This document shows, in pieces, positions 1 through 64,000 of a stretch of DNA of 64,000 nucleotides. The notes beneath the pieces are model-generated. The model saw only the letters and a program-made list of their open reading frames with translations. It searched no databases and was not told the DNA's origin. Position 1 is the first letter of the stretch; every line of letters begins with the position of its first letter. Source of the stretch: Leptasterias polaris (lineage: Eukaryota > Echinodermata > Asteroidea > Forcipulatida > Asteriidae); NCBI GenBank assembly GCA_037783415.1, contig JAZGTN010000002.1, forward strand, positions 992,001 through 1,056,000. The letters are read 5' to 3'. A program made the translations under genes and the position numbers.

Positions 1-100
1 ACCCCCCACCACCATGATCCTATGACTTAACCTCTTAACCCCCTGATGATCCTATGACCTGTCCTCTTAAAATCCGCAAAATAAAGAACGTGTGGTACAG

Positions 101-258
101 ATAATTAAGTGGCGGCCGCCGGATAATAAGTGGCGGCCGCCGGATAATTAAGTGGCGGCCGCCGGATAATAAGTGGTGGCCGCCGGATAATTAAGTAGCG
201 GACGCCGGATAATTAAGTAGCAGCCGCCGGATAATAAGTGGCGGCCGCGCCAGATAAA
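101..258. repeat. GC-rich minisatellite with NotI-type cores
   Basis: About seven tandem copies of a 22-25 base unit, in which an AT-rich spacer (ATAATTAAGT or ATAATAAGT) alternates with a GGCGGCCGCCGG core. Several cores contain the NotI site GCGGCCGC. Later copies carry single substitutions, such as GTGGCCGCC and GCGGACGCC. It is a local CpG-rich island in otherwise AT-rich DNA. Confidence 0.9.
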
Positions 259-560
259 TGGTACAAAAAAATATTCTCGCGCTCATGAAAAAATTATTCA
301 CTTCTTATTTCCTGGCACTATCCGGCTTCCGTACTTTCCATATCTGTGTTATGATAGGGCCGAGGTGATGTAGTTTGTCAGCTTGCACTTTCAGTCGTCT
401 GAATGCAACGTGTGTTCATAAAGTTTGTACACGCATGTTATATTGCTTAATGCACACAATGTATTTGTGAATTGACTGCGAATCTCCGTATGAAATGGAT
501 ACGCGGTCAAAGGTACATCTGTCAGGATCCGACCAGGCTCTCAGGGCAGGTATCTGTATT
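259..560. other. intergenic, nothing recognised
   Basis: Between the minisatellite and the fold-back element. I see no coding exon, RNA gene or convincing repeat here. Confidence 0.5.
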
Positions 561-679
561 AGCCTTTTTGAGATATGGCGGACACTATAGGAGTACACTG
601 TTTAGTTTGGGTGTATCAGACAAATTTACCCAAACCTTATAGTGTTGTAGCATAGTGTCCGCCATAATTCAAAAAGGCT
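561..679. mobile_element. short fold-back MITE-like element
   Basis: Near-complete palindrome. The left arm 561-588 (AGCCTTTTTGAGATATGGCG and onward) is the reverse complement of the right arm 652-679, apart from a few mismatches. The inner part (GTTTGGGT against ACCCAAAC) is also complementary, so nearly all 119 bases can form one hairpin. No open frame. The superfamily cannot be told, because the target duplication is no longer than 2 bases. Confidence 0.8.
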
Positions 680-1075
680 TATGGCGTTATACACGAGCCT
701 CGAAGAGGTTTGTCTGTGTTACATTACCCCCCCCCCCCCCCCCCCCCATTGACTTTGTACACGGCGGAACGCGGTAGGCTACCTTTTAAAATGTTCCCAT
801 TTATTATTCCAACTGTACAGTAATGTGTTTTATTAATTATGCACTAGTCGTTCAAATGGATTTGTCTGATCAAGGTAATTCTAGCAGCATCATTTGGCGG
901 CCATGCCTGACTTTCAATTATGTATAAATCACAACGTCGGGGAGTACTACCTAATGGTCACGTCGTGATCTGCAAAAGCGGAAACTTGTAATTGTTTTTA
1001 GAACTAAACTACGGTATATAAAATGTTTCGGGTTTGCTTGAGTTTACCGCAGCTGTCAAACGGAAACACTATTTT
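680..1075. other. 3' flank of receptor gene A
   Basis: Holds a poly-C run near 728-747 and, on the minus strand, candidate AATAAA polyadenylation signals (TTTATT on the plus strand near 800 and 828), about 250-275 bases past the stop codon of gene A. Nothing else recognised. Confidence 0.5.
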
Positions 1076-1887
1076 TTAGTTATTAACCAAATGTTGGTAG
1101 TCGTCGACATCGGTGGTTGAAAGAGCGCCCTCCTTTGATTTATTAACTTCCTTTCTGTCCAAGTGATCGTACGGGGACGTGTCATCATCGGCGGCTGCCA
1201 AACCGGGGTTCGAGATTATTGCAACCTCGTATCCTGAGTGTTCTTTTTGAGATTTGGGCTCCGTGGTTCGGACCAATGGGGTATAGGTGTTATTGTCGTA
1301 GCTTATGGATTGCACCCCTGTCGTTGAGGTTGCATCATGACTTTCCTTTGCTTCTTCGTATCCGGATTGCTTCAAAGAGGAATTTGTGGATTTATTTCGG
1401 ATCAGTGGAAAGTAGGAACCGTCGTCTTCATTGGAGAAAACCTCGGTTAGTGACTCGATCGGTGACGTCACATCGCTTTCATTGGCCGCAATGTGGGACT
1501 CAACCTCGTGTCCAAATTGTTCACTTAGAGACTTCGTATTTCCAGTGGGTAACAAATGAGCCTGGACCCCTGTGATCGAGTTAGTCAACTCGACCTTATC
1601 AGCGCTTCCCCCTCCACTTTCATTCCCCACTTCATCATCCTCATCGTTCCTGTTGAGCACAAAGTATGGATGTTCTTTGGCATCGTCCGTGGCTGTGTCA
1701 TGTTCCTTGATAGCTGGTATTTTCATTTGCCCACCTCTGTAACCACCCTCGCCTACAGAGTAGTAGGTGTGGTCATCCTGATCTGAATCTTCCTTTGAAG
1801 GCATCGCTGATCGGGGGTCATATGAGTACGAATACTCCATGCTACTGTCGGGTACCGGTAGATCTGGCAGCTTTGCTCTCGGTGCGT
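1076..1887 (-). CDS. receptor gene A, exon 6: cytoplasmic tail
   Basis: Single open frame of 270 codons after the phase-1 acceptor at 1888-1889. It begins RAKLPDLP, followed by the Y-rich juxtamembrane motif EYSYSYDP that matches YxYAYDH in the paralogues. The tail is acidic and Ser/Thr-rich, and its tyrosines sit in YFVL, YFPL, YTPL, YDHL and YQHL. Only S-P-Y-D-H-L fits an ITIM-like S-x-Y-x-x-L. The end, DDYQHLVNN, matches NYQHLEV in gene B and QYAKLNV in D and E. Confidence 0.85.
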
Positions 1888-4800
1888 CTGTTATAATGTG
1901 AAATAATGACTTGGAAATTAATTTACATTGACCTTAATTGACAGTGTCAATAGTTTGATGAGTAGGCCTTTTCCTTGATGATAGGCCAAAACAAGGAGTA
2001 TTTTGAACAACACAAGATACAAAAAAATTCTTATGAAATTGGCAAACATTACTTACTCCTTGTTTCCAACTTGACACTTGACAAATCAGCAGGTTTACTA
2101 TAAAAAACAAAAGCAACACCGTTAGTGTATTAAGTAACTTAAAGGTTTTGTGTCGTCAGTCTTTCCTAAAACATTTTGTTGGAGCGCCCTCTCTTACTAC
2201 GCTACTCTAGAACGATCTCGCACTTTAGCGATTACCATAGTCGATGGGATGGGCTGACGTACCAACACGCTCGTTTGCCCATTTTCCGTGACCTTATTAC
2301 CCTGGTCTTCCTGTTCGCAAAAGACTCTAACGATATCAAATGTAGCACTGTTGTAACCAGAGGCGTAACCAGCAAAAATGGCAGCTGCTGGAGCTACCCA
2401 CCTCAACCCCCCCCCACTCCACCCTCCTTCTATTTACACATCCTAAACATTATAGTTTGGGTTTTGGTTGTTATTTCACCTGTTCAGTATAATGGTCAAG
2501 GTGTCATCAGTTTATTTGAAATGCTGTCCTTGTTATTGTTCTTCTTAATTTATGAATCACAAGCTGTTGTCTCGTAGCAGTTGAACGTAATGTCTTTCCT
2601 CAACTGATCTTGTTTTAGAAAAAAATATACTTTCCCATACCTTCCCTAAAGATTTCTCCCCCTACCGATTCAAAAATCACTCTTATTTACCCAAGTGTCT
2701 ATTGATTGCGTTCGGAAATACAATAGATGAGTTGAAAGAAACTTACTCTGTTTGCTTCATGAATGACGGTAGTCTTCCCTGCCTGTGAAGACAGAACACC
2801 ACGGCACCGATGATCACAAAGAGGAGTAGAAGAGAAAACAGAGACCCGAGGACAATGACTGCTACATTGGTTTCAGTTGTGTCTTGTTGATCAGTAGTGG
2901 CGACTTTTGCTGTAGGATCAGGGTCCATTCGCTTACATCTTAACAACAAAAAGATCAAGAAATTCTAATAACATCTAGCATCTGTTCAAGGGTCTGTATA
3001 CGTTTGGTAATGACTTTTAAATTAATATTAATGGCAATAAAAACTTACTTGGTTACAAGTACAGCAGCTTTCGATAGTTTAAAGCATTTTGAGAATCATT
3101 TCACTTCGAAGTAATGTAGTTATGGAAAATATATCATGTTTTATGCCCCAAAATTTGTATCTGAGAAAAGTTTCTGTCAGAAACGTTTCTCAGATTGTGT
3201 AACCATAGGAACATTCTTCCTTGTGTGGACAACATTTTCGCTCCCGTTTTTCGCCGATATCTCAAATGTTCACAAGTTTGTTATTTTATGCATTGCAGTA
3301 TGTCGTGTCGAGGGTGGGTACCAGCCTTTGACAATTACCAATGTTGTCCATGTGATGCATTTGAGAGCGTTAACAATGAATTTGTAAGAATTGTTGTATG
3401 TTTTTGTTGTTCACTATCATGTTGGTACATATCTACACTTATATAAGATTAAAACAATCGAACGGTTCCAAAAACAACATGTATACTTTGCCTTTAAACC
3501 TTATAGAACAAATCCTTTCAAAGAAGCTTAACTATGACTCAAAATTAGTATTCAAAACGAACATCAAGCTAATCAAAATTGAGAATGCCCATTTTGCCAC
3601 CACTCAACAATTCTTACAAACCCATTGTTAATGCTCACAAACGCATCACAATCTTCAGGATTGTTTGCTTACGGCACATGGACAACATTGGTAATTGTCA
3701 AAGGCCGGTATCCACACGTGACATGACATACTGCAATGCATAAAATAACAAACCGGCACAGTCACGAGAAAAATAGTGAACAATAAAAACATCCTTGGTT
3801 GTTTTCAAGCATCGAGTTTTGGTCCTAAACTTATTTTGCCAATCATAACTAGGTTTACTAATGAAAAAACACACCACAAAATCAAAAACTATAGCCTTTC
3901 AGGCAAAAAAAAATGGGGGAAATTTTTTCATACCATGTAAGTAATGTACAAATCTGCAAGTGTTTATGTTTTTAATCTTACCAATGTTTTGCACACCCTT
4001 TTACGGTAAATAGCTTTATAAAACTAGGCCCTTGTCCACATTCTTACACAGTGTCAGGTATCGTTTGGTTTTGACAGATACAGAACCTTCGCGTTGGATC
4101 TTTGCGGTAAACGCACGTTCCTCTGCCGTCCATATACTGACAAACGGTGGCATCACTGTAACCACAAATCCTATTCTGATTCAAATTGCAGCCCCGACCT
4201 GCATCTTCAAGAGAAACGAAACAAAAACAAGCGAACGCGTCATCAATTTATTGCAGTGTAATGATTATAATGACCATAATGTGGTACGTCCTTATATAAT
4301 TTGGTTTTACCCTTACCGATGCACAGTTACACTCAGACAGTACAACATCTGCTCTGCAATACAAAGGTGGTGGGTTCGAATCTCGAAGTGATTTGCCAGT
4401 GGATTTTTTTCACAGAACTTGGGAAAGTACTGAGTATACTGTGCTTATCACACATAAAGTGTAAGGGTAATAACCAAATTATCAGCTTTATCCCCGGTGC
4501 AAAAAAATTAACATCTATTAAATCATTCCGTCGTGACACCCGCGTGAAATGTTCCACATGCATAACCCTTTCAGTACCGCCGTGCCATAGCGGCTCAAAA
4601 CAACATCCCACTTGGTGACCAATGAGCCCGTATGGCACGTAATTATTAGCACTCTTGGTGACCAATGAGCCTCTGTGGCACATCGACAAAAAGTAAGTTA
4701 TCAAAATGTTAATAGCCCCCTCAATCGCCTGCGTCCATCCCCTTGGCAACAAGCTGGCCGCGTGTGCCCTGAAGCGTCGCAAGTTTAAAAATTTTACCGG

Positions 4801-7800
4801 GATCGTTAAGCGTCCCCCCACGCATTCTTGAGTAAGAGATCATTCTGACAACATGGCCGAAGAAAATGATAACATTTTGGAAGAAATTTTCGCAGACAGT
4901 GGTTCAGAAATGTCATCTGACGAGGATTCGCCACTTTATGACTCGGAGACGTCAGAAGACAGTGAGGATACAGAGCCGAGGGCCTCGACATCAACAGCAA
5001 CATTAACCTGTTCTAAGAAGGGTAAGAAGACCAAAAAAAGCCGAATTTCAGGTGTGGATGGCGTGAAGCCAACTGTTACACACGGCGACCGCCTGTTAAA
5101 TTTACAGCAAACACCGGGGCTACAGAAGACTTCAGTTCGTTCTCCCCCATACAAATCTTCAAACTGTACTTTTGTGAAGCAGTGTGGCAGATGATGGTAC
5201 TAGAGACTAATCGTTATGCTGAACAAATATTGGGAGCGGGGGCAGAAAATAAGTGTGCATGGAGACCAACTGATGTACCTGAAATGATGGCATTTGTGGC
5301 CCTACTTCTTTGCATGGGAATCAACAAAAGGCCTCGTTACTCCATGCATTGGTCCAGGTCTGAAATTCTACGAAGTCCCCTGTACTCAGCAACCATGGCT
5401 CGTAACCGATTTACTGCAATCCTAAGATTTTTTCACCTCGCCAATAACAGAGATGTCGAGGGCGACTCTCCCCGTGACAAACTTGCTAAATTACGGCCAC
5501 TGTTAAACATTGTACTACCATCATTCCTCCGGGTGTACCAGCCGGGACGAAGCCTTTCACCGGACGAGACGATGGTCAAATTCAAAGGACGGGTGAGCTT
5601 CAAGCAGTACATGCCAAGAAAAGCCGCAAAATGGGGATTGAAATATTTCTCATTGAACGAATCCGACACAGGGTACACATGTGCCTGGGAGTTGTTCACA
5701 GGATCGCAGCCCAGGTGCCCACAAGGACAGTCCTCTGTAAGTGATCCTGAGACAAACCATCCATCCGAAATAGGGGCACCAGGCAACATAGTATTGAACC
5801 TTTTGCAGGGACTCGAAAATAAAGGACATATTGCATCTACATGGACAATTGGTTTACTAGCCCGGCTCTGTTCTCCAAGTTGTCTGAGCTAGGATTCGGA
5901 GCTTGTGGAACTGTGCGCTATACCACCCTAGGGATACCCGACGTAGCAAACTCCAAGAAATTTCCTATGAAAAGCGGTGCAGATCCCAAATTTTTTCAGA
6001 AAGCAGGCCAACTATGCGTTATGTGGCAGGACACAAAACGTGTCACTCTCCTCTCAAACTATGGCGATTGCAGTGTCACTAGTAAAAAGATTCGGAGCCG
6101 GAAAACTTCAACAGGATTTGTCATATCAAAAAACCGTGCATAGTCGAGGATTACAATAAATACATGGGGGGCACGGATCTGGCAGGACAATTATGCACGT
6201 ACTATACTCATACCCACAAAACATTCAAATGGTGGAAACGTGTATTTATTACAATCCTAGACATATGTTTGCTCAATGCTAATGTCGTATACAACAGCAT
6301 CCATACAAACAAGAGCTTGTCTACTTTGGATGTTCGGGTCAAGGTGATAGAGGCACTTATTTCAAGCTTCGAGAACAACCCAGTTCACCATGCCCGTAAA
6401 GTGTCAAGTGCTTCAAACGCCCTTTCAACTCAGCACTTTCCAGGTCCGAATGTTGACGGGAAGAAACGTGACTGTGTTGTATGCAGTTCCACCTCTAATC
6501 GGAAACAAACTCGCATGATTTGTAAGCAGTGTATCAAGCCAATGTGTGTTATACCATGCTTTGAGAAATACCACACCAAGCGATAAATTAGGTCAACAAT
6601 TCAACTATTAAGTTAATTATGTAAAAAATTTGTAAAGCGGTTATACCATTATTGGAGAATTTCCACACCAAACGAATAATTTTCTAAACTTTCTGAATAC
6701 TCCCCCCCCCCCCCCCCCCGCTACAATGTTGAATCCCACAATCGCATGCCTGCCAACAATCAACATTGAGGCGGGGGGGGGGGGAAATGGTACTTAGAAA
6801 AAACAAGTATAGCATGGGGGGGGGGGGGGTGATGGTACTTAGAAAAAACAAGTATAGCACTTTGACAAAATGTAATGTTAGTTCCTTCTTTACATATTGG
6901 TTCATGATAGGTGTAAATTTGATTTGAGGAGTAATTTTTGTCCAGTTCCTCTCTTCTGTTTATTGAATGTGCAATCCTATGAGCGGGTTTGGGGGGTGCT
7001 TCAAAAGGAATTTATTAAAACATGTTTTATGTTTGTTTCTTCTTTACATATTGGTGAATGATAGGTAAAACATATATTTTATGAGTTATTTTGTTCGAGT
7101 AACGTTCATATTGTGCTTAATCAAACTTCTCTTGTTTATTTTTAATGTTATAATAATCAAAATGGCCGCCTTTTAAAAGTGACTGAACCACCATGGCAAT
7201 TAAAAATTTTGTATGTGAGGCTCATAGACGGAGATACGGACCAAAACCTTATTTATTGGCGGACATTTTTAAATGGGCAATATTTAATGTTCTTTTATGT
7301 CAGTTCCTTCTTTGTCATTAAATGTAGAAAAAAATTAAACTTTAGATTTTACCAGTCATTTATTTCTAAGTCATATTGTGCGTAATCCAAACTCTCTTGT
7401 TTATATTTAATGTCTTTTCCTAGGAGCGGGTTTTTTGGGGGGGGTTGCTTCCTAAAAAAAATCTTAAAACCTTTTGTTTTTTGGAGGATTCATAATTTGC
7501 CAACAATCTAAATGGCAGCCTTAACCAATTGATCAACATGGGTATAGTCACCAACTCCCAGTATCGGTGAGGCTCAACCAATATATATTTTTGTTTGGGC
7601 GGGTTTGGGGGGGGGGGGGGGGGAGGATGCTGTTTGAAAAGTAATATCTTAAAACCTTATGTTTATTTAACGTTTCAAAAATATGTCTCATGCAGATTGG
7701 TATGAACAGCTACTTGACAAATGTTTAGCTTAAACATTTAAACTACTCAATTGTGTATTTAGTGGTCATAATACCATACCTCAAATATATGTTTAAGGCA

Positions 7801-9697
7801 ATGATTTAGTCCAAGGCAATATGCCCAAGGAAACAGTAATTTCATTGCTTGCTCAACTTGCATTATGTGACTAGGACCTAGGCTAACCCCAATCTGCCTT
7901 GTGAGGGCGCTGTAACCTGAAACTTTCCTAAAATAGTGTTGGTCACCAGGTAGCCATGTCAAGGAAATGTCTCTGGTCACCATTGCATAAGTAGCCAATA
8001 TGTGTTGGTACTGAAAGGGTTATACGAGATGCTTTTGAGGACGTTGGGTTACGTGTAGCAGTACGCGAATGTGGGATCCCTGCTGTGTGCGTGGTGAGAA
8101 ATGGTTTGGAGTGTAGTGTGGCTAAAATGAAGCGGGCTTGCTTGCGTAAAATAACCTAAGACAAAAGGCACATGTAAACTTACCTTGTGTCGTGTTCCTG
8201 CACTCATTTGAGCAGTTGCTGCTACAAATCTGCTGACACAGCGTTTTTGGATAGTTTCCCCTTTCACAATTGTCAGAATGTTGTTCGCATCGATTCCTAT
8301 ATCTCAAATAGACAATAATCAGTCATAATATTTAGAAACATCATCATAGGTATACCAGTATATTTGCCTTAAGTATCAATGTCTGAAAAATGAACGAGCT
8401 TCTAAAAAAAGAAAATATAATTATGTTCTCCTTGTTTTCTTTTTTTAATGATCAAAAATGTTTATAATACAAAATCTAGAAAGTTTTCAACAGTGAAATT
8501 TGAATCAATTCTTGTTAGTGCCCTAAAGGGACAGGTACAACAATTGAAAAGGTAAAACAAATACTCAAGTTATTTCGTTCCCTCGAAATATTATGTCGTT
8601 CCCCCGAAATAGTATTTCGTTACCTCGAAATAATATTTTGTTCCCTTCAAATATTAATTCGAGGGAACGAAATAAGTTATTTCGGGGAATGAAATATTAT
8701 TGCGAGGGAACGAAATATAGTTATTTCGTTCGAACGAAATAACATTTCGGGGGAATGAAATAATATTTCGAGGGAACAAAATAGTAATTCGAGGTAACGA
8801 AATAGTATTTCGAGGGAACGAAATAATTTTGAAATTTGTTTTACCTTTTCATATTTTTTTCTTGTTGTCCCTTTAGGGGCTCCGTATTTTGCATTCTCTC
8901 ATAAAACGTTATTCATATAACCAAGTTCTGTGATTCACAAAATGGGGGTTCGAATCCCTTAGTGGCCAGTCATATCTCTTATACTCTTCAGAGATTAAAA
9001 CAATTCGTCCGAATGCTTTGTCCTTCAAATCTTATTTTAAAGGGCTACAATACTTTATCTTGTAGGTACAGTAAAAAGCATCAGGTTTCGTGTACAATAT
9101 TGTAACCGCTTATGCTGGTAGAATATATTTTGTCGCGTTGTTTCTCGTTTATAGCAATTAGCAACTCAAGTAATTTTATTTTTGGTTTTGGAGGCTTTGT
9201 TTTTTTCTCAAATACAAATTGCTCCCATGTTATTTACTAGTGAAAAACTTACACAAGTGTGTAAAAGCACCTGCAGTTAGGGACCTGTTGTTGTCCCTCT
9301 TTTGTTTGTACTCAAACTTTTCGGCAACAGCTCCCATTGGTTTTGTGCACGTTTTCCAGCCAGGGACCATGCTGACTCTCGAAATGAATGCCTATACCTA
9401 CCCACAATATGTCAGTTAATTAAATGCACCCATGCCCCTCTGTCAATATAGGTCTGCAAATACATCAGAACCGTTTACTAAAAAGTCAAACTCTTTATTA
9501 CTTGGCCCACTACAGTCTTACCCTTTACATAATCGGTTCCTCATCATTTGAAGGGAACTCAGCAATGGCTCTGGAAGCGCCTGCTGTGCTGTACAAAGAC
9601 CAAGTCGTTCATATAACATCACCACGACGAACACTTTCAAACTTAGTGCGACTGTCCTCGGTCCGAGTCCTGTTTGTGCCGTCCACGCCATGGTCAT
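1076..9697 (-). CDS. receptor gene A: six-exon type I membrane protein with multi-YxxL tail
   Basis: Assembled by hand from splice sites. Exons, 5' to 3' on the minus strand: 9697-9522, 8296-8184, 4204-4048, 2938-2747, 2097-2057, 1887-1076. The intron phases are 2, 1, 2, 2, 1, and the joined frame is open for 496 codons plus stop. Order: signal peptide, short Cys-rich module, EGF-like module, transmembrane helix, short linker, long cytoplasmic tail. The tail has five YxxL motifs (YFVL, YFPL, YTPL, YDHL, YQHL). The same layout and phases recur in genes B to D, which is the best evidence that it is a gene. A piggyBac element lies in intron 2 on the opposite strand. I do not recognise a named family. 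Single-pass signalling receptor is inferred from the layout; ligand and partners are unknown. Confidence 0.82.
2057..2097 (-). CDS. receptor gene A, exon 5: linker
   Basis: A 41-base exon between TATAG and GTAAGT. It encodes about 13 residues (KPADLSSVKLETR) just inside the membrane. Phase 2 in and phase 1 out, as in all paralogues (32-35 bases there). Confidence 0.75.
2747..2938 (-). CDS. receptor gene A, exon 4: last EGF-like Cys, stalk and transmembrane helix
   Basis: A 192-base exon with phase 2 at both ends. It opens with CKRMDPDP, whose Cys completes the EGF-like module of exon 3. A short Thr/Gln-rich stalk follows, then a helix of about 25 hydrophobic residues (VAVIVLGSLFSLLLLFVIIG and onward) and a basic stop-transfer HRQGR. 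The donor is GTAAGT. Confidence 0.85.
2993..3352. mobile_element. dispersed MITE-like repeat in intron 3 of gene A
   Basis: One copy of the window's commonest repeat. It begins TATACGTTTGGTAAT and ends with the inverted form ATTACCAATGTTGTCCATG. Inside are the shared blocks GGCAATAAAAACTTACTTG, TTCGATAGT and GATATCTCAAA. Related copies lie at 10697-11070, 11577-12180, 19085-19425, 44545-44920, 46845-47206 and 55963-56336. No coding capacity. Confidence 0.75.
3672..3790. mobile_element. partial inverted copy of the TTTGGTAAT repeat
   Basis: The terminus GACAACATTGGTAATTGTC, followed by the block ATAAAATAACAAACC, matches the end of the repeat at 2993-3352 in opposite orientation. The remainder of intron 3 up to exon 3 is AT-rich and otherwise unremarkable. 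Confidence 0.6.
4048..4204 (-). CDS. receptor gene A, exon 3: EGF-like module
   Basis: A 157-base exon, phase 1 in and phase 2 out (acceptor CTTGAAG, donor GTAAGA). It carries the family core CGYSDATVCQYMDGRGTC. The cysteine spacing is C-x7-C-x7-C-x8-C-x10-C-x-C, and the last Cys comes from exon 4 (x9). The C-x-C-x9-C end is EGF-like, with one more Cys than a classical EGF. The same core recurs in genes C and D as CGYRDAIVCQYEDGRGSC. Confidence 0.82.
4853..6586 (+). pseudogene. piggyBac transposase, three frameshifts
   Basis: Acidic N-terminus (MAEENDNILEEIF), then the DDE_Tnp_1_7-type core. Recognisable blocks: SPDETMVKFKGR with the first catalytic Asp at 5563, YMDNWFTSP with the second at 5844, and YNKYMGGTD with the third at 6176. 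The C-terminal Cys-rich ribbon has CVVC, CKQC and CFEKYH near 6470-6575. The frame changes near 5145 (in a CCCCC run), near 5838, and near 6130 (in an A run). Full-length product is therefore impossible, but all three aspartates and the ribbon remain, so the loss is fairly recent. The first ATG at 4853 fits the usual start. Confidence 0.88.
6770..6870. repeat. short tandem duplication with poly-G spacers
   Basis: A block of about 33 bases containing ATGGTACTTAGAAAAAACAA appears twice in tandem, each copy preceded by a run of 11-13 G. It lies in the noncoding part of the piggyBac element. A C run is at 6703-6719. Confidence 0.8.
8184..8296 (-). CDS. receptor gene A, exon 2: Cys-rich module
   Basis: A 113-base exon, phase 2 in and phase 1 out, between TATAG and GTAAGT. 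It encodes six cysteines in about 38 residues, including LCQQICSSNCSNEC. Gene B has HCQHICVADNCLQC at the same place, which supports a shared small disulfide module. I do not recognise the fold. It lies about 160 bases from the right end of the piggyBac element. Confidence 0.8.
8519..8883. mobile_element. fold-back element built from TTTCGTTCCCTCGAAATA units
   Basis: The termini are inverted: GCCCTAAAGGGACA at the left and TGTCCCTTTAGGGGC at the right, followed inward by GAAAAGGTAAAACAAAT and its complement. Between them are about a dozen roughly 20-base units (ATTTCGTTCCCTCGAAATA or the complement). The left half is in one orientation and the right half mostly in the other, so the element can fold on itself in many registers. 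It lies in intron 1 of gene A. Confidence 0.85.
9522..9697 (-). CDS. receptor gene A, exon 1: signal peptide
   Basis: Starts at ATG 9697 (a second in-frame ATG is at 9691). The hydrophobic core LKVFVVVMLYERLGLC is followed by a plausible cleavage site near CTA/QQ. The exon ends in RLCK at a phase-2 GTAAGA donor. The TGLGP and KVFV pieces match exon 1 of gene B, and the Cys two residues before the donor is conserved (FCK in B, FCAH in C and D). Confidence 0.8.
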
Positions 9698-10696
9698 ATT
9701 TTGCACCTCGGCGATGTCTTTGTTTGTAAACCGGTTAAACCACGCTAGTAATAACTGTTCGTATCAGTAAAATGAGTCCATCAAAAACAATTTATCAGCA
9801 TTCCGGTTCACCAGTTCACATGAAGTACTATGCAATACGTATAATACTGTGACAAACACACAGCCTTTGCAGGATAGTATTATTTCTTTCTTCGGTTATG
9901 AGTTCACTAGCAAAGTATCGCTCATTATAGCCAGTCAGCCCTGGCTGTGCATAGCTAGGAGCAAGTTCGGTTGGTTGACTAGAGTCGACTTGACTTAACC
10001 ATATAACCGATCTAGTTATCATTCGAACGCTGAGTGGTTAACCCAGGTAGTCCAACTGGATCCACCTAGCTCCGGAGCACTGTCTCTCTAGTCAACTAAC
10101 GAAGTTATGTCACTGTGTCGAGATAGCGTTTCGGAACAATCCATTGGGTTTTTTTCTTCGATACGTGGTAGACTGAACGCGTTCGTGTGAACCACAGACC
10201 ACGCATGCGTGATTTAAACGGCTACAAATTAACTAAAGGTTAGCACCCAAACTTGCTCTTGGTGGTTTGTGGTGCGAAAAGAATAGAAAGACGTTACCTC
10301 ATATCTTATAATAAAATTATTATAATGCATGTGGGTGCACTTTGGCAGAACATAATCACGGGGTGAAATCTGGACCATTCCATTTCAAGAGGCGAAGCCG
10401 AGCGAAATGGAAAGCTAGATTTTACCCAGAATTATGATCCCGGATTTGTTTTTTTCCTTTGGAAGTGACATCGGGCTTGTTGCATGGAAAACAGGAAATG
10501 TTAAGGAGTGTGGTGTGTGGTACATTATTGTTTTTTGGAAAAGTCGATTTATTTCCATCATCTACTTACTCTTCAATTAGCACGCAACCAAACTGCGAAA
10601 ATATATCGTCATATTTGCGGTCATCACGTTTGTTTTCCCCGAGATTTTCTCAAAATGGTTTATAGAGTTTATTGGGGGTTGTGTGCACGTTTAGTA

Positions 10697-11070
10697 TACC
10701 TTTGGTAATCACTCATAAAATTAATGGCAATACAAACTTACTTGTTACAAGTACAGTAGCTTTCGATAGTTCACATCATTTTGGGAATCATTTTGCTTCG
10801 AACTGATGTGGTTACGGACAAATATATCAGGTTTTATGGCCCAAAATTTGAATCTGAGAAACGTTCCTATCAAAAACGTTTCTCAAATTGTGTATTCTTA
10901 TGTCAATCTTCCTATTCGCTCCGGTTTTTCGGCGATATCTCAAAAACGCGACCAACTTTTGGAGCGAAATTTTCACGGATTAGTCTTTTTGTATGTATCT
11001 ACATTTATGTAGGATCAAACAATCAAACTGTTCCAAAAACCAAAGGTATGCTTTGTCTTAAACATGAGTT
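10697..11070. mobile_element. dispersed TTTGGTAAT-family repeat
   Basis: Starts TACCTTTGGTAATCACTC and ends near CCAAAAACCAAAGGTATGC, which is inverted to the start. It shares internal blocks (GGCAATACAAACTTACTTG, TTCGATAGT, GGCGATATCTCAAAAACGCG) with copies at 2993, 44545 and 55963. Confidence 0.75.
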
Positions 11071-11576
11071 TTTCGAGTCCAGTAATTTGGGGTAGGAGTT
11101 TCAAAACAACTCTTTTTTTACTGCGACATTACGTCAGATGAACCTATATTTCTGTAGTTAGACATAGGATTGATAATGATCCAAATACCCATCACACGAG
11201 TTTGTGGAATCTAAAGGTTTATATTTATAAAACTTAATATCAGAGCCAATCATCTGTAGAAGAAAACAATTCTTTCTTAAATACTACGATGTGCTGGACA
11301 ATGTATTTTATCTTTGCAAACTTGACTCATTTATTCTTCGAAAAAGGCCTTTATAATCCAATTGTATCGTTTTGTACAATAACAACTAAGTTGAATTGAA
11401 TTGAAAAATAGAACACAAAGGGATATGTACAAAAAGGCACCCTACACAAAACACCGAAACGGAATTTCCCCAAAACACGATCACCTATTCGGATGTTTGT
11501 TCAATGGTTCGTTGCATGGTTCGTATGAAAACTGGAGGATATGAATGTACTCCGCCAAAAACCAATTGAGATCCTT

Positions 11577-12180
11577 AAAGGCAGTGTATATTTTGGGTAA
11601 TTGTTAAAAGACAAGTATACCCACTTGGTAACATAACAAACCTGTGAGAATTTGGGCTCAACTGGTCATCGAAGTTGCAACAAAATAATGAAAGGAAAAA
11701 ACACCCGTGTTGCATATAATTGTGTGCTTTCAGATCTCAAGAAAGGCTTCGTGCTTGAAGCCATTCTCAGATTCAAATTTTGTTGTGACTTCTCAAAGGA
11801 TTGTCTTTTCTAACGATGTTTTATTGCATCAACAGCTCTCCAGTGCTCTTTACCAAGTAAGTTTTTATGGTCATATAATTATTTGAGTTATACCAAAGGT
11901 AGAAACTCTCTTTAAAGGGAATGTATACGTTTGGTAATCACTCGTAAAACTAGAAGCCTACAGCAGCTTTCGATGGTAAAAAGCACATATGTCACATTGG
12001 TAATTGTCAATGACCAGTATCCACACTTGATGGGACCCAAAATACATGAAATAACAAACCTGTGAAAGTTTAAGCCTCATCAAAACTATTGCATTTCAAG
12101 CAAAAATATTTCGAAGGGAGTCTCCCACCATGACCAACTTTATACCATTGTACGTTTTGTGCAAAACTGTGGAAATTTAT
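11577..12180. mobile_element. two adjoining TTTGGTAAT-family repeat copies
   Basis: First copy from AAGGCAGTGTATATTTTGGG to about 11915, with AACCTGTGAGAATTTGGGCT inside and the end GTTATACCAAAGGTAG. The second starts at GGGAATGTATACGTTTGG and runs to about 12180. Both diverge from the other copies, and the second seems truncated. Confidence 0.6.
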
Positions 12181-13339
12181 ATTTGTACCCTTTTTGTGTA
12201 CACGTGGTGGGGTCGGGCTATGGGCAACACCTACACCTTTGGCTATTCTAGACCATGAAAGATTTCCACATTTCTGAACATTTTGGGAACGTTAGGTTCT
12301 TACATAGAATACGTCCGAGACTCAAACAGTCTATTAAGACGGGGATAATAAAACAGTTTAATTGTTTGTTGTTTGGTCGTCCCATTTGTACAAGGAAATT
12401 TAATTGTTAAACGTCACTTCTCGGGCTCCACTTCTCGGCTCCGTACATTTCGCTCTTAAATTTTCCAGTTAGATCGCTTGGATGTCGTTGTACACATGCT
12501 ATGAACCTGTTAAAATGGTATTTCACTATTTAAACAAAATGCATTTAACATTTCTTCTTATTAACGAGACATAACCAAGAAATACAATTAATTTATATGT
12601 CAAAGATCAGGTGTATGCACAACCAGCCGTCACTCCTGCCACTGAAAGTCGCAGGATCACAAACAAATTGGCCTCAGTGTTTATCTCGATGATTATTATT
12701 GTGGTGATACATGGGTTCCATAGTGATAGCTAAAAGCAAGGCAATTCATCCAGTTGTGACAAAACACGAATCAGACAGGATCGTGTGAAATATTTAGTTT
12801 AAAAGTTAATTCAAACGAAGGTCATATTATCATGTGCTCATGAACTCCGCTGTCCTTCGGGTATTAGCCAAAGTAAAGACCAAAGTTAATGGGATATTAA
12901 GAACCAAGATTCAAAACATATTGAGGGCGAAAAGTCCCTTTAACTTCAGAAAAAAGGTTCATCAAATTGACCCCAGAATTATTAACAAAAGTACTAAGTG
13001 TTGTCGTTCTTCTACTGTTTGGGAGTTCAATCTATGCTTACAACTCCTTTTGTTAGCAAAGTGGATGATCACAAAAGATGACATGAGCAGTGCAGGGAAA
13101 AAATGTTTTTCTGAACCTATTTCCGCTTTCCATATTACCACCGAGGCCTTTTTACTTTGTATCAGGATAGATAGTTCTGTCTGAGGAGGGATTTCTAAGA
13201 GTAAAACAAAATATATGTAAAATTGGAGACTCGATACATTTGAGGCTAGATTTGAAAAATTTATTCGCCCAAGGTGTGTTTCTCCGTCTATAACATACTT
13301 TTGAGAAAACACATTGACCCACACAATTAAAACTTATTG

Positions 13340-14790
13340 ACTAAGTTGCCAGATGCCATAGGAGTTGCATTAAACTAGTTTTTGTTTGATTTATGCAAAA
13401 ATATGACTTTGCTTTTACACGTTCTGCAAAGACTAAGGTCTTCTCAGAGTTAAAAGTTTCTAGTCATAAAAATACTTTTGAACGATGAAACTAGTGATTT
13501 ATTATTATTTATTTTTTTACACAGAAACGTATGCTAGTCTTGATTGGCGATGTTCGTTTTGTTAACGTAGTCGCCTATATCACAACACCAATTACTGGAG
13601 AAGGAATACTTGTATAAAAGTTAGCTTTTTCGTTTGTTTGTTGGGTTGTTTGTTCGTTCTTGTTTGTTTTTTTGTTTTTTTTAGGGGGGGTGATAATATT
13701 GACCATGATTTTGAGTATTCAAGACATATGTAACAGCATACAAGTGCACACTGTAGAGCAGACTGTTACCTATAGACTGTTCCCATGTCTCCCTATGTTA
13801 ATGGTGGACATTTCCTCGAACGATAAGCGCCAATCGTGATCAATGGCGACGAGTCGAGTGCACTCCCACAATGGCTGACCTCGGGCAGACTATGGCTGCG
13901 TGTGACATCAGTGCGGGGGTGATTTACGGTAGACTTGAAGGAACATCAAACATATATATATTTACGTGCAAATATACGTAATAAATATATAGATTTACGT
14001 AAAAGTTCACGATTTTTGTCTTAATTTACGTAAATATTTGCGAGTATTGTAAGCGCTGCGAATATTCCGTAAATATTGACGTAAATATTTTTGATTTGTG
14101 CCCCAACACGCAAATGTTTACGCAAACAGCTGCGATTAGGGACACAAATTATTTAAGTAAATATTTAATACGTAAATATTCGAGTGAATATAAATGTTTG
14201 ATGTCCTTTCAGGGCCACCACAGTAAACGCATACATTATTCGAAAGGTGGCGCAAGTTAACAACTTCCAAGATTTTTAGTTTTATATACAGAAAGAAGCA
14301 ATTAATGTAAGGCTGCTGTAAAATAACAGTTGATTATTACATATAACAACATTTTTACAACCATTTTTTTTAGACCTACAGTTTATTTCCAAACTGATGA
14401 TCCATGGTATATAGAACAGCAGCGTACAAAACGGAAAGCAGGAAATGTGAAACAAAATACTTTCAAAACAACCAACAGTACTTGGAATTTATACGACACA
14501 ATTCACCTATATAGCCACGTCCATTTCACGCAAACTAGCCCCACCTAAGTTGCCAGATGCCCTAGGAGTTGTATCGAACTAATTTGTATTTGGTTTATGC
14601 AAATTTTAAATAACATGACTTTGCTTTTACACGTTCTGCAAACACTATGGTCTAGACCTTCATCTGCCAAACTGATGATTCATGGTATAGAACAGCAGCG
14701 TACAAAACGGAAAGCAGGAAATGTCTAACAAAATACTTCAATCAACAATCAACAGTACTTGGAAGTTATACGACACAATCAGATAATGAG
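13340..14790. repeat. local duplicated blocks around a MITE
   Basis: The block starting AAGTTGCCAGATGCC occurs at 13344-13446 and again at 14549-14650. A second block starting CCAAACTGATGAT and containing AACAGCAGCGTACAAAACGG occurs at 14390-14516 and 14671-14784. Copies differ by substitutions and small gaps. No open frame of note. Confidence 0.75.
13936..14211. mobile_element. AT-rich MITE with ATTTACGTAAATA cores
   Basis: The termini TGAAGGAACATCAAACAT (left) and ATGTTTGATGTCCTTTCA (right) are inverted, with two mismatches. The inside is dominated by TTTACGTAAATA-like palindromes. About 276 bases, noncoding. Confidence 0.8.
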
Positions 14791-14984
14791 GCCATGTCCG
14801 GTGTCGAGTGAAAGTTTATAGGAACTATCCGCGTTAGGAAAACCTAACAACTATAAATGAAAATTAGATGAGTTCCATACGGTCTTAAATTCACATAAAA
14901 ATCTTGTACATGTTGTTTGTATGACTTCAAATAACAATACTGTTATTCTTGAAACAGACATACCATTTGGTCAGAACATTTGAA

Positions 14985-15190
14985 TGTTGGTTCATGTTGG
15001 CTCAGTGGTTTCTTTCCCTGCCTTTCCTCTCTGTAGACCCCGGTTCTGAATCCCACCTCAGACCTGGAACATTGCATGTGTATTAAGGGTTTAAAGTCCC
15101 TTCTTGATTGCGTGGGGTTTCCCCATTGGGTTTGCTCCCACATTTAAAACTGATAATGTTTTCTCGTTTCCCAATCACCATCCTGTTATT
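14985..15190 (+). mobile_element. tRNA-derived SINE
   Basis: The Pol III A-box-like GTTGGCTCAGTGG and B-box-like CGGTTCTGAATCCC are about 45 bases apart, followed by a body with GGGGTTTCCCCATTGGGTTT. A related copy lies inverted at 15385-15602, and fragments at about 45265 and 59165 share ACCTCTTTGGACCCCGGTT. Confidence 0.65.
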
Positions 15191-15384
15191 GGCGTGTGCG
15201 CTGTTGGGTGTGGAATGAAATACATGACCAATGTTGCGTATAACCATCATGTTGAGTGGATGATTTTTGAAGACTAAGTTAGGGATTGTCTCATAACCTA
15301 AATCACCAGGCAGTATGACTTAAGAGAGAGATTGACTATTTATCAATTGCATATCATGTTGTCAATGTATGGTAATAAAACTAA

Positions 15385-15602
15385 TTTCAGCCCGCAGTCC
15401 TGAAGACACGTGGAAAGAAGACGATGAAGAAATTATCAGTTTGAGGTGTGGAAGGAAAACTCCAAAATATGAAGAAACAAATGTAATCAGGCAGGGACGT
15501 AAAAACCCCAATCCACATGAGAGGCTTCGGTCCGATGTGGGATTCGAACCGGGGGACCTCAGAGATGAAAGGCAGGGTTTGATACCACTATTGCCGTCTT
15601 GA
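15385..15602 (-). mobile_element. tRNA-derived SINE, minus orientation
   Basis: The complement contains CCCTGCCTTTCATCTCTG, then the B-box-like CCCGGTTCGAATCCCAC, then a body like that of the SINE at 14985-15190 (TTTGGAGTTTTCCTTCCACA). No coding function; an open frame through it is accidental. Confidence 0.65.
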
Positions 15603-15735
15603 AACCCATGGTCGGTTATCTAAAGACCCTTCTCAGATGACGTCATTATTTTGTTATGCATGCGTTGTACTCCAGCATGACAGACCTCCCGCACGGCTAT
15701 AAATAGAAATATGACGTCAGTGAGAAGGGTATAAT

Positions 15736-16040
15736 TTGTAAGTCTCGCGCGTATTCGAATATTTTGGAACCACTTTGGTCCCACGTACATAGACCCCTTG
15801 CATAACGCGGAACGCTAAATGGACCCTGAGGTCACGCACACTATTTTACGCACAAAGAACACCTATCGTCCAATCATCTGCCTCCTTTGACCTCAGTGAG
15901 GGCGCTTTTTGGCTTCAGTGAGGGCGCTTTTTTAGCGTGTGACGTCATATGCAAGGGGTCTATTGCTCTCACATTAAGTCTAAACAAACTCGCGTAATTT
16001 TAACGGGTCTCAATATCCAAATACGCGCGAGACTTGCAAA
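15736..16040. mobile_element. nested MITEs
   Basis: The outer arms GTAAGTCTCGCGCGTATTC (15738 on) and GCGCGAGACTTGCAAA (to 16040) are inverted. Inside is a second element with perfect 15-base termini, TAGACCCCTTGCATA at 15790-15804 and TATGCAAGGGGTCTA at 15948-15962. The inner part repeats CAGTGAGGGCGCTTTTT twice. Related single ends occur near 17425 (GCAAGGGGTCTA) and 23508 (TAGACCCCTTCCATGCG). Confidence 0.8.
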
Positions 16041-17473
16041 GTCATTCACGGTAATATAATCTACCACGGTTAACTACTTTCTATACTGTGTACAGACAAA
16101 TAAATCAAATGTCGAGGCTATGACAATAAGGTCACTGATTAGCAAAGTCATTGTACAGTTGTACATAATGTCAATTAAGAGACAGATACCATATCTTGTA
16201 CGCACTAGCAATCCAGACTGCTGTCTGCTATTTTTAGTAATTTGACCATGTGGTACCAGACTATTTTCCCACAAAGCCCCGGTCTGGTTATTTATAGTTG
16301 TCTGACTAGGAGACCAAAAAGCTTCACTTATTATGAAAGCTTAAATGAATTATATTATTTCTTTGCAAGTATACAAGAAGTTATACAAGAAGTCCAAACT
16401 GATTATGGTTTTCGGTTTAATGTCTCTCTCTATTATCTATAGTTTACCTGAGTGGAATTGGGTTCGGAACTAAATTCAACTCCACGGCGGTAGATAAATG
16501 CTAGGACGAGTTCTTTCAGAACAAAGCAAGAGTGGTTCTTACTATATTAAACTGTACATAAAGCAGATACTTTGATATGGTTTTCCGTACTCCATCCACC
16601 ATACAATGCCCCCAAGATATATTCATCTTGCCCAAACTGGCGACCTTGGAACGTCCTCTTTGCAAGCAAAACTAACTATAATGGTTCGAAACTAATGACG
16701 GTTTCTAACTGATATTAGATATTGCTAACTGTTTCTCCAGTTTTTATTTCTAAAGTAAAGATGCGGGTTTCATTCCATTCATTCAATTCAGTTATTATTA
16801 TTCATCACGATATTAAAATATGATATTCCACATCCAACACACTAGGTGTTTTAACAACCCACTCTTTGAATAATTAGATTTAGAAGATTCAGTTTCTGTC
16901 ACGAAGCCTGCTAATTTTATGAAATCTCTTTGCAGGATCGTTCATGATTTATAGAACCCTTGCATTATGGTTTCATAAGCTCAAACAGTGCCCACACTGA
17001 GGGTAATGGAAGAGCAAATAGACATTTCCATTGTTGATAAACAAAGTGCATCGGTTGGCATGGACGGCCGAATGTTAGCAAAAAAATCAATCGTGTTAAA
17101 ACAAATTAAGACAAAATTCAAAATTTTCTGTAAAGATGAACTGAAATACCTCCCATGATTGGTTGATTTGTTTCCAACAAATTCAACACTATTTTGAATA
17201 TTGTGTAACAGTGCTACAAACTATGGCTATATGTTTTTGATTTGCAGTTATGGCTTTCCATAGTTTTCCAACCTCGATTGGCAAAAAACTCGGGCTGTGA
17301 CGTTGCAATAGAAGGGTTTATAATTGGCTGAGATTCGTGCGTAGTGCGTATAACTATGCCCTATTAATCGTTTGCACGTTTCCGTTGCTTGACCTCAGCA
17401 AGAGTGTGGCCTTTGCAAGGGGTCTAACAAAACTAAATGAGAGGAATGAATGTACCTTGCCCAAAACCATGTA
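16041..17473. other. intergenic, 3' flank of receptor gene B
   Basis: AT-rich. One MITE end near 17260-17432 resembles the inner element at 15790. No exon recognised. Confidence 0.5.
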
Positions 17474-18231
17474 TCACACTTCCAAATGTTGGTAGTTGTC
17501 GTTTTTATTTTGTCCAGAAAGGGCACCACCATGCGACGCCTTATACGAATCTCTCACTAAGTGGTCGTAGGAGGAGGAGGTTGTTTGCTCGGCCCCGGTG
17601 GTCTTTGGGCTGAGGCAAGAGCAACCGGGGGTTTCGGACTCACCTTGCACATTAAATGTGGCAGGATGCATCACCCCTTCAACCTCGTTTCTATCGGGTT
17701 GTTCATCTGGGGACTTGTGATCTATATTATTTGGAAGTAGTGGAAAATATATATTAGTCTCTTCTTTTTTATTAGTAAGAACCTCTTTCAATGAGGATGC
17801 CACACCGCCTTCATGAGGCACAGCAGCAACCTCGTACCCAGAGGCTTCATTTGGTGTCTCTTGTTCCTCAGTTGGGATCAATGTAAAGTAAACAGTGTCG
17901 TTACCCTCAGTTGAACGACCCCCCGATGAAGAGTCAGTCACCTCAACTACTGCATCGACGGTTCTTTCGTCTTCACCCGTCACTCTATTGTCCTCTTCTT
18001 TTACTGGTACTTCTTGACCTTGGGTTTCTTGAGCGTCCTCAGTAACGCCATCCTTCTCTGGAGATGACGCCTTTCTTGGTACATTATGGTGGGAGCTCCC
18101 CTCTCCGTCGTCTACGTAATCGTATGCGTGGATTTCTGCACTTTGATTCGGTGACAGGTGGTCGTACGCGTATGAGTAACCAACACTGCCACCTAGTGTT
18201 GGTGGTTCGGGTAACTGCGCTCTGTTCGAAC
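17474..18231 (-). CDS. receptor gene B, exon 6: cytoplasmic tail
   Basis: 252 codons after the phase-1 acceptor ATTTAG. It opens NRAQLPEPPTLGG, then YSYAYDHL. Acidic, with YDYV, YFTL, YFPL, YDHL and a terminal NYQHLEV. The 22-residue gap between the last two motifs is too long for a classical ITAM. S-S-Y-D-H-L fits an ITIM-like consensus. Confidence 0.85.
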
Positions 18232-21200
18232 CTAAATCAAGCAAGATCCAAAACAGACACAAAATGATTTTGGATATTTAGTAAACTAAATTATTCTTTG
18301 ACGTTTGGTTTTAAGTTAACATTGGACAGATCGGAACTCACACCATTATTCGTTTGCTACCCGCCAAAAGGCAAGTTGCGGAGATAATTAAAATTGCGCC
18401 ATGTTTTATTCTAACAAAAAATCCAAAAACAGTGTTGGATCATCGTGGCTGTGTGGTAGGAGATCCTGACTTGAGTTTTTTATATCAGTACTTACCATTA
18501 GCTGCCAATTCGACATCTGACGAGACCCTGTGTTAAAGCAACAACACCAACAAGTGAATTAGTTTTATTCAAAATTGCTCTTTCCTTCAGATTGTTTGTT
18601 CACTGTAAAGTGTGATTTTGTGTTGTTTGTATTTCAACAAATTAAAGGGTTGTTGTATTGACCTTTGACAGATTGGGAACTGATTGTTATTTCGACACTG
18701 CAATATTGTACTGATGTTTTTTTTTAAATAATAATATTCTCTCTGATGTTCGTTGTTTATTTAATTCTTCATTTGCATATTATTTTATTGTATTGTATTT
18801 TATATTTTTAAGTTATTATTATTATTCTTTTTTGTTATACTAATAACAATCATACATAACTTACATAGATGGCTGTCCGGACGAGTGTCCTCGTCTTTGA
18901 AGGTACAAAACGACGGCACCGACAATGACAAGCAGGAGTACCAGGGACAAGATCCAGCCTAGAATAATGGCTGTCACGTTAACCTCGTTCTCATCTCCAT
19001 CATCATCAACGCATCTTTGGGGTGGGAGGAGAACAAATTAAGTTGAGTGCTGCCTAGGGTGCATTCTTTATTTACTACTCTTCATAAACAGGGTATACTT
19101 TTGGTAATTGTTAAAGACCTTGGTGTACCTCAACATACTTATAAAATAACAACTTGTGAAAGTTTGGGCTCAAGTTTGTCATCGAGGTTGCAAAAAATAT
19201 GAACGAAAAAATACCCTTGTTGCATAGAATTGTGTGCTTTCAGGTGCCTGAGAATGGCTCAAATAAAAAATGTTGGGAGAAAACCTACCTCTTTCTGTAA
19301 TTATAAAACTTCAAAGGGTGCCACTTCTAACAATGTTTTTTGAAATCGACAGCTCTCTAGGGCTCATTACCTATGGTCTCAACTTGTGGAGTAATTACCA
19401 AAATTACACCTTGTCTTTAAGTTAGGAATTCTGCCTGTGGCACCATAATGCAAATTGTATTTTCATTTGGGTCTCTTTATAATGACCGATTAATCACTGA
19501 ACGTGAATGGGTTGTATTTCATTTGCGATTGTACACACCAACACTTTATAACGCAAGATTTGAAGTCAATGATCTGACGTACACTATTAATTGCACGTGT
19601 ATATTAAAGCACGTAAACAAAATCCGATGATCAATCAATTTGTGACTAATCCGTGGCCGAGCGGATAAGAACACCGGACTCAAGCTCTCGGTGTTTCTGT
19701 TCAGCAGAGTGTGGGTTCGAGTCCCGGTCGTGACACTTGTGTCCTTAATAAGCAGAACACTTAACCATTATTGCTGCGTCCTTCGGATGGGACGTAAAGC
19801 CGTAGGTCCTGTGTGTTGTGTAATGCTTGTAAAGAACCCAGTGCACTTATCGTAAAGAGAAGGGGTTCGCCCCGGTGTTCCTGGTTTGATTGGCTGCAAA
19901 TTGCGCCACAGCACCTTGTAAACCATTACATGGTGCTATGAAGGAAAAAGTTCGCATACTTCAAAAACGTAGCGCTTTGATACGCCCCAGGGGTGTGATA
20001 GAGCGCTATATAAGAACCAATTAATAATATTATTCGATTGAAGAGAAGTGGCTCACTATTGAAGTAGCTCGTTCTGGTTGAATTCAGTAAACTAAGCTTA
20101 AAGACCTACTTGAACGAAAACGGCAACACGTGGTCTTTGCTGAAAATCATTTTTTTAAATTGCAATCAATGAGGAAATTGGCTTCACATATGAGATTAAG
20201 CAAAGTTTAATTGTGTAAAAAACATATCATTTTGAATTCTCTTCTCTCAGCTGGTGCTTTTTAGAAAGATTCGCAAAAAGCCATGTTACGTCATCACTTA
20301 TACGTCATATGTGGGAACTCCGTTAATTTGTTTAGCCGCTTTGTTGCAGAATGGAGGTATGAAAAAGCAATATCCCACATATGACATCAAAGTGTTAGTT
20401 TCAGATTGGAGCCTAATTGTGTGATCAAAAGGTACGACAAAATCAGAAGAGTTCAAATTCAAAACTACTTTTAATATGATAAACAAACACATTATAAATA
20501 AGTTCAAATAGCATTCTCATTAAAACAAATCCTTCGCTCAAGTCGTTGTTTTAAATGTGGCTTCTCGTTTGAAAGTAACGAAGATCGTGCAGCCATTTTG
20601 AATACCAAATTGATCGATCATTGTAATAATTTGAATCGCTTACCTGTTTAAATTGGCCAAATGGTCTCGACAGATACAACTGGCATGTTCCTTGTTGTCT
20701 CCGGGTTCACAGGTGCTATTTTGGCAAGTGACATCGTTGTGATGTAAACACAGATTTTCTTTACGCAAACCTTGAGTACCTAAAATATTGTTTGATGTTC
20801 AAAGGGGGGAAAATCATTGTTACTTCGGTATAGTTCTAAACTAATTGAGATCTGTCGGGTTTATAAACGCAGAGTCTAACCAAGCTGCTAGCCAAATTAT
20901 CAAGAAAAATACAATAAAAGTCACCCGTGAAAGTTTCAGCTGAATACAATGCCAATGTGGTATTTTCATCAAGAACGCCAAATTCATCCCTGATTAGCGT
21001 TGTTTGGGACCAACCTTATCTCTGGCCGATGAGGGCAGCCTTCAAACTGACACCCCGTACATATCCAACAGTCGCCTGCAGGCGATCTTTTGGGATTCAA
21101 TTTTCCCGACGTACTTTTATTGAATTCTACTCAATGGGTACAGTTCAAACGAAACCATTTCGCAGGATGCCTACTACAATCACCGTCTCGATAAACGGCA

Positions 21201-22700
21201 ATAGGCTTTCGGATAAAAAGTACAGATTAGTTTGGGGCTCAAAGTGTGACCCTACCTTGGAGTAACAATAGGAGGTGAACGTAAATTAGTATGCTTACAT
21301 TGCGCTGCATTTGAAGAAGTAAACAAACACTTATATACCTGTTTATGTGTGTCGTGATGTCATTTTTAGCCTTCGAGAAAGACTCTGCTAAGGTCGAAAC
21401 GTCTGCAACGTCAGGCCATTAACAATGTTTTGAAAAATACAGTTCGAACAAAATAATTATACATGATTATGAACTGATGTTTGACATTTTTAAGTATATT
21501 TTGTAGGCCTACCTGGATATTCTAAACATTGCAGACAATTATCAGCAACACAGATATGTTGGCAATGAGAAATCACATTGACACAACATTGGTTCAATCC
21601 TAGTTCCTTGTCACATCTGGAAAATAAAAAAAAAACAGACTGTGTAACAACAAATCAAAAGAAAGGACTCATGGAATGTCATGGCCGGCAGTCTCGATGC
21701 GCCGGACTTGGTCATAGTAATAATGGAGTCTTGTAAAGCGCACATATCCACCAATAATGCGCTCAAGGCGCTAGAATAAAGAGAAACCCTTATGAGACAG
21801 ATTTTAAAGTTTATGAAATATGAGACCTATGTAACAAATGTATAACTTACTATAAGGCCTTACAAGCTGCTGCGGCGCATTCGGCAGCCATTGCTATAGA
21901 CACACCGGGGAATTACACATACACTGCACAACACAAGGGACCAGGCCCGTTCCCGGGGAGGGGGGGGGGGGGGGGGGGGGGTCGGATGTTGACACGGTCT
22001 GCATGTTAATGAAATGACCGTGAGGTATTTGCTGCTTCGTCAATTTATTATACAAATGATGACGTCATAATATTTGAAAGGGCCCTGTGGCACGTTTAAG
22101 ATTCAGTTAATTTTCAGAAACTTATCTATTCATTGTATTTTGACCAAAATGATACACAACAGTTGTAACATAATGGTAGATTAAAATAATATGAAATCTG
22201 AAGGCACAAAATATGCCGTTTTCAATGAAAGTTAGTGTTAAAAAATAAGGTAGGCCTAACTGTTTTCTGCACGTTGAGAAAATCATGTGTTACAGTGTCC
22301 CAGAAGAGCCATTATTAACAATCAGATTTACGTGTACACACCCCCCTCAGATCATTCGCAATAAGCATTTCAAAACTGTACCATATGGCAGTAATTTATT
22401 TCATCTGTGTCTGACGTCATACGCAAAGCTTGTGTCTGCTTTATTACAGACACAAGTCAGATGCAATCGCGTGGGTCAGCGTATTAAGGAATTAACAAAA
22501 TCCCCTAATTTTGTTCACAGGTCTGCCGCTGGAAAGTTCACTTACCTTTTACAGAATACGTTTGTAGTTGTATAAATCTCTCCATCTTCAGAGTTGGATG
22601 CTGCACAGGTACATCTAAGCATCCACACACTTAACGACAGCAAAAAGACAAACACTTTATCCCCCAAAGCGCGTGTCGTGGGTCCCAGTCCCGTCTGCAT
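17474..22700 (-). CDS. receptor gene B: six-exon type I membrane protein with multi-YxxL tail
   Basis: Exons on the minus strand: 22700-22546, 21616-21513, 20779-20644, 19014-18865, 18527-18496, 18231-17474. Phases 2, 1, 2, 2, 1; open frame of 444 codons plus stop. Same plan as gene A: signal peptide, Cys-rich module, EGF-like module, transmembrane helix, linker, tail. This member has the cleanest EGF spacing (C-x7-C-x4-C-x10-C-x-C-x9-C), the last Cys crossing into exon 4. The tail has YFTL, YFPL, YDHL and YQHL plus a juxtamembrane YSYAYDHL. It diverges strongly from C to E outside these motifs, so it belongs to an older branch, nearer to A. Role inferred as for A. Confidence 0.82.
18496..18527 (-). 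CDS. receptor gene B, exon 5: linker
   Basis: A 32-base exon between ACACAG and GTAAGT. It encodes VSSDVELAAN with phase 2 in and 1 out. The SSDV/DVSSV flavour is shared with the linkers of C to E. Confidence 0.75.
18865..19014 (-). CDS. receptor gene B, exon 4: last EGF-like Cys and transmembrane helix
   Basis: A 150-base exon, phase 2 at both ends. It begins CVDDDGDENEVN (acidic, very short stalk), then a hydrophobic helix (IILGWILSLVLLLVIVGAVV) and the basic stop LQRRGH. The ILGxxxSLxLLxVIxGAVV pattern matches gene A. Confidence 0.85.
19085..19425. mobile_element. dispersed TTTGGTAAT-family repeat in intron 3 of gene B
   Basis: Runs from GGGTATACTTTTGGTAATTG to ACCAAAATTACACCTTGTC. It contains AACTTGTGAAAGTTTGGGCT and GTGTGCTTTCAG, the blocks seen at 11577 and 46845. 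Confidence 0.75.
19648..20034 (+). mobile_element. tRNA-derived SINE, full-length-looking
   Basis: The head CCGTGGCCGAGCGGATAAG (A box) and GGGTTCGAGTCCCGG (B box) resembles a class II tRNA such as Leu or Ser. The body includes GTCCTTCGGATGGGACGTAA, and the tail is GAGCGCTATATAAG followed by AT-rich repeats. Two younger, shorter relatives lie at 31521-31780 and 49488-49750. Confidence 0.85.
20644..20779 (-). CDS. receptor gene B, exon 3: EGF-like module
   Basis: A 136-base exon, phase 1 in and 2 out. Five cysteines in CLHHNDVTCQNSTC and ASCIC; the sixth is the first Cys of exon 4. Spacing C-x7-C-x4-C-x10-C-x-C-x9-C falls within the EGF range. It lacks the CGY-DA-VCQY core of A, C and D. Confidence 0.82.
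20780..21512. other. intron 2 of gene B
   Basis: A plus-strand open stretch at 20927-21265 is not supported as coding. At 21371-21412, TCGAGAAAGACTCTGCTAAG followed by GTCGAAACGTC resembles a retroelement untranslated region, from memory. Confidence 0.4.
21513..21616 (-). CDS. receptor gene B, exon 2: Cys-rich module
   Basis: A 104-base exon, phase 2 in and 1 out (acceptor TTCCAG, donor GTAGGC). Encodes NQCCVNVISHCQHICVADNC and a further QC. It joins exon 1 as FCKRCDK, giving about eight cysteines in the module. Matches gene A exon 2 in the CQxIC...NC...C pattern. Confidence 0.8.
21617..22545. other. intron 1 of gene B
   Basis: Contains a poly-G run at about 21958-21980, preceded by CCAGGCCCGTTCCCGG. 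That resembles the left end of the MITE at 43221 (CAGGCCCGTAACCGG). No exon seen. Confidence 0.5.
22546..22700 (-). CDS. receptor gene B, exon 1: signal peptide
   Basis: ATG at 22700. MQTGLGP leads into the hydrophobic core KVFVFLLSLSVWML and a likely cleavage after TCAA. The exon ends FCK at a phase-2 GTAAGT donor, matching gene A (TGLGP, KVFV, LCK). Confidence 0.83.
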
Positions 22701-25700
22701 CGTTCTTGACAAGATTCAGATGTTCTCCCACTATGTAGATTGTTGGTGTGATGGCAAAAGCTTGTCATAACGTCGTCCTGCATCAATATCAAAACTATCG
22801 AATAAAATAAATCGCTCCCGAAACTAATTTATGTGAATGAGCGTAGGGGAAGTTACTGCCTAATATTTGGAGGGGGAATCTTTGCAAAACGTGATCAGTC
22901 ATTGTATTTTCAGTTAAAAGTACTACACTGCTTTGTCTTGTGCATCTATTTTCATGGGATCGAAAGTAAAGATTCTGCTAAACTGAAAGAGGCGAGAGTA
23001 TTTACGTCAGATGTTTCGTACGCCATATTTGGAGTTAAGATGGGTAGGGCAGCATTGGGAGGTACCGTACCTTTAGAGGTCGGCGGCATGTGCTGTAAAC
23101 ATCATGTGTCTCCGATTTGGGTTTTGTGTCACATTTTAAAGATCAAAGATTTCTTGCAAAGGTTTCTTTGCCGCAGCAGCTGATCTTTAAAAATGATTTA
23201 CCATAACTTGCCGGTACTCGCTTAACCAATCCAAGTCATTGAATCGGCACTCCTTGTTTTGCTTTGCTGTTTTCAGTTGGTTAGTTTGATGTAAACCGCT
23301 GTAATGCATTTGTGTAAGAGCGCTAGCGAAATGCCTTCATTTTCGTTATTATTGTTTTAAAACTATGTGTTTCTTGAGGACATTATTGTGCCCGTAAAAG
23401 CATACAATCATCGGAGGGGCATGGATTAGTGGTAAAACGTATTGTCTTCTTATAGCAGTTTCTGGTAATGAGTTCCTGGTGAAGTTACATGACAGTCAGT
23501 TGTTGTGTAGACCCCTTCCATGCGTGAAAGGCTATCATTGGCTGAGAGTCGTGCGCAGCATATACACGCCTGCTCTTGTCCGTTCTTGTTCATCAAAGGT
23601 GCAGCGGTCAATGACGTCATGTGCAATTCCATCTAGTATACAGCGCTTTTATCTACGCGGGTTTCTCGAAGCATTTATTAATTTATTAAAGGGACACACC
23701 GGCTTCGTTGGGCTATTTTGGATGACTCCAAAGGCCTTCCAGGAACGGAGAAGAACGGTTCCTAAAAGAAACCATCTAATTTCGTGATCTTCGGAGTTAG
23801 TTTTACTTCCAGCCGTATACAAATTTAACTACACCAAATTTTTTTCTGTTTTTTAACCATTTTTCTTTATAGTATTTGAAAAAACCACCGATACGTATTC
23901 AAATTATGGATAGGCCTAAATGTTGTAAATAGTTATAAAAAACCGAACGTAAGAATATTTCAGAGAGTCCGAACAGCCGAAGCATGTTTTACAGTGCACA
24001 GCGTGGGAGCTGGCGCCACGTAAAACGGGGCAACCGTGTAGCTGGCGGGCGGAGTGGCTCAATAACGCGAAGGAAACCCCCAAGCCAAGAAATAGCTGTA
24101 CCTGGGAGCTCATGAACATGCAGGAGCGGTAGGGATCCAGACCACCAAGTACATTTTTGTCATTGCTGGTCTGTCAGCCGGTACACCTCACTGATCGAAT
24201 CCGCTATTTCATAATCGCAACGTTTAAATGCTCTGTGTACGTTCCTTCCAATAAGTTGTACGGAATTTCCTGGTAAATATATAAGACGTATAAATGTCAA
24301 TACATAGGAATAACACTTTTGTTATATTGACGGATGCAAACAATTTAGGGGCTCTCCGTACAAAAAGTAACCCTGGTCGTCGCAACGACGGTCGGGAGGA
24401 TCGATCGCATTCCAACTATTGGCAATGCAAAAGTAGCAGGCCTAGTGTTGCGGTATACATGTAGCCTACCTGTGTAGAACGGTTATCAGTCACCTTTGGA
24501 TTTATTATGTGTTTTTTATTCATATTTGGGGTTTGTTTCGTTGTGTTTTGGGGGACGATCTTTGGATGTCGAAGGATCGTAGATTGGACTGACGCATTAT
24601 TACGGGCATGAGTCGGTTGTTTATGTACACCTTTGAGCTGGATGGATATGTAAACTGGATACTCATGCCTCGCCATAGTAAAACATTTACATAAACAGAG
24701 CACCAGTCTACTTGCAACATTGCGCAGCAATATCCCGAAATTTTGACACTTGCAACGGCTGGTAAAGCGTATACGCTGACCGCTCTTGTTTGTTTTGATC
24801 GATTTTAATTAATAACGTCACATTTTTTGTATTAAAAAAATATGTAAACCATCATTTAGAAACAATCGTCTATGATTCTTCATTACTAAATTACGTAAAG
24901 AGTTTTAAAACCGGTTTATCCCTTTAAGACAGTCATGCTAAGTTTAGAATTATGCCCCCATTTACTGGTAATATCTGGTGGCCCATTATTCTCACCAAGC
25001 CCTGCGTAAGCAGCACTCTTTGTTTACAAGTACTGCACACATTGATTGTGGGATATGACAATTCATTTTGTATGTAGTGGAAGTTTTCTATTGGTGTGGC
25101 GTATACTTTTGAGTCAAGAGTACCGGTTTCTCTGAACCATTTACTTTTGAAGTATGTAATTTACTTTTCAAGCGGCAGATCTGTTAGCCAATGTGTTCTA
25201 TTCCTTTCAAGTTTGTTTGTTTAGTTTTTTGGGTTTTTGTTTGTTTATTTGGTTTATTTCCATTTGCACAACTTGCAAATACATTAAATAACAACAGTTA
25301 TAATAGTGATAAAAAATGTAATAATTAAGGTACAAATGGAGGTAACATCCAGAGGAGGTATAACCCTCCTGTAGTGGAGAACCCAGACTGCTATTGGTTC
25401 AAAAATATACTAATTGCATGCGAAAATGCATAATAAAAAAATTTAAAATATTCTATCCCGAGGTCAACTAATACAAGACGTAAAATATGATAAAGAAAAA
25501 AGAAAAGGAAAAATATTAATGCCCTACCGATTTTGAACATAAATGACATGAAAAGTAAGTTAGTGCAAAGAAAACCTTTATACTTCGATCCTTGCATTCT
25601 CGTGGGAACAGCCAACAACCTATAGTTCCTCCTCCACCATTTGACATAAACAACCTTAACCCTGTTTAGGCAACAAAAGGAGTCCATAAAACATCAATCA

Positions 25701-27618
25701 ACCATGACTGCTGTGATCAACTCGGGCATTTCCCATTTTACCCCAAACCGAGCTCATATTGTGCAACCGAAACCGACCGATGAAAACAATTGTGCAACAT
25801 GTTGGGGCTTTTTTTCTATGCTATTTTGATGATTATTAATGCACCAGTGACATCATCACCGAGTTTAAATATATATACTTTCAATAAAATATAACTGTTA
25901 GGCATGTTCTTTTGAGAAGTTCTTTCCGAATATGCCAAATAAAAAAGAGAGCATTTAATTGATTACAAATTGTTGCTTCTGCATTATTATATTCTACGTG
26001 AATCAAGATAAGGTACATCATGAAATATATTGGAAGGAAGTGAAACACGTAATCGCACAATAAAAAAAAAAAATGCAAATGATAAAAATAACATTCATAT
26101 TAAAATTGCTGATTATTCCGGTTGCAAACTTTCGGGCACTATACGTAATTTTTGAAATTCATGTAAAATAATATTTAAACAATTAAATAAAGGTGATGGT
26201 GTGGTTTGTCTTGATTTTATAAAAATAATATCTTTATTTTTTATGAAGTTCAATTATTCGGACATTGTGTTTTAACAGGTTGGTTCCTCCAATGCCATTC
26301 GGGTCTGCAACCAAATAACCGAAAACACATTTTTCTTAATTACTTGTTCATTTTACAGCAAAAATAGTTGAAACCCTTTATGCTCTGTCCTCAGACAGGC
26401 CCAATTAACATGGTCCATGACCCTTCAAGCAGTATGGCTCATGGAATCAAAATTTCCAGTTATAAAAGACTTTTTATATTTAGTTCAGTGCACACAAATT
26501 GTGCGGTTTCGCAGTGTAAAAACCTACAACAATTAACAACAACAACTGACATTTTAAATTAGTTTTTGGATTTACGTTTTTGTGTTAAACTATCTTTACA
26601 ATGTCAGGAAAGGTTGTTATAGCTTTGGAAAAAGTATGAAATCATCATTGCAAATGAGGAAGACACGTTTTCCAAAAGGTGTACACGCTGCCGTACCCTT
26701 TGGTATTCATGTAGTATTAACGGTACAATGTTATCGCAGGGTTTTAAAGAACCTGATTATAACATAGGAATACAAGTTCTCCGATATAAACCAATGATGT
26801 GACAGTTAGAGCTGTTTTGCTATATGTTCTTGGTTATACAAATAGTTTTTTATTTACGATGAAAATTAATAAAACATAATCATAAAATAACGTTTCTTGC
26901 ACACATCATTGTTACAAATACCAAATAGCCCGAATTTTTGCCAAGTTGAAAAATTCTATATTTTAATTTCAATATTATACAGCTACTACTTTCCTTTAGT
27001 CGAGGAAGTTATAAACATAACTTTGAAACCAGTATTAAAACGAAATAAGTTCCGTCCAAGATTATTATTAGTTAATACATATTGTCGGGCCCAACCTTGT
27101 CTTTCTTCACCAGCAATTATATACAAACAATTTGCTTGTTAGAATTAGTATTTCACTCATTTTTACAAGTTCTCCATGGCATACGCAAAGTATTAATTTC
27201 TTTTTTTCTTTTAAAATTCGTAAAGAGAACAACATTCACAATAATAGTTTAGTCTCCAGCGTATGTCGTTATGAAGGAGAAATATATATTACTTTTCACA
27301 AACAAGTTTATTATTTTATATCATAACTATTGTTGCTATAACCAGTAATAAAACACGACTCATTAGATTAGTGCAATATAAAGGATTCGACAAAGACAAA
27401 TTTGACAAAAGCATCAATTAATCAAGAATCTTATCATAAAGGCTTTGCTATTGTGAACCAAAACATTACTACAACCACGGCTCCACCGTCGGCTCCGAGA
27501 CCCAATTTCGTGGCGCTATTTCAGTAAAAGAAAATCCGTTCTTTTATAAGTTTATTTGAAAGGGAATCGGAACCAGCCAAGTTATTAGTATTAGGTCGTT
27601 GTAAATCATTTCTTATAG
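22701..27618. other. intergenic between genes B and C
   Basis: No exon with a convincing start, donor and homology. It holds the presumed promoter of B, a MITE end near 23508, and a long AT-rich tract from about 25200 to 27600, parts of which have relatives in the duplicated flanks near 43560 and 55050 (CAACAAAAGG.GTCCATA). Confidence 0.5.
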
Positions 27619-28442
27619 TTATATATTCAATTTTGCGTATTGGTCGCCATCTTCTTTCTTTGGTAACTCAACAGTTTGCGATGGGAGGCCAGTCTTGATG
27701 ATAAGATGATCGTAAGTGGACGAGGCATCATTTCTCTCCGCAGCCGAAGGTGGCTCTTTAGGAGGCTCGTACCCAGATTCCGCAGGCTTTGCAGTTTGCT
27801 GCGATGGCATATAGGCTTGATCGTGCCCCTGGTTTGAAGAGCCCCCTGGGGATGGGTTCGCAGATTCATCCACCTCTCCGAATACTGTTTCATTGTCTTG
27901 TGGATGCTCCTGTTTACAATATTTAAGATCTTGGGGGGTCTTCTCGTTGCTGCTTTGCTGTGTGAGTGGTCTTCTCCGGACTTCATCATATTTAGGGGAC
28001 TGGGGAGTCTTACCACCAATTGCAGCGTAACCTAATTGCTCTAGTTCAAAACATGTTGAATCTTGTGGGGTCTTCCCGGTGTTTCTTTGCTCTTCGTGTG
28101 GTCTTCTTCGGACTTCGTCATATTTAGGAGCTTGGGGAGTCTTGCCACCAGTCGCGGCATTGCTTGCTCGCCCTATTTCATAATATTTAGGGACATAGGG
28201 GGTCTCCCCACCCTTCCGACTGTCATTTGATTGCCCAAGTTCGTAGTATTTAGGAACTTCTTGAGTTTCCGGACTATTTCCTGCAGCAATCGAAGAGCTT
28301 CCAATGTGCTCGTTTTCTTCGTAGCGATTCGCAGGCTTGAGTTTCCCCGCGTTGGATGCTGGGTTCCTCTGAGGCCAGTGATCGTACGCGTAATTGTATT
28401 CAGTACCGCCAAGTACCAGTGGATCTGGTATCTGCGCTCTGT
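27619..28442 (-). CDS. receptor gene C, exon 6: cytoplasmic tail
   Basis: 274 codons plus stop, open throughout, though no in-frame ATG occurs near its 5' end because it is an internal exon. It begins RAQIPDPLVLGG, then YNYAYDHW. Tyr motifs in order: KYYEL, KYYEI, KYDEV, CFEL (Tyr replaced by Cys), KYDEV, KYCKQ (Leu lost), YMPS, YEPP, YDHL, YAKL. Two of the repeat tyrosine motifs are thus damaged compared with gene E. Confidence 0.87.
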
Positions 28443-31400
28443 CTGAGGATCAGGGAAACACAAGCAAATTTGTTAGGAATTATTTATAATGTACAAACAA
28501 AAACAGGCTCATCAAAGTTTCAGGATTTTGACCAGTGAAAGCCTCGGTAAACAGTAAGAGAGATGCAATCTGAAAAACCATATAAAATAAAATCTTTACA
28601 ATTTTTCACATAGATGTGAAGTTTTAAAGTAAGTATTTATTTATCACATATCAAATAGCTTTTTAGCTGGTTTAGTCAAAAAATCTTTTCATTTAATAAA
28701 AAATTAGTTTGAAAAAAGGATGAAAAGCCTATTAAGTGCTTGTACTAAAGTTTGCCCGAAAATGGTTCAAGTTTCGCGGATTTGATGATAGCAGTTCGTT
28801 GGTCTTCACTTCACTTTGAGCTTTAAATTTGCAAAAAGTAGTGGACTGATTTGAAAGGATCAATTCTGGTAAAAAATAAAAAATACTTACCAACTGAACT
28901 GACATCGGGAGAGTTTGTGAGATTCCTGGAGAAAATGGATATGATACAAAAAATAGGTATTGTTTTAAAAGTGTAAATAACTATTAAATTGTATTAGTGA
29001 ATTTGGAATACGATAAGAAACGAGAGTTATTAATTATTGTCTTATTAGCTGTTCATGAAGTGTTTTTAGTTTAGCTTACATGCTTGGCTTTTGCATCAAT
29101 TCAGCTAAAATTCTTGTAGTAAGCCTATATTTTCCGTTATTGCATTGAAAGGAATAGATCTAGCAATACATTTTTTAACGTGTCGAAGTTGAGCTTAGAG
29201 TGTTGAGTACATGTTGTGGTGAGGGGGTTTTTCAAGCTATTTTTGATTTTTGTTGTTGGTGGTTTTATTTGTTGGTTGCATTGTACTTAATGCTATTTTG
29301 TCCGCTCCTCCTTTTCCCTCCTTTCAATGTTCCAGTTGAAGATTCAGAGTTGTCTGTTATACTTTCACATAAATAAGGATACAATGATGGCCCTGAAGGT
29401 ACATGACACATCGCAAATATCTTTAAAATGTGCTTATCATTTGCGAGACCGCATATTATGTTTGCAAGCAGTTGCATAGATGTTTCCGATTTGATATCTC
29501 ATCAGGGCCACCATGGGTTACCTTTAAAAAATAAAATTAAAAAATCAATACTCACGTTGTTACTTTCTTCCGGGGTGTTTGGTTCCTTCTACGCTTCACT
29601 AAACACACCACTAGAAAGATCAGGAGAACAATGGCCAAGATGGTTCCGAAAACAATGGCTATGATGTTGACATCTCCAGTTGTCTGGTCACTCTTTGACG
29701 AGTTTGCTGCTGTCTGGTCAATCATTGATGAGGTCGCTGCTGTCTGGTCACTCTCTGACGAGGTTGCTGCTGTTGTCTGTTCACGCTTTACCGAGGTTGC
29801 TGCTGCTGTCAGGTCATTCATTGATGAGGTCGCTGCTGTTGTCTGGTCACTCATTGACGAGGTTGCTGCTGCTGTCTGGTCACTCATTGACGAGGTTGCT
29901 GCAGTTGTCTGGTCACTCATTGCTGTTATTCGCCCTGATGGGTACGAGCCTGATAAACTCGTTGTGGTTTCAATTTCCAAGCAGCTTCTGTTTCATTTAA
30001 AATAAAAACTGCAACATTAGGAAAAACCCGAGTTTGTAAATATACTGATATGGCAGGATAAGTACAATAATATTGATTTGTTATGATTTGGTTCAAATGT
30101 TTTAATGTCAAACATTATGTCGTTTTAATGTGAATTGATGCCAATGACATCCTATCAATAGAGGATAAAGCACGGGAAAAAGTAAAATGGAAGTTTTCTT
30201 TGATGTATACGTGTGCTATCACAACAAGCACACACTGGCATCTAGAAATTGGTCAAAAATAAATGTGTTGATAACTCATTTGTGCAGTATTTTTCTGTAT
30301 CAAGTACTCGTATAAATACTTGGTATTTTGGCTGTTGGACTCGGTATCCAGCTGACACTTGTACTCGTCGTGCTCGATGGCCGAAGTTCTCGTACTCGGA
30401 GATGTTAGTACTTTGTACTCCGGGCTGTTGGACTCGGTTCTCAGCTGACTCGTGCACTCGTACTCGATGCCCCAAGTACTCGTATACTCGAGTACTACTC
30501 GGCAGTAATCTACTAAAAAGGACTTGATAACAACACTGCCCCAAAGTACAACAGAACATCATGCTTTTGTTTTTCTTGTTATCCTCAGGAGTGTTCAAAT
30601 TGGAAACATGTACGATGGTTCAAAACGAACACAGATTCCTGAGTCCTACATTCAAATACCTACACAAAAAATGAAAACTATTTGTTCTGAGGTACACTTT
30701 AAACCCTCCTGAGACAAAATTAACCCGCATCCAGGATCCTATCTGGTCAATATGACCCGAAATCTGTGTCAAAATTACACAGATGTGGGGTCAAACTGAC
30801 GCAAGATTCAAGTTCAAGCTCAATTGTTTAACCAGGTTGCGGGTCAGCCTAACCCAGACACGGGTCAGGCCTTACCCATGCATGTGACATGGAATTCGGG
30901 TCAAAACTGACCTGGGAGTTTTTAGAGTGTAACTTGTGGTGAATCGTTGATACCCTGAGAACGTATACAGAAAACAACTATACTTTCTTGAACACACATT
31001 CTTTCGCTAGAACAATTCTCGTTCAAAACCATGTAGTTATAGAGGAGGAAAGCATTTGGACTAGATCAGTTTTCCAATGGAGCTTCAAAAAAGCGAATTT
31101 GCTGTTTATCTAACATCAAAATACATACCCTCTGATTTGAGACGCCTGTGCGTCAGATACTGGCCATGTGCCATTTTCTGCACACACGCACAGAGGTTGT
31201 ATAGACATAGAGGACGAATTAGAGTAGATACATGAACCTCTACCGTCTTCATACTGACACACGATGGCATCTCGATAACCGCAAACATAAACTTGGTCAT
31301 CTTCAATACATACGGAATGTTCTGCAATAAAAAAAAAACGATAGGAAAGACTTTTCATTCGACCCGCGCAAAAAAAAAAAAATTACCATAAAAGAGGTAA

Positions 31401-32882
31401 ATATGAAAATGATTTAACCCTTTTGTTCTGAGGGGCGTTCACTGTCTTGACTAATTAGTCTTCTTACCATCCATCTTGCATGTGTTTAAATGGAGATGTA
31501 TCGACACTTCACACCTATATGTGGCGCGTCGTGGCCAAGTAGTTAAGAGCACCAGACTCAATCTGTGATGTTTCTGATCAGCAGAGTGTGGGTTCGAGTC
31601 CCAGATATGACACTTGTATCCTTGAGCAAGATGCTTTACCACAATTAATTTGTCCTTGGGATGGTTCATTAAGCCGTAGTCCCGTGTATTATAAATGGTA
31701 GTGCACGTAAAAGAACCCAAAACACTTATCAAGGAAGAGTAGGGGTTAATTAATCTCTGTTTCTGGTTCACATAGTAATCACCCTTGTTTACGACCCGTT
31801 CACTTCTAAGGCATCCTTCATTTTATTACCAGAAATAAATATAATAATAATAATAAGATTAAATTTAAAAACTGTCGCTCTTGCGTGATTATTAGTTCTG
31901 AAAATCCATTCGGTTTGACAGGATTTTAGAAAATAATGTAATAATTTAAATGTCATTATCATTTTACCCTTACAACCCGAATTCATCATTTTGTTTTAGT
32001 CTGTTTTAACTTTGTCCTTGCGCTAACAGATTGGAGGCTGCTTCGATGCCTCTTTACCAAATTTATATGAACGGTTTATGTTTATTTAGAGATAACTTCA
32101 GAGAGAACAAATATAAACAAACCTGTGTCGAGACATTGGTTAGAACTACTTCCACAGCAAATATAGCGTACATCTCCACTAGGCATACAACTATTCCTGT
32201 CAATCAAAACACAACTGTCAACTTAAACAACTAGACAAATTAGTCATGACATGATTGTTAATTGACACTCGAAAATCCCCCCCCCCTTCTCTGATCCCAA
32301 CTAAGTCTCAAATCACAAAAATCCTATTAATATTTTTCTACTCAGGTCAACCAGCTACGTTCAGTAAAAAAATGTGTGTACTTATTCACAGAATTTAGAG
32401 ATTTGGGACATAACAAGAAAACCTGCACGTCTCTATAATAAAGTGTCGTGTAAAATAGAAACATTTAATTTTTCCACTGTTCCCACCGTTATATCGTCTA
32501 ATTGATTGCGCTAGAAGGAGTTTAGCCATAAAGGATTTTATTTGTTTTACAAACAACAATTTATTTGATTTTCAAATGTTTTAAAAATTAGTTTAGAAAG
32601 TTGACTCCCCTTCTTGGCTGTTCCCATTACTTATGTTGCTGGTCGTTTAGTAAAATACAATTGTTTCCGTAACCTTCGCCGATATCACCAATAGGATAAG
32701 AATAAACGAGATGATTACCCTCCGTGCGCACAAAAGTGCATCGTTATTGTTGACTGCATGTACCCTCCTTGCAACTCAGTTGGGAGGTTACGAGCTGACA
32801 CAGCGTACCAGCTTGTCCATGGTCCCACAGTCAAGACGGCAAACAGAACGACGCACATTATTTGGGGCATCGGTGTCCTCAT
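27619..32882 (-). CDS. receptor gene C: six-exon membrane protein with repeat stalk and repeat tail
   Basis: Exons: 32882-32719, 32196-32123, 31321-31129, 29987-29556, 28925-28891, 28442-27619. Phases 2, 1, 2, 2, 1; open frame of 573 codons plus stop, the longest member. The stalk in exon 4 has about eight copies of an 11-residue Ser/Thr-rich repeat (MSDQTTAATSS), likely O-glycosylated. The tail has about six Tyr motifs in a repeating GGKTPQAPKYDEVRRR arrangement, plus YEPP, YDHL and a terminal YAKLNI. Closest relatives are D and E. A SINE and two MITE-like repeats sit in its introns. Signalling receptor by layout; ligand unknown. Confidence 0.83.
28891..28925 (-). CDS. receptor gene C, exon 5: linker
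   Basis: 35 bases between CTCCAG and GTAAGT, encoding NLTNSPDVSSV. Phase 2 in, 1 out. Confidence 0.75.
29556..29987 (-). CDS. receptor gene C, exon 4: repeat stalk and transmembrane helix
   Basis: 432 bases, phase 2 at both ends. Starts SCLEIETTTSLSG. About eight units based on MSDQTTAATSS follow, one degenerate as MNDLTAAATSV. Then comes the helix IIAIVFGTILAIVLLIFLVV and a basic KRRR stop. The repeat makes the complement strand open too, and those plus-strand frames are shadows. Confidence 0.87.
30290..30505. repeat. TACTCG-rich duplicated block in intron 3 of gene C
   Basis: Two roughly 100-base copies, each with CTGTTGGACTCGGT, CAGCTGAC and several GTACTCG words. Conserved in gene D at about 48240-48455. 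Confidence 0.75.
30700..30932. mobile_element. MITE with TACACT...GTGTA ends, in intron 3 of gene C
   Basis: Left end TACACTTTAAACCCTCC and right end GGGAGTTTTTAGAGTGTA are inverted. The interior is made of GGGTCA and TAACCC words in both orientations. The homologous copy at 48646-48907 carries an extra tandem unit. Confidence 0.75.
31129..31321 (-). CDS. receptor gene C, exon 3: EGF-like module with extra Cys
   Basis: 193 bases, phase 1 in and 2 out (acceptor TTGCAG, donor GTATGT). Core CGYRDAIVCQYEDGRGSC, then LCVC. Spacing C-x8-C-x7-C-x8-C-x13-C-x-C, and the last Cys is in exon 4 (SCLE) after about 19 residues. Confidence 0.83.
31521..31780 (+). mobile_element. tRNA-derived SINE in intron 2 of gene C
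   Basis: GTCGTGGCCAAGTAGTTAAG (A box) and GGGTTCGAGTCCCAG (B box), followed by a body like that of the SINE at 19648 (AAGCCGTAGTCCCGTGT, AAAGAACCCAAAACACTTAT). Shared with gene D at 49488, so it predates that duplication. Confidence 0.82.
32123..32196 (-). CDS. receptor gene C, exon 2: short Cys-rich module
   Basis: 74 bases, phase 2 in and 1 out (acceptor TGACAG, donor GTTTGT). Encodes NSCMPSGDVRYICCGSSSNQ and CLDT. It is shorter than in A and B and has only four cysteines, including the CC pair shared with B. Confidence 0.78.
32719..32882 (-). CDS. receptor gene C, exon 1: signal peptide
   Basis: ATG at 32882. MRTPMPQIM, hydrophobic CVVLFAVLTVG, cleavage probably after AVSA. Then LPTELQGGY and FCAHG at a phase-2 GTAATC donor. 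The LPxELQGxY motif is shared with the orphan exon at 41847-42019. Confidence 0.82.
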
Positions 32883-34189
32883 GATATCAGTTGCTTCCAG
32901 TTTTGTTTACTTAATTGTCAAGATCAGGTCGTCCAGATTCAAGTTTGGTTTCGTCAATTGCCATAGATGGACTGCAGGTAAGTTGCTAGCTTCCTTATTG
33001 TGGTCTCAGTGTCGTTTTCACACCATACGGTATACAATGTACTGTGTAGAAAAGAGCATCACATGTTTGATGATAGCTGGCTGCGATCGAAACTTGCATC
33101 AAGAAGTGGATGGAGAGCATTCTGCATACTACTCGACAAGATCAAACAAACGGCGGAGAATCTCCATGGTAATGGCACACTTTATACACGACGTAATGGT
33201 CGATCTCTCATAGCCCTCGTTACTCAGGCAAAGTCTGGGACGCCAAGGCTGGGCCAGTTTATTTGCAAAAGCCTATACATTAGTTCACGTAAAGTTTCAT
33301 TTAATATTCAACTCTTTCTTCTTTGGCCAGTTTCCAGTAAGCACCAGATGCCGCTGTAACTTCACATCAGCAAAACTTATGACTGAACATAAAAAGTGTC
33401 TTTCCGTGTTCTACACTTGTAGGCGAATTCACAAAGTCATTTGAAGAAATACGAACGTATGCTGCCTAGTCCTATTTATCCCACAAGCTATTTACGTTTC
33501 CTGATGGAACAATCATGGCGACGTGGTAAAATATTATCCATTACAACACTGATGAAGTGCAGTGAACGTGCCCTGGACAATAATAACTTTTACAGCTACG
33601 CTGACGTGATTAGAGCAAAATACAATACATCGTCACACTTCACCGAGCTCGGCACACAAGGTTGTACACACACATTGATTTTCATGTGAACTGTTTAACG
33701 AACTCAGTCTCCGGCTCCGGGGGGAGCTTGCGCTCTTACCAAGTCAATTAATCAATCATAAAGCGAGAACCAGAAGAAATGTATAGGCCTTCCACTTTCG
33801 AATCCTCTAATAATACGGGGCTTATGTCTGGCGGTGATTTTGAAAAAGCCGTAAGGTAGGTCAACAAGGAAGTTTGAATATAATAATATATCGCCAACTC
33901 ATGCTGTACGTAGGCCGCCTACGGCCTACAACAAACCTACACACTTCACTAATTTTGCGGAAAAAATATTAATTATAATAATAATTTAAACATGAGTGTT
34001 TTTTCTGTATTATGGTTTTAGCTTGCTTATATAGTTTAAGAGACATAAATATTATTATAATTCCATGTAATTGCAACATGCTACGAAAGACCAGCGGCTA
34101 GTGTCATCACTATTTTACTTTTTGAGAGAAATTATTTTTATTTTGGAGAACAGTTATTTTTTAGGAAATGAAAATAATTGATCTTAAAT

Positions 34190-34620
34190 ATGTTTTTCAT
34201 TAAACTGCTCTCGAAAATAAAAAATAAATGCTGCCCAAGATGAAAAATAATTGCTCCACCGAAAGTAACCAAAAATGTCTGTGCTGTGAACTTTTAGGAA
34301 ACGAGGCCCTTTAACAAAATTAAATAAATATAACTGCCGTTAAAAATTTAAATAACTGCTCTCGAAAATACAATAACTACGCCCGAATAAGAAACTGAAA
34401 ATATAAATAACCGCTGTTGAAAATAAAGCAACTGCTCCAGAAGACAAACATTACTGCTATTGAAAAATAAGGACTGCTCTTATGCTCAGTTAAAACGTAT
34501 AACTGCTATTGCAAATAAAAAAATAACTGCTCTCGAAAATAAATATAACTGCTCTCAAAAATAAAGTGATTGTTATTCAAAATACAAAATAACTGCTCTC
34601 AAAAATAAAAGTAACTGATT
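34190..34620. repeat. degenerate minisatellite
   Basis: About fifteen imperfect copies of a unit like TAACTGCTCTCGAAAATAAA, with spacers of varied length. Present only in unit 1. Confidence 0.8.
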
Positions 34621-34848
34621 GGCTTTCGCAGCATGCAAAACAAATATCACTTTAGTTCCTTTGTGCCGGTAACTCCTCGAGTTCGTCCTGTAGCCTTAGA
34701 TCTTGAAGGTCTTTCTCAGGAGCCTCGCCGTTCCTTAGAAAACGCCGCCTTGTGTAGCAGTTCTAACCTTACAGTTGTGACAATCTGATATAGATATTGC
34801 TCCAGTGCCATCAGAATGGTGCCAAGTGCCCCAACCACAACAGTGACT

Positions 34849-35376
34849 ACTTTCACTTTCATCTGCCATTTACCTTAAACCCTAACCTTTTCAGAGCTTG
34901 GCAATTTATATTTTTTTTAATTCAGTGATAAATTACTGGAACCAGAAATCTGCATTTTGTAAAGAGATTTTTCCCAGTACAAATGTCATCAAAAATAATA
35001 CATAACGGACTCTGCAGTTTTGTGTTTTTAAGAAATGTATATGTTAACTTGGGAAGCACTTAAAAACATCAATTTTTTGAATTATATTATTTGAACTTTT
35101 TGTTAAAAGTGGGTCAAATATAACAGCCACTGTCTCTAAAAGGCGCGCATCAAATAAAGTTAAATCTGACAGATGACTGAATTATAACGTTCACATTAAT
35201 TGGAAACTGCAGAGTCTGTTATGTATTATTTTTGATGACATTTTGTACTGTGAAAAATCTCTTTACAAAATGCAGATTTCTGGTTCCAGTAATTTATCAC
35301 TGAATTGAAACAAATATAAATTGCCAAGCTCTGAAAAGGTTAGGGTTTAAGGTAAATGGCAGATGAAAGTGAAAGT
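34849..35376. mobile_element. fold-back element with about 170-base arms
   Basis: Left arm 34849-35020 and right arm 35204-35376 are inverted copies: ACTTTCACTTTCATCTGCC against GGCAGATGAAAGTGAAAGT at the outside, and AATAATACATAACGGACTCT against its complement inside. The loop of about 183 bases has no recognisable gene. Confidence 0.9.
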
Positions 35377-36599
35377 CATGGTAAAACAATCAAATCTCCC
35401 CCGCTTACTCCGAGTGCTGCTCTCTCATAGGAGCCGAAAACAAAGAAGCACTCATTCACAAAACATAAACCTTTTACGTCTTTGACTGTTATCAATGTGA
35501 CACATGTGCTTAACGCTTATAGGGGTGCTTTTGCCAATGGAAATAGCTCTTTCTGGTGAGCTTGCCGGGGTAAACTGGCCGCTTAAATGATAAAAATGAC
35601 CAGGACAATCTATAATATACATTCCAAATTAAGTGGGGTCTTTTTAAAATTTTACTAGATAGTATTTCTTTTTCACTATAATATAGTGTCAAAATGTTCA
35701 CCAAAAGTTTCTCAAGAATTTCGCGGAAAGTATTTTTTTGTTTGATCACGTAAATTACACCAAACGTCTTTTCGCGAGGTTTGGCATCGTCAGTTTTTGA
35801 AGCACCTAGTGTGCAATTGAAGAGTTTTTTTAGCTTCATTGCAATTGCTATTGCAGTGACCGTTTTGTAGTTTTATTTTAACATTGTTATTTTCACTAAG
35901 CTTGTATTAAATGAATATGTAAAAATGTGAAGTTACGCATAATGAAAATATTTTGTTTAAGTTCTAAATAAGAAAAAAACAATTATAAGGCTACACAAAC
36001 TATTGTCCATTTGGACAAATAAAATGTAGGCTTGATTGATTTGGCCACTAAATAATTTTTGCATTATTAATACCCCATGGCCTTTTGGTTGGTAAGCAGT
36101 TTGCAACAGCTAATTCTATATCCTCGTTACACAAAAATAAAACATAAAATAGTTATGAAAGATACATTTCATTTATTCTTATTTTATTGTCCACCTTGAC
36201 AAATATAATGTATGCTTGCTTGATTAGGCTAAAATTATTAAAGTTCTAAGAAAAATACTATGAAAGTTCTTACCCTAAAAATGTATAATACCAGTGTAAC
36301 AAAATATTAATAGTCTAAAAAATGTATTTTAAATAAATAAACCAACAATCAAATCAAATACAAACGAAAAATTAAACAAACAAGCAAGCAATATACAGCA
36401 TCGATTGTCCTCAGATGCGTCTAAACGAGAGAGAGAACAAAAATAATAATAAAACTAGCCATTGGGTGTTTGTGGACAAACACAGAGCTGTTCCGGTTTT
36501 TCTGATTCATAAAAATGTTTTAACAATAAACAAGAAATCACAAACATTACGACCTTATAACATGTGGTTCAGAAGATATGATTATCTCAAATTTTGAGC

Positions 36600-36851
36600 T
36601 TCCTGTTAAGAACGGAAGTAAAGGTCAACATGGGGTCACGGTTACCAAAGGCTAATCTCCAATGCCCAAGGAGTCTATAACTGAAAAGTTTGAAAATCGG
36701 TTGTGTAGTTCTTGATATATGGTCCCACTTCCGGTTGACCCGGAAGTAAAGGTCAACATGGGGTCACGGTTACCCATCTCCAATGCCCAAGGAGTCTATA
36801 ACTGAAAAAAAGTTTGAAAATCGGTTGTGTAGTTCTTGAGATATGGTCCCA
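36600..36851. repeat. two-copy tandem duplication of about 125 bases
   Basis: Both copies contain GGAAGTAAAGGTCAACATGG, AATGCCCAAGGAGTCTATAA and ATGGTCCCACTT. They lie just upstream of the LINE ORF1 and could be 5' promoter repeats of that element, which is inference. Confidence 0.8.
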
Positions 36852-37047
36852 CTTGAGGACATCGAGCTCCAGGAAAAAACCAGAAATTACACCTTTTGCG
36901 TTTTTGTGGAGGCTATTTCTACTAGCAAGTGTCTCTTCAATACTACATAGAACACTTTCATTGAGGTAAGAGAGATTAAAACAACCTTTTTAAGGCCTTT
37001 TGGCCTTAAAAGCTCTCTCAAATCAACGGCGGTGACGCTTGGCCGCC

Positions 37048-38159
37048 ATGTTTTCTGCCATGGGTCTTAACACAGTGAGGTTCAACACCAACCATCTTAC
37101 TGAAGTCGTCACGCCCCAAGACGTCTACAAATCTGTCAATCACGAATTGGATACAACATCAACAATAGTGTGCATTGCTGAGCTGGAACGTAAATGGTAC
37201 AACGTCACCTTTGACAATGCGAGGGATTGTGAGTGTATAGCCCAGCAAGGCCTGCTATTACATAATGCCCTCCTTCAGTGTGAAAGAGCCAATATACGTA
37301 ACTCAATTATCGCCTACATTAAGGCACCATACGAGATTCCAGACCAAGCCATAACATCGCTCCTGTCTCGCTATAGAACTGTCGTCAACATCCAACGTCA
37401 ACTTCACGGGTTTGATGACAACATAGAAACCGGAGTAAGAAGCTGTCTTATCAAAAGCCTCAAGAAACCGATACCGAGTTTCATCAAATTCAGCGGATTT
37501 ACACTGCCAATAAGATACAAGGGGCAGCAGAAGACCTGCAAAATATGTGAGGGAACAGACCATCTTGCTCGAGACTGTCCGGTAAGAAGTAGATGCTTCG
37601 TATGTGGAAGCTACAATCATAGGGCGGCATGGCACGATCAATATGACAACAGTGAACAGGAGGAAACCTATGATGACACCCCCATAATAAATGTACATAA
37701 TGAAAATGAAAACCTGGATAAAGAAGACACTACTGGAGAGAAAGAAGAAAATGATGAGCAGCAACTCGACACTGACACAGAAGCACCAGCTAAAGATGAA
37801 ACAAAAAGCTCAAAAACAAACAAAGGAGAGGAAACGAAAGTATGGATCAAACAGACAACACCGAACAGTACCCACCAAAAGAAGCCAACTTCAAACTTAA
37901 AAAGTCATTCAAAGATGCAGTTACGGGAACAACCAGCAAAAAAAATTCTAACAAAACCCAAGGATTCTGGGACGTAGCTACGGCGAGCCAAGTAGTTAAT
38001 AAGACAAGGAAAAGAAAATCCACTGAAGCACAAACAGAATCATCTAAAATAGCTCGTGATGAATCAATTCCAATAGGTATGGACATTTTGGCAGATGATA
38101 ACCAATACCTTGTTGATGAGACACCAGCGCACATGGATGACCAGGAACATTCTGACTAA
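37048..38159 (+). pseudogene. LINE ORF1 protein, frameshifted
   Basis: Starts at ATG 37048 in a GCCGCCATG context. Zinc knuckles CKICEGTDHLARDC (C-x2-C-x4-H-x4-C) and CFVCGSYNHRAAWH (C-x2-C-x4-H-x4-H) lie at about residues 174-200, after a basic RNA-binding-like region. A charged acidic tail follows. The first frame ends at 37977. The likely real C-terminus (SFKDAVTG and onward) is in another frame, open to TAA at 38159, with a further in-frame stretch to 38344. Confidence 0.8.
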
Positions 38160-38331
38160 AGATCCGACGATGTGGATTCAGAAGGAGAAACTACATCCTG
38201 CATGAGGAAAGCAGTACAAACCCCCGACCACAGGGACCAATCACATCCAGAGCCCACAGTATCCGATGAAGACACAGAAGGTGAATTTGTTCCATACATG
38301 AGAGGCGGCGTTCGGAGACTTCGAAACTGGT

Positions 38332-41300
38332 TTGAAACTGGATAATATAAACACTCCCCACGGTCAAGGCCGATGGGTCTGTAATAATTATCTATTACAA
38401 GATCCTGAATGCTCCTATCGTATTACTAATCTGTGGAATTTTTGGAGAACCCAAAAATGTCAATATGACTCTCTTTCCAAATGGTGGGAATCTGGCAAAT
38501 TTCGCCTGAAAGAAATTATTCAAGATTATGGCAAAGAAAAAGCCCATACTCTCAAACAAAATCGCAAAAAGTTACAAAAACGTTAAGACCTTTTTATTAA
38601 AAACGGGGATACTGATTGCATTGATGAGATAAAAGAGCTTGAAGATAATCTTAAACAGTATAAAATTAATGAATGGAAAAAGCCCAGATTAGAACGCACA
38701 ACATTCATAAAGAAGAAGGCGAAAAATTATCCAAATACTTTCTAAATCTTGAAAGACAGCAGATTCAAAGCTTAAAAATTGACAAACTTCTTAACAATGA
38801 GGGTGTACTTTTTGACCAGCCAGATATAATGCTTGAAATTGCCAATGAATTTTATAGTAATCTGTATAGTTCAGAGAGTCTTTCAGAAACCCATTTAGAT
38901 GAAATCATTTCTAATATCAAAACAAAATCTATTCCTGACAACGTTCTTGAAGATCTTGATAGAGAGATTACCGAAGAAGAGATTAAACATGCTCTCTTTC
39001 AAATGAATAAAAACAAAAGTCCCGGTATCGATGGCTTAACATTCGAATTTTACCAACATTTTTGGCACATTATTGGAAAAGATATCCTTGAAGTTTACAA
39101 AGATTGTCTTAAAAATGGGTTTTTGAGTAATTCGATGAACTCGGCTCTTGTAAGACTCATTTATAAGAATTCGGGGAGTCACTATGAACTAAAAAACTGG
39201 CGTCCAATAAGCCTCCTGACAGTTGACTATAAAATATTGTCTAAAGCCATGACCAATCGTCTTAAAGTAGCCACGCCTTTCATTATTGGCGAAGAGCAGA
39301 CATGTGGTGTGCCCAACCGGAAAATTCAAGATAACCTCATGATTTTAAGAGATACGATTGATTACACCAATTGGGAAAATCTAGGTGCCGCTGTTATTAG
39401 TTACGACCAAGAAAAAGCTTTTGACAGAATTAATTGGGAGTACATGTTTTCTATTATGCGTAAGATGAATCTTCCTCCTATTTTCATAAAATGGGTCGAA
39501 CTCTTCCATAGTAAACCCAATTGCAGAATTATCTTAAATAACTTTATTGGTTCACCAGTCCAGATTAGTAGAGGGATCAGACAAGGTTGTCCGTTGTCTC
39601 CGCTACTTGACGCCATATGTGCCGAAGGTTTAGCTAGTCTTATAAGAAACAACCAGATTTTAAGAGGCATTCAGACTCCCAATAGTGAAACGAATGTAAG
39701 TTAATCCAACACGCCGATGATACCAACATTTTCATAGGCAATGAATGCGAGTTTGATATTGTGGAAAACCTTGTTGACACATATTGCAAGGGCAGCGGAT
39801 CCAAACTTAATGTTAATAAGACCAAAGGCCTTTGGCTCGGTAAATGGAAGCAGAGGCAAGATAAACCTTGTCGTTTTAATTGGGGTAATGATAAAATTAA
39901 AATACTAGGTATTGTGTTTGGTAACGAGGTAACGGCACAAGACAACTGGGGTCAAAGAACAAACAAAATAAAGTGCGTGCTTGACAAGTGGTCAAAACGT
40001 CACTTGACTTATAATATGGGCAAAACCGTTATTGTTAACACTTTCATTGGTGCTAGTATAAACTATTTAGGCAGCGTTCTGGCCTATCCGGTGGAATTTG
40101 TAAAGAAAATTAACAATAGCATCTGGAATTTCTTTTGGGATGGCCCGAATGACAAGATAAAAAGAAATACTGTTATCGGTCCCAAAGCGCAAGGAGGAAC
40201 AGGTCTTCTAGACGTTCAGTGCAAGCTAACTAGCTTAAAATTAAACTGGTTAACTCGTTACCCCCTTACGGAAGGCAAGTGGAAAATTGTCTTTGACCAT
40301 TGGATAAATAAAGCTAGTGGTAATAATAATCTAGGTTGGTATATTTTCGCTAATACTAATAGTAGCCTAAGATCCAAACTACTCTTTTCTACGAGGAAGT
40401 AATTGCTGCCTTTGAGAAAGCTGGTGGCAGTCTTACGTGTAACTTTTCCAGTCTTTTAGAGACACAGAATGTTCCTATTTTCAACAACTGCATTGCTACT
40501 ACGTACTAGGGATAACACTCTTTTAAACAGTCCTGTTCTTAATTCTGCTGGTATGACCAAAGTCAAAAATGTGACCAGACAAGGTAGACTGATTTCTTTC
40601 AAAACAGTTGCTCAAAAATGTTCCCTTCAAAGAATCAATGCAGGTAGAATCATGGGCAGGTTGAAAGATCATTTAGATTTCACCCTAGTTAAAGAACAAC
40701 AGAGACATGGCCATGCTAATGATATCCGTAACTGGCTTGTTTTCCCCGACTATGAGGACAACAGTGAGCTCGAAATCAAGAACACTAATACCAAATCCAA
40801 TTACTCCAGATTAATTTTCAAGAAATTCATTCCGCCAAAAAGTCAGAATGTTTGGAAAAAGGTCTTCTGTTACGCTCAAGATTTAAACTGGTCCCTGATA
40901 TATGGACAAATGGGTTTACAAACAACCTGCTTGATCCTGAAGATCAACAGTTTTGGTATAGAATAAAACATAGGATTCTTCCCACTAGAGATTTTGTGTA
41001 CAAAATCGGAAGAGTTGTTGATGTTAAATGTCCTTTATGTGAAACGGAGTCAGAATCCCATCAGCCTTTCTTCATTTATTGTATAAGCACTCTAAGCGCT
41101 TGGATTTTTATCGAGTATCTTGTTAGGAAATACACAAACAACAAACACTTTTGTCTTAGCGACTCAAACAGAATTCTGGGCTATGAACTACAACCAGTCC
41201 AAGGCGTTCTTGTAGTTAAAATGCTCCGCCAAATCTGGAACATCCGTTGCAAACGGGTCTTTGATAATTATAAGAAACCATCCGACATTGATATAATTTT

Positions 41301-41439
41301 TCAGTTCAAACTCAATCTTAAACGGTTTTTGACTCTAGAGAAGGGCAGAATGAATTGTGAAAAGTTTAAATCTGTATATGCTCGTAATAACTCTCTGTGC
41401 TCCATCAATGAGAAAAACCAATTGGAATTCAGTTATTAA
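38332..41439 (+). pseudogene. LINE ORF2, reverse transcriptase and C-terminal domain, multiply broken
   Basis: Pieces in several frames. 38332-38586 is the linker before the RT. 38673-39704 is the RT with NKSPGIDGL, NWRPISLL, SYDQEKAFDRI and GIRQGCPLSPLL. The catalytic motif at about 39706 reads QHADDT, after a one-base shift, where F/YADD is usual. 39761-40402 is the RT thumb. 40469-40966 and 40852-41439 carry the C-terminal CPLCETESESH...C zinc motif. There is an in-frame TAA at 38584 and at least five frameshifts. The endonuclease is absent. Confidence 0.85.
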
Positions 41440-41683
41440 CCCCCTTTTAAATCATCATTCTGTAAGTGAGCTGTATGGGTTTATTTTAAAGTAAACTTCT
41501 TTTGTACAAACTGTATATATCCATTGTTATCATGTATCTCCCCTATAGATTAATTCTTTGGTAGTTTATTGTAATTGTATTTGTTGTTTATTGAATTGTT
41601 GCAGAATGTCTATTTTGAAGTGCTGTATTTTTCAGAGGGTGAAATAAACGGAGTAGTATAACTTCACATCAAGAAAAAAAATT

Positions 41684-41732
41684 GTAGAGCGCCGGCACGT
41701 TAATCCAGAGGTCGTTGGTTCAAATTCTGCCC
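41684..41732 (+). other. tRNA-like 3' remnant next to the LINE end
   Basis: GTAGAGCGCCGGCACGTTAA then TCCAGAGGTCGTTGGTTCAA looks like the D-stem end, anticodon arm and T-loop of an Asn-type tRNA without its 5' part. It starts about 13 bases after the LINE's A-rich end. Could be a SINE fragment or a LINE target; not a functional tRNA gene. Confidence 0.5.
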
Positions 41733-41846
41733 TAGTCAATTTTTCTTTGTTCAACCCAAAATAATTTAAAATTTACCCAGTCAGTTTCCCTTGTGGTTTA
41801 TTATTTGATATTTAAAATAATATTAAAAAATCCTACGTATAGATAC

Positions 41847-42019
41847 CTCGAATTGCAGAAACGTGATCTCAATTTGTCCTTTACGTAGTCTCCCTGCAAC
41901 TCAATTGGAAGCAGCTCTGCCTGTGATGAATTGATTTTCCAAGTTTCATCACCCAAGAAGACAAATACGATCATAGCCACACGGAACATTGTCGGCTTTA
42001 CGGACCTCTTCTGGTCCAT
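41847..42019 (-). CDS. orphan signal-peptide exon, distal first exon for gene C?
   Basis: ATG at 42019 (or 41989). MFRVAMIVFVFLG is hydrophobic; then LLPIELQGDY and RFCNS at a phase-2 GTATCT donor. LPxELQGxY and FC near the donor match exon 1 of genes C and D, and the donor phase is the one needed to join exon 2. No exons 2-6 of its own lie between it and gene C exon 1, so it is either an alternative first exon of gene C or the remnant of a lost paralogue. Conserved at 53345-53517 with one changed residue in the part I compared. Confidence 0.65.
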
Positions 42020-43220
42020 AGAATTTGGTGTTTGGCGTAGTCTTTGCAAATGCTTTTTGGCCAGTTTGTGTTTTGCAGTAGTGATGCCACACTGACTTCA
42101 ACGAAACGTTCAGTACTTCCAATCAATTAAACTGATGATCTGACAATTTGCTGAATTTATGTTTTCATTATTTATGAAGTCCGCAGAGAAAATGCTAAAG
42201 TGTAAAACAAAACCAGTCCTGTATGTTAATCGGTCTTAAGTTTACTTCATTCAATCATGGCGGCACGGTTCGATACCAACAGTGATCAAATGAAATAATC
42301 AGTACACTCGCCAAGCACAGTGAATGTGTTGCAAAAATATTGCTTTGTTGACTAAACATACAACCAACAATACATGAGTAATATTACATTAGCACAGTTC
42401 ACCAAACCTCATACACAATGGCCTATTGATTGATGTGGGAAACGATTGGAACCGATCATAAACAGTCAATGGGATGTTTAGGCTTTGGCTTACGGCATTG
42501 ACTCCAAGCCATTCTAGAGCCATACACTATCGGCTCTGGGATTTAAAGCTACCGACGGATCCGTAGCCGCAGAGCTGTGGCCCAACAGAAGCTTGGAAAA
42601 CACTAAGGGATTATGTCGAGAACAAGGAAGTTTGAAACTTTCAATAAAGCAGTATTGATGCAACCCTCTGACGTCATCATCACAATAGCTCGTTCGTAAC
42701 TCGTAAGGGGAAAAACACATTGAATCATTTAAAATTGTGTCGCAAAACTTTTCGCAAACATTCTGAAACTTGATATAGGCCTACCGAATTTTCAGCACTG
42801 AATGTCAGACAGTTTGAATAAACGAGTTTGAGCTCATTCACAAATAGAGCATTTAAGAATTATGTGTTTGTCTGGTTTTTTTCGGGTTTTTTGTGGGTTT
42901 TTTTTGGGGGGGGGATTTTCTTGAGACGACACACATCGGTGGGGTGAGAAGTTATGAAGTATAAAGTTAAGAAAATGTATAGTAGGCCTAGTTTATATGG
43001 TTATGAGTTCCCTTAGTATTATGTACAATTGACTCTCGTTTAAACGAGATCGCTGGGACTGGCCAAATCACCTCTTCATAACTGGACAATTGTTATAAGA
43101 AGATAGCAAAACAAAGAAACACAAAGTAGAAAATGTGATTTAGCACTCTTGCTCTTTACAAGCAGAATTTTTTTTAATAATTGTTCTTTATTTGGCGAGG
43201 GTTGACTGTATACCTGTGAC
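42020..43220. other. flank upstream of the orphan exon
   Basis: Duplicated at about 53518-54703. No further coding exon seen. A T/G homopolymer near 42878-42915 differs in length between copies. Confidence 0.5.
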
Positions 43221-43449
43221 CAGGCCCGTAACCGGGGGGGGGGGGGGACAAAAAAGTCCGCCCCCCAAAAAAAAAAAAAAAAAAAAAAAAGCCAAATCAA
43301 ACAATCTATATAAATCCGCCCCCCCCCCTCAAAAAAAAATCAAGCCCCCCCCAACCCTAAAAGTCCGCCCCCCCCCCCAAAAAAAGAGAGAAAAGTCCGC
43401 ATCGTAACTTTATTCGCCCCCCAAAAAATAATTCCTGGTTACGGGCCTG
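43221..43449. mobile_element. hAT-like MITE with 8-bp target duplication
   Basis: Termini CAGGCCCGTAACCGG and CCTGGTTACGGGCCTG are inverted. Flanked by exact CCTGTGAC at 43213-43220 and 43450-43457. The inside is almost all runs of G, C and A with AAAGTCCGCC words. No transposase. An 8-bp duplication fits hAT, though other 8-bp superfamilies are possible. Confidence 0.88.
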
Positions 43450-43457
43450 CCTGTGAC

Positions 43458-45458
43458 CCACGTGAGTGCCCCGTTCACCAAACCCTGTGTAAACTGCACA
43501 CTATGGTAATGATGTGGCACGTCGTGGGAACAGGTACACCAAGTTCCTCCTTCATTTCACATAAAACAACCTTAGCACTGTTTAGGCAACAAAAGGTGTC
43601 CATACAACATCATTCAACCATGACCACTGTTAATCAAAATATATAATTTCAATTTGTTTTTTCTAATATTTATTGTCCATTGTACTCCGATGGAAACTAA
43701 CTTAATGTATAAACACATGTTTACATGAACTTTTTTATAATATTAAAACCAATGCAATATCATTATGCAATATCATTAAATCATTAGAAATGGTTCTTAA
43801 AAAATATGGACACGGTTTTTAATAATAATGTTTAAAGTTCTTTGATACTGCCCGGCATAAAGTAATTCAGATACACGTAGACGCACGCTCCAATTAACTA
43901 AAAGAAATCGCAAAATTATGATTAATATAAAAATCAATATTAAAAACCTGCTTATTTATACGGCAACCTTTCGGGCAAACTGTTTTCTTAAATTATTGTA
44001 AACAGTAATAAAATTATGTTTTACTAATCGTAATTTCTGTGTATAATTGGTAATGGATAATTCTTTGGACAACGTTTAAACAGTTAGGTTAATTTAAGTG
44101 GTTTTAATGCGTGAGTGTTGTTTGTTTGTTTGTTTTTTCATAAAAAGTGAACGATGAGTTTTTACATGGAAAGCCCTAATCTTCCAAAAACCTTTATTAA
44201 ACACAAAGTATTATATTAAAAGCTCAATGCCCTATCTTTCCAAAGTGGTGTTAAAACTTGATATAATTTTTAAATAGAAATTTTTGTGTCGAGGAAGATT
44301 TAACTTTTGTTCACTTTGAAAGAAAAAGAAGAAAACGATAGGGCATGCACATTTATAGTTATTTTAAAAGTGCAAGTGGTTTGTAGTCAGGACGCGAAAT
44401 TATCTCACGTTAATCAGCACGGGCTACTTACACGGGCTACTTACATAATTTGGATGTTACAAATGAATTACCCAAGTTCTGAGTTGCAAACGCGAAATAT
44501 TATATACATTTTCCGTTCTGAAACAGCATCTCTTTTCTTAAAGAGAAGGTACATGTATACGTTTGGAAGTCACTCTTAAAATTAATGGCAATAAAAACCT
44601 TTTGGTGAGAAGCCTAAAGCCGCTTTCGATAGTAAAAGTATAAAGCATTTTGAGAAACATTTCACTTCGAAGTTCTGTGGTTATGTACAAAATATATCAG
44701 TTTTTAAGCCCCCAAACTTTAATCTGAAAACAGTTTCTGTCAGAAACGCTTCTCGGATATGCGTGGACATATTCGCTCCGGATTTTCGGCGATATCTCAA
44801 AAACGCGACCACCTTTTGCAATGAAATTTTCACAGGTTAGTTTGATTGTATATATCAACACTTACAGGATTACAACAATCAAACGCTTCAAAACACCAAA
44901 GGATACTTCGTCTTTAAAGTAAAAGTATTTGAAAATGTTCAGTCCTCAGCGAAAAAACTAAACAATTGTTTAAAGACCTCATTAGCCTACCATAATTGAT
45001 TCCTTGTATACATGAAGTAGTTCGAGGGAATACCTATAATAATTTCATTCACAAACTAAGTTCAAATAAAAATATCGTATTGTGAACGAAAAGTAAAAAC
45101 AACCCTTTTTAAACTACGTGTACACAATGAAAGTGTTATGTTTCTGCTGTGAATGAATTTGAAAAATTCAATCAACTTTGAACTTGCGTAATTCGGTATT
45201 TTCTAAAAACTCTACGAAACATGAAGAAGCCACATTTGTATAATGCATTGGTTTTCCCCCCGACTTTTCACCTCTTTGGACCCCGGTTCGAAGAGGTTGG
45301 GTTCTCCAACGTAATAAATGGTTCGATACATTAAAAATCCCTCTCCAAAGTAAGTCTTTTCCCCCGCTTGCCACCCCCCAACTCCACCTAAACGAAATGT
45401 TGGTTACGCCACTGCTTCTTATGTTCGTATTTCTGTGTAAGTTTCAAATTCCTCAAAG
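43458..45458. other. 3' flank of receptor gene D
   Basis: AT-rich. Contains the TTTGGTAAT-type repeat at 44545-44920 and a SINE fragment near 45265. Matches 54954-56600 in unit 2. No gene. Confidence 0.5.
44545..44920. mobile_element. dispersed TTTGGTAAT-family repeat
   Basis: Runs from AAAGAGAAGGTACATGTATA to CAAAGGATACTTCGTCTTTA, with inverted ends. Internal CGGCGATATCTCAAAAACGC as at 10697. Homologous copy at 55963-56336. Confidence 0.75.
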
Positions 45459-46288
45459 TTAGACATTTAATTTTGCGTATTGGTCGTCATCCTCTTTCTC
45501 TGGTAACTCAACCCTTTGCGATGGGATGCCAGTATTGGTGTTAAGATGATCGTATTGGGACGAGGCATCATTTATCTCCGCAGCTGAAGGTGGCTTTTTA
45601 AGAGGCTCGTACCCAGATTCTGCAGGCTTTGTAGTTTGCTGCAACGGCATATAGGCTTGAACGTACCCCTGGTTTGAAAAGCCCCCTGGGGTTGGGTTCG
45701 CAGATTCATCCACCTCTCCGAATACTGTTTCATTGTCATTATCTTGTGGATGCTCCAGTTTAAAATATTTAGGATCTTGGGGGGTCTTCTCGTTGCTGCT
45801 TTGCTCTGTGAGTGATCTTCTCCGGACTTCATCATAGTTAGGGGCTTGGGGAGTCTTACCACCAATTGCAGCGTAACCTAATTGCTCTAGTTCGAAACAT
45901 TTTGAATCTTGTGGGGTCTTCCCGGTGTTTCTTTGCTCTTTGTTTGGTCTTCTTCGGACTTCGTCATATATGGGAGCTTGGGGAGTCTTGCCACCAGACG
46001 CAGCGTTGCTTGCTCGCTCTATTTCATAATATTCAGGTCCACGTAAGGTCTCCCCAGCCTTCCGGCCGTCATTTGATTGCCCTAGTTCGTAGTATTTAGG
46101 AACTTCTTGGGTTTCCTGATTATTTCCTAAGGCAATCGATGGGCTTCCACTGTGCTCGTTTTCTTCGTAGCGATTCGCAGGCTTGGGTTTCCCCGGGTTG
46201 GATGCTGGGTTCCTCTGAGGCCAGTGATCGTACGCGTAATTGTATTCAGTACCGCCAAGTACCAGTGGATCTTGCATCTGTGCTCTGC
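45459..46288 (-). CDS. receptor gene D, exon 6: cytoplasmic tail
   Basis: 276 codons, begins RAQMQDPLVLGG. Compared with gene C I count about 47 replaced residues in 273, against few silent changes in the stretches compared base by base. The C-terminal half is close to gene E (SLTEQSSNEKTPQD, VELPEKEDDDQYAKLNV), the N-terminal half is not. Confidence 0.87.
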
Positions 46289-49200
46289 CTGAAAATCAGG
46301 AAAACAGAAGAAAACTTTTTAGAAATTATTTATATTGTACAAACAAAAACGGGATCATCAAAGTTTCAGGAAATTATGTTTAAACTTTGACAAGTGAAAG
46401 TCTCGGTAAACAGTAAGAAATGCAATCTGAAACCCCTAAAAAAGAAAATCTTTATTATTATTCATGTAGATGTGAAGTTTTAAAGTTATTATTTATTCAT
46501 CACATATCAAATAGTATTTTGGCTGGTTCAGTTAAAACAATCTTTTCTCTTAATCCAAAATGAGATTGAAAAATTGATGAAATGCCTTATAAGTGCTTGT
46601 AAGTTGGCACGGAAGTGTATCAAGTTTAGCAGATTTGATGATAGCAGCGTGTTGGTCTTCCCCTTCACTTTGAGCTTTAAACTTGCAGAAAGTAGCGGTC
46701 TGAATTGAAAGGATCAATTCTTGTAAAAAAATATAAAAAAATACTTACCAACTGAACTGACATCGGGAGAATTTGTGGGACTCCTGGAGAAAATGGATAT
46801 GACAATGATATTATGTATTGTTTTCAAAGTGTAATTTAAAGGCACTAGACACGTTTGGTAATTGTCGAAGACCAGTATTCCCACTTGGTGTATCCCAACA
46901 TGTGCATAAAATAACGAACCTGTGAAAATTTGGGCTCAATTGGTCATCGAATTTGCAAGAGAATAATGAAAGAAAAAACACCCTTGTTGCATTACTTTGT
47001 GTGCTTTCAGATGCATAATAAAAGGCTTCAGCAAGAAGTCTTTTATTATTTGAGTGAGAAATTACCTCTTTCTCAAAAACTACGTTACTTCAGAGGGAGC
47101 CGTTTCTCACAATGTTTCTCACACAGCTCTCCGTTGCTCGTTACCAAGTAAGTTTTTATGCTAACAATTATTTTGAGTAATTTTCAAAAGTGTCCAGTGC
47201 TTTTAATATCTAAATGGTATACGTGAATTTGGAACACAGGAATTAGTTGTTCAGGAAGTGTTTTCAGTTTAGCTAACATGCTTGGCTTTTGTATCAATTC
47301 AGCTAGTTTCTTGTAGTAAGCCTATATTTTCCGTTATTGCTTGGAAAGGAATAGATTTAGAAATACATTTTTAACGTGTCGAAGTTGAGCTTAGAGTGTT
47401 GAGTACATGTTGTGGTGGGTTTTGTTTTCAAGCTATTTTTGATTTTTGTTGTTGGTGGTTTTATTTGTTGGTTGCATTGTACTTAATGCTATTTTGTCCG
47501 CTCCTCCTTTTCCCTCCTTTCAATGTTCCAGTTGAAGATTCAGAGTTGTCTGTTCACATAAATAAGGATACAATGATGGCCCCAAAGGTACATGACACAT
47601 CACAAATATCTTTAAAATGTGCTCATCATTTGCGAGACCGCATATGTTTGCAAGCAGTTGCACACCATGTTTCCAATTTGATATCTCATCAGGGCCACCA
47701 TGGGATACCTTTAAAAAATAAAATTAAAAAATCAATACTTACGTTGTTACTTTCTTCCGGGGTGTTTGGTTCCTTCTACGCTTCACTAAACACACCACTA
47801 GAAGGACCAGGAGAACAATAACCAAGATGGTTCCGAAAACAATGGCTATGATGTTGACATCTCCAGTTGTCTGGTCACTCTTTGACGAGTTTGCTGATAA
47901 ACTCGTTGTGGTTTCAATTTCCAAGCAGCTTCTATTTCATTTAAAATAAAAACTGCAACATTAGGAAAAACCCGAGTTTGTGAATATACTGATATGCCAG
48001 GATAAGTACAGTAATATTGATTTGTTATGATTTGGTTCAAATGTTTTAATGTCCAAAATTATGTCGTTTTAATGTGAATTGATGCCAATGACATCCTATC
48101 AATAGAGGATAAAGCACGGGAAAAAGTAAAATGGAAGTTTTCTTTGATGTATACGTGTTTAGTAGAAAGCTATCACAACAAGCATACACTGGCATCTAGA
48201 AATTGGTCAAAAATAAATGTGTTGATAACTCATTTGTGCAGTATTTTTCTGTATCAAGTACTCGTATAAATACTTGGTATTTTGGCTGTTGGACTCGGTA
48301 TCCAGCTGACACTTGTACTCGTCGTGCTCGATGGCCGAAGTTCTCGTACTCGGAGATTTTAGTACTTTGTACTCCGGGCTGATGGACTCGGTTCTCAGCT
48401 GACACGTGCACTCGTACTCGATGCCCCAAGTACTCGTATACTCGAGTACTACTCGGCAGTAATCTACTAAAAGGGACTTGATAACAACACTGCCCCAAAG
48501 TACAACAGAACATCATGCTTTTGTTTTTCTTGTTATCCTCAGGAGTGTTCAAATTGGAAACATGTACGATGGTTCAAAACGAACACAGATTCCTGAGTCC
48601 TACATTCAAATACCTACACAAAAAATGAAAACTATTTGTTCTGAGGTACACTTTAAACCCTCCTGAGACAAAATTAACCCGCATCCAGGATCCTATCTGG
48701 TCAATATGACCCGAAATCTGTGTCAAAATTACACAGATGTGGGATCAAACTGACGCAAGATTCAAGTTCAAGCTCAATCGTTTAACCAGGTTGCGGGTCA
48801 GCCTAACCCAGACATGGGTAAGGCTTAACCCAGACACGGGTCAGGCCTTACCCATGCATGTGACATGGAATTCGGGTCAAAACTGACCTGGGAGTTTTTA
48901 GAGTGTAACTTGTGGTGAATCGTTGATACCCTGAGAACGTCTACAGAAAACAACTATACTTTCTTGAACACACATTCTTTCGCTAGAACAATTCTCGTTC
49001 AAAACCATATAGTTATAGAGGGGAAAGCATTTGGACTAGATCAGTTTTCCAATGGAGCTTCAAAAAAGCGAATTTGCTGTTTATCTAACATCAAAATACA
49101 TACCCTCTGATTTGAGACGCCTGTGCGTCAGATACTGGCCATATGCCATTTTCTTTACACACGCACAGAGGTTGTACAGACATAGAGGACGAATTGGAGT

Positions 49201-50853
49201 AAATGCATGAACCTCTACCGTCTTCATACTGACACACGATGGCATCGCGATAACCGCAAACATAAACTTGGTCATCTTCAATACATACGGAATGTTCTGC
49301 AATAAACAAAAAAACGATAGGAAAGACTTTTCATTCGACCAGCGCAAAAAAATAATAATTACCATAAAAGAGGTAAATATGAAAATTATTTAACCCTTTT
49401 GTTCTGAGGGGCGTTCACTGTCTTGACTAACTACCATCCATCTTGCATGTGTTTAAATGGAGATGTATCGACACTTCACACCTATATGTGGCGCGTCGTG
49501 GCCAAGTAGTTAAGAGCACCAGACTCAATCTGTGATGTTTCTGATCAGCAGAGTGTGGGTTCGAGTCCCAGATATGACAATTGTATCCTTGAGCAAGATA
49601 CTTTACCACAATTAATTTGTCCTTCGGATGGTTCATTAAGCCGTAGTCCCGTGTATTATAAATGGTAGTGCACGTAAAAGAACCCAAAACACTTATCAAG
49701 GAAGAGTAGGGGTTAATTAATCTCGGTGTTTCTGGTTCACATAGTAATCACCCTTGTTTACGACCCGTTCACTTCTAAGGCATCCTTCATTTTATTACCA
49801 GAAATATATAATAATAATAATAAGATTAAATTTAAAAACTGTCGCTCTTGCGTGATTATTAGTTCTGAAAATCCATTCGGTTTGACAGGATTTTAGAAAA
49901 TAATGTAATAATTTAAATGTCATTATCATTTTACCCTTACAACCCGAATTCATCATTTTGTTTTAGTCTGTTTTTAACTTTGTCCTTGCGCTAACAGATT
50001 GGAGGCTGCTTCGATGCCTTTTCACCAAATTTATATGAACGGTTTATGTTTATTTAGAGATAACTTCAGAGAGAACAAATATAAACAAACCTGTGTCGAG
50101 ACATTGGTTAGAACTACTTCCACAGCAAATATAGCGTACATCTTCCTCAGGCATGCAACTATCCCTGTCAATCAAAACACAACTGTCAACTTAAACAACT
50201 AGACAAATTAGTCATGACATGATTGTTAATTGACACTCGAAAATCCCCCCCCCCCCCTTCTCTGATCCCAACTAAGTCTCAAATCACAAAAATCCTATTA
50301 ATATTTTTCTACTCAGGTCAACCAGCTACGTTCAGTAAAAAAATGTGTGTACTTATTCACAGAATTTAGAGATTTGGGACATAACAAGAAAACCTGCACG
50401 TCTCTATAATAAAGTGTCGTGTAAAATAGAAACATTTAATTTGTCCACTGTTCCCACCGTTATATCGTCTAATTGATTGCGCTAGAAGGAGTTTAGCCAT
50501 AAAGGATTTTATTTGTTTTACAAACAACAATTTATTTGATTTTCAAATGTTTTAAAAATTAGTTTAGAAAGTTGACTCCCCTTCTTGGCTGTTCCCATTA
50601 CTTATGTTGCTGGTCGTTTAGTAAAATACAATTGTTTCTGTAACCTTCGCCGATATCACCAATAGGATAAGAATAAACGAGATGATTACCCTCCGTGCGC
50701 ACAAAAGTGCATCGTTATTTTTGGCATCACGTACTCTCCTTGCAACTCATTTGGGAGGTTACGAGCTGACGCAGAGTACCAGCTTGTCCATGGTCCCCCA
50801 GTCAAGACGGCAAACAGAACGACGCACATTATTTGGGGCATCGGTGTCCTCAT
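45459..50853 (-). CDS. receptor gene D: six-exon membrane protein, short stalk
   Basis: Exons: 50853-50690, 50164-50091, 49296-49104, 47931-47743, 46783-46749, 46288-45459. Phases 2, 1, 2, 2, 1; open frame of 494 codons plus stop. Same plan as gene C, but the stalk has only the last repeat-like unit (SSKSDQTTGD), 81 residues shorter. The tail keeps KYYEL, EYYEI, IYDEV, NYDEV, KYFKL, YMPL, YEPL, YDHL and YAKL; the fourth repeat has Cys for Tyr (KCFEL). A MITE is inserted in intron 4 only in this copy. Confidence 0.84.
46749..46783 (-). CDS. receptor gene D, exon 5: linker
   Basis: 35 bases, CTCCAG to GTAAGT, encoding SPTNSPDVSSV. Phase 2 in, 1 out. Confidence 0.75.
46845..47206. mobile_element. 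MITE inserted in intron 4 of gene D only
   Basis: Termini AAAGGCACTAGACAC and GTGTCCAGTGCTTTT, inverted, followed inward by TTTGGTAATT and its complement. Genes C and E have uninterrupted sequence here (GTGTAAATAACTATTAAATT), so this is an insertion with empty sites in the paralogues. Contains AACCTGTGAAAATTTGGGCT and TTTCTCAAAAACTACGTTAC. Confidence 0.88.
47743..47931 (-). CDS. receptor gene D, exon 4: short stalk and transmembrane helix
   Basis: 189 bases against 432 in gene C. Reads SCLEIETTTSLS directly into ANSSKSDQTTGD, as though the repeat array had been removed by recombination. Helix IIAIVFGTILVIVLLVLLVV, then KRRR. Confidence 0.86.
48240..48455. repeat. TACTCG-rich block in intron 3 of gene D
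   Basis: Near-identical copy of 30290-30505. Confidence 0.75.
48646..48907. mobile_element. MITE with TACACT ends in intron 3 of gene D
   Basis: Same element as 30700-30932, with one extra tandem block around 48810-48840 (AACCCAGACATGGGTAAGGC). Confidence 0.75.
49104..49296 (-). CDS. receptor gene D, exon 3: EGF-like module
   Basis: 193 bases. CGYRDAIVCQYEDGRGSC is identical to gene C at protein level; only three residues differ over the exon (SVQ, CKE, GIW), with about as many silent changes. The module is far better conserved than the tail. Confidence 0.83.
49488..49750 (+). mobile_element. tRNA-derived SINE in intron 2 of gene D
   Basis: Copy of the SINE at 31521-31780 carried by the segmental duplication. 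Confidence 0.82.
50091..50164 (-). CDS. receptor gene D, exon 2: short Cys-rich module
   Basis: 74 bases. DSCMPEEDVRYICCGSSSNQ and CLDT, with three residue differences from gene C. Phase 2 in, 1 out. Confidence 0.78.
50690..50853 (-). CDS. receptor gene D, exon 1: signal peptide
   Basis: ATG at 50853. MRTPMPQIMCVVLFAVLTGG, then SASA as the likely cleavage site, LPNELQGEY and FCAHG at the phase-2 donor. Confidence 0.82.
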
Positions 50854-51408
50854 GATATCAGTTGCTTCCAGTTTTGTTTACTTAATTATCAAGATCAGGT
50901 CGTCCAGATTCAAGTTTGGTTTCGTCAATTGCCATAGATGGACTGCAGGTAAGTTGCTAGCTTCCTTATTGTGGTCTCAGTGTCGTTTTCACACCATACG
51001 GTATACAATGTACTGTGCAGAAAAGAGCATCACATGTTTGATGATAGCTGGCTGCGATCGAAACTTGCATCAAGAAGTGGATGGAGAGCATTCTGCATAC
51101 TACTCGACACGATCAAACAAACGGCGAAGAATCTCCATGTTAATGGCACACTTTATACACGACGTAATGGTCGATCTCTCATAGCCCTCGTTACTCAGGC
51201 AAAGTCTGGGACGCCAAGGCTGGGCCAGTTTATTTGCAAAAGCCTATACATTAGTTCACGTAAAGTTTCATTTAATATTCAACTCTTTCTTCTTTGGCCA
51301 GTTTCCAGTAAGCACCAGATGCCGCTGTAACTTCACATCAGCAAAACTTATGACTGAACATAAAAAGTGTCTTTCCGTGTTCTACACTTGTAGGCGAATT
51401 CACAAAGT

Positions 51409-52937
51409 GTTTGGTAACGAGGTAACGGCACAAGACAACTGGGGTCAAAGAACAAACAAAATAAAGTGCGTGCTTGACAAGTGGTCAAAACGTCACTTGA
51501 CTTATAATATGGGCAAAACCGTTATTGTTAACACTTTCATTGGTGCTAGTATAAACTATTTAGGCAGCGTTCTGGCCTATCCGGTGGAATTTGTAAAGAA
51601 AATTAACAATAGCATCTGGAATTTCGTTTGGGATGGCCCGAATGACAAGATAAAAAGAAATACTGTTATCGGTCCCAAAGCGCAAGGAGGAACAGGTCTT
51701 CTAGACGTTCAGTGCAAGCTAACTAGCTTAAAATTAAACTGGTTAACTCGTTACCCCCTTACGGAAGGCAGTGGAAAATTTTCTTTGACCATTGGATAAA
51801 TAAAGCTAGTGGTAATAATAATCTAGGTTGGTATATTTTCGCTAATACTAATAGTAGCCTAAGATCCAAACTACTCCTTTCTACGAGGAAGTAATTGCTG
51901 CCTTTGAGAAAGCTGGTGGCAGTCTTACGTGTACCTTTTCCAGTCTTTTAGAGACACAGAATGTTCCTATTTTCAACAACTGCATTGCTACTACGTACTA
52001 GGGATAACACTCTTTTAAACAGTCCTGTTCTTAAATCTGCTGGTATGACCATAGTCAAAAATGTGACCAGACAAGGTAGACTGATTTCTTTCAAAACAGT
52101 TGCTCAAAAATGTTCCCTTCAAAGAATCAATGCAGGTAGAATCATGGGCAGGTTGAAAGATCATTTAGATTTCACCCTAGTTAAAGAACAACAGAGACAT
52201 GGCCCTGCTAATGATATCTGTAACTGGCTTGTTTTCCCCGACTATGATGACAACAGTGAGCTCGAAATCAAGAACACCAATACCAAATCCAATTACTCCA
52301 GATTAATTTTCAAGAAATTCATTCCGCCAAAAAGTCAGAATGTTTGGAAAAAGGTCTTCTGTTACGCTCAAGATTTAAACTGGTCCCTGATATATGGACA
52401 AATGGGTTTACAAACAACCTGCTTGATCCTGAAGATCAACAGTTTTGGTATAGAATAAAACATAGGATTCTTCCCACTGGAGATTTTTGGTACAAAATCG
52501 GAAGAGTTGTTGATGTTAAATGTCCTTTATGTGAAACGGAGTCAGAATCCCATCAGCATTTCTTCATTTATTGTATAAGCACTCTAAGCGCTTGGATTTT
52601 TATCGAGTATCTTGTTAGGAAATACACAAACAACAAACACTTTTGTCTTAGCGACTCAAACAGAATTCTGGGCTATGAACTACAACCAGTCCAAGGCGTT
52701 CTTGTAGTTAAAATGCTCCGCCAAATCTGGAACATCCGTTGCAAACGGGTCTTTGATAATTATAAGAAACCATCCGACATTGATATCATTAATTTTTTTC
52801 AGTTCAAACTCAATCTTAAACGGTTTTTGACTCTAGAGAAGGGCAGAATGAATTGTGAAAAGTTTAAATCTGTATATGCTCGTAATAACTCTCTGTGCTC
52901 CATCAATGAGAAAAACCAATTGGAATTCAGTTATTAA
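51409..52937 (+). pseudogene. LINE ORF2 C-terminal fragment
   Basis: Frame pieces 51409-51799, 51961-52458 and 52344-52937, ending with CPLCETESESHQHFFIYC. This copy has His-Phe-Phe where the 41-kb copy has Pro-Phe-Phe. It has an extra one-base deletion near 51770 (frame lost at TEGSGK). Not functional. Confidence 0.85.
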
Positions 52938-53156
52938 CCCCCTTTTAAATCATCATTCTGTAAGTGAGCTGTATGTGTTTATTTTAAAGTAAACTTCTTT
53001 TGTACAAACTGTATATATCCATTGTTATCATGTATCTCCCCTATAGATTAATTCTTTGGTAGTTTATTGTAATTGTATTTGTTGTTTATTGAATTGTTGC
53101 AGAATGTCTATTTTGAAGTGCTGTATTTTTCAGAGGGTGAAATAAACGGAGTAGTA
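51409..53156 (+). mobile_element. LINE 3' half left by deletion
   Basis: Homologous to 39916-41658. The 5' part of the LINE and its upstream DNA were deleted, joining the flank of gene D (CACAAAGT) to GTTTGGTAACGAGG inside ORF2. Confidence 0.9.
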
Positions 53157-53180
53157 TAACTTCACATCAAGAAAAAAAAT

Positions 53181-53229
53181 TGTAGAGCGCCGGCACGTTA
53201 ATCCGGAGGTCGTTGGTTCAAATTCTGCC
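53181..53229 (+). other. tRNA-like remnant, duplicate copy
   Basis: Same as 41684-41732 with one substitution (ATCCGGAGG). Confidence 0.5.
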
Positions 53230-53344
53230 CTAGTCAATTTTTCTTTGTTCAACCCAAAATAATTTAAAATTGACCCAGTCAGTTTCCCTTGTGGTTTATT
53301 ATTTGATATTTAAAATAATATTAAAAAATCCTACGTATAGATAC

Positions 53345-53517
53345 CTCGAATTGCAGAAACGTGATCTCAATTTGTCCTTTACGTAGTCTCCCTGCAACTC
53401 AATTGGAAGCAGCTCTGCCTGTGATGAATTGATTTTCCAAGTTCCATCACCCAAGAAGACAAATACGATCATAGCCACACGGAACATTGTCGGCTTTACA
53501 GACCTCTTCTGGTCCAT
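53345..53517 (-). CDS. orphan signal-peptide exon, distal first exon for gene D?
   Basis: ATG at 53517 (or 53487). Open frame, hydrophobic core, LPIELQGDY, FCNS and phase-2 GTATCT donor all preserved from the copy at 41847-42019; GDETW reads GDGTW. Because the LINE is partly deleted here, it lies only about 2.5 kb upstream of gene D exon 1. Confidence 0.65.
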
Positions 53518-54703
53518 AGAATTTGGTGTTTGGCGTAGTCTTTGCAAATGCTTTTTGGCCAGTTTGTGTTTTGCAGTAGTGATGCCACACTGACTTCAAC
53601 GAAACGTTCAGTACTTCCAATCAATTAAACTGATGATCTGACAATTTGGTCCGCAGAGAAAATGCGAAAGTGTAAAACAAAACCAGTCCTGTATGTTCAT
53701 CGGTCTTATAAGTTTACTTCATTCAATCATGGCGGCACGGTTCGATACCAACAGTGATCAAATGAAATAATTAGTACACTCGCCAAGCACAGTGAATGTG
53801 TTGCAAAAATATTGCTTTGTTAAAAATGCATGAGTAATATTACATTAGCACAGTTCACCAAACCTCATACACAATGACCTATTGATTGATGTGGGAAACG
53901 ATTGGAACCGATCGTAAACAGTCACTGGGATGTTCAGGCTTTGGCTTACGGCATTGACTCCAAGCCATTCTAGAGCCATACACTATCGGCTCCGGGATTT
54001 AAAGCTACCGACGGATCCGTAGCCGCAGAGCTGTGGCCCAACCGAAGCTTGGAAAACACTAAGGGATTATGTCGAGAACAATGAAGTTTGAAACTTTCAA
54101 TAAAGCAGTATTGATGCAACCCTCTGACGTCATCATCACAATAGCTCGTTCGTAACTCGTAAGGGGAAAACACATTGAATCATTTAAAATTGTGTCGCAA
54201 AACTTTTCGCAAACATTCTGAAACTTGATATATAGGCCTACCGAATTTTCAGCACTGGAACTAAAAGAGAGATTATCGACTGAATGTCAGACAGTTTGAA
54301 TAAACGAGTTTGAGCTCATTCACAAATAGAGCATTTAAGAATTATGTGTTTGTCTGGTTTTTTTTCGTTTTTTTTTTTTTTTTTTTTTGGGGGGGGGGAT
54401 TTTCTTGAGACGACACACATCGGTGGGGTGAGAAGTTATGAAGTATAAAGTTAAGAAAATGTATAGTAGGCCTAGTTTATATGGTTATGAGTTCCCTTAG
54501 TATTATGTACAATCGACTCTCGTTTAAACGAGATCGCTGGGACTGGCCAAATCACCTCTTCATAACTGGACAATTGTTATAAGAAGACAGCAAAACAAAG
54601 AAACACAAAGTAGAAAATGTGATTTAGCACTCTTGCTCTTTATAAGCAGAACTTGTTTTATAACTGTTCTTTATTTAGCGAGGGTTGACTGTATACCTGT
54701 GAC
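53518..54703. other. duplicated flank, no gene
   Basis: Copy of 42020-43220 with small indels, such as a longer T run near 54360-54386. Confidence 0.5.
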
Positions 54704-54945
54704 CAGGCCTGTAACCGGGGGGGGGGGGGGGGGGGGGGGGGACAAAAAAGTCCGCCCCCCAAAAAAAAAAAAAAAAAAAAAAAAGCCAAATCAAACAATC
54801 TATATAAATCCGCCCCCCCCCCCTCAAAAAAAAATCAAGCCCCCCCCAACCCTAAAAGTCCGCCCCCCCCCCCAAAAAAAAGAGAGAAAAGTCCGCATCG
54901 TAACTTTATTCGCCCCCCAAAAAATAATTCCTGGTTACGGGCCTG
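54704..54945. mobile_element. hAT-like MITE, duplicate copy
   Basis: Same element as 43221-43449, with CCTGTGAC at 54696-54703 and 54946-54953. About 13 bases longer, mostly because its leading G run is longer. Confidence 0.87.
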
Positions 54946-55962
54946 CCTGTGACCCACGTGAGTGCCCCGTTCACCAAACCCTGTGTAAACTGCACACTAT
55001 GGTAATGATGTGGCACGTCGTGGGAACAGGTACACCAAGTTCCTCCTTCATTTCACATAAAACAACCTTAGCACTGTTTAGGCAACAAAAGGTGTCCATA
55101 CAACATCATTCAACCATGACCACTGTTAATCAAAATATATAATTTCAATTTGTTTTTTCTAATATTTATTGTCCATTGTACTCCGATGGAAACTAACTTA
55201 ATGTATAAACACATGTTTACATGAACTTTTTTATAATATTAAAACCAATGCAATATCATTATGCAATATCATTAAATCATTAGAAATGGTTCTTAAAAAC
55301 TATGGACACGGTTTTTAATAATAATGTTTAAAGTGTTTTGATACTGCCCGGCATAAAGTAATTCAGATACACGTAGACGCACGTTCCTTAACTAAAAGAA
55401 ATCGCAAAATTACGATTATATAAAAATCAATATTAAAAACCTGCTTATTTATACGGCTACCTTTCGGGCAAACCAATCGTAATTTCTGTGTATAATTAAT
55501 AATGGATAATTCTTTGGACAACGTTTAAACAGTTAGGTTAATTTAAGTGGTTTTAATGCGTGGGTGTTGTTTGTTTGTTTTTTCATAAAAAGTGAACGAT
55601 GAGTTTTTATATGGAAAGTCCTAATCTCCCAAAAACCTTTTTCAAACACAAAGTATTATATTAAAATCTCATTGGCCTATCTTTCCAAAGTGGTGTTAAA
55701 ACTTGATATAATTTTTAAATATAAATGTTTTTCACACTGAAAGAAAAAGAAGAAAACGATCGGGCATGCCATGGTTATAGTTATTTTACAAAGTGCAAGT
55801 GGTTTGTAATCAGGACGCGAAATTATCTCAAGTTAATCAGCAGACACGGGCTACTTAAAGAATTTGGATGTTACAAATGAATTACCCAAGTTCTGAGTTG
55901 CATACGCGAAATATTATATACATTTTCCGTTCTGAAACAGCATCTCTTTTCTTAAAGAGAAG

Positions 55963-56336
55963 GTACATGTATACGTTTGGAAGTCACTCTTAAAATTAAT
56001 GACAATAAAAACCTTTTGGTGAGAAGCCTAAAGCCGCTTTCGATAGTAAAAGTATAAAGCATTTTGAGAAACATTTCACTTCGAAGTTCTGTGGTTATGT
56101 ACAAAATATATCAGTTTTTAAGCCCCCAAACTTTAATCTGAAAATAGTTTCTGTCAGAAACGCTTCTCGGATATGCGTGGACATATTCGCTCCGGATTTT
56201 CGGCGATATCTCAAAAACGCGACCACCTTTTGAAATGACATTTTCACAAGTTAGTTTGATTGTATATATCAACACTTATATAGGATTACAACAATCTAAC
56301 GCTTCAAAACACCAAAGGATACTTCGTCTTTAAAGT
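55963..56336. mobile_element. dispersed TTTGGTAAT-family repeat, duplicate
   Basis: Copy of 44545-44920 carried by the segmental duplication. Confidence 0.75.
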
Positions 56337-56660
56337 AAAAGTATTTGAAAATGTTCAGTCCTCAGCGAAAAAAACTAAACAATTGTTTAAAGACCTCATT
56401 AGCCTACCATAATTGATTCTTTGTATACATGAAGTAGTTCGAGGGAATACCTATAATAATTTCATTCACAAACTAAGTTCAAATAAAAATATCGTATTGT
56501 GAACGAAAAGTAAAAACAACCTTTTTAAAACTACGTGTACACAATGAATCAACTTTGAACTTAATTCGGCATCATCTAAAAACTCTACGAAACATGAAGA
56601 TAATTTGTATAATGCATTTATTTAATAAAAGCTTTAATATAATATATTTATAGGAGTTAT

Positions 56661-59118
56661 TTATACGCAGATTCGAATGAAACAAAGGAACATGTTATTT
56701 TTGGATTTAATGTCACAGCCTTGAAAACTGTTTTTTATTTTTCGTAAATAAAATTGTGCCGGATGCCGAAAACTGTTAATGGCTATCCTGCCGCACATAT
56801 ATAGGCCGTACCAATAATATACCAATAATATACACATAAAACCTTATTCGGGGCACACCTCGCCCGAACCTTTTATTAGGGCACACACTGCGCCTAAAAC
56901 CATTTGCACACAGGGGCAAATAAAGGGGGTACACCAGACCCAAAACATGTCAGCATTAAGTCTGACTAATGTTTGCACACGGGGGCAAACCAAATGGGTA
57001 CCTCTGACCCGAACCATGTCAGTATTAACTGACGCACACGGGGGCAACAAATATGGGCACACGTGACCCGAACCTGCGGTCACGGCCCAATTAAATTTAA
57101 GAACAATAATAGTATTAATAATAATCACACCTGTAAATTATAGAATGATTTTAACCAATCAAGTAAGCTGTGAGTTTCCACCTTGGCACACACGGTCGGA
57201 AATAGCCCCTGTGGTACATCAGAGCGCTATCACAACTTCTTGTAACAATGCATGTCACTAATTTATAAGTTTACTGATAACTTGATTAAGCAAAAGTTTT
57301 GCTGAAAAGTAAAACATTGAATTTAATTTTAACCAGACTCTGTATTTTCGGTGTCAATCCCGAGAAAAAACGCCACACGCGTCATTGCAAGAAGCCACAC
57401 AAGCAATTTGTATAACGGGTGGGAAGTGGTGGGATTTGAAAATTGTTTATAATTGCTGCAAATTATTTCCATGCGTTCACAGACAAGACTATGACGAAAG
57501 TGATTTATCCCCCAACTTTCCCGCTTGCTCAAGCGTCCCCAGCAACGCAAGAATTGGAGCCATTGGTTGATTTTCCCTGCACCGCATATTATTGGCTCAT
57601 TGTCAAAACTGTTTATATAACATAATTTGTAACACATTCACAATTATATTCTTTACCAATACATACACAGTAATATGTTTTCTGCCCGCGAAATTGTTGT
57701 GACCTAGATTTGTAAGAATTTACACAGTGCGCCCGCACGCACGTGAACCTTCAAGCCCACCTACATGTAGGCCTACATGTATGTTGTCAATGTTTGTCCA
57801 TAATAAAACACGTACAAATGCGTGCCGCTGTGACATGAATACTGCCCTTCCCTGTGTATAAAGCATTCTATCGTTTAGGCGATAAAATGAATTATACGCA
57901 GATTCGAATGAAACAAAGGAACATGTTATTTTTGGATTTAATGTCACAGCCTTGAAAACTGTTTTTTATTTTTCGTAAATAAAATTGTGCCGGATGCCGA
58001 AAACTGTTAATGGCTATCCTGCCGCACATATATAGGCCGTACCAATATACCAATAATATACACATAAAACCTTATTCGGGGCACACCTCGCCCGAACCTT
58101 TTATTAGGGCACACACTGCGCCTAAAACCATTTGCACACAGGGGCAAATAAAGGGGGTACACCAGACCCAAAACATGTCAGCATTAAGTCTGACTAATGT
58201 TTGCACACGGGGGCAAACCAAATGGGTACCTCTGACCCGAACCATGTCAGTATTAACTGACGCACACGGGGGCAACAAATATGGGCACACGTGACCCGAA
58301 CCTGCGGTCACGGCCCAATTAAATTTAAGAACAATAATAGTATTAATAATAATCACACCTGTAAATTATAGAATGATTTTAACCAATCAAGTAAGCTGTG
58401 AGTTTCCACCTTGGCACATACGGTCGGAAATAGCCCCTGTGGTACATCAGAGCGCTATCACAACTTCTTGTAACAATGCATGTCACTAATTTATAAGTTT
58501 ACTGATAACTTGATTAAGCAAAAGTTTTGCTGAAAAGTAAAACATTGAATTTAATTTTAACCAGACTCTGTATTTTCGGTGTCAATCCCGAGAAAAAACG
58601 CCACACGCGTCATTGCAAGAAGCCACACAAGCAATTTGTATAACGGGTGGGAAGTGGTGGGATTTGAAAATTGTTTATAATTGCTGCAAATTATTTCCAT
58701 GCGTTCACAGACAAGACTATGACGAAAGTGATTTATCCCCCAACTTTCCCGCTTGCTCAAGCGTCCCCAGCAACGCAAGAATTGGAGCCATTGGTTGATT
58801 TTCCCTGCACCGCATATTATTGGCTCATTGTCAAAACTGTTTATATAACATAATTTGTAACACATTCATAATTATATTCTTTACCAATACATATACAGTA
58901 ATATGTTTTCTGCCCGCGAAATTGTTGTGACCTAGATTTGTAAGAATTTACACAGTGCGCCCGCGCACGCACGTGAACCTTCAAGCCCACCTACATGTAC
59001 ATGTATGTTGTCAATGTTTGTCCATAATAAAACACGTGCAAATGCGTGCCGCTGTGACATGAATACTGCCCTTCCCTGTGTATAAAGCATTCTATCGTTT
59101 AGGCGATAAAATGAATTA
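56661..59118. repeat. near-identical 1.23-kb tandem duplication
   Basis: Copies 56661-57892 and 57893-59118 differ by a three-base gap (CCAATAATATACC against CCAATATACC) and a few substitutions. Each holds about three degenerate 60-base units with GCACACGGGGGCAAACCAAA and TGACCCGAACCATGTCA. The open frames inside are repeat by-products. Confidence 0.93.
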
Positions 59119-59397
59119 TCGTCTATGTTTACTGCACCGAGGCATTCAGGTAAATAGGTTGGTGGTTTTTTGCCCCCGACCTTTCACCTCTTTGGACCCC
59201 GGTTTGAATAGGATGGGTTCTCCCAGTTGGGAAGTTTTCCTCCCACATCAAAAACCGACATTTCTTCAACATCTTCTCTTCACAGGTATCTTCGGGCCAA
59301 CACGAGTTGCACAGTATACAAACTACACTTTATGAAAATTAACATAAATTTCGCGCTTTCGAAATCTTATTCCACAGGGGGCCGGGAACCCTTGACA

Positions 59398-59429
<32 letters not shown>

Positions 59430-59616
59430 CACCCATGAGATTGAACAATTACGTAATAAATGGTTCGATACATTAAAAATCCCCCTCTAAATTATGTCTT
59501 TCTCCCCGCTTGCCCCCCCCCCCCCCCCCCCCCCCACTTCTCCACCCAATCGAAATTTTGGTTTCGCCACTGCTTCTTATGTTCGTATTTCTTTGTAAGT
59601 TCCAAATTCCTCAAAG
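59119..59616. other. 3' flank of receptor gene E
   Basis: SINE fragment near 59165-59250 (ACCTCTTTGGACCCCGGTTT), poly-C runs near 59399 and 59512, and a short CA run. Homologous to the 3' flank of gene D (45265-45458), not of gene C. Confidence 0.6.
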
Positions 59617-60446
59617 TTAGACATTCAATTTAGCGTATTGGTCGTCATCCTCTTTCTCTGGTAACTCAACCATTTGCGATCGGATGCCAATATTATTGTT
59701 AAGATGATCGTATTGGGACGAAGCATCATTTCTCTCCGCAGCCGAAGGAGGCTTTTTAAGAGGCTCGTACCCAGATTCCACGGGCTTTGAAGTTTGCTGC
59801 AATGGAATATAGGCTTGATCGTACCCCTGGTTTGAAAAGCTCCCTGGGGGTGGGTTCGCAGATTCATTCTCCTCTCCGAATACTGTTTCATTGTCATTAT
59901 CTTGTGGGTGCTCCAGTTTAAAATATTTACGATCTTGGGGGGTCTTCTCGTTGCTGCTTTGCTCTGTGAGTGATCTTCTCCGGACTTCATCATATTTAGG
60001 GGCTTGGGGAGTCTTACCACCCTTCATAGCATCACTTAATTGCTCAAGTTCAAAATATTCTGAATCTTGTGGGGTCTTCCCGGTGTTTCTTTGCTCTTCG
60101 TGTGGTCTTCTTCGGACTTCGTCATATTTAGGAGCTTGGGGAGTCTTGCCACCAGTCGCGGCATTGCTTGCTCGCCCAATTTCATAATATTTAGGGACAT
60201 AGGGGGTCTCCCCACCCTTCCGACTGTCATTTGATTGCCCAAGTTCGTAGTATTTAGGAACTTCTTGGGTTTCCGGACTATTTCCTGCGGCAATCGAAGA
60301 GCTTCCACTGTCCTCGTTTTCTTCGTAGCGATTCGCAGGCTTGGGTTTCCCAGCGTTGGATGCTGGGTTCCTCTGAGGCCAGTGATCGTACGCGTAATTG
60401 TATTCAGTACCGCCAAGTACCAGTGGATCTGGTATCTGCGCTCTGT
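59617..60446 (-). CDS. receptor gene E, exon 6: cytoplasmic tail
   Basis: 276 codons plus stop, beginning RAQIPDPLVLGG. Motifs: KYYEL, KYYEI, KYDEV, EYFEL, KYDEV, KYFKL, YIPL, YEPL, YDHL, YAKLNV. Sequence up to about base 60100 follows gene C, and sequence below about 60000 follows gene D. LSDAMKGG at 60015-60040 is found only here. Confidence 0.87.
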
Positions 60447-61824
60447 CTGAGGATCAGGGAAACACAAGACAATTTGTTAGGAATTATTTATAATGTACAA
60501 ACAAAAACAGGCTCATCAAAGTTTCAGGATTTTGACCAGTGAAAGCCTCGGTAAACAGTAAGAGAGATGCAATCTGAAAAACCATATAAAATAAAATCTT
60601 TACAATTATTCACATATATGTGAAGTTTTAAAGTAAGTATTTATTTATCACATATCAAATAGCTTTTTAGCTGGTTTAGTCAAAACATATTTTCATTTAA
60701 TAAAAAATGAGTTTGAAAAAAGGATGAAAAGCCTATTAAGTGCTTGTACTAAAGTTTGCCCGAAAATGGTTCAAGTTTCGCGGATTTGATGATAGCAGTT
60801 CGTTGGTCTTCACTTCACTTTGAGCTTTAAATTTGCAAAAGTGGACTGAATTGAAAGGATCAATTCTGGTAAAAAATAAAAAATACTTACCAACTGAACT
60901 GACATCGGGAGAGTTTGTGGGATTCCTGGAGAAAATGGATATGATACAAAAAATAGGTATTGTTTTCAAAGTGTAAATAACTATTAAATTGTATTAGTGA
61001 ATTTGGAATACGATAAGAAACGAGAGTTATTAATTATTGTCTTATTAGCTGTTCATGAAGTATTTTCAGTTTAGCTTACATGCTTGGCTTTTGCATCAAT
61101 TCAGCTAAAGTCTTGTAGTAAGCCTATATTTTCTGTTATTGCATTGAAAGGAATAGATATAGAAATACATTTTTAACGTGTCGAAGTTGAGCTTAGAGTG
61201 TTGAGTACATGTTGTGGTGGTGGGTTTTTTTTCAAGCTATTTTTGATTTGTTTGTTGGTGGTTTTATTTGTTGGTTGCATTGATTTGAATGTTGTTCTGT
61301 CCGCTCCTCCTTTTCCCTCCTTTCAATGTTCCAGTTGAAGATTCAGAGTTGTCTGTTATACTTTCACATAAAAAAGGATACAATGATGGCCCTGAAGGTA
61401 CATGACACATCGCAAATATCTTTAAAATGTGCTTATCATTTGCGAGACCGCATATTATGTTTGCAAGCAGTTGCATAGATGTTTCCGATTTGATATCTCA
61501 TCAGGGCCACCATGGGTTACATTTAAAAAATAAAATTAAAAAATCAATACTTACGTTGTTACTTTCTTCCGGGGTGTTTGGTTCCGTCTACGCTTCACTA
61601 AACACACCACTAGAAGGATCAGGAGAACAATAACCAAGATGGTTCCGAAAACAATGGCTATGATGTTGACCTCTCCATTGTCTGACTGTCGGGACGCGTT
61701 GCTGTCAGTTGGCTGGTCACTCGTTGTCGAGGTTGCTGCTGTTGTCTGATCACTCATTAATGTTATTCGCCCTGATGGGTTCGAGCCTGATAAACTCGTT
61801 GTGGTTTCATTTTCCAAGCAGCTT
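59617..61824 (-). CDS. receptor gene E, 3' part: stalk, transmembrane and tail exons
   Basis: Exons 61824-61555, 60925-60891, 60446-59617, phases as in C and D, all open. The ectodomain and signal exons are not in the window: homology to intron 3 of gene C stops at about 62112, where a LINE begins, so they may lie beyond 64000 or be lost. Stalk with about two repeats (MSDQTTAATS). The tail keeps every repeat tyrosine, including EYFEL where C and D have Cys. C-like and D-like halves are joined in exon 6. Confidence 0.8.
60891..60925 (-). CDS. receptor gene E, exon 5: linker
   Basis: 35 bases, CTCCAG to GTAAGT, encoding NPTNSPDVSSV. Confidence 0.75.
61555..61824 (-). CDS. receptor gene E, exon 4: stalk and transmembrane helix
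   Basis: 270 bases, phase 2 at both ends. SCLENETTTSLSG, about two stalk repeats, then a divergent QSDNGEVN and the helix IIAIVFGTILVIVLLILLVV with KRRR. Confidence 0.86.
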
Positions 61825-62346
61825 CTGTTTCATTTAAAATAAAAACTGCAACATTAGGAAAAACCCGAGTTTGTGAATATACTGGAGTGCCAGGATAAGT
61901 ACAGTGCTATTGATTTGTTATGATTTGGTTCAAATGTTTGAATGTCCTAAGTTATGTCGTTTCAATGTGAATTGATGTCATTGATATCCTATGAATAGAG
62001 GATAAAGCACGGGAAAAAGTAAAATGGAAGTTTTCTTTGATGTAGTCGTGTTTAGTAGAAAGCTATCACAACAAGCACACACTGGCATCTAGAAATAAGT
62101 CAAACATAAATGTAAGAAGTAACTATAACTCTGAATGTAAATAGTAGTGAACTTGCGGGTACAACCATGTGTATAAACTCTTTTGGGAGGAGTGTTGGCT
62201 CTGAAAAGAGCCGGTTTGGTCTCGACGTTTCGAACAGTATACTCTGCTCGTGATTGCAACAAATGACCCCGTGAGAGAAGGACGTGTTTTCCCGGGGAGC
62301 TCCACTTGCTTCACTGAGCACATACAAATCTTGTATTCTATACGCA

Positions 62347-63090
62347 ATGGGCCCCAAGCGACGAGGAGGCAACCAGGCCGGTAGGGCCTCCCGCCCTGCA
62401 GCCTCGGACGATGAAGCCCCGAACCCCGAACCCCCCATTGGAAAAACAGACGGCATAAGCGAAGATTTTGAATCGTTCGTAAGAGCTACACTTAAACAGC
62501 TAGTAAAGGGGCAACGGCAGCTAGAGGAACAACTCGGGGCCTCGATTGAATTCAACAGCGGGCGAATAGCGGAACTTGAGCAAGCCAAAGATGCTTTAGA
62601 GGAAACTGTAGATCTGCTGAAATCAGATCTCTCCGCTGTCCAGACTCAGCTAGCACAACAGCAGGCTGATATTAACAAGCAAGAACGCTTTTCCAGGCGT
62701 AATAACTTTAGATTACTAGGATTGGAAGAATCTGCAGATGAGAAATGTATGGAGGTAGTCAGAAACATCCTGATGGAAAAGTTTAATTTTGAAGCTGAGC
62801 CTCTGATAGAACGAGCCCACCGAAACGGCAGAGGAATGAACGGAAAACCAGCCCATGTGCTCGTCAAGATGTTATCCTACCAGAGCAAGGTAAAGGTGAT
62901 GAAATATCACCGCACCGCCTTTGAAGGTTCACCTATGTACATTCTGGATGACCTCACGGCTGCTGATCGCAAGGAAAGGTTCAAGTGGAAGGTCGAGGTG
63001 AAAACACTATACGACCAAGGGACCAAGCTAAGGTTCTTCGCTGGGAAATGGAGACGCAGAGACGGTGGACTTTTTGTTTTTCAACGGTAA
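62347..63090 (+). CDS. LINE ORF1 protein, L1 ORF1p-like
   Basis: 247 residues from ATG 62347. Basic, disordered N-terminus (MGPKRRGGNQAGR); coiled coil at about residues 55-115 with heptad-like leucines (QLEEQLGASIEFNSGRIAEL); then the RNA-binding part with SRRNNFRLLGLEE, IERAHRNG and a C-terminal domain. This order (coiled coil, RRM, CTD) is that of L1 ORF1p, a trimeric nucleic-acid chaperone that coats the element's RNA. Intact. An upstream in-frame GTG at 62284 is not needed. Confidence 0.82.
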   Translation: MGPKRRGGNQAGRASRPAASDDEAPNPEPPIGKTDGISEDFESFVRATLKQLVKGQRQLEEQLGASIEFNSGRIAELEQAKDALEETVDLLKSDLSAVQTQLAQQQADINKQERFSRRNNFRLLGLEESADEKCMEVVRNILMEKFNFEAEPLIERAHRNGRGMNGKPAHVLVKMLSYQSKVKVMKYHRTAFEGSPMYILDDLTAADRKERFKWKVEVKTLYDQGTKLRFFAGKWRRRDGGLFVFQR

Positions 63091-63759
63091 TTATCTGTAG
63101 TTCCTGACTTTACTTTTCCTTCGAAAGCAGAAGTCTTATTACCTCTTTTTTTATGTACCAGCTAAATTCTAGTATCTATCCTTACTGGTATTAACTGTGG
63201 TTTATTTCTGAGCTTAATTAGATTAATTTAGTATTGAGGACAGTTGTGATTGCATTTACTTCGTTTTTGTTAGAAATTACTTTTAATTTGGTACTTTGCA
63301 AGTGGAGCTCCGGCCGAACACAATCCGAGTGGTGTCTTTTTTGCATTACGAGTATTTAGGTTTTGGGTTTTTTGGCGGGAGTTTGTTTTTGGTGTCTTTT
63401 TGGGGTGATTTGTTTATTATTTATTTTTTCTCCCTCCCCAGTATTGGAGGTTGGCTTGGGTTTTGGGGGGGTTTATCGCGGCAAAAACAAAAAAAACGGA
63501 GGTTTGAAACATTGTATATAGTTAGATCAACTCATTTTTGTTCTTTATTTCTTGTACAGGAGGTACATATCCCATGGCTTAAAGTGTTCCCTTTGTTACC
63601 ACGACATTCTTTCTCTTTTTTTTTCTTTTTCTACATGATTGCTTTAGATTTTCTAGAAGAAGTGTTCCTTGTTCTTACAAAAAATGCTCTGCTTTTTGTT
63701 TGGACCAACAAATCGAGATGCCAATCAGGTTCATGTTTTGCATATCAATATGAGTCGTA
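63091..63759. other. LINE inter-ORF spacer
   Basis: T/G-rich. An open stretch to 63760 from a TTG codon is low-complexity and hydrophobic and I do not regard it as a gene. Confidence 0.5.
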
Positions 63760-64000
63760 ATGCAGAGCCCGCAATGTTCTAAAGGCTCCCCGCCTCAAAA
63801 TGTGTCCATAGTCTCCATGAATTGTCGCGGCTTAGCAGATTACAAAAAAATGAGGGACGTCTTACATTTTTTAAGAACAAAGCGCTACTCCATTTACTGT
63901 TTGCAAGACGTCCATTGTACAGACTCGATGGAGAAGATGATTAGAGCCGAATGGGGATTTGACTGTTATTTTAGCTCTTTCAAAAGTAATTCGAGAGGTG
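63760..64000 (+). CDS. LINE ORF2 start, APE-type endonuclease (partial)
   Basis: ATG at 63760, open to the window edge (80 codons). VSIVSMNCRGLADYKKMRD and YCLQDVHC match the first two blocks of LINE endonucleases: the metal-binding Asn in N-C-R-G-L, and an L-Q-D-x-H where L-Q-E-x-H is common. The ORF continues beyond the window; its reverse transcriptase is not visible. Confidence 0.82.
   Translation, partial: MQSPQCSKGSPPQNVSIVSMNCRGLADYKKMRDVLHFLRTKRYSIYCLQDVHCTDSMEKMIRAEWGFDCYFSSFKSNSRG

Follow-up and report, generated by a model that had tools for sequence, protein, structure and literature searches.

The window, the whole 64,000-nucleotide stretch of Leptasterias polaris DNA that was analyzed, holds five genes (g1-g5) on the minus strand between positions 1076 and 61824 (Table 1). 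Four are complete, and g5 is incomplete at the window end, past which its upstream exons presumably lie. The models total 27 exons (6, 6, 6, 6, and 3 for g1 to g5) with splice sites picked by eye; AG and GT were found at all internal exon boundaries, and for exon 4 of g3-g5 a closer AG was not used because it runs into a stop. The joined frames have no internal stop, and the intron phases are 2-1-2-2-1 in g1-g4 and 2-1 at the two visible junctions of g5, the entry phase of which was taken over from the other genes. Splice sites, phases, and open frames thus bear out the five-gene row, with its four complete members, 27 exons, and shared phases, that had been proposed in an earlier sequence-only reading. 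A hydrophobic transmembrane (TM) segment is present in all five genes (mean hydropathy 2.97-3.48), and the predicted type I membrane architecture of the products is supported. Transposons are dense across the cluster, and a piggyBac-like element lies inside intron 2 of g1.

Table 1 Positions of the genes, exons, repeats, and duplicated segments within the window
Feature	Positions	Strand	Description
g1	1076..9697	-	6 exons, 496 aa; AG/GT, phases 2-1-2-2-1, open frame
g1 exons 1-3	9697-9522; 8296-8184; 4204-4048	-	signal; Cys module; EGF-spaced Cys
g1 exons 4-6	2938-2747; 2097-2057; 1887-1076	-	stalk/TM; linker; tail
g2	17474..22700	-	6 exons, 444 aa
g2 exons	22700-22546, 21616-21513, 20779-20644, 19014-18865, 18527-18496, 18231-17474	-	
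g3	27619..32882	-	6 exons, 573 aa; long 105-aa Thr/Ser stalk
g3 exons	32882-32719, 32196-32123, 31321-31129, 29987-29556, 28925-28891, 28442-27619	-	
g4	45459..50853	-	6 exons, 494 aa; 24-aa stalk
g4 exons	50853-50690, 50164-50091, 49296-49104, 47931-47743, 46783-46749, 46288-45459	-	
g5	59617..61824	-	last 3 exons only, at least 377 aa
g5 exons	61824-61555, 60925-60891, 60446-59617	-	first listed: stalk/TM
33-bp repeat array	29681..29922	-	7.5 copies; codes g3 stalk; much shorter in g4, g5
132-bp repeats	27934..28209	-	about 2 copies; g3 tail exon; duplicate tyrosine motifs
132-bp repeat equivalents	45751-46055 (g4), 59909-60191 (g5)	-	tail exons
g3 5' half	29950..33437	.	near-identical to 47894-51408 (g4); bears exon-excess divergence
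Upstream flank	39914..43980	.	shared with 51407-55473; contains 3' part of LINE; neutral reference

Among the matches listed there are at least six named relatives, five from Asterias amurensis and one from A. rubens, all annotated "uncharacterized," and none is from outside Asterias. Their architecture, in both Asterias species, is the same as that of the window genes. Over its full length (residues 1-496) the g1 product is 55% identical to A. amurensis P0001, and residues 4-425 of g2 align with A. amurensis P0009, also at 55%; neither protein was used for building the gene models, so that these alignments provide an independent check. P0001 was found by profile search at E = 9e-99, far beyond chance, and g2 groups with P0009 and A. 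rubens P0010 (LOC117289873). The stalk/TM exon (exon 4) is symmetric (phases 2-2) and dispensable in frame; the A. rubens locus annotation carries an isoform label, and the annotated isoform P0010 lacks exactly the residues that exon 4 would code. A description of the family was not found among the open-access PubMed Central papers that our searches listed. The type I architecture, the uncharacterized Asterias relatives among the matches listed, and the lack of a Pfam match above cutoff, a PDB sequence match, or an open-access report support the earlier claim of an undescribed receptor cluster.

The ectodomain is rich in cysteine, with 14 Cys residues in seven of the nine full ectodomains and 12 in g3 and g4, and 76-103 residues separate the first Cys from the last. 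Six cysteines are spaced C-x7-C-x8-C-x10-C-x-C-x9-C in g1 and C-x7-C-x4-C-x10-C-x-C-x9-C in g2, both of which fit EGF spacing, with the sixth Cys of the module encoded by the following exon. Nevertheless, the EGF-like module that had been claimed is without profile support and only the cysteine spacing fits: eight of the nine ectodomains (g3 left out) gave no match to the EGF family in Pfam at E <= 10, a scan in which the HMMER filters discard most weak matches, and a profile built from all nine found no PDB sequence. The claimed absence of Ig and lectin domains agrees with our Pfam scans, in which neither whole g1, g2, g4, and the six relatives nor the eight ectodomains matched Ig, sushi, or C-type lectin families; the only lectin-named match was PF18560 (Lectin_like) on the P0009 tail, at 8.6 bits versus a cutoff of 27. 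Multiple EGF repeats or an EMI domain were likewise not matched in g1, g2, g4, and the six relatives. For residues 101-140 of P0002, the AlphaFold model reaches a pLDDT of 66-69 at best and gave no clear fold match. Stalk length varies strongly, being 105, 24, and 51 aa in g3, g4, and g5, respectively.

The cytoplasmic tails span 276-303 residues in the window genes and 157-426 in the relatives. Window tails carry 3-7 YxxL motifs versus 0.5-0.9 in shuffles, and 13 of 15 tails have more YxxL than their shuffles at p <= 0.001 (the P0005 stretch used here extended into its ectodomain), the exceptions being g3 (p = 0.037) and P0007, which has no YxxL. Of the tail motifs described earlier, S-x-Y-D-H-L and a C-terminal YxxL were confirmed in all five window tails, but YxYAYDH holds for g2-g5 only, its counterpart in g1 being YSYSYDP. 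The YDHL motif (YEHL in P0004) together with a C-terminal YxxL occurs in 14 of the 15 tails, P0007 lacking the pair, and the distance from YDHL to the last YxxL is 24-25 residues in 12. A canonical ITAM receptor was considered and rejected because the spacing YxxL/I-x6-12-YxxL/I was not found in 13 of 15 tails; g4 and g5 have one such pair each (p about 0.03 versus shuffles). YDHL matches the ITIM pattern [ILVS]xYxx[LIV] in g1-g5, whereas the last YxxL misfits this consensus because of an Asp at -2 in all five genes. The ITIM pattern is above shuffled tails (p < 0.05) only in g3, g4, and g5 of the 15.

A point absent from the sequence-only reading is that g3, g4, and g5 arose by recent segmental duplication. 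Exons 1-3 of g3 and g4 differ at 24 of 431 positions (5.6%; gap columns are excluded from all g3/g4 counts) versus 32 of 3007 in the surrounding noncoding DNA (p = 1.1e-8) and 53 of 4017 aligned columns (1.3%) in the upstream flank (p = 1.1e-7). That the introns simply have an abnormally low rate was considered as the source of this excess and rejected, as the upstream flank is at 1.3%. Flank block 44023-45131 is more diverged (36/1072, 3.4%), and against it alone exons 1-3 are not significantly higher (p = 0.058); with three flank blocks pooled (121/8096) the excess returns p = 2.2e-7. Given an intron divergence of 10-14% in the 3' half, that half was not included in the main test. About 15 of 187 nonsynonymous sites differ in the signal plus the first Cys module, compared with 1.1-1.3% of noncoding positions (p = 4e-8 or less), and within the first Cys module Nd is 11.8 versus an Sd of 1.2. 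Synonymous sites of exons 1-3 are raised too (about 5 of 93, p = 0.008 versus 1.3%), and the EGF-spaced exon 3 alone has a dN/dS of 0.26, so exchange with another paralog may explain part of the excess.

Ectodomain and tail identities were compared for 13 of 36 possible pairs, and the ectodomain was the less similar in 9. The A. amurensis proteins P0001 and P0002, for instance, share 37 of 91 ectodomain residues (41%) and 232 of 280 tail residues (83%); the gap is small for g2 and P0009 (64% versus 72%). In a separate comparison, P0009 and P0010 were 88% identical in the ectodomain and 96% in the tail. The ectodomain was as similar as the tail or more so in the other four of the 13 pairs (g1-g4, g3-g4, P0001-P0007, and P0003-P0007). 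Together with the g3/g4 exon excess over noncoding DNA, these results support the earlier description of the family as fast-changing.

Several known receptors resemble this family in part. In the Hydractinia Alr complex, polymorphic transmembrane receptors lie in tandem, and some of them have ITAM/ITIM-like tails; tandem arrangement and tyrosine-motif tails are shared with the sea-star genes, but the Alr ectodomains are Ig-like. Tail-end sequences such as EDDDQYAKL and DVDDYQHL recall the hemITAM of CLEC-2 and Dectin-1, a single YxxL after acidic residues, although those proteins are type II and bear a C-type lectin domain. An extracellular Cys-rich part joined to a tyrosine tail is also found in MEGF10, PEAR1, Draper, and CED-1, which differ in their many EGF repeats and EMI domain. 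Sea urchin SpTransformer (Sp185/333) is likewise a tandem, repeat-bearing, diversifying echinoderm family; its products are secreted and have neither a TM helix nor a tyrosine-rich cytoplasmic tail, unlike the sea-star genes with their TM segments. PD-1 has an Ig-V ectodomain and an ITIM/ITSM pair; of the pair in g1-g5, only YDHL fits the ITIM pattern, and the likeness is one of motif spacing. According to passages of PMC7078208, PD-1 Y223 and Y248 lie 25 residues apart, close to the 24-25 seen here, and bind the tandem SH2 domains of SHP-2 1:1 at 16 nM when both are phosphorylated, only Y248 being indispensable in cells. The Botryllus fester co-receptors (FcoR) of the fuhc locus, as portrayed in sections of PMC12065747, are multigene type I receptors of an invertebrate deuterostome with similar size (520-610 aa), long YxxI/L/V tails, and alternative splicing of exons adjoining the TM region, all of which is reminiscent of the sea-star cluster; their ectodomains contain Ig-V, sushi, and C2 Ig domains, in contrast to the compact one described here. 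The same source names ITAM/ITIM motifs on Hydractinia candidates (PMC12065747).

We give roughly even odds (about 0.5) to the cluster representing an asteriid family of germline-encoded, tandemly duplicated, diversifying recognition receptors that sit at the cell surface and signal through SH2 proteins; an immune or allorecognition role is a candidate. The variable ectodomain would bind protein ligands carried by microbes or by other cells, and receptor clustering would lead to tail phosphorylation by Src-family kinases. The YDHL/C-terminal YxxL pair could then dock a tandem-SH2 effector, e.g., an SHP-2-like phosphatase, while further SH2 adaptors might bind the repeated SGYExx and YTPL/YFPL sites, and such docking would set the response threshold in coelomocytes (or epithelium). 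Skipping of exon 4 would yield a form without the TM helix, and the germline repertoire would derive from gene duplication, exchanges among the copies, and ectodomain selection. A bolder version, which we consider improbable, is that these are the self/non-self (allo)recognition receptors of sea stars, with a new 14-cysteine ectodomain where the Hydractinia and Botryllus receptors have Ig, a tandem-SH2 switch in the tail, and the TM-skipping form acting as antagonist or ligand.

Fast evolution and tandem duplication are equally typical of reproductive proteins, and the products could instead be gamete-recognition receptors on the egg or sperm surface, the tail of which signals egg activation or the acrosome reaction. 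We think this unlikely, in that several YxxL motifs per window tail and a fixed C-terminal pair look more immune-type; to our knowledge, known gamete proteins resemble such tails less. A developmental or adhesion receptor with a small Cys-rich ectodomain, diversified through weak constraint, would accommodate the EGF-compatible cysteine spacing, the low dN/dS of exon 3, and the greater ectodomain than tail difference even between P0009 and P0010. Weak constraint cannot, however, lift the nonsynonymous rate above the noncoding level, as is seen for the signal plus the first Cys module, and the named relatives listed are confined to Asterias; this explanation seems to us rather unlikely.

The duplicated structure might also be misread, g3 and g4 being uncollapsed haplotypes or an assembly duplication, in which case there would be fewer genes and the exon excess would be allelic difference. 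Their noncoding divergence does fall within the heterozygosity range of sea stars, but divergence reaches 9-14% in introns 4 and 5 and in the tail exon, and the 3' part of g3 is closer to g5 (93.9% identity, 27608-29743) than to g4 (87.3%, 27608-28976). The stalk arrays are unequal, and two matching blocks that are contiguous at g4 are split by a 6.5-kb stretch at g3. We therefore regard allelic copies as quite improbable, and diverged exons in such copies would themselves indicate balancing selection. Some or all genes could be unexpressed pseudogenes, as the transposon-crowded setting and the element in g1 might suggest; set against five frames, four complete and one partial, that have no stops and have lost no splice site, a tail dN/dS of 0.48-0.71 among g3, g4, and g5, and the isoform-labeled A. 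rubens locus, this is very hard to credit.

Coelomocytes of Patiria pectinifera respond to allogeneic cells and Dermasterias adults reject grafts; the main text of PMC9763293, from which these accounts come, does not contain the word "receptor," and passages of it assume a histocompatibility gene complex (PMC9763293). A compact cluster that combines diversifying ectodomains with immune-type tails offers a concrete candidate for sea-star recognition. Should its role prove reproductive or developmental, it would still be a fast-evolving receptor family unseen by Pfam and PDB-sequence profiles. If the recognition role holds, receptor logic could be built on a new ectodomain instead of on Ig, lectin, or LRR domains.

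The five genes of one family (g1 to g5) run along the minus strand from 61824 to 1076, with AG/GT at every internal splice site and no internal stops in the joined frames. The phases are 2-1-2-2-1 in g1-g4; in g5, which is cut by the window end, the two junctions present have phases 2-1. Exon 1 encodes a signal-type hydrophobic N-terminus, exon 2 the first Cys module, exon 3 the second Cys module (its last Cys is encoded on exon 4), exon 4 the stalk and transmembrane (TM) segment, exon 5 a short linker, and exon 6 the whole cytoplasmic tail. The 27 exons and end coordinates of the sequence-only reading matched the built models exactly, and its five genes, four complete and all with identical phases, were confirmed by the splice sites and open frames.

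Receptor genes, mobile elements, and repeats in the window
Feature	Coordinates	Strand	Description
g1	9697-1076	-	complete, six exons, 496 aa
g2	22700-17474	-	complete, six exons, 444 aa
g3	32882-27619	-	complete, six exons, 573 aa
g4	50853-45459	-	complete, six exons, 494 aa
g5	61824-59617	-	last three exons in window, at least 377 aa
piggyBac-like element	4832-6586	+	in g1 intron 2; Pfam DDE_Tnp_1_7 (1.4e-47), zf-Tnp_2; coding region distributed across several frames
21-bp unit array	8521-8878		in g1 intron 1; partly palindromic
LINE	37036-41439	+	between g3 and g4; RVT_1 3.6e-22, zinc-knuckle ORF just below Pfam cutoff
Duplicated block	51407-52937		holds the 3' part of the LINE only
Direct 1.23-kb tandem duplication	56661-57895 and 57892-59119		between g4 and g5; 98.8% identical
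271-aa open frame	62275-63090	+	in or near g5 intron 3; no match in a Pfam scan; LINE-ORF1-like by our impression

Three protein searches scored candidates sharing short words, and the relatives described here are those among the matches listed. With a g1-g4 profile, 7993 candidates from 5.8 billion sequences were scored, and at least eight proteins reached E ≤ 1. P0001, P0002, P0003, and P0007 are each an "uncharacterized protein" of Asterias amurensis encoded on a 26.3-Mb contig, presumably one and the same; P0004, P0005, P0006, and P0008 are encoded on short contigs. A wider profile added P0009 (A. amurensis, contig also 26.3 Mb), and the juxtamembrane part of g2, used as query, retrieved P0010 (A. 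rubens LOC117289873 isoform X2). In a FastTree tree the proteins fell into three groups. One joins g1 to P0001-P0006 and P0008; P0007 splits off close to its base, and the g1-P0004 pairing has a support of only 0.30. The second holds g2, P0009, and P0010 (the tails of P0009 and P0010 are 72-73% identical to that of g2 and 96% to each other), and the third holds g3-g5 alone, with no close relative. These relatives place the host among the sea stars, and the lower tail identity of g2 suggests that its genus is probably not Asterias. Among g1, P0001, P0003, and P0007, the five pairs compared share 80-92% identity in the long N-terminal signal region (TAQTGLGPRTV...), which is better conserved there than the ectodomain or TM region; identity is lower elsewhere (P0001-P0002, 75%; g2-P0009, 52%).

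Exactly 14 Cys follow the signal region in seven of the nine full ectodomains (g1, g2, P0001, P0002, P0003, P0007, and P0009), and g3 and g4 have 12 each. The last six show EGF-type spacing, in keeping with the EGF-like module proposed from the sequence, but a Pfam scan of eight ectodomains (E up to 10) returned no EGF match and a profile of nine ectodomains against PDB sequences (E up to 10) returned zero matches. AlphaFold models of the ectodomain were poor. We refer to it as a putative orphan Cys-rich type. Stalk length ranged from 13 to 123 residues across the ten proteins measured (105 in g3, where a 33-bp repeat array underlies it, 24 in g4, and 51 in g5).

The tails were compared as a set of 15, in which the P0005 stretch included some ectodomain and P0006 and P0008 were tail pieces only. 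Fourteen of the 15 carried 3-8 YxxL motifs each, against 0.5-0.9 expected from shuffles (p ≤ 0.001 in 13 tails; p = 0.037 in g3); the shorter tail of P0007 had none. The proposed pairing of YDHL with a C-terminal YxxL extended to the relatives, being present in 14 of 15 tails, counting P0004, which carries the variant YEHL. The spacing to the last YxxL, which stops 2-4 residues short of the C-terminus, was 24-25 in 12 tails, 23 in P0004, and 21 in P0005. Canonical ITAM spacing was absent from 13 of the 15. Tail modules are internally repeated (SGYEVA five times in P0009), and 132-bp units are repeated in the g3-g5 tails.

Ectodomain and tail identities were compared in 13 of 36 possible pairs. 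The ectodomain was the less conserved in nine, most sharply in P0001-P0002 (37/91 versus 232/280 identical; 23/77 in the ectodomain outside Cys), and also in P0002-P0003 (39% versus 60%), P0001-P0003 (39% versus 55%), g1-P0001 (41% versus 64%), g1-P0002 (45% versus 63%), g1-P0003 (48% versus 56%), g2-P0009 (64% versus 72%), g2-g4 (22% versus 30%), and, barely, g1-g2 (30% versus 32%). The reverse held in four: g1-g4 (37% versus 29%), g3-g4 (94% versus 83%), P0001-P0007 (40% versus 38%), and P0003-P0007 (43% versus 33%). The earlier description of the receptors as fast-changing is supported by the nine pairs and by the g3/g4 exon excess.

The 5' halves of g3 and g4 are near-identical. Exons 1-3, which encode the signal and the ectodomain as far as the fifth EGF-spaced Cys, have mismatches at 24/431 aligned positions, compared with 32/3007 in the surrounding noncoding DNA (Fisher p = 1.1e-8), 53/4017 in the shared flank further upstream (p = 1.1e-7), and 36/1072 in a third flank block (p = 0.058 against that block alone; p = 2.2e-7 against all three noncoding blocks pooled). 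Relative to the nearest noncoding DNA, the excess was seen in exon 1 (10/164, p = 4e-5), exon 2 (6/74, p = 2e-4), and exon 3 (8/193, p = 0.002). The signal and first Cys module have ∼15 nonsynonymous changes per 187 sites versus ∼1 synonymous per 50, and no Cys is altered. Because synonymous sites of exons 1-3 together are also elevated (∼5/93, p = 0.008), exon 3 alone has a dN/dS of 0.26, and the changes are clumped (six lie in one 20-bp stretch of exon 2), the exon excess may be partly due to exchange with another paralog. The 3' halves are less alike, with 10-14% divergence in introns 4 and 5 and 8.7% in the tail exon. These diverged 3' halves speak against g3 and g4 being haplotypes rather than separate genes, which they could in principle be. 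In this half g3 is nearer to g5 than to g4, and thus the array is a mosaic.

In g1-g4, exon 4 begins and ends in phase 2 and is therefore symmetric; that of g5 ends in phase 2. In P0010, CICSQDLKR is followed directly by VSSDVELTANG, the product expected from an exon 3-exon 5 join with the g2 phases; exactly the TM-exon residues are missing and the frame is kept. Therefore, a form predicted to lack the stalk and TM helix is annotated in A. rubens.

We propose that the variable ectodomain would bind a ligand and cluster the receptor, that Src-family kinases would phosphorylate the tail, that the C-terminal YDHL/YxxL pair would dock a tandem-SH2 protein while other proteins would bind at the repeated sites, and that the balance would set the effector threshold of the cell. 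Only the anatomy, motif enrichment, and divergence are observed here; the ligand, cell type, signaling sign, and effector are what we infer. The YDHL/YxxL spacing is that of Y223/Y248 in PD-1, which when doubly phosphorylated binds the tandem SH2 of SHP-2 1:1 at 16 nM, with Y248 alone being indispensable in cells (PMC7078208); by analogy, this mechanism might carry over to the present tails. In its working, the family probably most resembles the fester co-receptors of Botryllus, which are type I proteins 520-610 aa long from a multigene locus, their tails bearing ITIM, hemITAM, or bare YxxI/L/V motifs (PMC12065747). Those carry Ig/sushi domains (PMC12065747), whereas neither was matched in Pfam scans of g1, g2, g4, and six relatives or of the eight ectodomains, as the sequence-only reading had said for Ig, and the family is therefore outside that class. 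Coelomocytes of Patiria pectinifera respond to allogeneic cells and Dermasterias rejects grafts, so allorecognition does exist in sea stars (PMC9763293).
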